Source: Cinnamomum chago (lineage: Eukaryota; Streptophyta; Magnoliopsida; Laurales; Lauraceae). Taken from it: a stretch of 64,000 nt of DNA. Position numbers and translations under genes: made by a program. The stretch covers positions 69,866,001 through 69,930,000 of the forward strand of contig CP142459.1 of assembly GCA_038049695.1 (NCBI GenBank). The letters run 5' to 3'. This document shows, piece by piece, positions 1 through 64,000 of the stretch. A model generated the notes under the pieces. That model was given only the letters and a program-made list of their open reading frames with translations, ran no database searches and was not told the origin of the DNA. Positions within the stretch are counted from its first letter, which is position 1. Every line of letters begins with the position of its first letter.

Positions 1-529
1 ATTGAGAATCTAATCATGTAGGTTTTCGTTCCAGTTGTACATGAGAGGTACAACACTGCATTCACAAATAAGGTTGGAAAAGGTGTTGAAGCATGCTAAT
101 CTATACAAAGACATTGTATCATATATGAATGATCATGTTGTGTTAAAACTGCATCAAGGTTCCATACAAAGGCACAGTTGTTTTATTGTTCGCCTTTGAG
201 GAACAATTAACGAAAAACCAGAGTCACAGGTAATTCAAATGTCGTTTCTCATGGAATGGAGTGGTAGTAACTAGTAAGTAAGCATTCAAGATGTAGGTGG
301 GCAATTTATGTGGTTGGTGCCTTGGTGGGATATTTTGAAAGCGCTTGTGAGTTTGCTACCACATAGCCGAACTTGGAATGTAATAATGGAGATCCTCGGG
401 ACCCTCGAAAAATTTGGTCAAAGAAGAAGAATTGTGGCTCATGCGAAGAGCTACCAACAAGCCAAGAATCAGAATTTTCAGAAGTCACTGATTAATTTTT
501 TCAAATGCGGTATACACCTTAAAAAGTAT
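1..529. other. Left-edge non-coding DNA
   Basis: AT-rich sequence with only short chance reading frames, the longest about 89 codons from 308. None shows a recognisable domain or codon pattern. I see no gene, RNA or terminal repeat here. It may belong to the LTR-like relic that follows, whose start I could not place. Confidence 0.4.
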
Positions 530-3500
530 GTCAGGGTTCAAACTGGGCTTTCTGAGCCTCGGACGAGATCAGGCTGAAAATGAAAATTATTAGGCAGGTC
601 GAGATCTAATTTTCGATCTTAAGAATAACTTGTTTCAGGGCTCCAAGGATGAAGTCAATTGGTTGGTCAAAGTCTAATAGTTTATGACGGAATTAGTAAA
701 TTGAAGGGTTTCAAGGCCTCAAATTGACTCGAGTTAAGTACAAAAGTTATCCGGAATGATAATCTCCATTTTATAAGCTCAGAATAACAGATCTACAGAA
801 TTTATGAATAACCCTCCAATCTTTCTCGAAATTACTAACAGGGTCCAAACGGGGGTCGAACTAGACTCAAATGCTCTCAAAACATCCCAAAGTTTTTCAA
901 GGACTATTCTAATACAGAAACACCACGATTGGCCTCTAATCTTAATTAGCAATCCTAACCATAAAATTAATTAGTACTAATCCTAGGGTTAAAAGGTCGG
1001 GTTCTTATAGTGGTGGCATTCTCATGCGGATGCAAATGGTCCACGTGGCCCAATGCACTCCATTCATTATGATGGTTTTGATTTCTCTAGAATGAGATTT
1101 CTCTGGAATGGGTGTCACTGTACTTTTTTAGACTTTTAGTCTAGGGAAATTCTATTTACACCCACATGTTTTGCTCATCACACCCACTTTCCCAATAATA
1201 CCCAAAATACCCTCCTCTCCTCTCCTCTCCTCTTTTCTTCCCCTCCTATTTGCTGCGATCGAATCCTGATGGCTACCCCATCATCGGCGACCATCTTTCC
1301 CTTCGACGAGCTCCCCTCTCTGCCCCACCATCACCGGCGAGCTCCTCTCTCTTCTCCCTCAGGTGAGTTAATTGGTTTTTTCTCCTTTTCTCCCATTCTC
1401 TTCCCCTCCCACCTGCTGGGACTGAACCCCGACAGCTGCCCCATCACCGGCGACCATCTTTTCCTCTTTCTTCGCATATATCGTCGACTGTGGTAATTTT
1501 GTCCAAAAAATTGTACGAACAACTCTTTTGTCATTTTATGATTTTTATTCATAAAACCATTGAATTAAGGTTAAAATTATTTTTTTCATAAAAATCCCTA
1601 TAAAATACTCATTGATACAGTCAATGAGCCAAGAGTGTCAAGAGAGGATTTGGGAAGCTCATTAGAGGCAAGTATAATCTTAATTTGAATTTACAACATG
1701 TTAATTCATTGATTCAAATGAGACTCCTACTCAATGCTTTTATTTCTTAATAAATGGATGGATTGTATTGTTTTTATAGTTTGTAATTGATGGAATTGGA
1801 TGGAGGGATTGTGTGTTGTAAATGGGAGCGTGAAGGCTCCATTTTTGTGCAAGTTTGATGTTAGAAGTATTGTGGGAAGGGAAGGAAAGGAAGGACCATC
1901 AGAAATTCCGAAATCGGAATTCTGGAGTGGGCGTTCGAGTGCGCAGAGGGCCGCTCGAGCGGACCCACCCACTGAAATTTCTGGAATAGAAATCTAAAGT
2001 GGGCGCTCGAGCGCGCCGGGGGCTGCTCAAGCGCGCATACCCTCTGGAGACATTCGCTCGAGCGGATATGGACCCGCTCGAGCAGACCTGAAGCCAAAAT
2101 TTCTGGGCTTTTTGGGCCAATTAGAGGGAGTATTTGCACTTCTAACCTATAACGACCCACCTTAATTACCCCTAATAGGTAATTATGGTGCACACCGTGT
2201 TCCATAGGGTTTAGAATCCTAAAGGCCTGTTTGGATGTATGGTGAATTGAAGTATGATGCAGTGAAGCATCAAATCAAGAGATAATAAAATATAAGGTGT
2301 TATGATGGTGTTTTGTTTTTAGTTGTTTGGTATGAAATCTTTTTGACTTTTTGTATAAGAAAGTGGAGTTTTTTTGTCTTTTAGTGGAGAAACGATGTTG
2401 CTTTTTTGACTTTTTTTGGAAAAGATGGAGGGAATTTTGAAATTGTGTAACTCATTGTCTTTTCTTGTCTAGATAATGGAGGCTTTACCTCACCTTACCT
2501 CACTTGACCACACATCCAAACACTTAAGACCTTTATGACCTTAGAAAGGAATCCCTAACCTTCTCTTTTTGGTTTAATGGGAGATTTTAGTCTAACACTA
2601 TGCCATGAAGGTTAGTTAGAAATTCAATGTATATCACATAATTAGTGACACCTAATCAAAGTAGTAGTACGTTGACTTTCCTAAACTACCTTGTATTGGA
2701 CGGTGAAAGACTAAATACAATAGTTTAGTATTGGTTTGTAAAGCCGTTTTGATTCCCTTAAATTATTGTATTTCATATTGGAGTACAATTTCATTATTGA
2801 TATCAAATCATAATTTGTAGATTGGTTGCATTTCTAGTATTCATTGAGGTCCAATTGTTTATATCCAATTCGTAACTTCAGTATTATATACCGATTCAGT
2901 ATTCATTGGTAATGTGGATTGAGAAAGTATTTGTAATATGTAATTTTTACTCAATTTAATTATGGAAAAATGAAATACAAACTCACTCAAATGCAATTAT
3001 TATTTTCTTGGTATTTGATTCGATTGAGTTGGCACTACTTAACTTCGACCCTGTGATACTCGACATGGTTGAACTTGATTTAGTTATTCGAGACTACTGC
3101 AGTAAGTCATTAGGAATACCGGAACTCTGGACCCGGGTAGCCAGTTAGTCTTTGGTAGGGCCACTGGTGACATCTAAACTAGATTTGTTCTCTTTTGAGA
3201 GGATGAGCTTAAGGTAGCAACCAAATTAGTATGTTATCTTATTACTTGATTCACAAGCATAATTATTCAATTTTTAGCACAAATTGCTTAGTCATTACTT
3301 ACCATTGACTTCTATGAATTTAAACGTTGTTTAATTCGATTTTGAAGCATTATGTATTTCCTTATTGTTGCTTATACTTGCTAGATCATCGTATTAAGAT
3401 ACTATTCTTGGTGTCACAGTCACATGTGCAGCTCTCAACCTTGAAGAGGCCCAAGAGAGATAGGAGGTTACCAAGGAGGTAACTTCAGGACCAAAGGAGT

Positions 3501-3960
3501 GGCCAGAACAAGGGCCAGTTAGATCTTTCTTACCTCGGAGCACGTGGATATACTCTGAGTACTTCAATAGAGTGTGACTAACCCCTTTTTGCGTGGGTCA
3601 CACTTAGTTCTAATTATTCTTTTGAATATATTTTTGGTATAGTTGTATAGGGTTCTTTTATACACCCTCTTTTGGTAAAGCAATGTATATACATGTATAA
3701 TTATTTTGTATTAAACTTGAATGTTTAATTGGACTGAATGAGAAATGATATCTTTATATGTATGAATTGCAGCTTCCGCTATGAATGAAACGTTTTCTAC
3801 AAGTTTCAGTGAGTTTGACTCACGAGTGGAAAAAGTTGTTTTTCTTCCCTTCGTGTGTTGTATTTGGCTCGAGACAGGTACACCATTATGGGAGTACGTG
3901 TGTCTCATATCGGGGTTTACCCTAGGCCAGGGTAAATATATTTGGGACCAAAATGTGACA
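530..3960 (+). mobile_element. Probable large LTR relic, Ty3/gypsy (Tekay/Del-like)
   Basis: No protein domain is visible. The right end closes with ATGTGACA, the kind of ending seen in Tekay/Del-type LTRs. The segment has the general layout of the better-defined 3.9-kb LTR at 60000-63902 read on its minus strand: a TAATTAG-rich stretch, a pyrimidine-rich leader (about 1200-1380), a cluster of short palindromes, then a CTTCCGCT word shortly before the end. I found no matching target duplication and no primer-binding site after 3960, so the start is a guess. It would be a solo LTR or LTR fragment and looks old. Confidence 0.3.
1926..2092. repeat. Cluster of CTCGAG palindromes
   Basis: About 165 bases hold several copies of GCTCGAGC or close variants (for example near 1960, 2006, 2055 and 2081) in unusually GC-rich surroundings, inside otherwise AT-rich DNA. 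The copies sit in similar short contexts, suggesting local duplication. Role unknown. Confidence 0.6.
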
Positions 3961-4318
3961 ATTGAAAAGGATTCTTTCTAGAGACTTGGAGAGGGTGATA
4001 CATTTATATCAATGTTTGGCTAACAGTACCATAGAATCAGATATACATAACATCCTTCAATGAAATATTAATTTGGCGTTCCCGAACATAAGTATAACCG
4101 AATTTGAAACTAAAAACTACTACTTTTCAGAGGGTGTGTAAAAATATTGAATATCTTTGATTAGTGAATTGATAATTTCTATCTATCACAAGATTTTGCG
4201 TTCGCATGCACCAATGTCAAAAACCAATAACTACTACATTTCAAGTCTCGTTTCTCATGACTAATGGCCACAAAATAGCAACCTAAACATTTCAGCATAA
4301 GTTTTCACGTCGGTCGAC
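3961..4318. other. Non-coding stretch before the duplication
   Basis: AT-rich DNA with no gene, repeat end or RNA that I can recognise. It is unique in the window, and the tandemly duplicated unit begins at its right edge. Confidence 0.5.
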
Positions 4319-4445
4319 ATGGGGTCCAATCCAACTCTCCAGGCACCTTTTTGTTCCCAACGAAAAGGTATGCACATCATGTCTGTGGCGTTGAGGATTT
4401 AATGGTAAAGTAAATAAAATGGGTATAGATAGTCACCTCACGAGC

Positions 4446-4454
4446 TATAAAATA
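4446..4454 (+). promoter_or_regulatory. TATA box of CYP96A copy A
   Basis: TATAAAATA lies 89 bases before the ATG at 4543, in a context shared with copy B. A start site about 30 bases downstream would give a leader of roughly 65 bases, rich in C and T. Position and sequence suit a plant TATA box; the start site is inferred. Confidence 0.65.
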
Positions 4455-4542
4455 CTCATTTATCGATCCAGCGTTCTCCTAATTTATTGCTTGCTCAAGC
4501 CCTCTTTCCTTTTCCATCTCCTTCATTTTCTTTCTAGCAACA

Positions 4543-6120
4543 ATGGGGTGTCCATGGCTGATGGGCTTGACTTACTCTAATGTCTGTTTTGCCATTGCAT
4601 GCTTCTTCCTCTTGAGAAGCCTTTTGTTTCAAAAGAAAAAATTTCGAGGCAACTGGCCTCTTGTGGGCATGCTCCCTTCCATTCTCCTCAATGTCCATCG
4701 CCTACTGGATTGGGGCGCTGATATCCTTCAAGCCAAGGGGTGCACCGTTTTATTCAAGGGCCCATGGTTTTCGGGCATGAAGTTCCTGGTCACATGCGAC
4801 CCACGAAACCTGGCCCACATCTTGGGCAACGCCCACTTCTCCAACTACAACAAGGGAGATGATTTCACCGAGATCTTTGACATTCTCGGAGATGGCATCT
4901 TGGCCGCGAACGACGGGTCCTGGAAGGTCCAGAGGAAAATAGCCCACTCCCACTTCAGGAACAAGAGGTTCCGCCAGTTGCTCGCCAAGACGAACCAAGA
5001 CAAGGTGGAGAAGGGTCTCGTCCCAGTTCTCCAGAGAGCAGTTGAAGAGGCGAGGCCGATCGACTTGCAGGACGTTATGAAGAGGTTCACCTTCGATGCG
5101 ACGTCCATCTTAGTGTGTGGTGCGGACCCAGGCTGCCTCTCGATCGGGCTCCCCACGGTCCCCTTTGCCCAAGCCCTTGACGACGTCAATGAGGTTGTAC
5201 TGCTGCGCCACACCGTGCCCAAGTTCTGGCGGAAGCTCCTAAAGCGCCTGAACATGGGCATGGAGAAGAAGCATTCCGATGCGTGGGTAATCATTGACGA
5301 GTACATAGAAAACAAGATATCAACCCGAAGAGAAGAGTTGCAGAGTCGAACCCCATCACCCAATAACTTAGAGATAGAAGAGGAAGACGAAGTCGCTGAT
5401 CTCTTGACTCTCTACATGGAATATGAGATGAGGGAGGAAGAAATGGCTAATTTGAAGTCCCCTAACACGTTCCTTCGTGACACCACCATGAACATGCTTG
5501 CAGCAGGGAGGGACACCACGAGTGGAGCCCTCACCTGGTTCTTCTGGTTGCTCTCAAAAAACCCAACTGTGGAAGCCAGAATCTTGCAGGAACTCTCTTC
5601 CATTCCCAATCCCAACCCCACCACAAACAAGCCAAGGGTCTTCACCAGTGAGCAGCTTGGTGGGTTGGTGTACCTGCATGCGGCCCTTTACGAGTCGCTG
5701 AGGCTATACCCCCCGCTTCCACAGAGTCACAAGGGCGTTGTTGCACCAGACATTCTCCCCAGTGGCCACCAGGTCAAACCGGGGATGATAATCATCTACT
5801 CGTTCTACGCCATGGCAAGGATGGAGACGATTTGGGGAATTGACTGCTTGGAGTTCAGGCCGGAGAGATGGATTTCGGAGGAAGGAGTGATTACTCTCAA
5901 CCACAGGGACAAATTCATTGTCTTTAATGCAGGTCCCAGGACTTGCCTTGGGAAGGACGTCTCCATAGCTCAGATGAAGGCTGTTGTGGCTGCTCTTCTC
6001 TATAACTTCGAACTTGAAGTCCTGCAAGATCAGGTCGTCTCTCCTAAAATTGGTATTACCCTTCATACTAAGAACGGGTTGATGGTAAAGATACGAGAAA
6101 GAGCTGTTGCAGCTGCATAG
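4543..6120 (+). CDS. CYP96A: Cytochrome P450, CYP96A-like, copy A
   Basis: An intact single-exon P450 of 525 residues, the usual length and gene structure for CYP96A. A hydrophobic N-terminal anchor (about residues 9-29) is followed by a basic linker and NWPLVGMLP, so it should sit on the ER facing the cytosol. Visible motifs are FKGPWFSG, the I-helix AGRDTT (321-326), ESLR as the ExxR (384-387), PERW, and the heme loop FNAGPRTCLG with Cys468. The closest family I recognise is CYP96A, whose best-known member, Arabidopsis MAH1 (CYP96A15), oxidises mid-chain carbons of wax alkanes using a P450 reductase. The substrate here is inferred and a fatty-acid hydroxylase is possible. The start is the first ATG after the TATA box and aligns with copy B. 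Compared with copy B it differs at about 30 residues, including 328-329 and 389-395, next to the active site. Confidence 0.93.
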   Translation: MGCPWLMGLTYSNVCFAIACFFLLRSLLFQKKKFRGNWPLVGMLPSILLNVHRLLDWGADILQAKGCTVLFKGPWFSGMKFLVTCDPRNLAHILGNAHFSNYNKGDDFTEIFDILGDGILAANDGSWKVQRKIAHSHFRNKRFRQLLAKTNQDKVEKGLVPVLQRAVEEARPIDLQDVMKRFTFDATSILVCGADPGCLSIGLPTVPFAQALDDVNEVVLLRHTVPKFWRKLLKRLNMGMEKKHSDAWVIIDEYIENKISTRREELQSRTPSPNNLEIEEEDEVADLLTLYMEYEMREEEMANLKSPNTFLRDTTMNMLAAGRDTTSGALTWFFWLLSKNPTVEARILQELSSIPNPNPTTNKPRVFTSEQLGGLVYLHAALYESLRLYPPLPQSHKGVVAPDILPSGHQVKPGMIIIYSFYAMARMETIWGIDCLEFRPERWISEEGVITLNHRDKFIVFNAGPRTCLGKDVSIAQMKAVVAALLYNFELEVLQDQVVSPKIGITLHTKNGLMVKIRERAVAAA

Positions 6121-7245
6121 TGCTTGTGCTTGTGGAGTCAATTAAGTCACTGGTCATGGTCATCAATCATCATATTGTGGACCGGCGCTAGCTGTGTTTG
6201 ATTAGTGATGGTCGATCTGTTTGATTATTAGCTGAAAGCAAAAAATAAAAGACCGGCGCAGTGTTTGATTGGTGGGGTGTGTGTGTGTGTTTATTAGCTG
6301 AAAGTAGCTAGAAAAATAGAATATACTTTCATGTAATGTTATGTACGGGATTTTATGAATCAATGTCTGTCTTTATGTTCTTAACCCATGATATCATGGG
6401 TTATGTAAACTATGATATAACAAGATATATCTACGATATCATGGGATTCCAAATATCTCTCTCACGCACACCCCTCAACCCTTGTAGATAACTAAATAAC
6501 CAACATCTTCTACCAAAAATAAACTAACCAATAATGGAAAATAACCATCATCTTCATGGGAGATGGAATTTGATGCATTGATGTTTTTTCAATTGGGTAC
6601 AGGATCAATGTTCCCTTTTGATTGTCTAAATTACTCTAATTAACGAAACTAGCATTGAAGCCCGTGTGATGCCAGGGTAGAAACTTAAATAGTTATTTTT
6701 AAAAAAAAAACTTTTATCCAATCCAATAGATTAGATACTTGACAGAATATCTGAGGAGCATTCCATATATATCATAAGCGCCTACATATTAACTTAATAG
6801 AAGTTCAAAAGAAAATCTCCACCGTGCAAATTCTGAACAAAAAAGTATCTAAAATCAGAAATCTATAATTCAAAAAACTCAAATACATAATTGAAACCTT
6901 TCGAACCAGAAAAAAGATGAATCAAAGTCCCTAACCACATTAGATTAATTTTCAAGTCTGGTTGGAGGGCCATCAAGATACCTACATTTTGATGGGTAAC
7001 GATGGGCCACCCCCCCGCCAGCCCCTTGGATTCAATTTCAAAGAATTAATTTGATGCCCCCTTAGATCTCCATCCATCCATGATCATTCACTATTCATCC
7101 TTTCATGTCCCTTCAATAAAGGCGCCTTCTAACTTTATTAGAAATCAGATGAATTGGTTGCGACCAAATTTTTCATTAGAAAATGGACAACGTCATGGTC
7201 AAATTATGAAAAATTAATTAAGATTATGATAGTGACTTCGATACC
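6121..7245. other. 3' flank of CYP96A copy A
   Basis: Contains the 3' untranslated region, a GT dinucleotide run near 6275-6292, an exact palindrome (6382-6403), and AT-rich DNA up to the DUF247 tail. Nearly the same sequence follows copy B. No other gene seen. Confidence 0.6.
6382..6403. repeat. 22-base perfect palindrome downstream of CYP96A copy A
   Basis: The arm TAACCCATGAT is followed at once by its exact reverse complement. It sits about 260 bases after the stop codon and is kept unchanged in unit B. It may be a transcript-end hairpin or a chance palindrome. Confidence 0.7.
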
Positions 7246-7470
7246 ATGGCAAAAGAGCCGAGCATTTCTTATAATGACTTCTATTTGTCAGATGTTTGTG
7301 AGAAAATCAATAAGCACAGCAAGAGAAGACGGCCTAAATTGGGGGCGTCCTTGGTGCATGATTACTTCAAAAATCCATGGGCACTCATATCTGTTTTTGC
7401 TGCCCTTCTCCTCCTCTTGCTAGCCATGATACAAACCTTCTTCACCTCATTTCCTAAGTTTGCATCATGA
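7246..7470 (+). pseudogene. DUF247 (UPF0481) gene tail, copy A
   Basis: A 74-codon frame resembles only the C-terminus of plant DUF247 proteins: DFYLSDVCEKIN, a basic KRRRPK patch, DYFKNPWALIS, then a leucine-rich membrane helix and IQTFF. Family members are usually about 400-550 residues with this helix at the end. No N-terminal part is visible upstream, so this is a truncated remnant, or a last exon whose partners are lost. The copy in unit B ends in a shifted frame. DUF247 proteins are plasma-membrane proteins whose function is mostly unknown. Confidence 0.65.
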
Positions 7471-8358
7471 AAATTAGATCTTCATACCTTTTGTATTGTG
7501 CTGTAGCTGTAGTGTATTGTGCATCAACGTATGGCTCCTCCTTCTCTACTTGGATACTGCAACTAGTGCATGCGTCCATTATGTATGTCTTCGTTTGTCA
7601 GCTTCTATAAATAATGCTCATGGTTTGATAACCTGAGAATGAAATTTTCTGTCTCTGCTTTTAAAGTGACTCTTAAATTAAAGTTTATTGTGGAAAAATG
7701 GGTGCATGATTGATGGATTATATAAGTCTAGGTAGGAAAAAAAAAAGAAAAAGGGCTAAATCAAATCCTTACATGTCCGGTTCATTAATTTTGTAAAGAT
7801 TCAAATCATTCAAAAGATGTGTGCCCACCCGTGTTTCCAAAAGCGTGCGATAGCTAAGTTTGAATCCTGTTTGGCGGTCCAGCTTGAATTTGGGCCTACT
7901 TAGGTTGGCCTATACATCTCATTTGGGTTAGACGACCGAACCCGGATCTGTGTTTAAGGACTGAAACCCTTAATGGGCCAGATCCAAGCATAGGCTCTTA
8001 AGCTTGATGGACTCTAATTACGCCTATTTTGTATTTTATATGTCTAGGTATTTGATCGATATCTGGTGCAATGATTGAAATGTAACATGGTTGTGATGAA
8101 TCTTATGTGGTCCATTTGGGGCATGACAATAAAATGGTATTCATTTTAGGGAAGAACTCACTTCTTAACTGCATGGTGCATCCACCTTTTCAGGATCTAA
8201 GCTGTTTATCTTCATGTAAAACACTTACAAATATTTTTGCATTATCAACCTTTATCAGCTATAGCCAAAATAAAAAAGAAAAAACCCCCTTAGCCCTTTG
8301 TATGTTTGTAGGCAAAAGCTGTAACCTGTAAATAAGCTCTTAATTTGAACATAAACTT
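7471..8358. other. Non-coding DNA in unit A
   Basis: AT-rich sequence, closely matched at about 32703-33588 in unit B. I see no gene, terminal repeat or RNA. The short open frame from 8107 is not supported by any recognisable protein. Confidence 0.5.
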
Positions 8359-8636
8359 AGGGCTTGTTTGACAAATCTTACCATTGTGAAACAAATCTGT
8401 ATGATATAGATCTGTTTTAAATGGAGCAGTCTGAAATAGATTAACCTCTTTATGAAGTTTAAAATGAACGTCCACAATTGAGTGACCAGATGGTCTATTG
8501 TCATTTCCAAACCGTTTTAAGTCATTAAGTGGTTGGATACAAACTTGCCATTAGAGGTTTGTCAAATGCTGTAATATGTAAATAAGCTCTAATGAATGAA
8601 ATAAGAGCTTAGATTAAAAGTTACCAAACACCCCTT
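8359..8636. mobile_element. hAT-like MITE, copy A
   Basis: A 278-bp non-coding element with inverted ends AGGGCTTGTTTG and, on the other strand, AGGGGTGTTTGG. Its interior word GTATGATATAGATCTGTTT recurs with small changes in unit B and, inverted, near 50390-50420. The ends are of hAT type; I could not settle an 8-bp target duplication. Confidence 0.55.
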
Positions 8637-9313
8637 AAGTTTCTTATGTCCATGTCTCTACCAAAGCACAAACCCTCCAGAAATGCTCGCATTCAGCTTT
8701 AAGGGGCCGGACTATTTGGTCCGGTTTGACATCAATCTGAAAATGTTTCGTGTTGAGAATGAATGAAGAAAACTTATTTGACATGCATCTTGTCATAGAG
8801 AAAATCCGGAGAGATAAAGAGAGGGTGGAGATAGAGATGGAGAGATTTTATAGATGCCCAGAATGCGAGCAAAAAAATATTTGCAACACAAGGGTTTTTT
8901 TTTTAATTCATTCTCAAAATGAAACATTCCAAAATTGTTGCCAAAAAGTAACTTAGCCCACATCTATGAAGGTATGCCATCATCGAGTGATGATCCCGTC
9001 CGATACTGTCAATTTCCACATTTTCAGAATCTCTACAATCAAAAGAGCCATCAAAATTAAGTTCCACCTATCCTGGGGCAGTGGTATCCAATGTACTGGA
9101 GGAATTTTCTAAGACATCCCTATTTTGAGAACCCAAGCCACCTCCCATAGATGTTTTAAATTTAGGCTTTCGGCTTAGGAATTGAGATGGGTCAACAACT
9201 GCATTTGAAAGATATAGATGAAATTTCTGCTTTTCTAAAGGAACTAGGCAATGATAGATCTAGCTTCTCTATCCCCTGTTTTGGCCTACCAGAACCATGA
9301 GGTAAATCTGCTT
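8637..9313. other. Non-coding DNA before the GLR relic
   Basis: No exon is recognised. Earlier exons of the decayed GLR gene may lie here but are too degraded to name. A GAGA-rich purine patch lies near 8800-8850. Confidence 0.4.
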
Positions 9314-9507
9314 GATTTCAAGTGGTTCCTTTGCTGAAAACTATTGAGTGAGGAACTTGGCATTGCAAATCTAGATTTATTTCTCTTGGAAAACAAGAAG
9401 ACTGCATCAGCCCTCCAGAAGGTTCCCAAAACAGGAGGTGATACTGCTTTGAAGATGAACTTCCATATGTACAACTGTTTCTCTCAAGACACTGCAAATT
9501 CAAAATT
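9314..9507 (+). pseudogene. Glutamate-receptor-like gene relic, ligand-domain exon, copy A
   Basis: Pieces match the second half of the ligand-binding domain (S2) of plant GLR3-type channels: GSFAENY, then SEELGIA, ASALQK with PK-GG, and FSQD, in the right order and spacing. The pieces lie in different frames (one base appears lost just before SEELGIA), so the exon is dead. It continues in the C-terminal exon at 21649-22115, which the 11.4-kb retrotransposon has pushed away. A 130-codon open frame crosses this region by chance after decay. GLRs are ligand-gated cation channels. Confidence 0.6.
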
Positions 9508-10171
9508 AAGTATATCCAAACACGAATATGGTTTTTACCTTTTAAAGGGAACACTAATTGCAAGTAGCTTGAACATGTTAGCAGAATATATGGCTAATTT
9601 AATCAGCTCTGTAGTTTGGCCAGGAAACCAGAAGCCTAAAATGGTGGAAATGATATGCTGTTTTTCTCCATTTTTCGCACCAGATAGTTATCAAATGTGG
9701 TTCCTAATATTGATTTGGGCTAGAAGAACTCGATAAGAGTATCACACCTAATTTGATCCCTGATTTCTCTGCAACCTCAACAGAGCACTTAATGGTGGCT
9801 GTCCATTCTGCCAAATATTTCGGAAATTAGCCTATGCCCAAAATCCATTGCGAACTCGTTTTTCCATCAGGCCTATTTTATCTGAGCACTTGAAAATTGA
9901 GCTGTTTGTAAAAAACATTTGTCCTAAAAAGGAAAATTCTACAAAAAGCCCAAAAAACCTCAATAAATGTCTATGTTCAAACTCAAGTTTATGTTGTGTT
10001 CATCCTTCTTGTTTGAAAAATGTACTTATGGATGTAACCAAAATCCATCTGGTGTATATACTGGAAGTATTTTAAGGTTATCTAGTTGTCCACGCATTTG
10101 GGAAATGCGAAAATCATAAAGAGCACAAACAGGATATTTAAAGTGCTAGTAATACATGTATTTATTGTGTA
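9508..10171. other. Intron-like remnant of the GLR relic
   Basis: Non-coding DNA shared with unit B. In the ancestral order it lay between the S2 exon and the last GLR exon. No other feature is seen before the retrotransposon target site. Confidence 0.4.
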
Positions 10172-10176
10172 CATCC
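10172..10176 (+). repeat. Left target duplication (CATCC) of Tat element 1
   Basis: CATCC is repeated at 21586-21590. The empty site in unit B (35413-35417) has a single CATCC in the same context, which proves the insertion limits. Confidence 0.93.
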
Positions 10177-11030
10177 TGTGTGGGGACGTCCCCAAACACC
10201 GAGAAGGTCTAGCCCGAATTCGGCAAGAACATCAGCCAGGGTCTCAGCCACGGCCACGAACCGATTTATTCGCTCACTCCTACATCACTTCGGCTTCGGC
10301 AACTCTATTGTTGGATTCGGTTATTATCAATTGATCTCACTTCTGCTGTACTACTGCCATGACCACTTCGGTCTCGGCTGTGCGCCAGTAGAGGTGTCAC
10401 AAGCCAACCAACCAAGGCGGGGCCTGACAGTCACGTCCCATGCAGGACACGTGGCGGGATGCAAGCACGCGCTGACAGGACAGATATGTCGTCCCCGCCG
10501 TCCATCCTCACCAAATCCCTGACAAAGCCACATCCAATGGCTATAGCCGTATTGGGGCAGGGCCCGAGACAGGATCCGATGGGATCTCAGCAGCCAGCAA
10601 ATCAGGGGGAGATCAGGCCCAATGTGACTAGCATTCAATGCAGTATGGACTGATCGGACCCTCATTAAATGCAATGTGGGCTATGATGGATCTTCATTAA
10701 TGACTCTATGGGCTGATAAGACCCCAGTAGTCAGATCACTGGGCCCGTTCACGCAGGCGCCAAGGAACTCTCTCATATAAGGTAAGAAACCACTCAGAAA
10801 AGAGGTACGCACACTTACATGCAAGGGCCCTCTGAACGTTCCTCTACTCCTTTTCTCCAACCTGCACTCACTCAGGCATCGAAGAGTCATGCGCTGCCCA
10901 CAGCCAGGGTCCTTTGACGCCCTCTTCTTATCCCCTTTCAGGTCCCCAGATCAAGCAGTTCTTCCTCTGGTCTTTTGGATAAGTCCCTTGAAGCACCTCC
11001 CTAACCTTGTGAGTATTTTCTGCACTTACA
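10177..11030 (+). repeat. 5' LTR of Tat element 1
   Basis: 854 bp, the same length as the 3' LTR. It opens TGTGTGGGGACGTCCCC and ends GCACTTACA directly before the primer-binding region. CTCATATAAGG near 10773 is a candidate TATA region. Confidence 0.93.
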
Positions 11031-11077
11031 ATTGGCGCCGTCTGTGGGAAACGATTTGCATAATCTTCCTTATCACC

Positions 11078-13070
11078 ATGACGAGGAGAGCTGCGAAAGG
11101 CGGAGAAACATCCAATACGAAATGCGCGGGACCGTCGTCTGACCTCCTTCCTGCCAAGAAGAAGACTAGGAAGAAACTAGTTTCAGAGGTCTACGACGAA
11201 CGTAATTTCGTCCGTATCGACGTTCAGGAGCAGAACCTTCGCCCGGAGTCACCTTCACGTGGACCAACGACTTCTCTCCGGCAGGGAGAGTCTCGGCAGC
11301 AGCCTGGAGGAGGTCTCCTGCTGAGTCGGGTTCGGCGGAGTAAGTCTCCAGCAGTTGACGGACCGACTCCCTCTGATCATCCGGAGGAGGCTGATGACGA
11401 AGATTATAATCTCAGTGATGACTTCGACTCCACCCTTGAGGAGATCAGGGCACAGAACGATACCATCAAGGAGCAGGACGCTCTGATCCGCCAGCTCCAG
11501 CAGCAGCTGGAAAGAGCTACGAGTTCAGTAAGGCATCAGCAGCAGCAGCAGCAGTCGCAGCGACAACACGAGAGGAGGGTTTCTCGTGGCAGTCGCACTG
11601 TTTCCCCCGTGGAAGACCTGAGGGATCACTTGAATAAGAGGCGTGACCGAACTCGAGATGAAGGCTCGAGTGCCAGCCGCAGCTACTCGAGGAAAGCGTC
11701 GGAGACCATCCCGGAGAACAAATATCATGACCAAGAGTGGTTGGACGAGCGCATAAGGAGAACGGTTCAGCGCAATCTGGAGATGGCTGGTCTCGGCCGA
11801 GACCAACGGGACGCTTGTTGCGACTCCATTGATCTCGGCGCGTCTCCCTTCTCTCGCGACATCAGGAGATATCCACTGCCGAAGAAGTTTATCGTCCCGA
11901 AGTTCGTCACGTACGACGGGACCTCGGATCCGGCTGCACATCTCAGGCACTTCTCTCAAAGGATGTCTGTCTTGGGGGACGAGGGCCACCTGAATTGTCG
12001 AGTCTTTTCCTCCAGTTTGGGAGACCTCCCCCTGAAATGGTTCTGCGCGCTCCCTGAGGAGTCCATTTCAAGTTGGTAGCAGCTCCAGCAATCCTTCATG
12101 AAGAAGTTCCAGGCCTATAGAATCCTGCAGAAAACGGATGCGGATATTATGGCCCTGAAGATGAAGCAAGGGGAGAACGTCACCCAGTTCGTGAAGGGAT
12201 TCTGGACGGTCTACAGCCAGATCGAAAGTTCCAAAGATGAGGTAGCCATCTTCGCGTTTCAAAATGCCCTGTTGCCAGATAGTGACATTCGCAAAGATCT
12301 GGCCAGGAACCCGGTGTCCTCTATAGCGGCGCTCATGTCCATAGTCAACCGCTACATCGCCCAAGAGGACGACCAGGTCCGGGCTCGGGAAAACCATGGC
12401 GCCTCGCAGAAGGACCGAGGTGAAAGGCCCTCCAAGAAAGATAGGGGACCGTCCCGAAGAGATGAGTCCCGAAGAGATGAGTCAGACAGACGGTGGGCGC
12501 CAGCCAGCTCGGCGAGGGCTCAGGCATTCACCTCGAGAAAAAGCAAGAAGCCCAGGCTGTCCGAAGATACGTACCGGACAGTCAACACGATCTTCAAGGA
12601 GCCCATCCACAGGATCATGTATAAGATCAAGTCGAGGCCGTACTTTAGCTAGCTGGAGCCCATGAGAGGGGATCCGTCTTCCAGGGATCAGAGCAGGTTT
12701 TGTGCGTACCACAAGCAGAGCGGCCACAAAACTGAGGAATGCAGGATACTGCAGTCACATTTGGAAAAGCTTGTCCAAGAAGGACACCTGCAAGAATTCG
12801 TCAAGGCAGACACCAGGGCCGACGCCCGGAACACGTGCCGAGACGAGAGGGGCCACGACAGCGACGGGTCGGAGAAAATCATAAGCGTCATCCACTTAGC
12901 TCCCCCACCTAAGGGTAGTAACCGAGCACATGCCGAGGCCAGGCGTTCCTCCCACAGCGAGCGGGTCATGGCCACCGAACTCGGCTCAGCTTTGAAGAAG
13001 GTCCGAGGGAGAGGCGCGAAATCAGGTTCTCAGATTCGGACTTGGAAGGGGTCCAGCATCCCCACAACGA
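11078..13070 (+). mobile_element. gag region of Tat element 1
   Basis: Fossil capsid region. The N-terminal part is basic and low in complexity, then comes an acidic and glutamine-rich stretch, then the conserved retrotransposon gag core (around 11880-12380, with PKKFIVPKF and YDGTSDP). It ends with a Cys/His motif, FCAYHKQSGHKTEEC (about 12700-12745), that serves as a zinc-knuckle-like segment in Tat elements. Broken in a few places. Confidence 0.8.
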
Positions 13071-13520
13071 CCCGCTGATCGTCACCTTGAAACTGGACTG
13101 CTCTGAGCAGGGTGTGAAGGACTGCACCGTGCAGAGGGTCCTCGTCGACCCCGGTAGTTCAGTCGAGATCCTCTACTTCGATGGTTTCCGAAGGATGGGC
13201 CTGACGGAGAAGGATCTGCAGGAGGCCCGGATTCCCCTCATCGGCTTTAGCGCCAAGCCAGTGTACCCCAAGGGAAAGGTGGCGTTCAAGGTCGAAGTCG
13301 GTGGCGCATCCATCGTGACAACCTTCTTAGTGGTCGACGCACCCTCACCCTATAATGCCATAGTGGGCAGGACCTGGCTCCACAATCTGGAGGCAGTCCC
13401 TTCCACTCTCCACCAGAAGCTGAAGTTCCCATTGGAAGGAAAGAATGGCAGAGTAGAAATCGTCACAGTCCGAGGAGATCAACAGACAGCCAAGCAGTGT
13501 CTGACAGCCGTCGTGTCCGG
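13071..13520 (+). mobile_element. Aspartic protease region of Tat element 1
   Basis: Retropepsin-type fold signature: VLVDPGSSVEILYF carries the active-site aspartate motif in a Tat-like variant, followed by YNAIVGRTWL, the usual second conserved block. It would process the Gag-Pol precursor. Confidence 0.75.
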
Positions 13521-13779
13521 AGAGAGAGAGCCCAAGGAGGTCAACATGGCCGAGATGGAGAAAAAGTTGAACGAGGTCGGCCAGGATCTGGAAAAGAAGA
13601 GCGTGGAGGACCTGACCGAGGTCAGGATCAACTCAAAAGATCCGGAACGGTTCTTCCTGCTCGGCAGTCAGCTCGCGGAACCAGAGAAGTCTGAGCCGGT
13701 CCGGTTCCTGATGCAGAACAAAGATGCCTTCGCCTGGACGCCTCAAGAGATGCTCGGCATTGACCCAGAGATAATATGC

Positions 13780-15060
13780 CATAAACTGAATGTGGACCCT
13801 AACCATAAACCTGTGATGCAGAGAGCTCGCAGGACTGGGGTACCACAAACCGAGGCTGTAGTCGAGGAGGTGGACAAATTGCTCGAGGCTGGCGTCATCA
13901 GAGAGGTCCAGTACCCGACCTGGCTAGCTATACTGTGGTTGTCAAGAAGAAAACTGGCAAATGGAGGGTGTGCGTCGACTTTACCGACCTCAACAAAGCT
14001 TGCCCCAAGGACAGCTTCCCCCTACCGAAGATCGATCAGATGATCGATGCCACTGCCGGACACGACAGTATGAGCTTCCTCGACGCGTACCGCGGCTACC
14101 ACCAGATACCGCTGTATGGGCCGGATGAAGAGAAGACAGTTTTCATCACACCCAAGGGCACGTATTGTTATAAGGTGATGTCGTTTGGGCTGAAAAATGC
14201 AGGAGCCACCTACCAGAGACTCATCACCAAGATGTTCCACGGGCAGCTCGGCAAGACTGTTGAGGTCTACATCGACGATATGGTAGTCAAGTCCAAGCAA
14301 GCGCAAAGCCATTTGGCAGACCTGGCTGAAGTCTTCGGCACTTTGAAGAGGTTCAAGCTCAAGCTCAATGCCTCCAAGTGCGCCTTTGGTGTCGGTTCCG
14401 GCAAATTTTTGGGAAGCTTGGTCACACGCAGAGGGATTGAGGCAAATCCGGATCAGATCTCGGCTATCCTCAGAGTACAAATTCCCACCTCGGCAAAGGA
14501 GGTCCAGAAGCTCACCGGAATGTCAGCCGCACTAAATCGGTTCATCAGCAGATCCTCAGATAAGTGCCGGCCTTTCTTTCAGCTTCTTAGGAAGAATTTT
14601 AAATTTCAGTTGACTCCGAAATGTGACCAGGCCTTGCAGGAGCTCAAGGCCTATCTTTCTTCACCCCCTCTACTATCAACTCCAATTCACGGAGAATTTT
14701 TGTACTTGTATCTGGCGGTCTCGGATCATGCGGTGAGCTCGGTCCTCATCCGAGAAGAGGATAAGGTCCAAAAACCAATCTATTATACGAGCAAGACCCT
14801 CATTGATGCCGAGACCAGATATTTGCCACTAGAGAAGCTCGCGTTGGCGCTCGTTAGCGCCTCGCGGAAGCTCTCTCATTACTTCCAAACTCACACCATA
14901 GTGGTTGTTACGGAACATCCACTTAATTCTGTTTTCAAAAAGGCTGACTTTTTAGGAAGAATCTCCCGATGGGCTGTCGAACTGGGGCAATACGAAATTC
15001 AGTATCAGCCCAGGACCGCGATCAAGGCCCAAGTGCTGGCAGATTTTCTTGTAGAGTTCA
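13780..15060 (+). mobile_element. Reverse transcriptase and RNase H region of Tat element 1
   Basis: Reverse transcriptase blocks are visible in order: KWRVCVDFTDLNKACPKD, FLDAYRGYHQI, MSFGLKNAGATYQ, and the catalytic YIDDMVVKS (near 14270). The Ty3-type RNase H follows, with YYTSKTL and a region ending near QVLADFLVEF. These copy the element RNA into DNA and remove the RNA strand. Confidence 0.88.
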
Positions 15061-15144
15061 CTTCGAGTTCGGCACCGATCCAGCTCGGCACCGAACTGGG
15101 GGGCAAGGGGCACGAGGCGCCCACGGTCTTTGAACAATCACAAG

Positions 15145-15570
15145 GCCAAGCCCTCACCCCAGTTTGGAAAATCTTCGTCGACGGGTCCTCCACCTCGAGA
15201 AGAGTCGGTGCAGGAGTTTTCCTCCAATCTCCAGAAGGGCTGGTCATCGAGCAGGCTCTGACCCTGGATTTCAAGGCGTCGAACAATGAAGCTAAGTACG
15301 AAGCCCTATTAGCCGGACTGAACAGCACCAAAATCCTCAGAGCTCAACAGCTGGTGGTCTTCAGTGATTCACAGTTGGTGGCGAACCAGCTGACTGGGGA
15401 CTATCAAGCTCGCGACAACCGGATGGCCGTGTATTTAGCCCTGGCAAAGAAGTTGCTCTCTCAGCTCCAGACGGCCGAAATCAAACAAATAGGCAGAGAA
15501 TCAAACTCCCATGCAGATGCTCTCGCAAATTTGGCCAGCGCTGTCGAAGCAGGAAGAAAAAGAAGCATCG
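15145..15570 (+). mobile_element. Second (archaeal-type) RNase H of Tat element 1
   Basis: FVDGSSTSRRVGAG, NNEAKYEALLAGL, VFSDSQLVANQL and SNSHADALANLAS are the aspartate and glutamate blocks of an additional RNase H placed between the Ty3 RNase H and integrase. This second RNase H is a known hallmark of the Tat lineage, and it is the main reason for the lineage call. Confidence 0.87.
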
Positions 15571-15799
15571 AAGTAGGATCGTTGGCCACGCCCAGCATTG
15601 AGCTCCATCCACCTCGGGAAGTGTTGTGTCTCGACCTCGGCCCGAGTTGGATGGACCCCATTATAGCCTACCTCAAGAACGACAAGCTTCCCGAAGACAG
15701 TGGCAAGGCCCATCGAGTCAGGCTCAAAGCAGCCCGGTTCTGGTTGTCTCTTGAAGTCAAGCTCTACAGGAAGTCGTACACAGGCCCGTACCTCCAGTG

Positions 15800-16886
15800 A
15801 GTTCATCCGAGCAAAGTCGAGGACCTTCTCTTCGAAATACATGAAGGGATCTGCGGAAGTCACATTGGGGGGAGATCCCTGGCTTACCGAGCCATCAGCC
15901 AAGGCTACTGGTGGCCGTACATGTAGAAGGAAGCACAAGTCTACGCGAGAAAATGTGAGAAGTATCAAAAATTCTCCCACTCTCTCCACCAGCCGGCGCA
16001 GGACCTCAGTCCGCTTTCTAGCCCGTGGCCATTCGCCCAATGGGGGATCGACATTGTGGGACCGCTTCATCGAACTCCAGGGAATAAGAGGTGGCTAATA
16101 GTGGCTATCGATTACTTCACCAAATGGATTGAAGCGGAGCCACTGTCTTCCATCACAGGGCAGGATTCCAAAAACTTCGTATGGAAAAATATTGTCACGA
16201 GGTTCGACATCCCCAGAACTTTGATCTCGGACAACGGGACCCAGTTCGACTCGAACCTCTTTAGAAGCTTCTGCCAGGAGCACGGCATCCGTAATCACTA
16301 CTCCACCCCGGCCTATCCGCAGAGTAATGGTCAGGCAGAAATTTCCAATAAGGTGGTACTCGACGGGCTGAAAAAACGACTTGACAGAGCCAAGGGAAGA
16401 TGGGTAGAAGAGCTCCCGAGTGTCCTTTGGGCCTACCGAACGACGCCAAGGCGGTCCACTTCGGCGACCCCATTTTCCCTGGCCTACGGTATGGAGGCTG
16501 TCATCCCCTTAGAAATTGGCCTCCCTACACTAAGGTCCGAACTCTTCGACAAGGGCCGAAATGAGTCGCATCTAGCTGTGGAACTGGACTTGGCCGATGA
16601 GCGAAGAGAAGCAGCAGCAATTCGGCTTGCAGCTTATCAGCGACAACTTGCCAGAGGCTATAACCAGAGAGTTAGGGAGAGGAAATTCTTAGTAGGGGAG
16701 CTGGTTCTGAAAAAGACACTCCCAGGGGACAAGGATCCGAATCAAGGCAAGCTGGCACCGAATTGGCATGGACCGTTCAAAGTGACTTCCCTTGCTGGGC
16801 AGTCAACTTATAGACTCGAAGATATGGAGGGCCGGCGGTTACCGAGACCGTGGAATGTGTCTCACCTCAAGAAGTTCTATTTCTGA
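15800..16886 (+). mobile_element. Integrase region of Tat element 1
   Basis: Integrase core blocks include VAIDYFTKWIEAEPL, a short RTLISDNGTQFDS block, and YSTPAYPQSNGQAE, with the expected Asp and Glu residues. The usual C-terminal NWHGPFKV and WNVSHLKKFY region follows. No chromodomain is visible, consistent with Tat rather than the chromoviruses. Confidence 0.87.
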
Positions 16887-16977
16887 AACATGTACATGTA
16901 CTCTTTATACTTTGAAGAATTCAATGAAAGGGAATTTCACATTCAGAGCAGACTGTCAACACTTCGGTTACGGCCAC

Positions 16978-17560
16978 GATGAGATCGCCTCGGGTTTGCT
17001 ACGTGAAGCCATTAAGGCCATGATGAGATCGCCTCAGGTTTGCTACGTGCAACCCGGGCGTGAAGCCATTAAGGCCATGATGAGATCGCCTCGGGTGTGC
17101 TACATGCAACCCGGGCGTGAAGCCATTACGGCCATTATGAGATCGCCTCGGGTAGGCTACGGGCCACCCGGACGTGAAGCCTTTATGGCCAATGATGAGA
17201 TCGCCTCAGGTCGGCTACGGGCCACCCGGGCGTGAAGCCTTTATGGCGAATGATGAGATCGCCTCGGGTCGGCTACGGGCCACCCGGACGTGAAGCCTTT
17301 ATGGCGAATGATGAGATCGCCTCGGGTCGGCTACGGGCCACCCGGACGTGAAGCCTTTATGGCCAATGATGAGATCGCCTCGGGTCGGCTATGGGCCACC
17401 CGGGCGTGAAGCCTTTATGGCCAATGATGAGATCGCCTCGGGTCGGCTACGAGCCACCCGGGCGTGAAGCCGAAATGGCCTTTGATGCGATCGTCTAGGT
17501 TTGGCACCAAGCCACCCAGGCGTGAGGCCGAAATGGCCCTTGAAGAAATCGCCATAGTTC
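16978..17560. repeat. 58-bp tandem array in Tat element 1
   Basis: About ten direct repeats with starts near 16978, 17022, 17079, 17136, 17194, 17252, 17310, 17368, 17426 and 17484. Spacing is exactly 58 bases in the centre, 57 near the left edge and 44 for the first unit. The unit core is GATGAGATCGCCTCGGGT followed by a CCACCCGG word. The right end decays. Tandem arrays between integrase and the 3' LTR are known in Tat elements. Confidence 0.92.
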
Positions 17561-17983
17561 GACGATAAATTCGGGCACAGGGCCACTATGCCCGATTTTT
17601 CTCTCCATCTCGGAGGTTCAGCACGGCGCTCATCAGGGTGTTTCGGCTGAGTTGCCGAGATGAACGAAGTCCACGAGAAATCAAAGCGCTCGTTGGGGAT
17701 CCTGAACTAGCCGGTCCATCTTAATCCGAACTCATACACTTGCAAAAGAGTGCGAAAAAGAAAACAAGCTGTGAACAAGCAATAATAATGGAAACAAACG
17801 AGTTCGGGTTAAACTAAAGTTTTATTGACGGGCGCAAATGTTTACATTCAAAGTTCGTCATTACAAAGATTGTCATCACCAATTTGTACATGGTAAATTC
17901 CAGTTCGCTACCAAAACAAAATGAAAGATTACATAACTCAAGAAAACAAGACTCAAGAAGATGGCCCGGCCCCGGCATCCTCA

Positions 17984-20094
17984 ATGTACTACGGTAGCAT
18001 CGCTCGGAGGGGCAGCTTCCGTGGAGTCTGGTGTTGGCTCCGCGGGAGTTTCCGGTGGTGGAGGGGCAAGAGTCTCGGCAGGAGCTTGAGGCACAGACGT
18101 GGCTTGGCCGAACTCAGGAGGATTTCGGTAGAGAGGGTGATCTTCGGGAACCCCCATCTCCTTGAGAACGACGAAGCAGCCCATCTGGAACAGCTTCGGG
18201 CTAAGGTTCTTGATTTGCTCGGTATAATTCCTCCCCGCGTCTGCCGCCCCCTCGAGGAAAGCGGCGTCGACCCAGGAGCTCCTCCTTCGCCTTTCTCTCG
18301 AGTTCGAGCTCGGCTGCCAGCCCGGCCGACCTCTTCTCTTCGGCGTTGAGCTTCCCTTGCAATGTATATGTTTCAGATTTTGCTTGGGAAAGCTCAGTCA
18401 TCGCCAAGTCGATCTGGGCGTCGAGCTCGGCCTTCTTGGCCTCCACCACCCTTAACTCCTCGCTCTTCGCCTGCAGCTCAGTTTCGGCCTTCTGCTTTTC
18501 CTCTGGAAGGCGATTGAGACGACCATCTTCTTCAAGGATCCTATTTACGACTACTTGAAGCCTCTGGACGCTCTGCAAAGGAACAGACGAGAATGAGTTA
18601 GTACCGCGTGCAAAACTCTGTGAAAGATCCAGAGGCCATTACTTAAAAGCCCAACACTTACCGCGAGGGAATGCTGTATTGTCCTCATAAGCAGCTGGGG
18701 GCTGTCCTCCGCGTTGTGCCTCTCCATGTCTTTGGGGAGCGCACAAGCCCTGCTAAGGGCCGCGATGACGGCGGGGTTCCCCACCAGCCTGTCCTCGACA
18801 TTCAGCGGCCTCCCTTGCCGCAGCTCGAGGTCCGGCTTGAAGACTGCCGGCTCGGCCGAGGTCGTGGGGCTGGAAGATTCAGGACGCCGCTCCACACGGG
18901 GGGCCTCCAGGGTCAGCACCTCTCCCGTGGCCCTCTCCCTTGTAGCTTGGAGGGGCCGTGGTCGCGGCCGGTCCTCTTGGACGGGCTCTTTCCCCCTGGC
19001 CCTTTTCCTAGGCCTCTCCCGCTCCGAGTCTGCGGGGGGCCGGACCTCGGTGCTGGAGGGGACGATGGCGCTGGAAGGGAGCGGTACGGCACTAGGGGCT
19101 GCCACTTGCCCGCCGAACACAGCCTCCTCCAGGTTCAGCGGCTGATAGGCAGGTCTGCGCCTTTCCATTTCCTCTGCGCTGGGAGAGGAGTAGTTTTCGA
19201 TCTCTCTGATGGGATCGCTCTCGGCACCGACAGCCGATGTGGAAGCCTCTGCGACCGAGACGGCCCCGCTCGCGGCTTCGGCTAGGGTGAGGACGATTTC
19301 CCCGGGTCGGCCTGACTTTCGTGTATAAGACACGTACTTTGGCTCATACCCTAGGAGTGAGTATGCAGCCCTGGTGTGATGGCCCTGATATCGGTAGACC
19401 TTGTTTAACCAGGTCGCGTTCTTCCTCCAACCGTCTAATTGGGCGTCTCGCCTACGCTGGAGGAGGCCTGCAAAAAGTATCCAAGTGTCAGAGACAAAGC
19501 GCGGAAATGAAATGAAATGAAAGAAAATCCGAAACCCAAGAGGGGTTAGTATTTACTCGGCGGAGTCCCAAAGTACCGTGGGACTTGGACCCTTCTCGTC
19601 ACCTCCGTCTCGGCCGCACTGAACTCCCAGTTTCTTGAGACGAACAGGCGATCATCCCCGGCATACTTGTTGGAGTCCTCCAATGCCGTGACGAGGGGCT
19701 GGCACTTCGCTTTGACGCGGAGATAGTACGTGCCGCCCTCCCGAGACTTGCAGATATCGTATATGTCCTCAATGTCATGGACGCCGAGATTGATGCCTAG
19801 GATTCTATTCAGTTCGGCGACGCCCATGATGATTTTGAAGCCATTAGGCATCAGTTGGCAGGGACATAGATTCCAGGTTCGGAGGCAAGATCTGAGGAGG
19901 GGGTGAAGGGGGAATCTGACCCCACCCTCGATGATGGCGATCAGGGGGAATGGCATCCAGCCGTTGCTGAAAGCGTAGCCGGACGCACTGCTTGGATCAA
20001 AGGCCTTCACCCGGACGTCCTCCGGGATCATGTAGGCCACCCTGAACTCTGTTAGGGCTGTAGGGGTGTCTATCCAATAGCTAAAGGCCCCCAT
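17984..20094 (-). mobile_element. Antisense gene of Tat element 1
   Basis: On the strand opposite to gag-pol lie several coding segments (about 20094-19546, 19330-18551, 18578-17984). The first resembles the domain catalogued as putative gypsy-type transposon (Transposase_28 type), with LHPLLRSCLR and PNGFKIIMGVAELNRILG. A proline- and charge-rich middle, a coiled coil, and a short block with the motif DHPLYRNPPEF follow. The breaks between segments look like introns (GTAAAT at one edge, TGCAG at another). Extra antisense reading frames are a known trait of Tat elements; their function is unknown. A homologous series is present in element 2. Confidence 0.75.
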
Positions 20095-20731
20095 TTCTGA
20101 ATCTAAGGAAACCCTAGAGAAATCCTAAGGACGGGCAGGAATTGGACAGAGGGGGAAACAGAAGCCCTAAGAACTGAAAAGAGGAGTGTGAACAAAAAAA
20201 AAAAAGGAAAGAAAAACAAAACAGGGTTCAAGGAAAAAAGGGGGGGACACTCACAGACTGAAAGCAAAACCAGGCTTCGATGAGCAACGATGAACTAGAT
20301 GATCGCAGCTAATAAAGGCCACAGGAAGGACCCCGCTCTGAGTTCTCTACTGGTTATCCGTTGAAAGCTAAAGTAAAAAATAGAGAAAGATGAGACGAAC
20401 TGCATATAAAGAGTGAAAGAAGAAGAAGGGCGCCATTACGGAATTCGAAGGTGAGGAGCGTGCGAGGTGTCGCCTCGACTTACTCCACACGCCACCTTGA
20501 AGTGACAAAGAAGCCCCTCAGATGACGACGCGTGGCGCAGTCGGTCCGCCTCCCCATATTAATCATAATCTCAGTATTTATCACTCCCTTTATTGCCTCG
20601 GGCAAGCGAATCGATGGCGGCACACTCAACCGAACCATCAAAACCCTTAATTAGAAGACGATTTCGGAGTGCCAACTCAGCTCTCAACCTCTGACAAGGG
20701 GAGCCCTAGAGGTCAAGAGCTGGGGGGCTAT

Positions 20732-21585
20732 TATGTGGGGACGTCCCCAAACACCGAGAAGGTCTAGCCCGAATTCGGCAAGAACATCAGCCAGGGTCTC
20801 GGCCACGGCCACGAACCGATTTATTCGCTCACTCCTACATCACTTCAGCTTCGGCAACTCTATTGTTGGATTCGGTTATTATCAGTTGATCTCACTTCGG
20901 CTGTACTACTGCCATGACCACTTCGGTCTCGGCTGTGCGCCAGTAGAGGTGCCACAAGCCAACCAACCAAGGCGGGGCCGGACAGCCACGTCCCATGCAG
21001 GACACGTGGCGGGATGCAAGCACGCGACGACAGGACAGATATGTCGTCCCCGCCGTCTATCCTCACCAAATCCCTGACAAAGCCACATCCAATGGCTATA
21101 GCCGTATTGGGGCAGGGCCCGAGACAAGATCCGATGGGATCTCAGCCGCCAGCAAATCAGGGGGAGATCAGGCCCAATGTGACTAGCATTCAATGCAATA
21201 TGGACTGATCGGACCCTCATTAAATGCAATGTGGGCTATGATGGATCTTCATTAATGACTTTATGGGCTGATAAGACCCCAGTAGTCAAATCACTGGGCC
21301 CGTTCACGCAGGCGCCAAGGAACTCTCTCATATAAGGTAAGAAACCACCCAGAAAAGAGGTATGCACACTTACATACAAGAGCCCTCTGAACGTTCCTAT
21401 ACTCCTTTTCTCCAACCTGCACTCACTCAGGCATCGGAGAGCCCTACGCTGCCCACAGCCAGGGTCCCTGGACGCCCACTTCTTCTCCCCTTTCAGGTCC
21501 CCAGATCAAGCAGTTCTTCCTCTGGTCTTTTGGATAAGTCCCTTGAGGCACCTCTCTAACCTTGTGAGTATTTTCTGCACTTACA
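20732..21585 (+). repeat. 3' LTR of Tat element 1
   Basis: 854 bp, about 96 percent identical to the 5' LTR, ending GCACTTACA immediately before the right CATCC. The purine tract AGCTGGGGGG lies just upstream. Confidence 0.93.
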
Positions 21586-21590
21586 CATCC
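21586..21590 (+). repeat. Right target duplication (CATCC) of Tat element 1
   Basis: Matches 10172-10176; after it the sequence of unit B resumes without loss. Confidence 0.93.
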
Positions 21591-21630
21591 AAAGGCCTAT
21601 GGATTCCATTCATATTTTCTAAGTTGGTGA

Positions 21631-22115
<485 letters not shown>

Positions 22116-22781
22116 TTCTCAGCTAAAAATTTGAATTGCTCCTTGAAATGCATTTACTTTGCTTTATATTGTAGATTATTATACTTGGTCAGTCACTTCC
22201 ATTGTACAAGATAGTATTAAAGATGTTTCAGTGACATGAGAACGAAAAAGCAGTGTTAAGCAGATCTAAGGTGGGGCAAATTGAAGAATCAAACAGAGGC
22301 AGCACAAATACTGAGAGAAGGCAAATGGAGAAGACAAGCAGAGACGGTATGAACATGAGCACTTCACCTCATTCATTCTATGCTGAAATTGTGGATTGCT
22401 CCTTAAAATGCATTTAAATTACTTGAGATTGTTGTGCTGGAAATGAGTTGAATGAACTCATTGAGTTCATTGAGACCTCATAAGCCACTATTGCATAAAC
22501 CACCCTCTTCTTCACTTATTTCTAATTCTAGTTAAATGAGGACTCACTTGATCCAATTCAAGTCGAATGGAACCGCGCCTAATACGGAAGTTGACGTACT
22601 CCTCGGGATACACACATTGGTTTCGCGCCTAATACGAAAGTTGACGTACTCCTCGAGATACACACATTGGTATCAAGATTGGCCGTATTTGACAAAATAC
22701 ACGATAATTAATATTTACGAAAAAGTCCTTATTTTCCTTCGTTTGAGTCTAAAACCAACTAAATTACCTTAATCTTATTCA
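22116..22781. other. Non-coding DNA with local duplications
   Basis: About 22238-22420 is an imperfect second copy of the GLR tail region (21985-22150). A roughly 50-base direct repeat (AAGTTGACGTACTCCTCG context) lies at about 22570-22676; unit B has one copy only. No gene seen. Confidence 0.6.
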
Positions 22782-22784
22782 TTA

Positions 22785-23160
22785 CACTACAAAAAAAATG
22801 TCTTAATGAGTCACTTTTAAAGTGTCATAAAAAGTGGTTTGTGTCGCTTTTCTGATTACTATGCAAGCGTCTTATCTGTCGGCGTCACTCAAAGTTCGCA
22901 AAAGCGTCTCAAGAAATACATATGTTGTGTCAGTTTCTGTTATCAAAGTGACACAAAAAAATGGTTACTTGTGTCACTTTAAACCCAAAAGTGACACTGA
23001 AATAACTTAGAAGCGTCACAAGAAAGATAACTTCTGTCATCAGTTGTGACAGTTTCCATTGAAGCGAGATACAATCAACATCTGTAGCAATGATCAATAT
23101 GTAATATAAGTGACACAAGTAGTCATCAGTTGTGACAGTTTCCATAGAAGCGAGATACCA
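22785..23160. repeat. Left subterminal repeat zone of the CACTA element
   Basis: Repeated GTGTCACTTT, AAGTGACAC and AAGCGTCAC words in both orientations over about 370 bases, plus a nearly repeated CATCAGTTGTGACAGTTTCC. Such zones are transposase binding sites in CACTA elements. Confidence 0.75.
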
Positions 23161-24176
23161 TCCATTTTTTTTTTAAATAAAAATGCAATATATACATTAC
23201 TAATAACATGCTGCAGTATGGATACACTTTCAAATCACTAAACTTGCCTTACAAAAGATGCAAAAAGAACATTCAATAAGAACCATTTTATTAATTGGAA
23301 ATTAATCACCATTCACATTAAGGAACGTACTTGCTCATCCACGCATGCGTAACCAAAGCGTCACGACATAATCCAAAACCTTCACAAAAGCATCCAAAAA
23401 AAGGCAAGCTACATTGTAAACAATTTCCGGAAATCCCTAACTAACCAAAATTAACTTAACCTAATTAGTAGATCCACTTAGCAAGAGGCATTCCATCTCA
23501 GTTTAATTAAGTTCTTCATTCACCTACAAAATAATAACAATTTGACTATGTATCAATAATATAATCAAGTAAGAAGGAGAGTTTAACCAACAATATCAAG
23601 GATTCATGTTAAAGAGAAAATATTTTGTCACTAGAGAAAGAGCAATTGAAAAACTAGCAGTTCACATGTCATAAGATCATAGTAGCAAGCAAACTAGGAG
23701 CAATCAATAATTCACTAATATGATGACCTAGTATTCATATCACCATCTACAACTAACACTCAATAATACTAATACTCCATTGATCTCACAATTCCGCATC
23801 AGGTTAGGTTTCATGTTGTGTTGTATCATCCACATAATTGTTTACAGGGTGTTGGTGCAAACATTTTTAGCAGTCCATGAACAAATTATGATATGGTTAT
23901 GAACTTTCAAACAATATGAACTTAGCATTATAGTTCAACCAAGGGGTAGTCTCCGAGAGTACAGCAGAATTCAGTGGTCTGTTAGGGAAATACTTGATTG
24001 CTATATGGAAGTAAAGTTCACTGATCCAAGAAAGGAGGGGGTTAACTTATATGCACCACACTCATCCGCTGTTTCATTGATTGGGATCAAGTCATAACCA
24101 ATGGGTGCAAATTCCACTCTCTTGGCTCTGGGATTAAAGAATTTAACTCATAATTAGTAAAAAGGCCACTCTTACC
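23161..24176. other. Interior of the CACTA element without recognisable genes
   Basis: AT-rich sequence between the left subterminal zone and the first captured exon. It may include captured intron or untranslated DNA. I recognise no exon. Confidence 0.4.
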
Positions 24177-24677
24177 CTTTGCTTTGCGACATCTACTGTT
24201 TTTCCTGACAAAAGGAAAAACAAAAACAATAAAAATAATTTTACCAAAAATAAAAAAGTAAAAATAAGGGAGCTCTAAAGTTGTTTCTTTCCGAGTAGCA
24301 TTAAGCAATTAATCTATCAAATATACTAACCAGTTGATATGTGCCTCTTCAGAAGACGTTGCATTGCTTTATCAATGTCTACTTCAAGAAACCTTGACAT
24401 AAAATAAAAAAAAATGAGCAGAAACACCCAAGATGTTTAAACAACCTAGTCATAAACCAAAACATAAATGCTTAGCTCTTAATTACTCAGCGACAATTAA
24501 GTACGATTCAGGGCTATAGAACTATGACGACTAAATAAGTATCAAGGGGGGGGGGGGAGTGGGGGAGTGCCCGAGGAAATGTGCAAGTTACCACTTTCAT
24601 CAAATGTAGAAGAAATATCCTTCCAAGCCCCTTCTTCTAGGAACAAGTAATTTCCTTCTACTATCACTACTTTGTGC
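24177..24677 (-). pseudogene. Captured fragment of a uridine-kinase-like P-loop kinase gene
   Basis: Three exon pieces on the minus strand, in gene order: about 24677-24595 (HKVVIVEGNYLFLEEGAWKDISSTFDE), 24393-24331 (FLEVDIDKAMQRLLKRHIS) and 24203-24177 (GKTVDVAK). They match the C-terminal half of plant proteins annotated as putative uridine kinase or phosphoribulokinase-like. Splice sites remain: TGACAG before the first, GTTAG after the second, TGTCAG before the third. Introns were therefore carried along, so capture was from genomic DNA and not from mRNA. The nucleotide-binding N-terminus is absent, although 24840-24960 may hold a badly decayed earlier exon. Not a working enzyme. Confidence 0.75.
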
Positions 24678-25379
24678 CTGTCAATGTGACAGCCCAATAA
24701 TGAGTAACTAAAATATAGAGTTACAATTCTGAAATCAAGGTAGAGATTACGGAACACTAAATAGTCAGAATGGTTCTATAACTTAAAAGGAAAAAAAAAA
24801 AGAAGGAAGTAACAAAGATTTCCATGATAAATTTTTCTCCAATTGATAACTCCACACTGGCATAGGAAAGGATTGACATACTATGAAGCGCCCATCCAGG
24901 TACAACATAACCACATTAGGATTTGCCGCAGAATTTGATCAAATGGGTCATCAATCAAAAGCTACAGTATGGGGCTGTTTGATTGATTGGAACTGCTGGA
25001 CCAAACTTGCCTAGGGTAACAAGAGAACCATGTTTGGTTCTCCCACTGAATGCCCACCTATTTCTAGCACTAGAGTTGGTGTACAGCGAAGAAGTCCACA
25101 AACTGAGTTACCATACCCCAGTATCATAAATGAATGTGCATGGGTAAGCGCGCACACACACATGTGGACACAGGCACAAGACACATTCATGCATGTAAGC
25201 ACGCACATAAATGGATCTGCAAAGATACATGCAGAAATGCACAAACATGGACGTGAACAATGGGGTGCACCCAAATCCAAAACAGAGAAAATCACTGAGA
25301 CTGATGGAACCACACTGTTTATACAAAAATAAAACAACACCTAATACCATAAAAGGCTCAATCTCTATTCTCTGCTATT
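24678..25379. other. Interior of the CACTA element between the two captured fragments
   Basis: Contains a possible decayed kinase exon on the minus strand (about 24840-24960) and a CA-rich tract (about 25140-25260) that gives overlapping chance frames on both strands. No firm gene. Confidence 0.4.
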
Positions 25380-26277
25380 AAATCAGAGCCCACATATTTG
25401 TACATGAAGCCACACTACTGATATACAACCCATCTTCATTTCCCTTCTCAATGTGCTGTAGAAGCCTCACATCTGCAACATTATAGTGATACCTAGAACA
25501 CAGATGGAAAATGTTAACATTGCTTCTATAGTTGATCACAGATGGAAAATGTGAACATTGCTTATATAGTTGACCATCTCAGATGCAACAATAGGCAATA
25601 TGAAGCACAAACCTTTGCTTCATAGGCCGCCGCGCATTGTAGACACTAATCCATTGGGTTGCAGGCATCCCCATTCGAACCTTTTTCTTTGGTTGTTCAT
25701 CATCATCATCATCATCCATTGTCAGCCGACCTCGTTTATGACCTACCTGATAGATAAGCTTTACACCATATAACCACATATTAGATGAGTTTGAAACCGA
25801 GTGAGTTGAATAATTTTATTGATAGCAGCCAGCTACAATTCCTCACACACAAAAGGCACATGGATAAACCACAGAATCAAGGACATAAAAGATACATTCT
25901 GAGCACCATCTGTGTTGATTGGTCTTATATCTGGATTTGGGCTACTATTCCATCAAACAGGGAAATGTATTTTGCATAGTTTGGCATCTCATCAAACTTC
26001 AAGTTCACCACATACTCGATAAATTGCCTGAATGGCTGTGGGCAAAAGCAAGATAAAGTCTCCGGAGATGTCGCCATCTTCTTTTTGCAGACAAGGAAAC
26101 CTTTGTTTTCTCCCTATGGGCATGTGAAATTAGAGGCATGAGTACTACATAAAAAGTGAGATAAGGCTTTGATGATAAGATGATGATGAGAGTAAAAAAG
26201 ACCATCATACGGGATGACTAACAAAGGTTTTTACATGACTTACCTGGTATCCTTGCCATGGTAGGCGACCACGAAGA
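25380..26277 (-). pseudogene. Captured fragment of a MUT9-like/HD16-type casein kinase I gene
   Basis: Four exon pieces on the minus strand: about 26277-26244 (LRGRLPWQGYQ), 26113-25897 ([18 protein letters not shown] to INTDGAQ), 25758-25613 ([12 protein letters not shown], an acidic run, [27 protein letters not shown]) and 25492-25380 (YHYNVADVRLLQHIEKGNEDG). These are collinear with the end of the kinase domain and the following conserved region of plant casein-kinase-I-like proteins (HD16/EL1, MUT9-like kinases). Canonical donor and acceptor sites survive, so it was captured as genomic DNA. The second exon has lost two bases after DGIV, shifting the frame, and the piece stops right after ALI. 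The catalytic core is missing, so it cannot be an active kinase. Confidence 0.85.
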
Positions 26278-27840
26278 ATTTTTACATAATACTTCTTGGA
26301 ACAACTACTAATTGATAATTAGAAAAATGATTGCCCATTTGGTACTTCAAGCTTAATATTTATAAATTGAATGCTATTCTATCAATCTATACTAAATTTG
26401 AACAAGTGGTCTCCATAAACCTTGCAAACTTTACCGCAATGGTTGTGTGAACACTAAAAAAAATGCCATCACGCAAGAAAACAGATAAATTTTTGGGTTA
26501 ACATTGATTTAATTTTGTCTGGAGGTCCTTGACATCCCTTTGACCATGCCAAGGAGCACAAAAGGGGAATTAGGGAATGCCTCAAAGCCACGGGATTTCT
26601 AAGCCTTGACACTCAACACTCCTTGACATGGACGGATGAAAGTTGGATACAGAGAACTCCAAGTAAACCCATCTGAAAGACCCATCTCTTTTCCATTTTT
26701 TTCTCTCTAAGTAAGCATACAAAGAACTCCAACCAAAGTGTTGTCTGCCACATGTGGATTTGAGAAAAAAAATATTCTATGAATATGTCTATGAACGGTT
26801 GGGGTGCAAATGCCCTTCTTTATGAACATATCAGCACCGTTGCTTACTTTGCCCGATATCTCGTCCATTTTCCTATTGAAGTCCCATTATTACAAATACA
26901 AAACTTAGAAGTAATAGTTACACAAAAGAGTGATACATGAATATAAACATATAAAAGCCTGACCACAATCTGCTTCAAAATTGTAACCTAAATGACATGA
27001 TTTAAAATTCTATATGCCCAATATAGGAAATCAAAGTACAAGTTTTGAGCAACTGCATGAAGCAATTATAGTACTAAACAAACCATAAGAAATCTATAAA
27101 AATTACCTAAAATTCTGTAAACTGCAAAAACCCCAAACCAGATTGAACAAAACCCAGAATAAAAATCTCCACATTTAAAATCCCTCAAAGCCCAAAATCA
27201 GAGCCCCAACAGAAGTCTCCATCAAATACCCTAAAACCTAAAATCAAAATCCTGGATATAATACCCCTTGAATCCCTAAGTTTCTTCTATAAAAAAAGTC
27301 CACAAAGATCAAAATAAAAAACTCCAAGAGAAGAGCCCCTAAAATCCCCCAAAACCTGCAACCAAAACGCCAAAAATTCCGACCCCAAAAGCCCCATAGT
27401 CCGATTAAAATCCCAAAACCCCCCAAACCAAAATAGCAACAAACCCCCCAACATCAAAACGGAAAGACTAAATGTATACAGAGAGAAAGATATGCATAGT
27501 ACTCTTAATATCTACTATGCATACAGAGAGAAAGATATGGTGAGAGAAAGAGACTTGGTGCTTGTGAGCTATATCTTGACTTAGGAACTGAGAGGGAGAA
27601 GCTGCAGAGCAGAGAAGAAACGCATAACAGAAAGAGAAGAAGAAGTCCGGACCATAGAAGAAGAGAAGAAGCAGCAGTCGAAGGGCCACCCTAGAACGCA
27701 GGGGAGGCGATGAGGGTACAGGGCGTCAGGCGATAGGAGAAAAGGGGCGGGAGCACGGTTTTTCTTTTCTTATATGTTTTTTAAGGAAGGCTTTTGGGCA
27801 GGTTTTGTTTTGTTGTGGTGAGGGCCTTCCTTCATCACCC
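26278..27840. other. Right interior of the CACTA element
   Basis: No exon recognised. Read on the minus strand, about 27760-27450 is pyrimidine-rich with CTTCTTCTCTTTCTG, like a plant 5' leader, and is followed by a T/G-rich intron-like stretch (27430-27120). This could be a captured promoter and leader that would drive the fragments downstream; that is inference. A short direct repeat (ATACAGAGAGAAAGATATG) lies near 27475 and 27518. Confidence 0.4.
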
Positions 27841-28119
27841 AAAGAAAAAAACAACTGTCACTTTTGTTTAGTGGGGGAAAACAATCCTCAATATTTAGTT
27901 TGGATTATCTTAAAAATTTGCTCCGCTAGTGTCACTTTGAGAATAAAACGAGACATAGATTTGTTTTGTGTGTCGTGTTAAGAAAAGTGACACAACAAAC
28001 CTTCTCCTCGTTTACTCCTCCTCTAAAGTGACACATCAGACCATACTGTGTCACTTTATTGTAAAAGCGACACAAAAGCTCAATTTAAAAGCGAGACTAA
28101 AAGTCTTTTTTTTGTAGTG
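27841..28119. repeat. Right subterminal repeat zone of the CACTA element
   Basis: Several AAGTGACAC, GTGTCACTTT and AAGCGACAC words, mirroring the left end, up to the terminal TTTTTTTTGTAGTG. Confidence 0.75.
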
Positions 28120-28121
28120 TT

Positions 28122-28345
28122 ATCACTTCATTAAGTCTAAATCAATCATTTGAGACTAATCTCATTGAATTTGCTCATTAACCATCATTAGCTTAATTAA
28201 ACACGATTAATTAACAATAAGCATATATATAACACAAACTTTTATTAACAAGCAAGCAAGCATTACACAATAGCCACTTGGGATCTGCAAAAAAATACAG
28301 AAATGATGCAAATGACTATCTTCTTATTATTGTCCTGGGTCACTT
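28122..28345. other. Non-coding DNA of unit A after the CACTA element
   Basis: AT-rich, matched at 36572-36796 in unit B. No feature seen. Confidence 0.4.
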
Positions 28346-28935
28346 TGTTGGAAATATGGCTTCAATCCACCAAAGCCCAGCCACTATTATTGACTTCCAC
28401 TGAGAGCTACCTCAATTGTGCATGTGGTGCACTGGCACTAGATATGACTCCCAGATATGGAGCCGAAAAATGAGACTTTGAAGCTCACAATGAGTTGTGA
28501 GCCACAAGTGGATTACTTCCACATGCATCATTAAATGCTTTGTCCCCCTTGGAACTCTTATAAAAGGAGGGAGGCTATGGAGTGGAAGTAGAAGGGAAGG
28601 GAAAAGAAGAGTGGTCAGAAAATGTAGTCCCTTTTGCAGCGGTGTTTCGTACACCATACAAGAGAATGAGTGAGGTATTGAGTGAACACTAGGATTGGGA
28701 ATGTGAGAGAAATCTCATATGTAGTATACCTCCTCTTGTATATCTCCTCTCTAGTGAATTACTTATCATCTTTCCTTGTGGACATAGCCCTCAATGGGTG
28801 AACCACGTAAACCCTCTGTGTCTCTCTTTATGTGTGTGGTTTGTTTGCATGTGTTCAAGCATCTTGCATCTAGACCATCGATTACTGGTATTTCTGCTGT
28901 GCCACTTTTCTAAACAAATAAGTGGTATCAGAACC
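28346..28935 (+). mobile_element. Ty1/copia LTR relic with primer-binding site, copy A
   Basis: Starts TGTTGGAAATATGG and ends near 28915. TGGTATCAGAACC (28923-28935) follows, complementary to initiator methionine tRNA as in copia elements. Inside are CTTATAAAAGGAGG (TATA region) and the CCACGTAAA word typical of the copia LTR transcript-end region. No copia gene follows; only the 5' LTR and leader remain. It predates the tandem duplication because unit B has it too. Confidence 0.75.
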
Positions 28936-29513
28936 CACCAAGACGCTTCCGCACAACACACTTGTGTAAACGGACTTTGTTGATAGTAGACAAAGCTTAA
29001 ACACTACATAAGACACACATGAAACTTGGATAACTAGGACATAAGTAAAAGCATTGACTGTAGTAGCTTCAACATTCTCATTCAATAGGGGAAATACTTT
29101 TCAATATTTACTAGCCCTGACGCCATCGCCATATCAGTCACTTCCCTGAGTTCCCTCACCACTACCTTTTTTTATTTCCCTTCAATACTAGATTTCCCGT
29201 CAATGCATTGACGTTACTACCACCACTTACTCAAGTTCTCGCTTCGACGTTTGCTCCACCATATCCTTAAAACCTTCAGTACCTGCACTAATATTCACTT
29301 GGACCAGGGGTTACCTCCAGTACCTGCACTAATATTCCCTTGGACCTGGGGGGTTGTTACCTTCCGCATCATACTGGGTACTGCCCTGTGGCATCAGCCA
29401 TAAAATGGTTAGGTAGTTGCAATATGAATCCATAAATAGGTAAGACTCAATTGATATTAGTTGTTTTTTTTTTCTCCTTTGCCCAGTGAAAAACGGAACT
29501 TCATGGCATGTAA
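28936..29513. other. End of unit A
   Basis: Non-coding DNA up to the duplication junction. A short direct repeat (CCTGCACTAATATTC with a CTTGGACC word) occurs near 29285 and 29325. No gene. Confidence 0.45.
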
Positions 29514-29523
29514 ATGGGGTCCA
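29514..29523 (+). other. Duplication junction with 10-base microhomology
   Basis: ATGGGGTCCA occurs at the unit start (4319), at the A/B junction (29514) and at the unit end (38047). Sequence left of the junction matches that left of 38047, and sequence right of it matches that right of 4319. This is what a duplication by misaligned repair or unequal exchange at a short homology leaves. Confidence 0.85.
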
Positions 29524-29646
29524 TCGGTCGATCCAACGCTCCAGGCACTTTTTTTTTTCCAACGAAAAGGTGCGCACATCATGTCTGTGGCGTTGCGGAT
29601 TTAATGATAAGTAAATAAAATGGGTATAGATAGTCACCTCACGAAC

Positions 29647-29653
29647 TATAAAA
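29647..29653 (+). promoter_or_regulatory. TATA box of CYP96A copy B
   Basis: TATAAAA lies 106 bases before the ATG at 29753. Compared with copy A the spacing is longer by about 17 bases, in part from repeats of GATC (GATCGATCGATCGATC near 29665-29679) just after the expected start site. Confidence 0.65.
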
Positions 29654-29752
29654 CTACTCATTGATCGATCGATCGATCCAGCGTTCTCCTAATTTATTGC
29701 TTGCTCAAGCCCTCTATCCTTTTCCATCTCCTTCCTTTCCTTTCTAACAACA

Positions 29753-31330
29753 ATGGGGTGTCCATGGCTGATGGGCTTGACTTACTCTAATGTCTGTTTT
29801 GCCATTGCATGCTTCTTCCTCTTGAGAAGCCTTTTGTTTCAAAAGAATAAACTTCTAGTCAACTGGCCTCTTGTGGGCATGCTCCCTTCCATTCTCCTCA
29901 ATGTCCATCGCATACTGGATTGGGGCGCTGATATCCTTCAAGCCAATGGGTGCACCGTTTTATTCGAGGGCCCATGGTTTTCGGGCATGAAGTTACTGAT
30001 CACATGCGACCCACGAAACCTGGCCCACATCTTGGGCAACGCCCACTTCTCCAACTACAACAAGGGAGATGATTTCACCGAGATCTTTGAAATTCTCGGA
30101 GATGGCATCTTGGCCGCGGACGACGGGTCCTGGAAGGTCCAGAGGAAAATAGCCCACTCCCACTTCAGGAACAAGAGGTTCCGCCAGTTGCTCGCCAAGA
30201 CGAACCAAGACAAGGTGGAGAAGGGTCTCGTCCCAGTTCTCCAGACAGCAGTTGAAGAGGCGAGGCCGATCGACTTGCAGAACGTTATGAAGAGGTTCAC
30301 CTTCGATGCGGCGTCCATCTTAGTGTGTGGTGCGGACCCAGGCTGCCTCTCGATCGGGCTTCCCACGGTCCCCTTTGCCCAAGCCCTTGACGACGCCAAT
30401 GAGGTTATACTGCTGCGCCACACCGTGCCCAAGTTCTGGCGGAAGCTCCTAAAGCGCCTGAACATGGGCATGGAGAAGAAGCATTCCGATGCGTGGGTAA
30501 TCATTGACGAGTACATAGAAAACAAGATATCAACCCGAAGAGAAGAGTTGCAGAGTCGAACCCCATCACCCAATAACTTAGAGATAGAAGAGGAAGAAGA
30601 AGTCGCTGATCTCTTGACTCTCTACATGGAATATGAGATGAGGGAAGAAGAAATGGCTAATTTGAAGTCCCCTAACACGTTCCTTCGTGACACCACCATG
30701 AACATGCTTGCAGCAGGGAGGGACACCACGAGTGCAGGCCTCACCTGGTTCTTCTGGTTGCTCTCAAAGAACCCAACTGTGGAAGCCAGAATCTGGCAGG
30801 AACTCTCTTCCATTCCCAATCCCAACCCCACCACAAACAAGCCAAGGGTCTTCACCAGTGAGCAGCTTGGTGGGTTGGTGTACCTGCATGCGGCCCTTTA
30901 CGAGTCGCTGAGGCTATTTCCCCCGCTTCCACTTAATCACAAGGGCGTTGTTGCACCTGACATTCTCCCCAGTGGCCACCAGGTCAAACCGGGGATGATA
31001 ATCATCTACTCGATCTACGCCATGGCAAGGATGGAGACGATTTGGGGAATTGACTGCTTGGAGTTCAGGCCGGAGAGATGGATTTCGGAGCAAGGAGTGA
31101 TTACTCTCAACCACAGGGACAAATTCTTTGTCTTTAATGCAGGTCCCAGGAGTTGCCTTGGGAAGGACGTCTCCTTAGCTCAGATGAAGGCTGTTGTGGC
31201 TGCTCTTCTCTATAACTTCGAACTTGAAGTCCTGCAAGATCAGGTCGTCTCTCCTAAAACTGGTATTACCCTTCATATTAAGAACGGGTTGATGGTAAAG
31301 ATACGAGAAAGAGCAGTTGCAGCTGCATAG
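29753..31330 (+). CDS. CYP96A: Cytochrome P450, CYP96A-like, copy B
   Basis: An intact single exon of 525 residues, collinear with copy A and about 94 percent identical in protein. It keeps the membrane anchor, AGRDTT (321-326), ESLR (384-387), PERW and the heme loop FNAGPRSCLG with Cys468, so it should fold as an active ER P450 acting with P450 reductase on long-chain lipids, as CYP96A enzymes do. Differences from copy A include linker residues 32-36 (K32N, F34L, R35L, G36V), I-helix positions 328-329 (GA to AG), residues 389-395 (Y389F, Q394L, S395N) and the heme-loop T467S. PPLPLNHK here is closer to the PPLPFNHK I recall from Arabidopsis MAH1 than copy A's PPLPQSHK, suggesting copy A changed at that site. 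The substrate is not proven. Confidence 0.93.
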   Translation: MGCPWLMGLTYSNVCFAIACFFLLRSLLFQKNKLLVNWPLVGMLPSILLNVHRILDWGADILQANGCTVLFEGPWFSGMKLLITCDPRNLAHILGNAHFSNYNKGDDFTEIFEILGDGILAADDGSWKVQRKIAHSHFRNKRFRQLLAKTNQDKVEKGLVPVLQTAVEEARPIDLQNVMKRFTFDAASILVCGADPGCLSIGLPTVPFAQALDDANEVILLRHTVPKFWRKLLKRLNMGMEKKHSDAWVIIDEYIENKISTRREELQSRTPSPNNLEIEEEEEVADLLTLYMEYEMREEEMANLKSPNTFLRDTTMNMLAAGRDTTSAGLTWFFWLLSKNPTVEARIWQELSSIPNPNPTTNKPRVFTSEQLGGLVYLHAALYESLRLFPPLPLNHKGVVAPDILPSGHQVKPGMIIIYSIYAMARMETIWGIDCLEFRPERWISEQGVITLNHRDKFFVFNAGPRSCLGKDVSLAQMKAVVAALLYNFELEVLQDQVVSPKTGITLHIKNGLMVKIRERAVAAA

Positions 31331-32486
31331 TGCTTGTGCTTGTGGAGTCAATTAAGTCACTGGTCATGGTCATCAATCATCATATTGTGGATTGATTAGA
31401 TTTAGACCGGCGCTAGCTGTGTTTGATTACTGTTGGTCGATCAGTTTGATTATTAGCTGAAAGCAAAAAATAAAAGACCGGCGCATTGTTTGATTGGTGG
31501 GGTGTGTGTGTGTGTTTATTAGCTGAAAGTAGCTAGAAAAATAGAATTTACTTTCATGTAATGTTATGTACGGGATTTTATGAATCAATGTCTGTCTTTA
31601 TGTTCTTAACCCATGATATCATGGGTTATGTAAACTATGATATAACAAGATATATCTACGATATCATGGGATTCCAAATATCTCTCTCACGCACACCCCT
31701 CAACCCTTGTAGATAACTAAATAACCAACATCTTCTACCAAAAATAAACTAACCATTAATGGAAAATAACCATCATCTTCATGGGAGATGGAATTTGATG
31801 CATTGATGTTTTTTCAATTGGGTACAGGATCAATGTTCCCTTTTGATTGTCTAAGTTACTCTAATTAACGAAACTAGCATTGAAGCCCGTGTGATGCCAG
31901 GGTAGAAACTTAAATAGTTATTTTAAAAAAAAAAACTTTTATCCAATCCAATAGATTAGATACTTGACAGAATATCTGAGGAGCATTCCATATATATCAT
32001 AAGCGCCTACATATTAACTTAATAGAAGTTCAAAAGAAAATCTCCACCGTGCAAATTCTGAACAAAAAAGTATCTAAAATCAGAAATCTATAATTCAAAA
32101 AACTCAAATACATAATTGAAACCTTTCGAACCAGAAAAAAGATGAATCAAAGTCCCTAACCACATTAGATTAATTTTCAAGTCTGGTTGGAGGGCCATCA
32201 AGATACCTACATTTTGATGGGTAACGATGGGCCACCCCCCCCCCCCCCCCCCCGGCAGCCCCTTGGATTCAATTTCAAAGAATTAATTTGATGCCCCCTT
32301 AGATCTCCATCCATCCATCCATGATCATTCACTATTCATCCTTTCATGTCCCTTCAATAAAGGCCCCTTCTAACTTTATTAGAAATCAGATGAATTGGTT
32401 GCGACTAAATTTTTCATTAGAAAATGGACAATGTCATGGTCAAATTCTGAAAAATTAATTAAGATTATGCTAGTGACTTCAATACC
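31331..32486. other. 3' flank of CYP96A copy B
   Basis: Same layout as after copy A: GT run, 22-base palindrome (31607-31628), AT-rich DNA, and a C-run near 32236-32253 that is longer than in unit A. No further gene. Confidence 0.6.
31607..31628. repeat. 22-base perfect palindrome downstream of CYP96A copy B
   Basis: Identical to the palindrome at 6382-6403, with the same spacing class from the stop codon. Confidence 0.7.
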
Positions 32487-32717
32487 ATGGCAAAAGAGCC
32501 GAGCATTTCTTATAATGACTTCTATTTGTCAGATGTTCGTGAGAAAATCAATAAGTACAGCAAGGGAAGATGGCCCAAATTGGGGGCGTCCTTGGTGCAT
32601 GATTACTTCAAAAATCCATGGGCACTCATATCTGTTTTTGCTGCCCTTCTCCTCCTCTTGCTAGCCATGATACAACCTTCTTCACTTCATTTCCTAAGTT
32701 TGCATCATGAAAATTAG
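32487..32717 (+). pseudogene. DUF247 (UPF0481) gene tail, copy B
   Basis: Same C-terminal fragment as at 7246-7470, with DFYLSDVREKIN and DYFKNPWALIS followed by the leucine-rich helix. One base lost after ATGATACAA shifts the last dozen codons, so the conserved TFFTSFPKF end is no longer read. The unit A copy is therefore the less decayed one. Confidence 0.65.
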
Positions 32718-33588
32718 ATCTTCATACCTTTTGTATTGTGCTGTAGCTGTAGTGTATTGTGCATCAACGTATGGCTCCTCCTTCTCTACTTGGATACTGC
32801 AACTAGTGCATGCGTCCATTATGTATGTCTTCGTTTGTCAGCTTCTATAAATAATGCTCATGGTTTGATAACCTGAGAATGAAATTTTCTGTCTGTGCTT
32901 TTAAAGTGACTCTTAAATTAAAGTTTATTGTGGAAAAATGGGTGCATGATTGATTGATTATATAAGTCTAGGTAGGAAAAAAAAAGGGCTAAATCAAATC
33001 CTTACATGTCCGGTTCATTAATTTTGTAAAGATTCAAATCATTCAAAAGATGTGTGCCCACCCATGTTTCCAAAAGCGTGCGATAGCTAAGTTTGAATCC
33101 TGTTTGGGTCCGGCTTGAATTTGGGCCTACTTAGGTTGGCCTATACATCTCATTTGGGTTAGACGACCAAACCCGGATCTGTGTTTAAGGACTGAAACCC
33201 TTAATGGGCCAGATCCAAGCATAGGCTCTTAAGCTTGATGGACTCTAATTACGCCTATTTTGTATTTTATATGTCTAGGTATTTGATCGATATCTGGTGC
33301 AATGATTGAAATGTAACAAGGTTGTGATGAATCTTATGTGGTCCATTTGGGGCATGACAATAAAATGGTATTCATTTTAGGGAAGAACTCACTTCTTAAC
33401 TGCATGGTGCATCCACCTTTTCAGGATCTAAGCTGTTTATCTTCATGTAAAACACTTATAAATATTTTTGCATTATCAACCTTTATCAGCTATAGCCAAA
33501 ATAAAAAAGGGAAACCCCCTTAGCCCTTTGTATGTTTGTAGGCAAAAGTTGTAACCTGTAAATAAGCTCTTAATTTGAACATAAACTT
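32718..33588. other. Non-coding DNA in unit B
   Basis: Matches 7471-8358. No gene or RNA recognised. Confidence 0.5.
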
Positions 33589-33866
33589 AGGGCTTGTTTG
33601 ACAAATCTTATCTTTGTGAAACAAATCTGTATGATATAGATCTGTTTTAAATAGAGCAGTCTGAAATAGATTAACCTCTTTATGAAGTTTAAAATGGACG
33701 TCCACAATTGAGTGACCAGACGGTCTATTGTCATTTTCAAACCGTTTTAAGTCATTAAGTGGTTGGATACAGACTTGCCATTAGAGGTTTGTCAAATGCT
33801 GTAATATGTAAATAAGCTCTAATGAATGAAATAAGAGCTTAGATTATAAGTTACCAAATACCCCTT
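33589..33866. mobile_element. hAT-like MITE, copy B
   Basis: Counterpart of 8359-8636, with the same ends (AGGGCTTGTTTG on one side, ACCCCTT on the other). It was present before the duplication. Confidence 0.55.
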
Positions 33867-34555
33867 AAGTTTCTTATGTCCAAGTCTCTACCAAAGCACA
33901 AACCCTCCAGAAATGCTTGCATTCAGCTTTAATCTGAAAATGTTTCGTGTTGGTCTGGTTTGACATCAATCTGAAAATGTTTCGTGTTGAGAATGAATGA
34001 AGAAAACTTATTTGACATGCATCTTGTCATAGATAAAATCCGGAGCGATAAAGAGAGGGTGGAGATAGAGATGGAGAGATTTTATAGGTGCATAGAATGC
34101 GAGCAAAAAAATATTTGCAACACAAGGGTTTTTTTTTTTTTTTTTTAATTTATTCTCAAAATGAAACATTCCAAGATTGATGCCAAAAAGTAACTTAGCC
34201 CACATCTATGAAGGTATGCCATCATCGAGTGATGATCCCGTCCGATACTGTCAATTTCCACATTTTCAGAATCTCTACAATCATAAGAGCCATCAAAATT
34301 AAGTTCCACCTATCCTGGGGCAGTGGTATCCAATGTACTGAAGGAATTTTCTAAGACATCCCTATTTTGAGAACCCAAGCCACCTCCCATAGATGTTTTA
34401 AATTTAGGCTTTCGGCTTAGGAATTGAGATGGGTCAACAACTGCATTTGAAAGATACAGATCAAATTTCTGCTTTTCTAAAGGAACTAGGCAATGATAGA
34501 TCTAGCTTCTCTATCCCCTGTTTTGGCCTACCAGAACCATGAGGTAAATCTGCTT
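33867..34555. other. Non-coding DNA in unit B before the GLR relic
   Basis: Matches 8637-9313, with a small local duplication (ATCTGAAAATGTTTCGTGTTG twice near 33932 and 33969) and a longer T-run near 34128. No exon recognised. Confidence 0.45.
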
Positions 34556-34749
34556 GATTTCAAGTGGTTCCTTTGCTGAAAACTATTGAGTGAGGAACTT
34601 GGCATTGCAAATCTAGATTTATTTCTCTTGGAAAACAAGAAGACTGCATCAGCCCTCCAGAAGGTTCCCAAAACAGGAGGTGATACTGCTTTGAAGATGA
34701 ACTTCCATATGTACAACTGTTTCTCTCAAGACGCTGCAAATTCAAAATT
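34556..34749 (+). pseudogene. GLR relic, ligand-domain exon, copy B
   Basis: Same decayed S2 exon as 9314-9507, with the same frame change between the GSFAENY part and SEELGIA. The gene was thus already dead when the unit was duplicated. FSQD is followed here by AANSKL. Confidence 0.6.
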
Positions 34750-35953
<1,204 letters not shown>

Positions 35954-36796
35954 TTCTCAGCTGAAAATTTGAATTGCTCCTTGAAATGCATTTACTTTGC
36001 TTTATATTGTAGATTATTATACTTGGTCAGTCACTTCCATTGTACAAGATAGTATTAAAGATGTTTCAGTGACATGAGAACGAAAAAGCAGTGTTAAGCA
36101 GATCTAAGGTGGGGCAAATTGAAGAATCAAACAGAGGCAGCACAAATACTGAGAGAATGCAAATGGAGAAGACAAGCAGAGACGGTATGAACATGAGCAC
36201 TTCACCTCATTCATTCTATGCTGAAATTGTGGATTGCTCCTTAAAATGCATTTAAATTACTTGAGATTGTTGTGCTGGAAATGAGTTGAATGAACTCATT
36301 GAGTTCATTGAGACCTCATAAGCCACTATTGCATAAACCACCCTCTTCTTCACTTATTTCTAATTCTAGTTAAATGAGGACTCACTTGATCCAATTCAAG
36401 TCGAATGGAACCGCGCCTATTATGGAAGTTGATGTACTCCTCGAGATACACACATTGGTATCAAGATTGACCGTATTTGACAAAATATACGATAATTCAT
36501 ATTTACGAAAAAGTCCTTATTTTCCTTCGTTTGAGTCTAAAACCAACTAAATTACCTTAATCTTATTCATTATCACTTCATTAAGTCTAAATCAATCATT
36601 TGAGACTAATCTCATTGAATTTGCTCATTAACCATCATTAGCTTAATTAAACACGATTAATTAGCAATAAGCATACATATAACACAAACTTTTATTAACA
36701 AGCAAGCAAGCATTACACGATAGCCACTTGGGATCTGCAAAAAAAATACAGAAATGATGCAAATGACTATCTTCTTATTATTGTCGTGGGTCACTT
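35954..36796. other. Non-coding DNA in unit B with the empty CACTA target site
   Basis: Includes the second, imperfect copy of the GLR tail region and the single TTA at 36570-36572 where the CACTA element sits in unit A. No gene. Confidence 0.6.
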
Positions 36797-37443
36797 TGTT
36801 GGAAATATGGCTTCAATCCACCAAGGCCCAGCCACCATTATTGACTTCCACTGAGAGCTACCTCAATTGTGCATGTGGTGCACTGGCACTAGATATGACT
36901 CCCAGATATAGAGCCAAAAAATGAGACTTTGAAGCTCACATTGAGTTGTGAGCCACAAATCTCTTTGGGTTGTGAATCACCAAGTGGATTTCTTCCACAT
37001 GCATCATTAAATGCTTTGTCCCCCTTCGAACTCTTATAAAAGGAGGAGGCTATGGAGTGGAAGTAAAAGAGAAGGGAAAAGAAGAGTGGTCAGAAAATGT
37101 AGTCTCTTTTGCAGCGGTGTTTTGTACACCACACAAGAGAATGAGTGAGGTATTGAGTGAACACTGGGATTGGGAATGTGAGGTATTGAGTGAACACTGG
37201 GATTGGGAATGTGAGAGAAATCTCATATGTAGTATACCTCCTCTTGTATATCTCCTCTCTAGCGAATTACTTGTCATCTTCTCCTGTGGACGTAGCCCTC
37301 AATGGGTGAACCACGTAAACCCTCAATGTCTCTCTTTATATGTGTGGTTTGTTTGCATGTGTTCAAGCATCTTGCATCTAGGCCATCGATTACTGGTATT
37401 TCTACTGTGTCACTTTTCTAAACAAATAAGTGGTATCAGAACC
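36797..37443 (+). mobile_element. Ty1/copia LTR relic with primer-binding site, copy B
   Basis: Counterpart of 28346-28935, with the primer-binding site TGGTATCAGAACC at 37431-37443. It is longer than copy A because of a 32-base direct duplication near 37148-37212 and a short extra stretch near 36958-36980. No copia coding sequence follows. Confidence 0.75.
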
Positions 37444-38954
37444 CACTAAGACACTTCCGCACAACACACTTGTGGTAAACGGACTTTGTTGATAGTAGAC
37501 AAAGCTTAAAAACTACATAAGACACACATGAAACATGGATAACTGGGACATAAGTAAAAGCATTGACTGTAGTAGCTTCAACATTCTCATTCAATAGGGG
37601 ATATATTTTTCAATATTTACGAGCCCTGACACCATCGCCATATCAGTCACTTCCCTGAGTTCCCTTAGCACCACTACCGTTTTTTATGTCCCATCAATAC
37701 TTGATTTCCCATCAATGCATTGACATTAGTACCACCACTTACTCAAGTTCTCACATCGACGTTTGCTCCACCATATCCTTAAAAGTCCCAAATTGGCGTT
37801 ACCTCCAATACCTGCACTAATATTCTCTTGGACCGGGGGGTTATTACCTCTAGTACCTGCACTAATATTCCCTTGGACCTGGGGGTTGTTACCTTCCGCA
37901 CCATACTGGGTATTGCCATATGGCTAGCCATAAAATAATTAGGTAGTTGCAATATGAATCCATAAATAGGTAAGACTCAATTGATATTAGATGTTTTTTT
38001 TACTTTTTCCTTTGCCCAGAGCAAAACGGAACTTCATGGCATGTAAATGGGGTCCATCTATCATTAGTCAACCAAAACTACTAATCAGGTTCGCCATGCA
38101 GGCAAAACTCGATCCATGCATCATTTTTATGGCTCTTTCAGGACTAAAGGATAGTGAATAAAATCTGTTTTTAATGCTTTTTTTTTTCTTGGTACATTGA
38201 GAGAGGTGAAAATTGTGTACAATACTACTTTTGGAATCCAAAACCATTACTGCATAGGGGATGTTTAGGATTTCTTTTACGTTCAAACACCCCCACCTAA
38301 TTGCACTATCATTGAATATGGACCTGGGAGAAAAAAGGATAGAAGGACATACCTTATTCTTGGAATCCATATTTTACAAGTGATCTTGAAGTTGCAATTG
38401 AAAAGTTAGAATCCGGCTTATAGATCATAAGGCCACCGATCCAATTTATAAAGAAAAATGCTTGGGGGACAATGGGAATTGTAAAACTCGAGAGACTTCC
38501 TCGCAATGTGCTCAGTTTGTTTTACAATTTCATTAGTCTCCCAGCATTTCTCATTTCTATTAGACAACAGTGATATGTCAATACCAATTAAAATTGAGAT
38601 TTGAATGGACATTATAACTGCTGCATTAATTCATTGGCCTGACTTCTTATTTTACAGTTACCAAAAAGTCTCAAAGTAGAGTCAAGCAAAATAATCATAA
38701 ATAAATGTCTGAAGATAAGGCTTACGAAATTGTGATTGTCCTCCAGGTAATTAGAGGATTGGAGTTTTTCTTGCAAGCAACTTTAAAAGTAGGGCTCATC
38801 AGAACCTGATAGGAAGTGAGCCATGTTTACTATTCTCACAAGGAAGACTTGTGAATTTGTCCAATATCTATAACCAGGGGTTGATCTCAGGCGCTTACTC
38901 GCGTGGGAGAAGCCCTTCCATGGGCTCGCTTTTGCTCCTCGTGCAATGAATTTT
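37444..38954. other. End of unit B and right flank
   Basis: Non-coding. The duplicated unit ends at 38056 and later sequence is unique in the window. Only short chance frames on the minus strand (for example 38370-38068) without known domains. Confidence 0.45.
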
Positions 38955-39025
38955 GAAAATTCTATATGCACCCACCTATTTTGCTGCGCACGCCCAGCAA
39001 AATAGGGGGTGCATATAGAATTTTC
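38955..39025. repeat. Short hairpin element
   Basis: The left arm (38955-38986), starting GAAAATTCTATATGCACCC, pairs with the right arm (38995-39025) around an eight-base loop, with one or two mismatches. A related one-sided sequence (AAATTCTATTTACACCCAC) occurs near 1148. Probably a MITE end or foldback relic. Confidence 0.7.
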
Positions 39026-39407
39026 CAGTGAATTTTATTAATACAATTAGGTCTAATGCCATCTGATGGACAGGAGTATGGCCCACATTTCTGTACAACC
39101 CGCACCAGGATATAGCCTTAATTGAAGCCCTAGCCCCGAACGATGATCATTGTATGTGTGGCCCACTCGACCAAATCAATGATTGGTTAGCGAACAACTT
39201 TTTTTTTTACTAAGCTACGTGCTGATGTCTGATGGGTTTTCAATTTTCCTCCGTTTCTGTTTTACTACTTGAAAAAGGAAGACTATGCGAGAGCCGCGTT
39301 GGCCCACTCAGGGGCAGATTTAGGAAATTTAACTTTGAGTTCTCTTTGTAAAAATATATATATATTAAGGGAAGGGGCAAATGTCTCCTTCTCTCTCTAT
39401 ATATATA
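39026..39407. other. Non-coding DNA
   Basis: No gene seen; an AT microsatellite begins near 39354. Confidence 0.4.
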
Positions 39408-39544
39408 GGTGGGTATTAAAGTGAGGGATACTCCCCTTTTTGGGAAGTTTCAAGTACAAAAGCATATCTTCTAAAAAAGTACAAACATACTTTGGTACTT
39501 GAAACTTCCAAAAAAGGAAAGTGTCCCTCACTTGAATATTACCC
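39408..39544. mobile_element. MITE in a TA microsatellite, copy 1
   Basis: A 137-bp hairpin element. The left end GGTGGGTATTAAAGTGAGGG pairs with the right end, read on the other strand as GGGTAATATTCAAGTGAGGG. Inside, TTTCAAGTAC and its complement flank the centre. Both sides are (TA)n. Related to 50609-50790. Confidence 0.75.
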
Positions 39545-40149
39545 ATATATATGAGAGATATCTTTCATTTTAAATGAGAGATTGTGTGGGGGCCCTCACA
39601 TCCATATCCAATGCCAACAACTTAAATGTGAAGGCTGATGAGTACATGTAAAATATTGCATATTTTACCCCTCATTAGTCCAAGTTTTATCAGCATCTCA
39701 TATGTATATCATTTGCTTTATACGGAGATTTTATCCTTTTATCACATTAACGAACTTATTGAAGAAATCTTGGTGAAGTGTTCAAGAATTCCAAAAAAAA
39801 AGAGGAAAAGACTTTAAGGATAAAAGAAATTATTTTTTAATACAAAGGAGTGGTTGATGTTTTGGTCAGAGCTTGGGTTGTTATGAAATAGGTTATGGAG
39901 TCAAAACCTTTCAATTGTATATTATTTTTTTCTTACCTATAAAATATTTCATCCAACTCACCTATCCACCAATCAAAGTTTGTCATGGCAAAGAAAAGAA
40001 CATCTTGGATGGGAGCAAAATCCATAAAGCTTAACAATGTTGGGATGACGGATTTCTGTTAATGCTTTTATCTCATTTCTAAAACTCCTATGGCCAGTTT
40101 CCTCACCATCTTCTTGTGGGTGGAGTTTTTTTTATGGCTACTACTTGAC
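39545..40149. other. Non-coding DNA left of the LINE
   Basis: AT-rich, no gene recognised. I looked for the left copy of a LINE target duplication here and did not find a convincing one. Confidence 0.4.
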
Positions 40150-40192
40150 GTGTAGATAGATCCACTCTATACACCTTTCCATACTACCAACC

Positions 40193-42241
40193 ATGCCTCC
40201 CGATCGGAATCATACCTCCCGTCCTTCCCCAGATCCTAACCCCCTGGCGGCAGACTCCCCTCCCTCCTTTCCAATCTTTTCGGGTCCTCCTCCATCCACC
40301 CTCCCCTCCTCCTCTCTTTATCACAACTCCATTCCCCTATCAGACGGCTTACAAATTTCATCATTGCCTCCTCCTCTGTTTCTGATCAGTCCTCAGCCCC
40401 AGATACAGGTCTCTTCTCCTTTTTGGGATCAAACTCAGCTTCCCCTGCACCAACTTCAGTGTAGGCTTCCCCTACCCCCTTTCACTATTTCGGCCTCTCC
40501 CCCATTTCCTAACCCTACCCCTATCCTTCCGTCGCTACCATCTCTTCCCAACCCTAGCTCGCTAGACCAACCTCAAATCCCCCCTTTCTTACCCCATATC
40601 AACCCCTCTCCCCCAGCCTCTACAGCCTTCCCTAGTCCGTTCATCCTACCTCTAACTTCTCCCTTTACCCAAACTCCAATCGCTAACTCCCCCCATTCCC
40701 ATTCCCTACCCAGCTCCATTCATCTGTCTCATCCTCTCGGGGTCCTTACTCAGACTCTCCCTTTTAACCACCTGAATACCCTTCTTCCAAATCCTTTAGG
40801 TCAACCCTCTTCTGCCTCTTCCAAATCGTACGCCAGTTGTCTTTCCCATCCTGTTTTTTCCTCCCCTCCAACCATCCTCCCTCCGGAAATGATCGATGGC
40901 AAGCTTACAATCAGGATCCCCCTCCAAATAGTCCTCTCCAGCAAACAATATTTCCCCCATTCGGCTATTGGAAAATTTGTGGGCGGGAGACCTTCCCTGG
41001 AAGCTCTGGAACATTGGGTGCTCTCCTCGTGACATCTGTCAAGACAATGCTTGATCTCGCTCACAGAGAAAGGTAACTTTATCTTTAGATTCTATTCCAA
41101 GGAGGATAGGGATAACCTGATTGACAATAGTCCTCTCCTTATGGATGGTAAGAAACTCCTCCTTCATCCTTGGGCTCCAGGTCAGGATGAATCTAATTGG
41201 CCCTCAGAAGCCCTATTTGGATTAGACTCAAAGGAATTCCCTACCACTGCTGGAATAGCGACATTCTACTCTCGATTGCTGCCTCCATAGGCAAGCCGCT
41301 TCGGCTTGATGAAACCACTGCCAAGCAGAGGATGCTTTCCTTTGCTCAAGTCCAAGTTCTGTTGAATGCGGCAATCTCTTCACCAAAGGTTCTCTCCATA
41401 GAATTGGAAGGTGAAGGAACAGGGGTTGTAGATGTCCAATACGAATCCATTCCCTGCCATGTTTGTCTCTCGCCTGGCCATCTCCCAGCTAAATGCCCTT
41501 TTAAAACAGGCAGCAGTGTTAATTGTTTCATCTACTCCTTTGAATTCTGGTTCAGAGGCTGAAGCTACTCCTCAGGTCTGTTCAGCTCCTATATTTATCT
41601 CTTCTCATCCAGGGATATCTGGGACCGTTGTTGTCCCAGTGGGCAGTACTCAGGCGCCAAGCAATCAGCTACTCAAGGTAACCAATGAATCTGTTTGCAA
41701 ATATGTCCCTGCTACCGATCCAACTCCCAAGACCTCTTCTCCTTATGCTTCAGCCATATCTACCCTACAAATTAGTCTGGTCCCAGAGCCCTCCTCTTCC
41801 AAATCCCTCCTTCCTTCAACCTATGGTTATCCTCTATCTTCAGCCAATCCTCTCTCCGCTTTCCTAACGGATGTAGCTTTTGAAATCTTGGGGAAAATCC
41901 CGGCTCCTATCCTCGATTGTTCTAATACTTTTTCTATCTTGGAGAACTGTACCTCAGAAGATCCTACCCTTTCCTATGCAAATTTGAAAAAGCTGTCGGG
42001 TGGCCATACTAGAAAGGAAAGAATTACCCCTCTACAGGTGACTGTGACATCCCCCTTGCCTTCACAAATTAACTCTCCTACAGCTCCTCCCCTTCCTATC
42101 CAAACCTCTACCAGAGAAGTGCCCTTGGTGGTTGACCTCTCTCCTTTCAAGGTTAAAGTCAATAGGAACCCCAAAGGGAAAGGTCTTTCTTCTTCTAAGA
42201 TGAAGACTTCCTCGGGCCCTCCCCCCAAATTAGTTTCCTAA
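40193..42241 (+). pseudogene. LINE ORF1: DUF4283 and zinc knuckle protein
   Basis: The first about 250 codons are proline- and serine-rich. Then come a DUF4283-like region (GNFIFRFYSKEDRDN, VWIRLKGIPYHCW after a frame change) and a CCHC knuckle CHVCLSPGHLPAKC (41455-41496). This is the usual ORF1 of plant L1 elements, an RNA-binding partner in retrotransposition. One in-frame stop (near 41033) and two frame changes (between 41197 and 41290, and between 41432 and 41562) break it. The final part from about 41432 is open and ends TAA overlapping the ATG of ORF2. Confidence 0.8.
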
Positions 42242-45200
42242 TGATCAAAATTATTTACTGGAATTGTAGAGGTATATGTAATACCCCTACAAAGACCATG
42301 GTCTCTCACCTCTTAGAAGTTCACTCCCCTGACATCATTTTCCTCTCTGAGCCTAAGTCTAACCTTGACTCCTTTTCTAATGGTGCCTCTCCCTTGGCTA
42401 TTCCCCTTCCTTTTCTAACACTGAGAACTCTTTGTGGTGTCTCTGTAATCAAAGTTCCAATTTCTCTTTTGCTCTTCTAGACCTATCCCCCCAGCATATC
42501 TCCATTTCCATCTCAGACGCTCTGTCTTCCTCCTCCTCCATTATCACAGGTGTCTATGGCTCGACTGACTACAGGCTGAGGAGAAATCTCTGGGACTACC
42601 TAGTCAGCAGCTCCCCTCCTTCTATTCCCTAGTGTGTGATCGGAGACTTTAATGCCATTCTCCTGGCTAAAGAAAAGCTTAGCACTTGCCCCCCCTCCTC
42701 CCTCTCGGTCAAGGAGTTTAATGAGTTGGCTTTGGCTGCTGGGTTGAAAGACCTTAGTTTCAGAGGTAATAGATTCACCTGGGCTAACAATAGGCAAGGT
42801 CAGGCCTTTGTGGCAGCTAGGTTGGATCGAGCCTTTTCCAATTCCAAGTGGCTGGACACTTTTGTGGACCCTGTTGTGAATCACCTCCCCAGAATATGCT
42901 CTGATAACAGCCCCATTATCTTATCCAGTAGGCAATGCCTCTCTTTTGTCAATAGACCTTTCAGATTTGAAGAAAAATGGCTCTCTCATGCCTCTTTCTC
43001 TAAAATGGTTGAAGATAGATGGGCTTCTCCTAGGACTAGTACCCCTCAGTTTATCTTAGCTTGCAAACTGAAGACCCTCAAATTCAATCTCAAGATTTGG
43101 AGTAAGGAGGTCTTTGGTCATTTGAAGTCCCATATAGCTGAGGCAGAATCCTTAGTCTTGGCTAAGCAAGAAGCCTTTGAAACTGACCCCAGTGACTCCC
43201 TCCTCAAGGATCTAAATCAGGCCAAAGCCTCCCTCCACAATTGGCTTAACGCAGAAGCTACTCACTGGAAGCAGCGGGCTAAGATTAAGTGGCTTCATGA
43301 AGGAGATAGAAATACTAAATTCTTCCACCTCTTAGCTAAGGCTAGAGGTATCCGCAACCTTATTGATAAGATCAAGGTTGATGGCAATCTTCTTGAAGAA
43401 GATATTCAAATCAAAGATCAGACTTCTTCTCACTTCTCTAATCTTTTCAAAGCTGATTCAGTCATCCCAAATGAAGCCCTTTTCTGCTTGCCGGGTCCTT
43501 CTGTCACAGAGGAGCAAAATAAGTCTTTTGTTGCTATCCCTTCTCCAGAGGAAATAAGATTGGCTGTCTTCCAGCTCAAAAGGAGTAGTTCCCCTGGGCC
43601 GAATGGTTTCACTGGAGCTTTCTTTACTAACTGTTGGCCCATTGTGAGTAAAGAAGTCATAGAGGCAGTTACCCATCTTTTCTCTTCTTGCCGTCTGCTG
43701 CGAGAAACCAATGCCTTTTTCATCTCTCTTATCCCCAAAAAATCCTCTCCTGAATCTTTCTCTGATTTTAGACCAATTAGCCTCTTAAACCTTACCTATA
43801 AAATTTCCTCTAAGATCCTAGCCTCTAGACTATCAACCATCCTTCCTCTCCTTATCTCCCACAGCCAAGCAGCCTTCGTCAAGGGAAGATCGATCCATCG
43901 CAATGTTGGTTTAGCCCATGATCTTATTCAAAAGCTTAACTCCAAGATTAGTGGTGGGTCAGTTTGTTTGAAGTTGGACATCTCCAAGGCATTTGACATG
44001 CTCCAATGGAACTTCCTCTTTAGAGCCCTCAAGTTTTTCAACTTTTCTTCGACATGGATCAACCTGATTAGAGAGATGATTGGGACAAGTAGAGGCTCCG
44101 TTCTGATCAACAACAGCCCCTGTGGCTTCTTTCCCTCCTCCTATGGGTTACGCCAAGGGGACCCCCTGTCCCCTTATTTGTTCATCCTGGCTGAAGAGGT
44201 CCTTAGCCTTCATATTGAGCAGCTCAGGTCCTCCGGAAAGATAGTGCCAATCTCTCCAATTCCTTCCACCCCTTGCCATCTGCTATATGCTGACGACATT
44301 CTGTTCTTCCTCAAAGCTCATAAATCTGGACTAAGGCAAATCCGAGCTCTTCTTTCCAAGTACGAAGTCTCCTCCGGCCAATGCTTTAACCTCCACAAGA
44401 GCAGCCTTTTCCTGGGCAAATGCACCGCTAGAAGAGCCCAAATGATTTCAGCTCTTCTCCCTATCAGCAGTTCCTATCTTCTTTGGCTCCTCCAGACACT
44501 ACCATTTCCATCCTCTTCTGGATTCCATTAAAGCTAGGCTGGATGGTTGGAAGACCAAGTGTCTCTCATTTGCGGGAAGATTGATTCTGGTTAAGCATGT
44601 GCTTTCCTCTATTCCTCTCCACATCTCCCTTGTCATTCCAATCCCTAGCAAAACTAGTCTCCAGATTGAACACTTGATGCGTAATTTTCTCTGGTCTTCT
44701 AGTTCGGAAAAAAGGAGGAGTAATATGGTGAAATGGGATATCGTTTGTTTGCCAAAAGCGGAGGGAGGCTTTGGTCTCCGTAGGGTTAAGGAGTTCAACG
44801 ATGCTTGCTTATTGAAATTAGGGTGGTCTGCTGCAACTTCGGTTTCCATCTAGGCTAGCTGGTTTCGTGGTAGATATTTCAGGAATTCTCCTATTTGGTT
44901 CTCTAGAAACCCAAAGGCTGGGTCTTGCATTTGGAAAAGGATCAGATCCTTGGCAGTTTTCCTTCAGCTTGACAGCTTCTGGACTCTTAGGAATGGTCAC
45001 TCGATCCTCCTGTGGCTTGACAACTGGATTGATCATGATCCAATAGCGCCAAGATTTCCCCTCCTCCAATTTTCTGATAGTGACCAAGTGGAGGATATTA
45101 TTCTAGGAAATGCTTGGAACATCCCAGTTTCCATTCCGGTGGATTTGCATAACTTTCTTATACAGCAGTCCAGTCTCATCCATCTTCCAGGCTCTTCAGT

Positions 45201-45795
45201 CCATGATAAACTCTCTTGGAAAGGTTCTTCATCTGGGGACCTAACTTTCAAATAAGCCTGGGATGCTTTAAGATCCAGAGAAGATGTTGTTGTTTGGTCT
45301 GAGCTTGTTTGGAATAATCTCATCTATCCGAGGCTTTCTTGCTTCAGCTGGCGTCTTATACTCCGGAAAACGCCCACTGATTTCTTGGCTATGAAAAAAG
45401 GTGTTTCTCTGGCGTCAAGATGCTACTCCTATCACAATGATGGCGAATCATACCTTCACATCTTCTTCTTTTGTAGTTTAGCTTTTCAGCTATGGACTTG
45501 GATTCTCAGCCTAGATGGTCTTCCCCCAGCTCTTCCTCTTTCAGCTTCTTCTGTCTGGGTTGCCTTATCTCAAGGTGTTGATGTCCATGGAAGAAAAACT
45601 ACTGCTGCGATTTTCTTCCAAGCCATCTATGCCCTCTGGTTCTCCCGGAACGAAGCCAAGCATCGAAATAAGGTCCCTACTCTGATGTCTACCAAGTTGT
45701 TTTTCTTAGATAGTCTTAATGGATTGATTAGCTCCTTTAAAGGTTCTAGATTACCTTCTCATCCTTTATTGAGGGCTCTTGGTTTGATAATTTAA
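42241..45795 (+). pseudogene. LINE ORF2: endonuclease and reverse transcriptase
   Basis: Domains in order: an apurinic-type endonuclease (IIYWNCRG, FLSEPKS, GDFNAIL, RLDRAFSN), a reverse transcriptase (FISLIPKK, FRPISLLN, AFVKGRSI, KLDISKAFD, GLRQGDPLSPYLF, YADDILFF at 44286-44309) and a zinc-binding tail (zf-RVT, about 45300-45500). The last endonuclease block reads SDNSP where active enzymes have SDHSP, so the catalytic histidine is lost. The RT block PGPNGF replaces the common PGPDGF. The longest open part is 42636-44531; frame changes lie near 42450 and 44500, and stops near 44850 and 45255. Confidence 0.88.
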
Positions 45796-46305
45796 GGGCT
45801 CCTGGGCTGTGCTTGCTGCGTTGCTCTTTGCCCTGCCTAGGTTCCCTCTGCTCTCAGCAGTCAAGTTGCATTCTCTTTCAGCTGTTCTCTTTCTTTTGGC
45901 TGCTGGGGGTGTCTGGTTCAGTCTCTGTGAAGGCCTTCTCTCTTGGGTTTTGCTTTGATCCTTGGAGTATTCTTTGTTGTTGGTGCTGTGCTGTTCCATC
46001 TCTGCTGCCCTGCTTAAGAGTCCTTTTAATTTGGAGTGGTATGTTCTGCTGCGTTTGGGGCTGTGGGTGCTGGTGTAGTGCTGTGCTTCTATTTGCTGTT
46101 AGTGTCTGCTCTGGAGCTTTCCCTGTTATTCTTGTTTGCCTTCTCTGTTTTTCTTTTTGGTGTTGTCTTCCTGTTTTTGCTTCCTCCTTTTTATGAGGTG
46201 GCCTTTTTTGTTCTGTTTGCATGCATTTGGTTGTATTTTTTTCTTCTCCTTCTCTTGGGGGCTTTGCCCTTCTCAATACAAATTTATCATTTAGCAAAAA
46301 AAAAA

Positions 46306-46756
46306 GCTTGTCAAGGCACAAATCTTTTTTTTCTTTGGTTCTCATTTCCATTTTTTCTCTCTTTTTTTTTCTTTCTACTTTTCTTTTTGGTTTCAACTTT
46401 CAAATTCCTTTATTCCTTTGTCATCCCTTTGTAGAACATCTTTCTTTTTTAGCCCATGTTAAGTCTTCATCGCTAATGCTCAAATCCTTCATTTCCTCAT
46501 GTATCCTTACCCTTCTAAAAAACAATAGGTAAAAAGAGTGTATATATATATATATATATATATGTGGGTGATGAGGCTTGAGACAATGAAGGAAGGTTTC
46601 TTGTAAAACAGGCTCAAGATGGCTACTTAAGGTATAAAATGTAATAGGTGGATTCAAAATTTGGCCATTGGTTTCTGTTTTTTTTTTTTTTAATAGAATG
46701 CCTATCTTCTCCTAAGTTCAGAAAAATGCATCATAAGCTACAACTCAAGGTTTCTT
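46306..46756. other. Non-coding DNA with microsatellites
   Basis: A T-rich stretch, a (TA)n run at about 46539-46562 and a T-run at 46679-46692. No gene. Confidence 0.5.
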
Positions 46757-46882
46757 CGCATTTTGATGTCGCCTCTATAGTTAGAACAATGAATAAAAAT
46801 CAACTGGAAAATAAAAATCCTAAACTTTCACGATCACATCTTCAACTATTGTTCTAACTATAGAGGTGACATCAAAATGACG
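46757..46882. repeat. Hairpin (MITE-like) repeat
   Basis: The left arm with TTTTGATGTCGCCTCTATAG then TTAGAACAAT (46757-46790) pairs with its near-perfect complement at 46847-46882, around a 56-base spacer. Size and form fit a small MITE; family unknown. Confidence 0.7.
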
Positions 46883-46956
46883 AGATCACTGATGAAAGGA
46901 AAAGTGTAAAAAATTAGCCTGATTGAGTCAAGCTAATGGCTGGCAGATTGAATTAT

Positions 46957-46965
46957 TAGATCATG
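46957..46965 (+). repeat. Left target duplication of the MULE-like palindrome
   Basis: TAGATCATG, matched with one mismatch by TAGATCGTG at 49263-49271. Nine bases is the Mutator target size. Confidence 0.75.
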
Positions 46966-49262
46966 GGGGTGGGCTTCAGTACAGTTAGTATGCAGCGTCT
47001 TCCTCCAATCTAATAAGAGAATGCAACGTCAATGTGAAGGATGAGTTTAAGAACGGCACTTTTAATGCTTCTTCTCAAAACATGGGGTACTTAAATAAAT
47101 CTAATTATTTCCAGAAATACCCTTGCTAATCCCTTTACCAACTCTTAACTTATGAGATGAAAAGGTGGGTCCCATTGATTATAATTTCAAAAATATGAGG
47201 CCGAATTATAATTTCTAAAGGTAGATTCATGTTATAATTCTTAATGGTGGGACCTATATCTACTTTAAAAAAAGTGGCCTGCATTTGAATTTTTGTAAAA
47301 TGTGGGCCATAAGTAATTCTTAAAGATGGTTTCATGTTACAACTTCAAAAGGTGCATCTCATATTATTATTTCTAAAGATGGATTGTTTTTTTTTTTTTG
47401 TAATGCAACATGAAATAATTCTTAAATGTGGACTCCATGTTCTATTTCATAAAGGTAGGTCCAATTTACGAATAATGAGCCTACATTGTAACATCTAATT
47501 TACTCAAAATCATCATTCTATTATATATGATAAAAAGAAAATGATTAGCCTATTAAATAAAAACTATGCTACACATTGAAATGAATAATGAAAAAATTAA
47601 ATAGCAAAAGATGTTACCCATTTTAAACAAATGTTAAGCAATTAAATGATAAGAAGATTCATGCATTGGAGCACAATAACCAAGCAATTAAATATGAAAG
47701 ACTTGGCATGGGCTCAAGCGTTATTTGGGCTCAGGTATTTAATAGGCAAACTTACTTATATGAATGAAATGTCAGCCATGAGTATTTTTTTAACATAACA
47801 TTAAAATGTGAAAAATAAAAGGAATCAATTTTTATTTTAACACATGATTCCAATATACAAAGATTTTTTTTAGGATGTGTGAAGTAAACCACCTCCATTG
47901 CATATGTGGTATAGTTATTTGACTATTGATTTAACGAATTTTGTTTGATAAGCTATAAATAAAAGAAAATCTAGAAACAACACTTTTAGCGGTGGAAAGA
48001 AACTTCTGCCGTTAAAAGTGACCGTTAGTGGTGGAAAAAAACTGCCGCTAAAAGCAGGTTTTTTCCACTGCTAAAAGTCATTTTTTTAGTCGATCGCGCC
48101 TTTTGATTGGATGGCTGCTATTATCCTTTTCCATTAAATTTTTTATTTTCTTTATTGCTCATCAAATAAAATCCTTTAAATCAATAGTTGAATGACTTAT
48201 GCGACATATATAGTGGAGTTTTTTTTAGTTCACACATCATGCAAAACATCGTTGCATTTCGTAATTATATATTAAAAATGAAAATCCACTCCTTTTATTT
48301 TTCTTTTTTATTATTATGTTAGAAAAAAATGCTCAATCTCATGGTTGGGATATTCCAATCAACATTTTCATTGATATAAGTTAGTTTGATTCAAGTCTAG
48401 GCCTGAGTACAACAGAGGTTATACATTCTAAATTTAAACCATTTGGATGAAAAATACAAGAGGCCTAAGCCTGCACCTATTGAATACATAAACTCAAATA
48501 AAGTTTGATCCCATACCATATTTCTTTTGTTTTTTAATTGCTTGATCTCTCTTAAAATGTGTAATTTTTTCATCATTTAACCGTTTAATACTCTTATCAA
48601 ATGAATAAGGTATATTTTGTTATTTAACGGCTTCATTACTCATTTAAAATACATGTGTAGCATATTTCTTTTGTTATTTAACAACTCAATTACTTTTTCC
48701 TTATCATATACGATAGAATGATGATTTCAGTGGTTTAGACGTTAAGATGTGGCCTATTATTGATAATTATAAATTACATGGGACCTAGCATTAAGAAACA
48801 TGATATGAGACCCCCTTGAATTATGTTATATATGAAGTCCATCTTTAAAAATTATAGTATGGAGACCCACATTTCGGAACTACATGTGGCTCACGTTTAC
48901 AAATATTCAACGGCGTACCATTTTTTTTAAATATGGATATAGGTTCCACCATTAAGAATTATAACATGAATCCACCTTTAGAAATTACAATTTGGCCTCA
49001 TATATTTTGGAATTATGATAAATGGGACCCACCTTTTCATCTCATAAGTTGAGAGTTGGTAAAGGGTAGTATAAGAAACTATTTTGTTAAGAAATTAGTA
49101 AGGGTATTTTTAGAAATAATTAAATTTATTTCAGTACCCATGTTTTGAGGAGAAGCATTAAAAATTTTAACGCCGTTTTTGAGCTCATCCTTCGCATTGA
49201 CATTGCATTCTCTTATTGGATCCAGGAAGAAGATGCATACTATTACCAAGCCCACCCGCCCC
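46966..49262. mobile_element. Mutator-like foldback element, 2.3-kb near-complete palindrome
   Basis: The ends are GGGGTGGGCTT on the left and, on the other strand, GGGGCGGGTGGGCTT. The two arms of about 1 kb are inverted copies of each other at perhaps 80 percent identity. Matched landmarks are AATAAGAGAATGCAACGTCAATG with 49197-49220, AAATCATCATTCTATTATAT near 47507 with 48705-48730, and ATGCTACACAT near 47568 with about 48650. The arms nearly meet around 48005-48100, where words of the type CTTTTAGCGGTGG and CCGCTAAAAG repeat. No transposase frame is present, so it is non-autonomous. Nine-base target duplications support Mutator-like mobilisation. Confidence 0.85.
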
Positions 49263-49271
49263 TAGATCGTG

Positions 49272-49412
49272 TGGCAAGAGAAATTAGGTGGCTCCTTTTT
49301 ATTATTCGCCCTACAGTATCATGACACGTTCCCTGCTCTTTTTTAATTCTTCCTAACAAAACTAGCTCAGGTGTCAGCAACGCCGCACGCCCAATCAATT
49401 TCAATCCTCTTT
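49272..49412. other. Spacer
   Basis: Short non-coding gap between two elements; nothing recognised. Confidence 0.4.
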
Positions 49413-50455
49413 AGGTACCGTTTGGATTCTCTTAATTTTGCCTCTTATATACTTAAAACTTATTGAATCCATTTTTAGAATGTTTGGTAGGGGTATTTAC
49501 TGTGCCCATTTCAATTGGTTTTAAGAGGAAAGGTGTCTATAAAAAGAAGCCATCAAAAGCACCTGATTTGAATCAGGGCTTCATGTCTGAAGCGGAAAGA
49601 CTGGGTATGCTACAGTGAAACGGACGTCCTCATAAGACAGTCCGTTTTTTCATTTTTTTTTAATTTATGGGACCCAAAGTCATGATCCGGACCGCTAGAT
49701 ATATGAAGAAGGTCAAACACGGCCATGTGTCAAAATTTGAACCGTTGATCTATCTCGGATCTCGAGATATTTGTAAAAAATCGTGAGCCATTCGATCTAA
49801 TATTCTGGACATTGTGGGCCCCATAATCACGATCTGATCCGTTGGTTCTCTTTGGAGGGCCAAAAACGGCTATGGGCCCAAAATTGAGCCTCTAATTCAA
49901 AGTAAATCTTGAGATATTAACAAAAATGTTTTTGACCATTGATGTCCCATGCCTTAGTGATTGAGTCTTGAAGTTGTACACAGCAGTGTAGTATTTTTAT
50001 TTTTTTTTTAAATTCAGGCATCATAAATCATGATCCAAACCATTGGATATATTCAAAAGATCATTCTCGACTAAGGGTCCAAATTTTAGCCATTGGATCA
50101 TCATAGATTTTGAGATATTTACAAAAAACGACAGACATTTATATATACTTTTTTTAAATCATGGCCCCTAAATGCAAAATCCAAACCAAAATGAAGATCC
50201 AAACCGCCTATAGTAATTAAAATGTGGAACACGTGTTTGAGATAAAATTCCAACCGTTGGATGATCACAGATTTGCAAAATGTCTAGACCATTAGATCTA
50301 TTTTTACATATGTCTTACCAAACAGTCTATTTTTAAAATATCTGTCTTACCAAACAGTCTATTTGTAAAACATCAATTTCAAACCGCTCCATTTGAAATA
50401 GATCTATATCATACAGATCTATTTCGTAAAGATAAGATTTTCCAAACAAGCCCTT
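49413..50455. mobile_element. hAT-like non-autonomous element (about 1 kb)
   Basis: Begins TAGGTACCGTTTGG and ends CCAAACAAGCCCTTA, inverted hAT-style ends. The right 120 bases are the reverse complement of the left part of the MITEs at 8359 and 33589 (ACAAGCCCTTA, AGATCTATATCATACAGATC). The interior repeats sentences like GATATTTACAAAAA and AACCGTTGGATC, but no transposase frame. The exact target duplication is unresolved; it could be two nested elements. Confidence 0.5.
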
Positions 50456-50608
50456 AGTCTTTACTCTTCCACGCCACGTCTCAAATGAGACCGGATCGCC
50501 GGGGTGTTGCCCCCACTCTTCCCTTCCGTGCAAGGGGTACAACCCCACCCTAGGTCCCACCCATTAAATATATGAGCCCCTCTCCCTCTCATATATATAT
50601 ATATATAT
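50456..50608. other. Spacer with a TA microsatellite
   Basis: Short non-coding DNA ending in the (TA)n that received the next MITE. Confidence 0.4.
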
Positions 50609-50790
50609 GGAAATATTCAAGTGAGAGATTCCCTAACCATGTGTGGTGAGGGACTCCCTTTTTTTAGAAGGTTTCAAGTACAAAAAAGCTTTTGTACTTG
50701 AAAGGAGTACACCCTTTTGTACTTGAAACATCCTAAAAAAGGGAGTCCCTCACCACACATGGTGAGGGAATCCCTCACTTAATTACCCCC
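50609..50790. mobile_element. MITE in a TA microsatellite, copy 2
   Basis: A 182-bp hairpin with GGAAATATTCAAGTGAG at the left and its relation CTCACTTAATTACCCC at the right. The long arms hold GGTGAGGGACTCCC and its complement, and TTTCAAGTACAAAA lies near the centre, as in 39408-39544. Flanked by (TA)n on both sides. Confidence 0.78.
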
Positions 50791-51179
50791 ATATATATAT
50801 ATAACAAATATATATAACAAACTTAATGAGGCCCACGTATAGTCCTGTGATCTTTGATGGGTCATATGTCAAGTTTGGAGTCAATTCCATACCTCAAACC
50901 CCTTCATCCGTGACCCACAAATTTAACGACTTTATGTTAAAAAAAATTGACCTGCAATTCAACGGTCCAATCAACTTGGATAAGTGAGAAATTGATGGAT
51001 CTAAGGTATTTAAGGAGGTCCTATATATGTAGATGGTTCAAATGTATCAAAAAGTCAGCCTCACTATGTTGTCGCTCACCATAATATGGTGAGGAATAGA
51101 TACACAAGAATATTTTCATATATATATATAGATATATGAAAAATTATGAAAAATGCCACACTTTAAAAATGCCCATTTT
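50791..51179. other. Non-coding DNA left of Tat element 2
   Basis: Looks like old repeat DNA (CACCATAATATGGTGAGG hairpin near 51079-51096, TA-runs). No gene. Confidence 0.4.
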
Positions 51180-51184
51180 CCCGA

Positions 51185-52011
51185 TATGTGGGGTGTTTTC
51201 CTAAGAGTAGGATTATGCTAGTCTCGGTAGTAGTACCAGCTCAACTCATCCCAATCTCGGTATCCAAGTTCGGCAACAGTGCCCTAATCCATTTAGTTCG
51301 GTAACGGTAACAACTAGACATCTCTTCTCAGCTCGGCAAACAGTGCCAGCTTGCGCCAAACTTGGGCCAGTCTCAATAAGAGTACCATCTGAGCTCATTT
51401 CGGTCTCGGTATAAGGTACCTCAGCAATAGTGTCAGGATGCATCCGAACCTAGCTTCAGTACCATCCTCGGCTCGGTCCGTCCACAGGGATGGGTACTAG
51501 GCCATCATTGTACTTCCGTAAAGTTACAGCAACGTTGTAGAGCGTGCTGACAAACAAGACAGGCGCCGGATAGTGGCCAGGTGTCACCTTGATCAATCAC
51601 ATCCACATTATTACCTGGGGTCATCTCTTTATTCGACCTGACAGTATTTCCACATACCCCCACTAAGGGTGCTCCAGGTGAAACCTCTACATATAGAGGG
51701 ATACCAATCCCTTCTAAGGTATGCAAGAACATGCAAATATACATATCATTGTGCCATATCATACACTTCATAGCACGTTACAGAACGCCTTGCATAAGAG
51801 CATACTTGCCTCTCATCTCCATCCTTTGTTCAGTGATAGCACTAACTCAGGCATCGGAAAGCCTTCGGCTGACCGCAGTCAGGGTCTCTGACCGCTATTT
51901 CTTCTCTCTTTTCAAGTCCCAAGGTGACTCATCCTCCCCAAAGAAGCTTAAACAGCAAATCACAAGTCTTACATTAACCTAATCTGAGTCCTTAATTTTT
52001 AGGCACTCACA
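51185..52011 (+). repeat. 5' LTR of Tat element 2
   Basis: 827 bp, opening TATGTGGGGTG and ending GGCACTCACA before the primer-binding region. It has the same length as the 3' LTR. Confidence 0.9.
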
Positions 52012-53060
52012 ATTGGCGTCGTCTGTGGGGAAACCGATCGACAAAGCCATGCCTCTAACAGCTGCAAAGGATCTACAAAGCCCAGCCACCATCATCGACA
52101 GCTCCCTGTCGAACCAGTTCCAGGGAAAGTCTAATGCGACAGGCGTGGGACGACCTGCAACTCAGACATGTTCATCAGCAAAGGAGGTGACAACACCTCC
52201 CTAACAAAGTGCTCCTCCACCGGAGCACCCCCCAAACAGAATGTTGCTCTGTTGGAGACTCCCCCGCGGAGCAAAAGTTCAACAGCAACCGAATCTCGTC
52301 ATTTCCTCCACCAGGTGGATCGCAACAGCGATGATGATGAAGATCCGTCCCTCGTTGATATTACGACCCGCAGTCGCGACCCTCGCATCCCTCAAGCAAG
52401 CCCTGCTGCCAGCCAACGAGCTTCAGAGGGACCTCATTCTGTTCATCCTGGTCGTAGTGATAGCACTGGTCGTCAGGGGAAACCAACACAAAGCTTGAGC
52501 TCAAAACTCACCAGAGCATCAATCTTTGGCAGGACCCCTCCCCTAGAAGACAAATGACTATCTCTGAAAATAGTTCATCTACCAGCCATGCAGTCTTCAT
52601 CCTCTAGTTCTGGTTTGGAGATAGTGCCAGCCACGACTTGGACAATTCCAACCGCGACAACTCCAGCGGCGGTCTCGGCAATATCACCAGCCACGACTCA
52701 GGTAGAAGCGCAACCCAACAGGAGTTTCAGATGCAGCCTCGGTGACAGCACTAGCCACAACCTAGCTCCTTCACTTGATAGCTCTCACAGTGGCCTCGGT
52801 GGTAGCACCAGCTGCTCGGACAATCTCAACCTTGACGGCTCCAGCAACGGCCTCGGTGATAACACCAGCCATAGCTCGGATGGTTCCAGTCTTCAAAGCT
52901 TCAGCAGTGGCCCTGATAACAGCACCAGCCTCCGGTACACAGCTTTAATGTCGGGCCACGGTCGTAACACCAACCTCGACTTACGGAGCTCCAGCAATGT
53001 CCTCGGTGATAGCACCAGCCATAACCCGGACAACTTCACTTACAACAACTTTGTTCCTTC
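52012..53060 (+). mobile_element. Leader and gag-like remnant of Tat element 2
   Basis: Short open stretches with low-complexity, serine- and threonine-rich content. About 52680-53030 repeats a phrase around GGCCTCGGTGATAGCACCAGCC roughly every 60 bases. No convincing gag core or zinc knuckle is visible. Confidence 0.5.
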
Positions 53061-53068
53061 ACCGCAAT

Positions 53069-53792
53069 TATGAAACTCGGCAAAGGTCTCAGCTCGGTGA
53101 CAACACCAACACAGAAGAGACGACAACTCGGTTATAGAACCAGCTACAAAGTGCCGCAGTTATGGAACTCGACAGAAGTCTCAGCTCAATGACAGCACCA
53201 GCACAAAAGAGACCACAGTTCGGTTACAGAACCAGCTACAAAGTGTCGCAGTTATGGAACTCAGCGGAAGTCTTAGCTCGGTGGCAGCACCAGCACAGAA
53301 GAGACCACAGCTCGGTTACAGATGCAGCTGCAAAGCGCCGTAGTTATGGAACTCGGTGGAAGTCTCAGCTTGGTGACAACACCAGCACAGAAGAGACGAC
53401 AGCTCGGTTACAGAACCAGTTGCAAAGCGCCGCAGTTATGGAACTTGGCAAAGGTCTCAGCTCAGTGACGACACTAGCACAGAAGAGACCACAACTCGGT
53501 TACAGAACTAGATGCAAAGCGTCGTAGTTATGGAACTCGGCAAAGGTCTCAGCTCGGTGACAGCACCAACACAGAAGAGACCACAGCTCGGTTACAGAAC
53601 CAGTTGCAAAGCGCCGCAGTTATGGAACTCAGCAACAGTCCCAGCTCGGTGATAGCACCAGTATTGAAGGGACTACAGCTTGGTTACGGAACCAGCTGCA
53701 CTGAATCACAGTTATGGAACTCAGTAAAAATCTCGGCTCGGTTACAAAACCAGCAAACCTAGTCACGAGACCAAACAAGCAACACGTCAAGT
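53069..53792. repeat. 92-bp tandem array in Tat element 2
   Basis: Unit starts at 53069, 53161, 53253, 53345, 53437, 53529, 53621 and 53713, every one exactly 92 bases apart, then a shorter last step to 53793. The unit begins TATGGAACTCGG and holds AGCTCGGTGACA, CAGAAGAGACCACA and GGTTACAGAACCAG. The regular spacing suggests fairly recent amplification. Confidence 0.95.
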
Positions 53793-54278
53793 TATGGAAC
53801 TCGGCAGCTATCCTAGTTCAGTTATTGAACCAACTATGCGGATGAAGGACCTAATCGCTTCCTATGAAAATGTAGTTCGGTTGTGGAACCAGCTATGAGC
53901 TTCCTACCTCTAATGGTGCAGGTACCTCTCAAAGTTATTTAAACTTCAGCGCAATTTGAATTCCGGTTATTGAACCGAGTTCGACTAACTTAAAGTTACT
54001 TCTGGTTAAAGAACCAAAGTTATCCTTATCCAATAGTCACTCAGTTCCGGTTACTGAACCGAACTTAACTACTTGGTCGAAATACAGGCGTTTGTGGGAA
54101 GAGCCCAATTATGGAACGAAAGTCAAGCACACACACATTGTTATCAGAACAAAAGAGATGGCAAGTATGGTTGCAAAAATTCTTTTCATTAATAAAGGAG
54201 TCATTACAGAAATCAGTTCTTTACATAGAAAAAGAAAAAGAAAAATACAAAAAGTTTAGGATTCAGTAGCCTCGATGT

Positions 54279-56390
54279 TTAAACGTCAAAAGGCTCGGTC
54301 CTGGTAGCTTGGGGAGCATCCTCAGGCGGAACAACTTCCACAACAACTTCTGCAGTGGAGGCAGAACTCGGCTCAGTCCCAGGGCGAGCGAACTTTGGTA
54401 GGTCCTGATAGACAGGATGATCATCTGTGATCCCTACCTTCTTCAGTGCAGCTCGGCACCCGAGCTCGAACAACTCCAAGCAGATGTTTTCGACTTGGGC
54501 CTCATACTCCTTGGTAGCCACATCCACTCCGTCCTGAAAATACCTCTCGACCTCAGCTTCGAGAGAGGCTTGGAGTGCGGCTTTCTCCTTATGTGCCATT
54601 TCGAGATCAGCATCCCGTTTTGCCAGCTCTGCCTTAAGTCTGAGAATCTTCTTTTCTTTGACCGCGGCCACGCCTTTCAGTTCGTAGGTCTCGGCCTTCA
54701 CGCTACTAAGCTCCTGGAGCGCAAGTGTCATTTCTGCCTCCTGGTTGCTTATTTTCTCCTCTGCTGCCTTCAGCTCCCGGCTACTCCCCTCTAAGGCCTC
54801 AGCGAGTTTTTTCTTCTCTGCTTCTAGCTTTTCGACCTTGGAGCCACTTTCGCGGGCCCTATCCAGGACCACCTGAACCCTCTGCACAGTCTGAGAAAGA
54901 AGGCAAAGTCAGAAGGAAACTAACATAAAACTGATGCTACTCCAAGATCTGTGTCCAACACTTACCGAGAACATCGACTACAGAGATGTAGACAGTAGTG
55001 TCATGTCGTCCGCTCCTCTGTGCCTCTGCATGTCGAGTGGCAGGGCGCACGCGTTGGCAAGAGCGGTGACGACCAACGGACTACTATTTAGACGGTCTTC
55101 CACCGTCATGGGCCTCCCAGGCCCAAGCTGGAGGCTCGGCCTCCACAGAGCCGCCCCCGTGGGCTGAGGGACCAAGGCCTCTTTCTGACGAACCCTCGCC
55201 TCGGTGCCTCTTTTCCCTTAGGACCTTCTCTTTAGCCCCTTCAGCAAGCTGCTATCGAGATCCTGAGCCACGACCCTCATACCGTGACCTCTTCTCAGCT
55301 TGGCCTCTCTCTCTTTGGGTCTCGGCGGAACGCTGCCGAGCTGCACCAGCAGCAACAGCAGTTCCAGCAGCAGTGCCGGGGGCAATAGCAGCATCCCCAG
55401 CAGCAGCAGCAGAACCCTCGGCACCACCCGAGACTGTTGAGGAAGAGGGAGTTCGAGCTCCCAATATTTTCGCCCCCAGGTCTTTCACCTTCAAAAACAA
55501 GTCGCCTTTTCTCCATCTCCTCTCCCCTCTCTTCTTCACGGTTGGAGGGAGATGAATAGCTCTCGACGAGCTGGGCCAAGTCAATAGCCTCCGAGCTGGC
55601 GAGCGCAAGCTCCTTCCTCTTGATGTACGTATGGTACCTCGGCTCGTATCAGAGCAAAGACCAGGCAGCTCACCCATTGTGGCCGTGATACTCTCGCACG
55701 AGCTTTAGCCAGCTGTTGTTCCGCTTCCAATCGACGCGCTCAGCTCGCTACTTCCTCTGGCTAGTTTCTGCACGACAGAAGATAACATCAGCTCGGTAAG
55801 ACAACAGAAGGAAAAGACGACACTCTGAGTTCGGTAATTACTTGGAGGAACCCCGAAGTGTCGAGGAATCTTGTACAGTTTCTCCGCCTCGGTCTCGTCC
55901 TTACCGAACTCCCAGTTGCCAGATATGAGCAGACGATTGTCCATGGCGTGTCTGTTTGAGTCCTCCAGATCATGGACGAAGGGCTCCATCTTCGGTTTCC
56001 TACAGAGATAATAGCCGTGACCGTCCCCGACGGTCTTGCATAGGTCATACACGTCCTCAATGTCATGGACACCGAGGTTTATGCCCAGTATCTTATTGAG
56101 CTCGGCTACGACCATTATGACTTTGAAGCCATTGGGCATCAGCTGGCATGGGCCGATGTGCCATGTCGCCAAGCAGGCCCTGAGCAGAGGGTGCAGACGG
56201 GGAACCTAGCCCCTCCCTCTATTACAAAAACTAACGGGAATGGCATCCAACCATCCCGAAAGGATTGACCCTCGAAGAGGTCTTTCGGGTCATTCATTTT
56301 CATTGGGACATCCTCGGGATCCCATACAACTCCCTGAAGCAGGCCATAGCCTCATGGGTCTACGCCCAGCTCCTATAGGATCCCATTCCT
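54279..56390 (-). mobile_element. Antisense gene of Tat element 2
   Basis: Coding segments on the minus strand (about 56390-55705, 55677-55000, 54887-54279) run parallel to those of element 1. The first holds PNGFKVIMVVAELNKILG, INLGVHDIEDVYDLCK and NWEFG; the last is a long coiled coil ending with DHPVYQDLPKF. Over the best block of about 100 residues the two elements' proteins are roughly 58 percent identical by eye. It resembles the Transposase_28 type domain plus a coiled coil, of unknown role. Broken in a few places. Confidence 0.75.
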
Positions 56391-56653
56391 CTAACGGATG
56401 GCGACACTTGAAAAGGGGCAAATACAAAAACCCTAGAGCAAAACCTATAAAAACAAAGAAGGGTTGTATGCAAAGACAAGGACAGCGAAGAAAAACTCAC
56501 AGAGACAAAGACAAACTCCGGGCTTCGGTTCGCTAAGTCAGACTTCCAGCAAAGGCTCCAGCAGAGTCTCCGACAGGGTTCTTTCTTCTCTTGTAGTAAT
56601 GCTTTCTCTGAAGAAATGCCAAAGTGAAGGAGACGAAGAAGGAAAAAACCCAA

Positions 56654-56660
56654 TTTATAG
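56654..56660 (-). promoter_or_regulatory. Candidate TATA box of the element 2 antisense gene
   Basis: On the minus strand CTATAAA precedes the antisense gene by about 270 bases. Element 1 has a weaker TTTATATG at a similar distance (near 20403). Suggestive only. Confidence 0.3.
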
Positions 56661-57061
56661 ATGGTATGGCGCCCGTTCCAATTCCTGAAGGTACGCGCTG
56701 CTTCGATTTCTTTGAACGACCAACCAGGTGGAGACATGTGGCACTGCCAGTTAATCTCGCACAGAGACTCAGACGCTACATTTATTGCCTTGGGAAGGCA
56801 AAACATAAGCATGCAATTTATTGCCTCGGGCTAATAAAGTGTCACCTACCTAATATTTATCGCCTCGGGAAGACAAAGCGTCATCGGCACGATATTTGTT
56901 GTCCTGGAAAGGCAAACAGACTTCATGATAAAGATCAGACGTCACCAACCAAACACCGAGATGAATTTCAAAATTTATACCTCAGATCTTATCAACACGA
57001 TACTCAGCTCCCGACCTCAAAAAGTTAGAGAACTCTAAGTGGTCATGAGCTGGGGGGCAAT

Positions 57062-57888
57062 TGTGTGGGGTGTTTTCCTAAGAGTAGGATTACGCTAGTC
57101 TCGGTAGTAGTACCAGCTCAGTTCATCCTGATCTCGGTATCCAAGTTCGGCCACAGTGCCCTGATCCATCTAGTTCGGTAACGGTACCAGCTAAACATCT
57201 CTTCTCAGCTTGGCAAATAGTACCAGCTTGCACCAAGCTTGGACCAGTCTCGGTAATAGTACCAGCTGAGCTCATTTCGGTCTCGGTATAAGGCACCTCG
57301 GCAATAGTGCCAGGATGCATCCGAACCTGGCCTTAGTACCATCCTCGGCTCGGTCCATCCATAGGGATGGGTACTAGGCCATCATTGTACTTCCACGAAG
57401 TTACGGCTACGTTGCAGAGCGTGCTGACAGACAAGACAAGCTCCGGATAGTGGTCAGGTGTCACCTTGATCAATCACATCCACATTAATACCAGGGGTCA
57501 TCTCTTGATTTGACCTGACAGTATTTCCACCTACCCTCACTAAGGGTGCACCAGGTGAAACCTCTACATAAAGAGGGATATAAATCCCTTCTAAGGTATG
57601 CAAGACCATGCAAATATACATATCATTGCGCCATATCATACACTGCATAGCGCGTTACAAAACACCTTGCATAAGAGCATACTTGCCTCTCATCTCCATC
57701 CTTTGTTCAGTGACAGCACTAACTCAGGCATCGAAGAGCTTTCGGCCGACGGCAGCCAGGGTCTCTAACCACTATTTCTTCTCTCTTTTCAGGTCTCAAG
57801 GCAATCCTTACTCCCCAAAGAAGCTTAAACAACAAATCACAAGTCTTACATTAACCTAATCTGAGTTCTTAACTTTTAGGCACTCACA
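57062..57888 (+). repeat. 3' LTR of Tat element 2
   Basis: 827 bp, starting TGTGTGGGGTG and ending GGCACTCACA before CCCAA. Confidence 0.9.
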
Positions 57889-57893
57889 CCCAA

Positions 57894-58012
57894 CTTTTTT
57901 TTTTTTTTTTTTTGTCAAGAGGCCTATGTTGAGTTGAATTGGATTTTGAGGCATTTGTGCTTATCGAAGGGGGATTTTAATTTGGGTGCCTAAAGGGTGG
58001 GTTTGGAGAGGG

Positions 58013-58043
<31 letters not shown>

Positions 58044-59517
58044 GGCGGGGGGGGGATGGTGTCTAAGATAGAGTAACCCTACATAATTCTTTTTTATCAA
58101 TATAAGGCTTATTTCATTAAATCCACATTGATCATGACAACAATAACACATGTACTTATAACTAGTTATGATTTGTTAATCCATACATGACCACCTTTGG
58201 GTTGATAAATGTTCCAAAATAAATGTTTATGCTTCATGTGTAGGGTGTAAAAGAAATATTGGGGAAACGGGCAAATGTAAAAAAAAAAAAAAACTAAATT
58301 TTAGAGTTTGTGAGGGGGTGGTGTTTGGCTCAATGTACAAGAAATTTTAGGGGGAGGGGCAAATGTTAAAAAAAATATTAACTTTTAGAATGTGCGGGGG
58401 AGGGGTCTTAAACTTTTCTCAAATATGAGTAGGGGCTTTAGTCCCCAAGCCCCTTGTACCTAGGTCCACCCCTTGTCATGTGCATGAGTGGGTTATTATC
58501 GAGAGAAACAATTGGGACTTGAGATAAAATAATGGCATTTTTGTGAATAAAAGTATACTCATTTTGTTTAATGGATATAAGGGAAAAGCTGTCATTTATA
58601 TAAAAGTCCAACACAAATCTCATGGTGGAAGCCCATTCTTGTTAGGCATATTGGTTTTGGGGACATGAATGGTATAAAAAAGAAAAAGCAAGAGCCTATT
58701 TACAAATACTAAAACCTTAGGTATTTACAAATCCTACAAACCTTAGGGGGTCTATACAAAAAGCTCATCTTTTTATTTCTTCCTTAATCTCCTTCTATTA
58801 TTTATTCCTCTGCAATAGTCTACATAGTTGTGGATCTTTTCTCCTTCTTCCTTCATCTCCTTCGATTGTTTCTTCCTCTTGCTTTATCTCTGCCTCTTTT
58901 CCTCTAAAAATTAGGAACGAGGATGAAAGATGCATGTGCATATGGGTCAATCAGGTTAGGGGATCAACCCTAACCCAACCCGTTTCTATACAGGCTAAAA
59001 ATCTTGACCCATGACCGACATGTCAAAAGCGAGTCGGGTTAGGGTAGGGCTAGCGGGTTGGGTTACTATTCTCCTTCCTTTGTTTTGATCGAGCATTTGC
59101 TGTTGGAGTTTGGTGTGACCCACCTTCAAAATGCACTTCCTTTGCCCTAGGTTTTACACATGTCATTTTGGGTGTGCCTCAATTTGCAGTTGGTTGTAAT
59201 GTTTTGGTTAAATAGCCAATGATACATCCATTTTCTGAGTCGAGGGTTATAAGTGGCTGGGGTAGGTAGGTTTCCACAGATGTTTTTTCTAAGAAATAAT
59301 CTGATAGCAATTGGGATGCATGGTGTAAAAAAGAAGCAAACTCATCTGAATTCTAAGTTTTTATTTTTTATTTTTTTCAATTATGATAATTCATTTTTTT
59401 CATTGTTTCTTTTGTCTTGGCAAAACTGAAGCATGAATGCAGACTAGATGCTTCTCACTTTCATGAGTCATCTCTAATTATAATTGCTTTGGATTTGATG
59501 TTGATTGTTCATTTAAG
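57894..59517. other. Non-coding DNA with homopolymer runs
   Basis: Begins with a T-run (57895-57914), then a G-run of 26 (58015-58040) and a second shorter one (58046-58055). The rest is AT-rich with no recognised gene until the exon at 59518. Confidence 0.5.
58015..58055. repeat. Poly-G tract
   Basis: Twenty-six Gs in a row, then AGTGGC, then more Gs. It could form a G-quadruplex, but long homopolymers are also places where assemblies err. Confidence 0.8.
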
Positions 59518-59618
59518 GTCGCTCTTTGTCAAATAGTGTTGTAAATTTAGGCATTAGAGACAACTGTGCCGATGCATTAAATCAGCTTGGCTTTGAATTT
59601 GAGGTGGTGGCTGAACAG
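59518..59618 (+). pseudogene. Exon resembling alpha-glucan phosphorylase
   Basis: A 101-base exon between an AG acceptor (TTTAAG) and a GT donor (CAG/GTTCG). It reads RSLSNSVVNLGIRDN, then CADALNQLGFEFEVVAEQ, with the preceding Gly split by the intron. This fits the GR-L-N---NL--------L--LG block of glycogen/starch phosphorylases just before their conserved ALGNGGLGRLA. No neighbouring exon (such as ALGNGGLGRLA) is visible within the window. It is either an isolated fragment or one exon of a gene with very long introns. Phosphorylases release glucose-1-phosphate from alpha-glucans. Confidence 0.6.
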
Positions 59619-59994
59619 GTTCGAGAGATGCTTCTTTATATTTGAATGCTATAATGTTTTCCTCTTTCTTTATTATGGGATATGGTCTAGAGATTTAATG
59701 TTATTGTGAATGTTCTCCCAATTGCTAGCCCCCCCCCCCCCCAAAGGACAACAGAGCACAACAGAAAGACAAATCTACTCATCCCGGATGACCAATCCAA
59801 GCCCTTCTTTGATGCAGAATGAACCTTCTAACCATCAGTTCAGGCTTCCTTGGCTAGATAAACTATATGCATCATCACCTAGGGGCCTGTCAAGTCGTCA
59901 TCAAAAGTTTGTATGATATAATATACATAGCAATCATACCTAAATGAGATTGAACCATTGTTTTCTTCATTTTATTCTGTTGAAAATAGTAGGC
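59619..59994. other. Non-coding DNA left of the solo LTR
   Basis: Contains a C-run (59730-59743) and an open stretch to 59916 with no recognised domain, though it reads QFRLPWLDKLYASSPRG, which could be exon-like. Undecided. Confidence 0.35.
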
Positions 59995-59999
59995 CAATC
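59995..59999 (+). repeat. Left target duplication (CAATC) of the solo LTR
   Basis: Repeated exactly at 63903-63907. Confidence 0.85.
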
Positions 60000-62049
60000 T
60001 GTAACGCCCCAATTCCGGATACCGATATACTCGTTCGATTACCCGAAATTGGCGCGCTACTTCCCGGAAAATCCGAGAACTTCCAAGATCGTAGGCCGCA
60101 GTGAGGTCCAATTTAAAACTTTTTGACCAACATAGTTATAACATTTAATATTGCGGAAGCATAACGATTTAAAGAAAGCGGAAGCAATAGGTGTCGATAA
60201 ATATATAAAGTATGAGCAGCACATATGTCTAATTAAAATGATTCAATATTAATCAAAGTTATACATTTTCATTCTACCCTTCTCACTACAGAATATCTCT
60301 CCAAAACCCAAAATAACAAAGTCCCTCAAAACCCTGGAATGAACTCCTCGCCCTCCGGCTCGACGTCCGTGTCGGCCGGGCCCCAAGCGTACTCTCCTGC
60401 CACGGGTGCCTCCACTAGGGCTAATGCGTCGTCGGGAATCTCTGGGTCAAGGCCTAAGCACCATAGAATGGGTCAGATCTAAACGATCTGGCAAGATACA
60501 GCATACTACTAACATAGCAGATATATATCAAAGGAATTAAAGACGGGTACATAAGTTAAATGAATAACAAGGGAAAAGAACTAGGCAGTTGTGCATTTAA
60601 ATCATAAGGAATCAGTATAAATAGAAAACATCTAAACTACTACAAACAGGGTGGCACATTCACACGAGCTGGAATACCGCGGGATATTATGCCGCGGCCC
60701 TCCCATACTGAACACAGTCGCGGTGGGGAATCTCACCAGGGAATAACTAATCCCGAATATCACTCATCAACTCATCATCTCATCACTCCAGATCGGCACG
60801 GTATGACACCTTGCCGTCTTAACCACATAGCTCATCATGATAGCTTCACCATACTCAACTAGCTCCTACCGGGGATGATCAGTCCACAAGCTGAGCTTAA
60901 ATCAACCGAGTGAATGTTCATGCCGACTCGAGAATAACTCTAAGGTCTGTGTCTGTCTAGGCTTTGTCTTGCGTGAACAAGGTCCTAACAATATCTCTAA
61001 GAGGTCTACACATCTCAATACAGTCTCTGGATCTCATTCAAGGTCCAGGCCCACTCGTTGGATCCAAACCAAGGCCCATCAGTACATGGCCTGGTCTAAA
61101 ACCGTCCAAACGAGGCAACTAATCCACTTATACTGACAAACAGTTCCAATACAATCCATAACAGCTTAACAGTCCAATAGAAACTACCTCTTCAAGCTAA
61201 ATGGTTCACATCTCCACTCTTAGGCCCAATAAGGGCCCGCCTAGACACAGACACGGGTCAATGATCTCCGAAATCACAACATCGGGTCACCTCTAGATAC
61301 CCTAGGTTCAGGTCTTCCAATTTTGTTCAATTAATAGTAATCAGCTACTCTAAAGATCTAAGAATGACAATAAATGATAATAGTGAAGTATAAACTTCAA
61401 TCAGAGAATCAACGGGAAATCCAACGGTCCAATCCTAGGTAATGGGCCACTTTAGGTTCGGGTCTATCTCCGGTAATTCGATCTCTAAACGATGTCATTA
61501 ATGCCATAAAATATTGAATTTGGTGCTTAGTTAGTTAATGGCATCTATGACAACTCTTGGAGGTCGAATCATCTTAGATTATCAACCAAAACTCTAAACA
61601 GTGGTCCCCGCGAGTCAAGGTTGAGCCACACCGTTGACTCGGGCTTAGGACACTGACAAATGCTCATTTGGATGGTCAATGGGCCCCACAACTGATCATA
61701 TCTCCTAAGTGTTGAAAACTGGAACAATCAGGGTTTTCCAGGTGAACCTGATGTGTTGTGAGCTCGGTGGATTTCCTGGCCGGGAAGATCAACCGAGTGC
61801 ACTAACTAATCTGAATCAGGCTTCCTGGACAACTTATATCGTTTCTAAAGGCTTACAGCGTGTCCGGTCAAACAACCAGGCCTAGGTGATTGACCGCATA
61901 CTCTGAAAACCTTAGAAAGATTGATGATCCAGCTTTAAACACTTTCTAAAGTAAAATCCTAAGTATCAAGTCCATTTGGGTGTAAGGAGTCTGAGTTTTG
62001 ATTGAAGAACCAACTTTCAGTCACTTCCTGCACAAACAGCGTGAATCGG

Positions 62050-62270
62050 GTCAACCGGTGCGAGACCAGGTCAACCCGACTATTTGAAATGAAATTTGTG
62101 CAAGAAATGGCTAAGGGCCAGTTTTCCAAGAAATCTCAGTGTGGCCGGTTAACCGGCCTGCAGGGCCCGGTTAACCGGCTGACCTGCAGCATGTCCCTAC
62201 AGATGAAATAACTGGGAGCTATGATTTTCCCATTTCTGCAACTTCAGTGTGGCCGGTTAACCGGGTACAC
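62050..62270. repeat. GGTTAACCGG palindrome cluster in the solo LTR
   Basis: GGTTAACCGG occurs three times (near 62146, 62170 and 62253) and the related GGTCAACC words near 62047 and 62071, within about 220 bases. It parallels the CTCGAG cluster at 1926-2092 in placement though not in sequence. Confidence 0.65.
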
Positions 62271-62629
62271 GAAACTGGGACAAAACCCAGTTTCTGCAGT
62301 CACTCTGTTTTGGCTCCATTTCCACCCAAACTACTTCCAATCCCTTCCAAACTTCACCCAAACACTTCTAATCACTAAATAACACAAAAACCATCCATCC
62401 ATCACCTTATGGCCCACTGATCTTCCAAATGGGGGGTGAAAACCCCCATCCATCAGTGACCTTTCCATCCAAAAACATAAAACAAAGCTCATGTGTAATC
62501 TAGACTAAACTGAACATAATAAGAACTGAAAACAAGGGAATCACAGAATAAAACACATATCCTAAGTTAGTAGTTTGATGCACTTGCCTCTTGTAGCTTG
62601 AGAGAGAGGTTGTAGAGAAGAAATAGAGC

Positions 62630-63350
62630 TAGGAATGAAGAATTTCCACCCAACAGAGAAGAAGAAGAGCAGCAGTAACAGTGGAGCAGCTCTCCAAATA
62701 AATTCCAGCTGTAGCTGGACCTCCCAGGTAAGAAAGTGAAGAAGGAGAAGAAGAATGCAGCAGCAGCTTCAAGTGGGTTGTCTCCAGCACTAAAGCAGTG
62801 GCTCCCAGGTGATGAAATGGGGAAGGAAGAAGATGATGTAGCAACTGTAATACTTCCTCTCACAGAAATCAGAATTCCAGCAGAGTAACAGGGCTGGATG
62901 AGGGGAAATGAGAGAGAGAGAAAAGAGAGAAATGAAGAAGGTGAAGGGGTCGGCTGCTGCAGTAGTTCTTCAAGGGATTCCAGCAGAGTAGAACCAGTCC
63001 AGCAGTGAAGAAGAGAAGACAATCTCCCAGGTGAATAAATGAAGAGCAAGAAGAAGAAGAAGTCAGCAACAGCAGCTCCGGGTGAATTTTTCCCAGCACA
63101 AACAGGAGAGAAGGGGTAGTAGCAGTAGCTGTTTCAGAGGAACACAGCAGCTAGACACTTGAAATGGGAAAGGAGGAGGAAGATGAAGACAGCAGCAGCA
63201 ATAGCTCCAAGACTGAGATCCAGCTGAGATGAAGAAATGGAATGCAGCAGCAGTTCTCAGAGATGAGTCTCAGCAACAAATCCAGTCCGGCAGAGTAACA
63301 GCAATAGTGACTGGGAAGGAGGAATAAAGAGGAAGGAAAGAGAGGAAATG
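62630..63350. repeat. Purine-rich GAA/CAG low-complexity zone
   Basis: Interrupted AGAAGAAG and CAGCAGCAG runs along 700 bases of the solo LTR, downstream of its TATA box on the minus strand. Sections starting near 62640, 62740, 62880, 62990 and 63120 resemble each other, with TTCCAGCAGAGTA as a recurring phrase, so this is a decayed tandem repeat. Confidence 0.6.
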
Positions 63351-63902
63351 GAGAAGAGAGGTAGTTGCTGGTGGTTTTCTTGGGATGGGGGCTGGAAGGT
63401 TTCTTGGGATGGGGGCTGAGATTAGGTTTAGGGTTTTGGGTTTGCAATAGTTAAGAGACTTTTTATAGGATTAGTGGGGTGGCTAATGACTTGTTTAGCC
63501 CTAGGGTTTAGTGGAATTAGGGTTAGGGTTTGAGGTTAATTTGGTCATTAGGGAAGAAGGTTCTAGAGGGCACCTTTAGCTTACACTAACCCTCTTAATT
63601 AACTTAATTAATTAGACTCTACTAACTAAGCCTAAGATTAACACAACACCCAACTTAATTAAAAATACTAACCCACTAAGTTAACCTAACTAACTTAGGA
63701 AATCTAACTAGTCCATCTAATTAGCCCCAAATTAGCCCAAATAAAACAGTAATAAACAATGATTAGCCATAATTAACAAGGATTAGCAAAGATTAACAAG
63801 GATTAGCAAAGATTAACATAATTAAACAATAATTAACATAAATTAGAGTTAATTAGTCTATAAAATAGCCCTTAGAGGGCCCACCAAGGGTGGGACCTCA
63901 CA

Positions 63903-64000
63903 CAATCAATAATTTAGGATATAAAAACTTGATCAATGTGTTGCGACACATTCAAAGGTAATATTTTTTCAGTCAAAATTTTAATTTATATTTATTTTTT
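63903..64000. other. Right edge of the window
   Basis: Right target duplication CAATC (63903-63907) then AT-rich DNA. No feature seen. Confidence 0.6.

Follow-up and report, generated by a model that had tools for sequence, protein, structure and literature searches.

In a tandem array of CYP96-like cytochrome P450 genes of Cinnamomum chago, amino acid replacements are enriched in the predicted pocket segments, and the genes themselves are mosaics of one another. We favor, at a probability of roughly 0.6, an explanation that combines relaxed constraint and gene conversion with diversification of the pocket on top. The array holds at least five intact copies (A to E, with E in inverted orientation) and two broken ones (p1 and p2) within about 337 kb of one chromosome, and the coding sequences (CDSs) of the five intact copies diverge by 1.6–3.7%. 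The pseudogene p1 carries two 2-base deletions; alignment of p2 is dependable only past about CDS nt 566, and its earlier columns were used for no conclusion. Copies A and B lie in the window, the whole stretch of 64,000 nucleotides analyzed:

4543–6120, + strand: copy A, intronless cytochrome P450 CDS, 525 amino acids, frame intact (Pfam PF00067, 194.8 bits)
29753–31330, + strand: copy B, intronless cytochrome P450 CDS, 525 amino acids, frame intact, DNA 97.7% identical to A (Pfam PF00067, 193 bits)

Both scores lie far above the curated cut-off of the PF00067 profile (22.8 bits). The hallmark motifs of P450s are AGxDTT in the I-helix, ExxR in the K-helix, and the heme-binding FxxGxRxCxG; all were found in copy A (AGRDTT at 321–326, ExxR at 384, and the heme motif from 461 with Cys468). 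A and B are putative CYP96A genes, the name given in the original prediction. Membership in CYP96A requires more than 55% identity to named members, and a naming attempt with a bacterial family library gained no name for A or B. The CYP96 family belongs to the CYP86 clan.

The substrate-recognition sites (SRSs) 4–6 were placed by anchoring the CYP2C9 ranges on motifs. In copy A they fall as follows:

5470–5526, + strand: predicted SRS4, codons 310–328, with a change private to A at 328 (motif-anchored)
5707–5739, + strand: predicted SRS5, codons 389–399, with A and B differing at 389, 394, and 395 (motif-anchored)
6049–6072, + strand: predicted SRS6, codons 503–510, with A and B differing at 503 and 509 (motif-anchored)

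With ranges that were applied after the variable positions had been viewed, and that covered SRS1 and SRS4–6, 13 of the 38 codons in SRS4–6 varied by replacement among the five intact copies versus 50 of 487 elsewhere (p = 0.0002), and silent-variable codons numbered 0 versus 22. The cluster omega in predicted SRS4–6 was 2.64 (p = 0.007 vs. 1). When the mask was shifted along the gene, only the true placement among 525 positions attained the count, and random placement of the blocks gave p = 0.0002. As a control, other P450 pairs were drawn from the 33 of 38 loci with a CDS of at least 400 codons. Eight of the 11 non-cluster pairs are given (without L003/L004, L014/L016, and L015/L017). Seven were pooled, L001/L004 being left out so that L001 was not counted twice, and they showed a deficit in SRS4–6 (6/266 vs. 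190/3501); two of the seven, L021/L022 and L035/L036, have a dS near 0.2.

The excess above omega 1 leans on copy A. In a leave-one-out test in which A, B, or E (not C or D) was removed in turn, omega in SRS4–6 without A was 1.82 (p = 0.17 vs. 1), a value that nevertheless exceeded omega in the remaining codons (p = 0.011). Among A's changes in SRS5 are two adjacent double changes, a pattern that can imitate selection; without them, p was 0.018 for SRS4–6 and 0.067 with SRS1 included. Addition of SRS1 to the full set raised p against omega 1 to 0.037, and SRS1 alone showed no enrichment (3/22). Selection probably caused the enrichment, and the copies may have changed substrate. The original prediction had proposed divergence of A and B toward different substrates; this finds some support at the cluster level, where replacements concentrate in predicted SRS4–6, but omega above 1 there depends on A. 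For A and B as wholes, divergence by positive selection is not supported: both outcomes that the original prediction had set as refuting it were partly borne out, as dN/dS is not confidently above 1 and a third paralogue, p1, shares some of the changes.

Across the whole gene, constraint is probably partly relaxed. In codon models run with our own scripts rather than PAML, with bounded optimizer steps, omega was 0.84 in the cluster versus 0.34 on older branches (p = 0.00018) and not above 1 (p = 0.46). Unguided branch-site tests with paralogues, which the original prediction had named among the checks on its claim, detected no significant positive selection in the cluster (p = 0.24) or in copy A (p = 0.083); in the fitted null model, roughly one site in three (0.342) has relaxed to omega 1 within the cluster. 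One could thus suppose that nothing but relaxed constraint operates, with redundant copies drifting, conversion shuffling neutral variants, and the pocket enrichment due to chance or to laxer constraint there. Such an account, which we consider possible though rather unlikely, is also consistent with an omega indistinguishable from 1 in all 10 pairwise comparisons of the intact copies and with the broken state of two of the seven copies found. Moreover, the older paralogues F–I vary at five of the eight SRS6 codons too, and SRS6 may be lax in general. Against it stand the 13 replacement-variable and 0 silent-variable codons of SRS4–6 with omega above 1, the deficit in the seven control pairs, and the absence of significant enrichment in F–I over SRS4–6 as a whole (18/40 vs. 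174/485, p = 0.31). The A–B CDS alignment is also free of indels, whereas 4.9 are predicted from the flanks (P = 0.008).

A and B had been compared by eye in the original prediction, with about 30 amino acid differences (some 32 bases), about 5 silent changes, and both frames intact; a recount gave exactly these numbers, the 37 base differences falling in 30 replacement codons (32 changed bases) and 5 silent codons (203, 298, 339, 402, and 521). The dN/dS near 2 that was drawn from them proved too high. The Nei-Gojobori method yielded 6.5 silent changes at 350 sites and 30.5 replacement changes at 1225 sites, hence a dS of 0.0188, a dN of 0.0253, and a ratio of 1.35 (Fisher p = 0.54), lower than 2 because codons 389 and 394 conceal silent steps. 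Codon maximum likelihood gave an omega of 1.33 with an interval of 0.68–3.17 (p = 0.52 vs. 1). Similarly, replacement sites were said to outpace presumably neutral DNA, but dN showed no significant excess over the 3′ flank (p = 0.21). Point estimates of 1.33–1.35, and of 1.44 on the terminal branch of A, lean toward positive selection on both genes as wholes since the duplication. This reading is very improbable, given an interval that includes 1, p = 0.48 for the A branch, a dN not above the flank, and the presence of 14 of the 37 differences in other copies; we rejected it.

Those 14 shared differences trace the mosaic structure of the array, which we attribute to gene conversion. A agrees with p1 at 7 of them, B with C and E at 4, and B with E at 2, and at 1 A, D, and E stand against B, C, and p1; of the other 23, 18 occur in A alone and 5 in B alone. 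Of the four base changes in the linker cluster at codons 32–36 noted earlier, p1 carries three, in addition to those at codons 72, 215, 339, and 421. In our own implementation of a PHI-type test, with gapped columns dropped (p1's two 2-base deletions among them), 181 of 406 site pairs were incompatible, yet neighboring sites were compatible (0 of 10,000 shuffles for k = 2–5; p = 0.016 for k = 1). The incompatible informative sites thus lie in blocks along the gene, the pattern by which conversion or recombination is recognized, and trees from the two gene halves disagree. With columns gapped in A, B, or D dropped, A equals D at all 6 informative sites of the CDS as far as nt 609, and it equals B at 9/10 from nt 814 onward (p = 0.0028); the crossover test was not significant once sites private to one copy were included (p = 0.55). 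A GENECONV-like longest-run test, also run on ungapped columns, was positive for B–E (p = 0.0004), C–p1 (p = 0.0016), and E–p1 (p = 0.02), and no pair involving A reached p = 0.05 (lowest 0.107).

A second cluster, after the ExxR motif, comprises six changes private to A in 41 bp; as raw changes it is significant (p = 0.00065), but with adjacent changes counted as single events the clustering described in the original prediction becomes weak (p = 0.075). No donor for A's block at codons 389–402 was present among the 10 matches to A codons 373–416 listed in this assembly, the best others being 95% identical.

An 8.5-kb tandem duplication gave rise to A and B; it starts about 230 bp 5′ of the ATG, and B consequently lacks A's upstream DNA. 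The junction of A's unit carries ATGGGGTCC microhomology. The parts of the two units are:

234–4542, + strand: upstream DNA of A; copy D (L039/L012) has it too, 3.2% diverged, and it is missing upstream of B beyond about −239
4319–10176, + strand: first part of A's duplicated unit, running from −224 across gene A and the next 4 kb of 3′ flank (96.5% match to 29514–35418)
10177–21585, + strand: LTR retrotransposon in A's unit (LTRs ~10177–11030 and ~20732–21585; 5-bp target duplication CATCC)
21586–22784, + strand: 3′ flank of A's unit resumed past the LTR element, 1.4% from B
22785–28119, no strand given: DNA transposon of the CACTA type within A's unit (bounded by CACTACAAAAAAA terminal inverted repeats; target duplication TTA)
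28120–29525, + strand: segment X, the 3′ end of A's unit, now directly 5′ of gene B, where it forms the distal part of B's upstream DNA; it has repeat matches elsewhere
29514–36580, + strand: B's duplicated unit, without either transposon
36570–38058, + strand: segment X′, the 3′ end of B's unit

Domains for reverse transcriptase and RNase H lie at 13935–15800, inside the LTR retrotransposon. B retains uninterrupted sites for both elements, and both entered A's unit after the duplication. The flank divergence of about 1.8% reported earlier stands on the 3′ side, where 82/4045 bases differ up to the LTR element (2.0%) and 16/1151 past it (1.4%), or 98/5196 pooled (1.89%), but not on the 5′ side, where 19 of the 223 aligned bases in common differ (8.5%). 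An origin of A by crossover of a D-type 5′ part with a B-type 3′ part was considered and dropped, as nested duplications, with the A–B one starting at about −230, account for the flank pattern more simply; given these, conversion is needed only inside the CDS.

It might still be argued that the A–B differences are blocks imported from a third paralogue by conversion, the alternative named in the original prediction. The 14 shared differences, 7 of them with p1, agree with this, and the 3′ flanks (1.89%) lie below the X–X′ pair (63/1402, 4.5%) and the LTR pair (30/852 aligned bases, 3.5%), as if homogenized. However, the 23 remaining differences are private to A or B, A's block at 389–402 recurs in none of the other matches listed, X is repeated elsewhere, and transposon DNA may mutate faster; as a full account it is very improbable, slightly more so than whole-gene selection. 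That alleles were set in tandem by the assembly is hardly credible: the five intact CDSs are only 1.6–3.7% apart, but the window contains no N, the homologous blocks of 6–9 kb have clean junctions and differing neighbors, the transposons have target duplications, and E is inverted.

In the preferred reading, relaxed constraint with conversion and pocket diversification, A and B belong to a young tandem array, and the 8.5-kb duplication, with its start some 230 bp ahead of the ATG, separated B from the DNA upstream of A. Over most of its length, the CDS would since have evolved under partly relaxed constraint, with near-neutral substitutions accumulating and frame-breaking indels still selected against. 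Short conversion tracts would shuffle variants between copies, so that many A–B differences would be inherited blocks. Replacements in the SRSs round the heme pocket would be favored, most strongly in A, so that the array's substrate or product profile is probably becoming more diverse. A bolder version, slightly less probable than relaxed constraint by itself, would be a pocket-shuffling system in which conversion spreads blocks (one common even to a pseudogene), selection fixes new SRS4–6 residues, and A, which has upstream DNA of its own, already performs an oxidation different from that of B–E.

The array offers a compact natural set of five near-identical P450s in which replacements are roughly threefold enriched in the predicted pocket segments relative to the rest of the gene, in a family already known from both wax and alkaloid chemistry; it could thus help to pinpoint, through short segments swapped between A and B, the residues that set the substrate or the position of attack. 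It also illustrates that a two-copy dN/dS judged by eye misleads when the copies are mosaic and silent changes few.

Among the titles and abstracts listed in a literature search, none describes a CYP96A array under selection. Arabidopsis CYP96A15 (MAH1) is reported to act in wax synthesis as a midchain alkane hydroxylase, and CYP96T1 of Narcissus, from a subfamily other than the label of A and B, is a phenol-coupling P450, showing that CYP96 can shift to a quite different substrate class (PMC4766306). A and B resemble CYP96A15 in the P450 core motifs and in the CYP96A label of the original prediction. The CYP71AJ bloom of Apiaceae is likewise a product of gene duplication, and its divergence was considered SRS by SRS and examined with dN/dS tests. 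There, the sites on which both methods agreed fell outside the SRSs and were judged to be probable false positives, and single sites from one method fell within SRS2, SRS3, and SRS6 (PMC4482195), unlike the excess in predicted SRS4–6 as a group seen here. CYP6B8/CYP6B28 and CYP6B9/CYP6B27 of Helicoverpa zea are insect genes (PMC7830528), unlike this plant array. The accessible sections of PMC5872075 give no SRS residue ranges. In partial texts, CYP96B4 has a functional residue in SRS2 (PMC3912173), and CYP96A10 is named once, in camphor tree (PMC10496300).

The reading that stands, judged from the sequences, is that A (4543-6120) and B (29753-31330), neighbouring intronless cytochrome P450 genes on the forward strand, belong to a young mosaic array with raised omega (dN/dS), in which replacements are gathered in the predicted substrate pocket, foremost in A. 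A search with A listed at least five intact copies on the same chromosome as the window (C9:69866001-69930000), A, B, C (L011), D (L012), and E (L013, inverted within the array), and at least two broken ones, p1 (L018) and p2 (L019); all seven listed copies lie within 69.81–70.15 Mb. The p1 reading frame carries two 2-base deletions; the p2 match begins at codon 170 and has three internal stops, and its first third gave no alignment within the 1.5 kb of upstream DNA compared. Near codons 278–280, in-frame insertions occur in D (6 bases) and E (3 bases). At codon 325 of C, Ser replaces the first Thr of AGRDTT, which we take, by P450 convention, to be the catalytic Thr. Inverted pieces of the A/B 3′ flank (90–93%) occur at C9:69694177-69722372, in two places ~150–175 kb from A, and are perhaps remnants of further units; no P450 from this region was among the matches listed in the search with A.

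The A and B frames are open throughout (525 aa each), and the differences counted in the original prediction are correct: 30 replacement and 5 silent codons, 37 base differences in all. With 350 silent and 1225 replacement sites, and paths resolved in two double-change codons, dN is 0.0253 and dS 0.0188 (ratio 1.35, Fisher p=0.54). A maximum-likelihood codon model, in our own Python implementation, gave an omega of 1.33 with an interval of 0.68–3.17 that includes 1 (p=0.52 vs 1). The headline of a dN/dS near 2 between the two copies does not stand. Replacement divergence does not significantly exceed that of the 3′ flank, pooled on both sides of the LTR element (98/5196 differing, p=0.21). Codon maximum likelihood found omega different from 1 in none of the 10 pairs of the five intact copies. 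The coding sequences of A and B contain no indels where 4.9 are expected at the flank rate (P=0.008), which speaks against simple drift of the pair; that neither frame has gained a stop says little about constraint (P=0.26).

We then compared the cluster (A–E) with an outgroup of four older paralogues, F–I (L014–L017, 72–74% identity). With each gene half on its own tree, omega was 0.84 within the cluster vs 0.34 on the older branches (p=0.00018), and the former is statistically indistinguishable from 1 (p=0.46). Omega on the A branch was 1.44 (p=0.48 vs 1; p=0.22 vs the remaining cluster branches). Branch-site tests with the paralogues, part of the check proposed earlier, reached significance neither for the cluster (p=0.24) nor for A (p=0.083). 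In the seven P450 pairs outside the cluster whose dS was below 0.1, omega ranged from 0.15 to 0.81.

We located substrate-recognition sites (SRS) 1, 4, 5, and 6 by their distances from the WxxxR, AGxDTT, and ExxR motifs and the heme Cys, applying Gotoh's CYP2C9 ranges. Consistent with this placement, excerpts of one report (PMC5944999) put CYP2C9 residues 361, 362, 366, and 367–369 in SRS5 and 477 in SRS6. Among A–E, 63 codons vary in amino acid, including 3/22 in predicted SRS1 (p=0.74), 4/19 in SRS4, 4/11 in SRS5, and 5/8 in SRS6 (p=0.0009). Enrichment is significant also in SRS5 (p=0.03) and in SRS4–6 together (13/38 replacement-variable codons vs 50/487 elsewhere, p=0.0002), but not in SRS4 alone (p=0.27). 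Silent-variable codons number 0 in SRS4–6 vs 22 elsewhere, and between A and B alone, 6/40 codons in SRS4–6 carry replacements vs 24/485 (p=0.02; SRS6 drawn slightly wider). When the mask was shifted to 525 positions, the true placement alone reached the SRS4–6 count. In fixed-site codon models, cluster omega in SRS4–6 was 2.64 (p=0.007 vs 1), or 1.96 with SRS1 added (p=0.037); it was ~0.7 outside the SRS, and 0.37–0.43 at the same SRS sites on older branches. Seven control P450 pairs, two of which (L021/L022 and L035/L036) have dS near 0.2, showed a deficit when pooled (6/266 in SRS4–6 vs 190/3501 elsewhere, p=0.02). One close pair of related P450s on C1, L024/L025, likewise has a high dN/dS of 0.81 at dS 0.015, and none of its 15 replacements lies in SRS4–6.

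A single tree in place of two left the result unchanged (SRS4–6 p=0.0034; with SRS1 p=0.04), and removing B or E did not weaken the SRS4–6 signal. Without A, SRS4–6 omega was 1.82 (p=0.17 vs 1; p=0.011 vs the rest of the gene). Subsets gave p=0.058 (SRS4+6) and p=0.15 (SRS4+5); without codons 389 and 394, p was 0.018 for SRS4–6 and 0.067 with SRS1. F–I likewise vary at 5/8 SRS6 codons, with no significant enrichment over SRS4–6 (18/40 vs 174/485, p=0.31). The pocket test was designed after the variable sites were known, along the original hint. We regard the evidence for a concentration of replacements in the predicted pocket as moderate. A changed substrate or product would be the functional step; CYP96 enzymes use quite different substrate classes, e.g., CYP96T1 (excerpts of PMC4766306). 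A P450 bloom analysed by dN/dS and SRS and conversion-shaped P450 paralogues are already described in parts of PMC4482195 and PMC7830528, respectively, and neither is new in kind.

The genes are mosaic. Of the 37 A–B differences, A matches p1 at 7, B matches C and E at 4 and E at 2, and one splits A, D, and E from B, C, and p1; within this set of six copies (A–E and p1), A alone accounts for 18 and B alone for 5. In the linker, three of four changes at codons 32–36 (32, 35, and 36) are common with p1. The differences private to A or to B argue against conversion from a third paralogue, earlier offered as the alternative to divergence, as an account of the A–B differences as a whole. Over 29 informative coding sites in A–E and p1, 181/406 pairs conflict, and neighbouring sites agree far beyond shuffled orders (p=0.0157 at k=1; 0/10,000 shuffles at k=2 to 5). 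A equals D at 6/6 informative sites through nt 609 and B at 9/10 from nt 814 (p=0.0028), and trees from the two gene halves disagree. The crossover test was not significant for the coding sequence with single-copy private sites added (p=0.55); adding 224 bp upstream gave p=0.058 for informative sites and p=0.0094 for all sites, split at −36/−22.

The duplicated units of A (4319-29525) and B (29514-38058) are collinear in their matching parts. The window carries the following elements, the first two in A's unit with uninterrupted sites in B's:
about 10177-21585, LTR retrotransposon, target duplication CATCC
22785-28119, CACTA-type DNA transposon, TIR CACTACAAAAAAA, target duplication TTA
42636-44531, another retroelement, seen as a 631-aa open frame that includes a reverse transcriptase domain
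52970-53797, 92-bp units repeated in tandem, detected as seven 276-nt copies that overlap

Divergence between the units is uneven: 8.5% before the ATG (223 aligned bases), 2.3% in the coding sequence, 2.0% and 1.4% in the 3′ flank, and 4.5% between the 3′ ends X (28120-29525) and X′ (36570-38058). The LTRs, 3.5% apart over 852 bp aligned, belong to an element inserted after the A–B split; they seem older than the flank split that their insertion must postdate. Both contrasts with the 3′ flank (X, p=2e-7; LTR, p=0.004) persist outside CpG sites. One reading is that conversion homogenised the unit's middle after the LTR insertion; another is faster mutation of transposon-like DNA, in favour of which X has many repeat matches elsewhere.

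The unit's left edge lies 224 bp upstream of A's ATG and 239 bp upstream of B's, and the duplication junction has the common word ATGGGGTCC; because edge and junction lie there, the DNA found distally upstream of B is X, with which A's unit ends. A and D have 4.3 kb of upstream DNA in common (136/4292 differ). B-private changes make up most of the A–B differences in the proximal 223 aligned upstream bases (within 29514-29752 in B), and from this sequence B's expression may differ from A's. Among these changes, a GATC run near a TATA-like box is longer in B.
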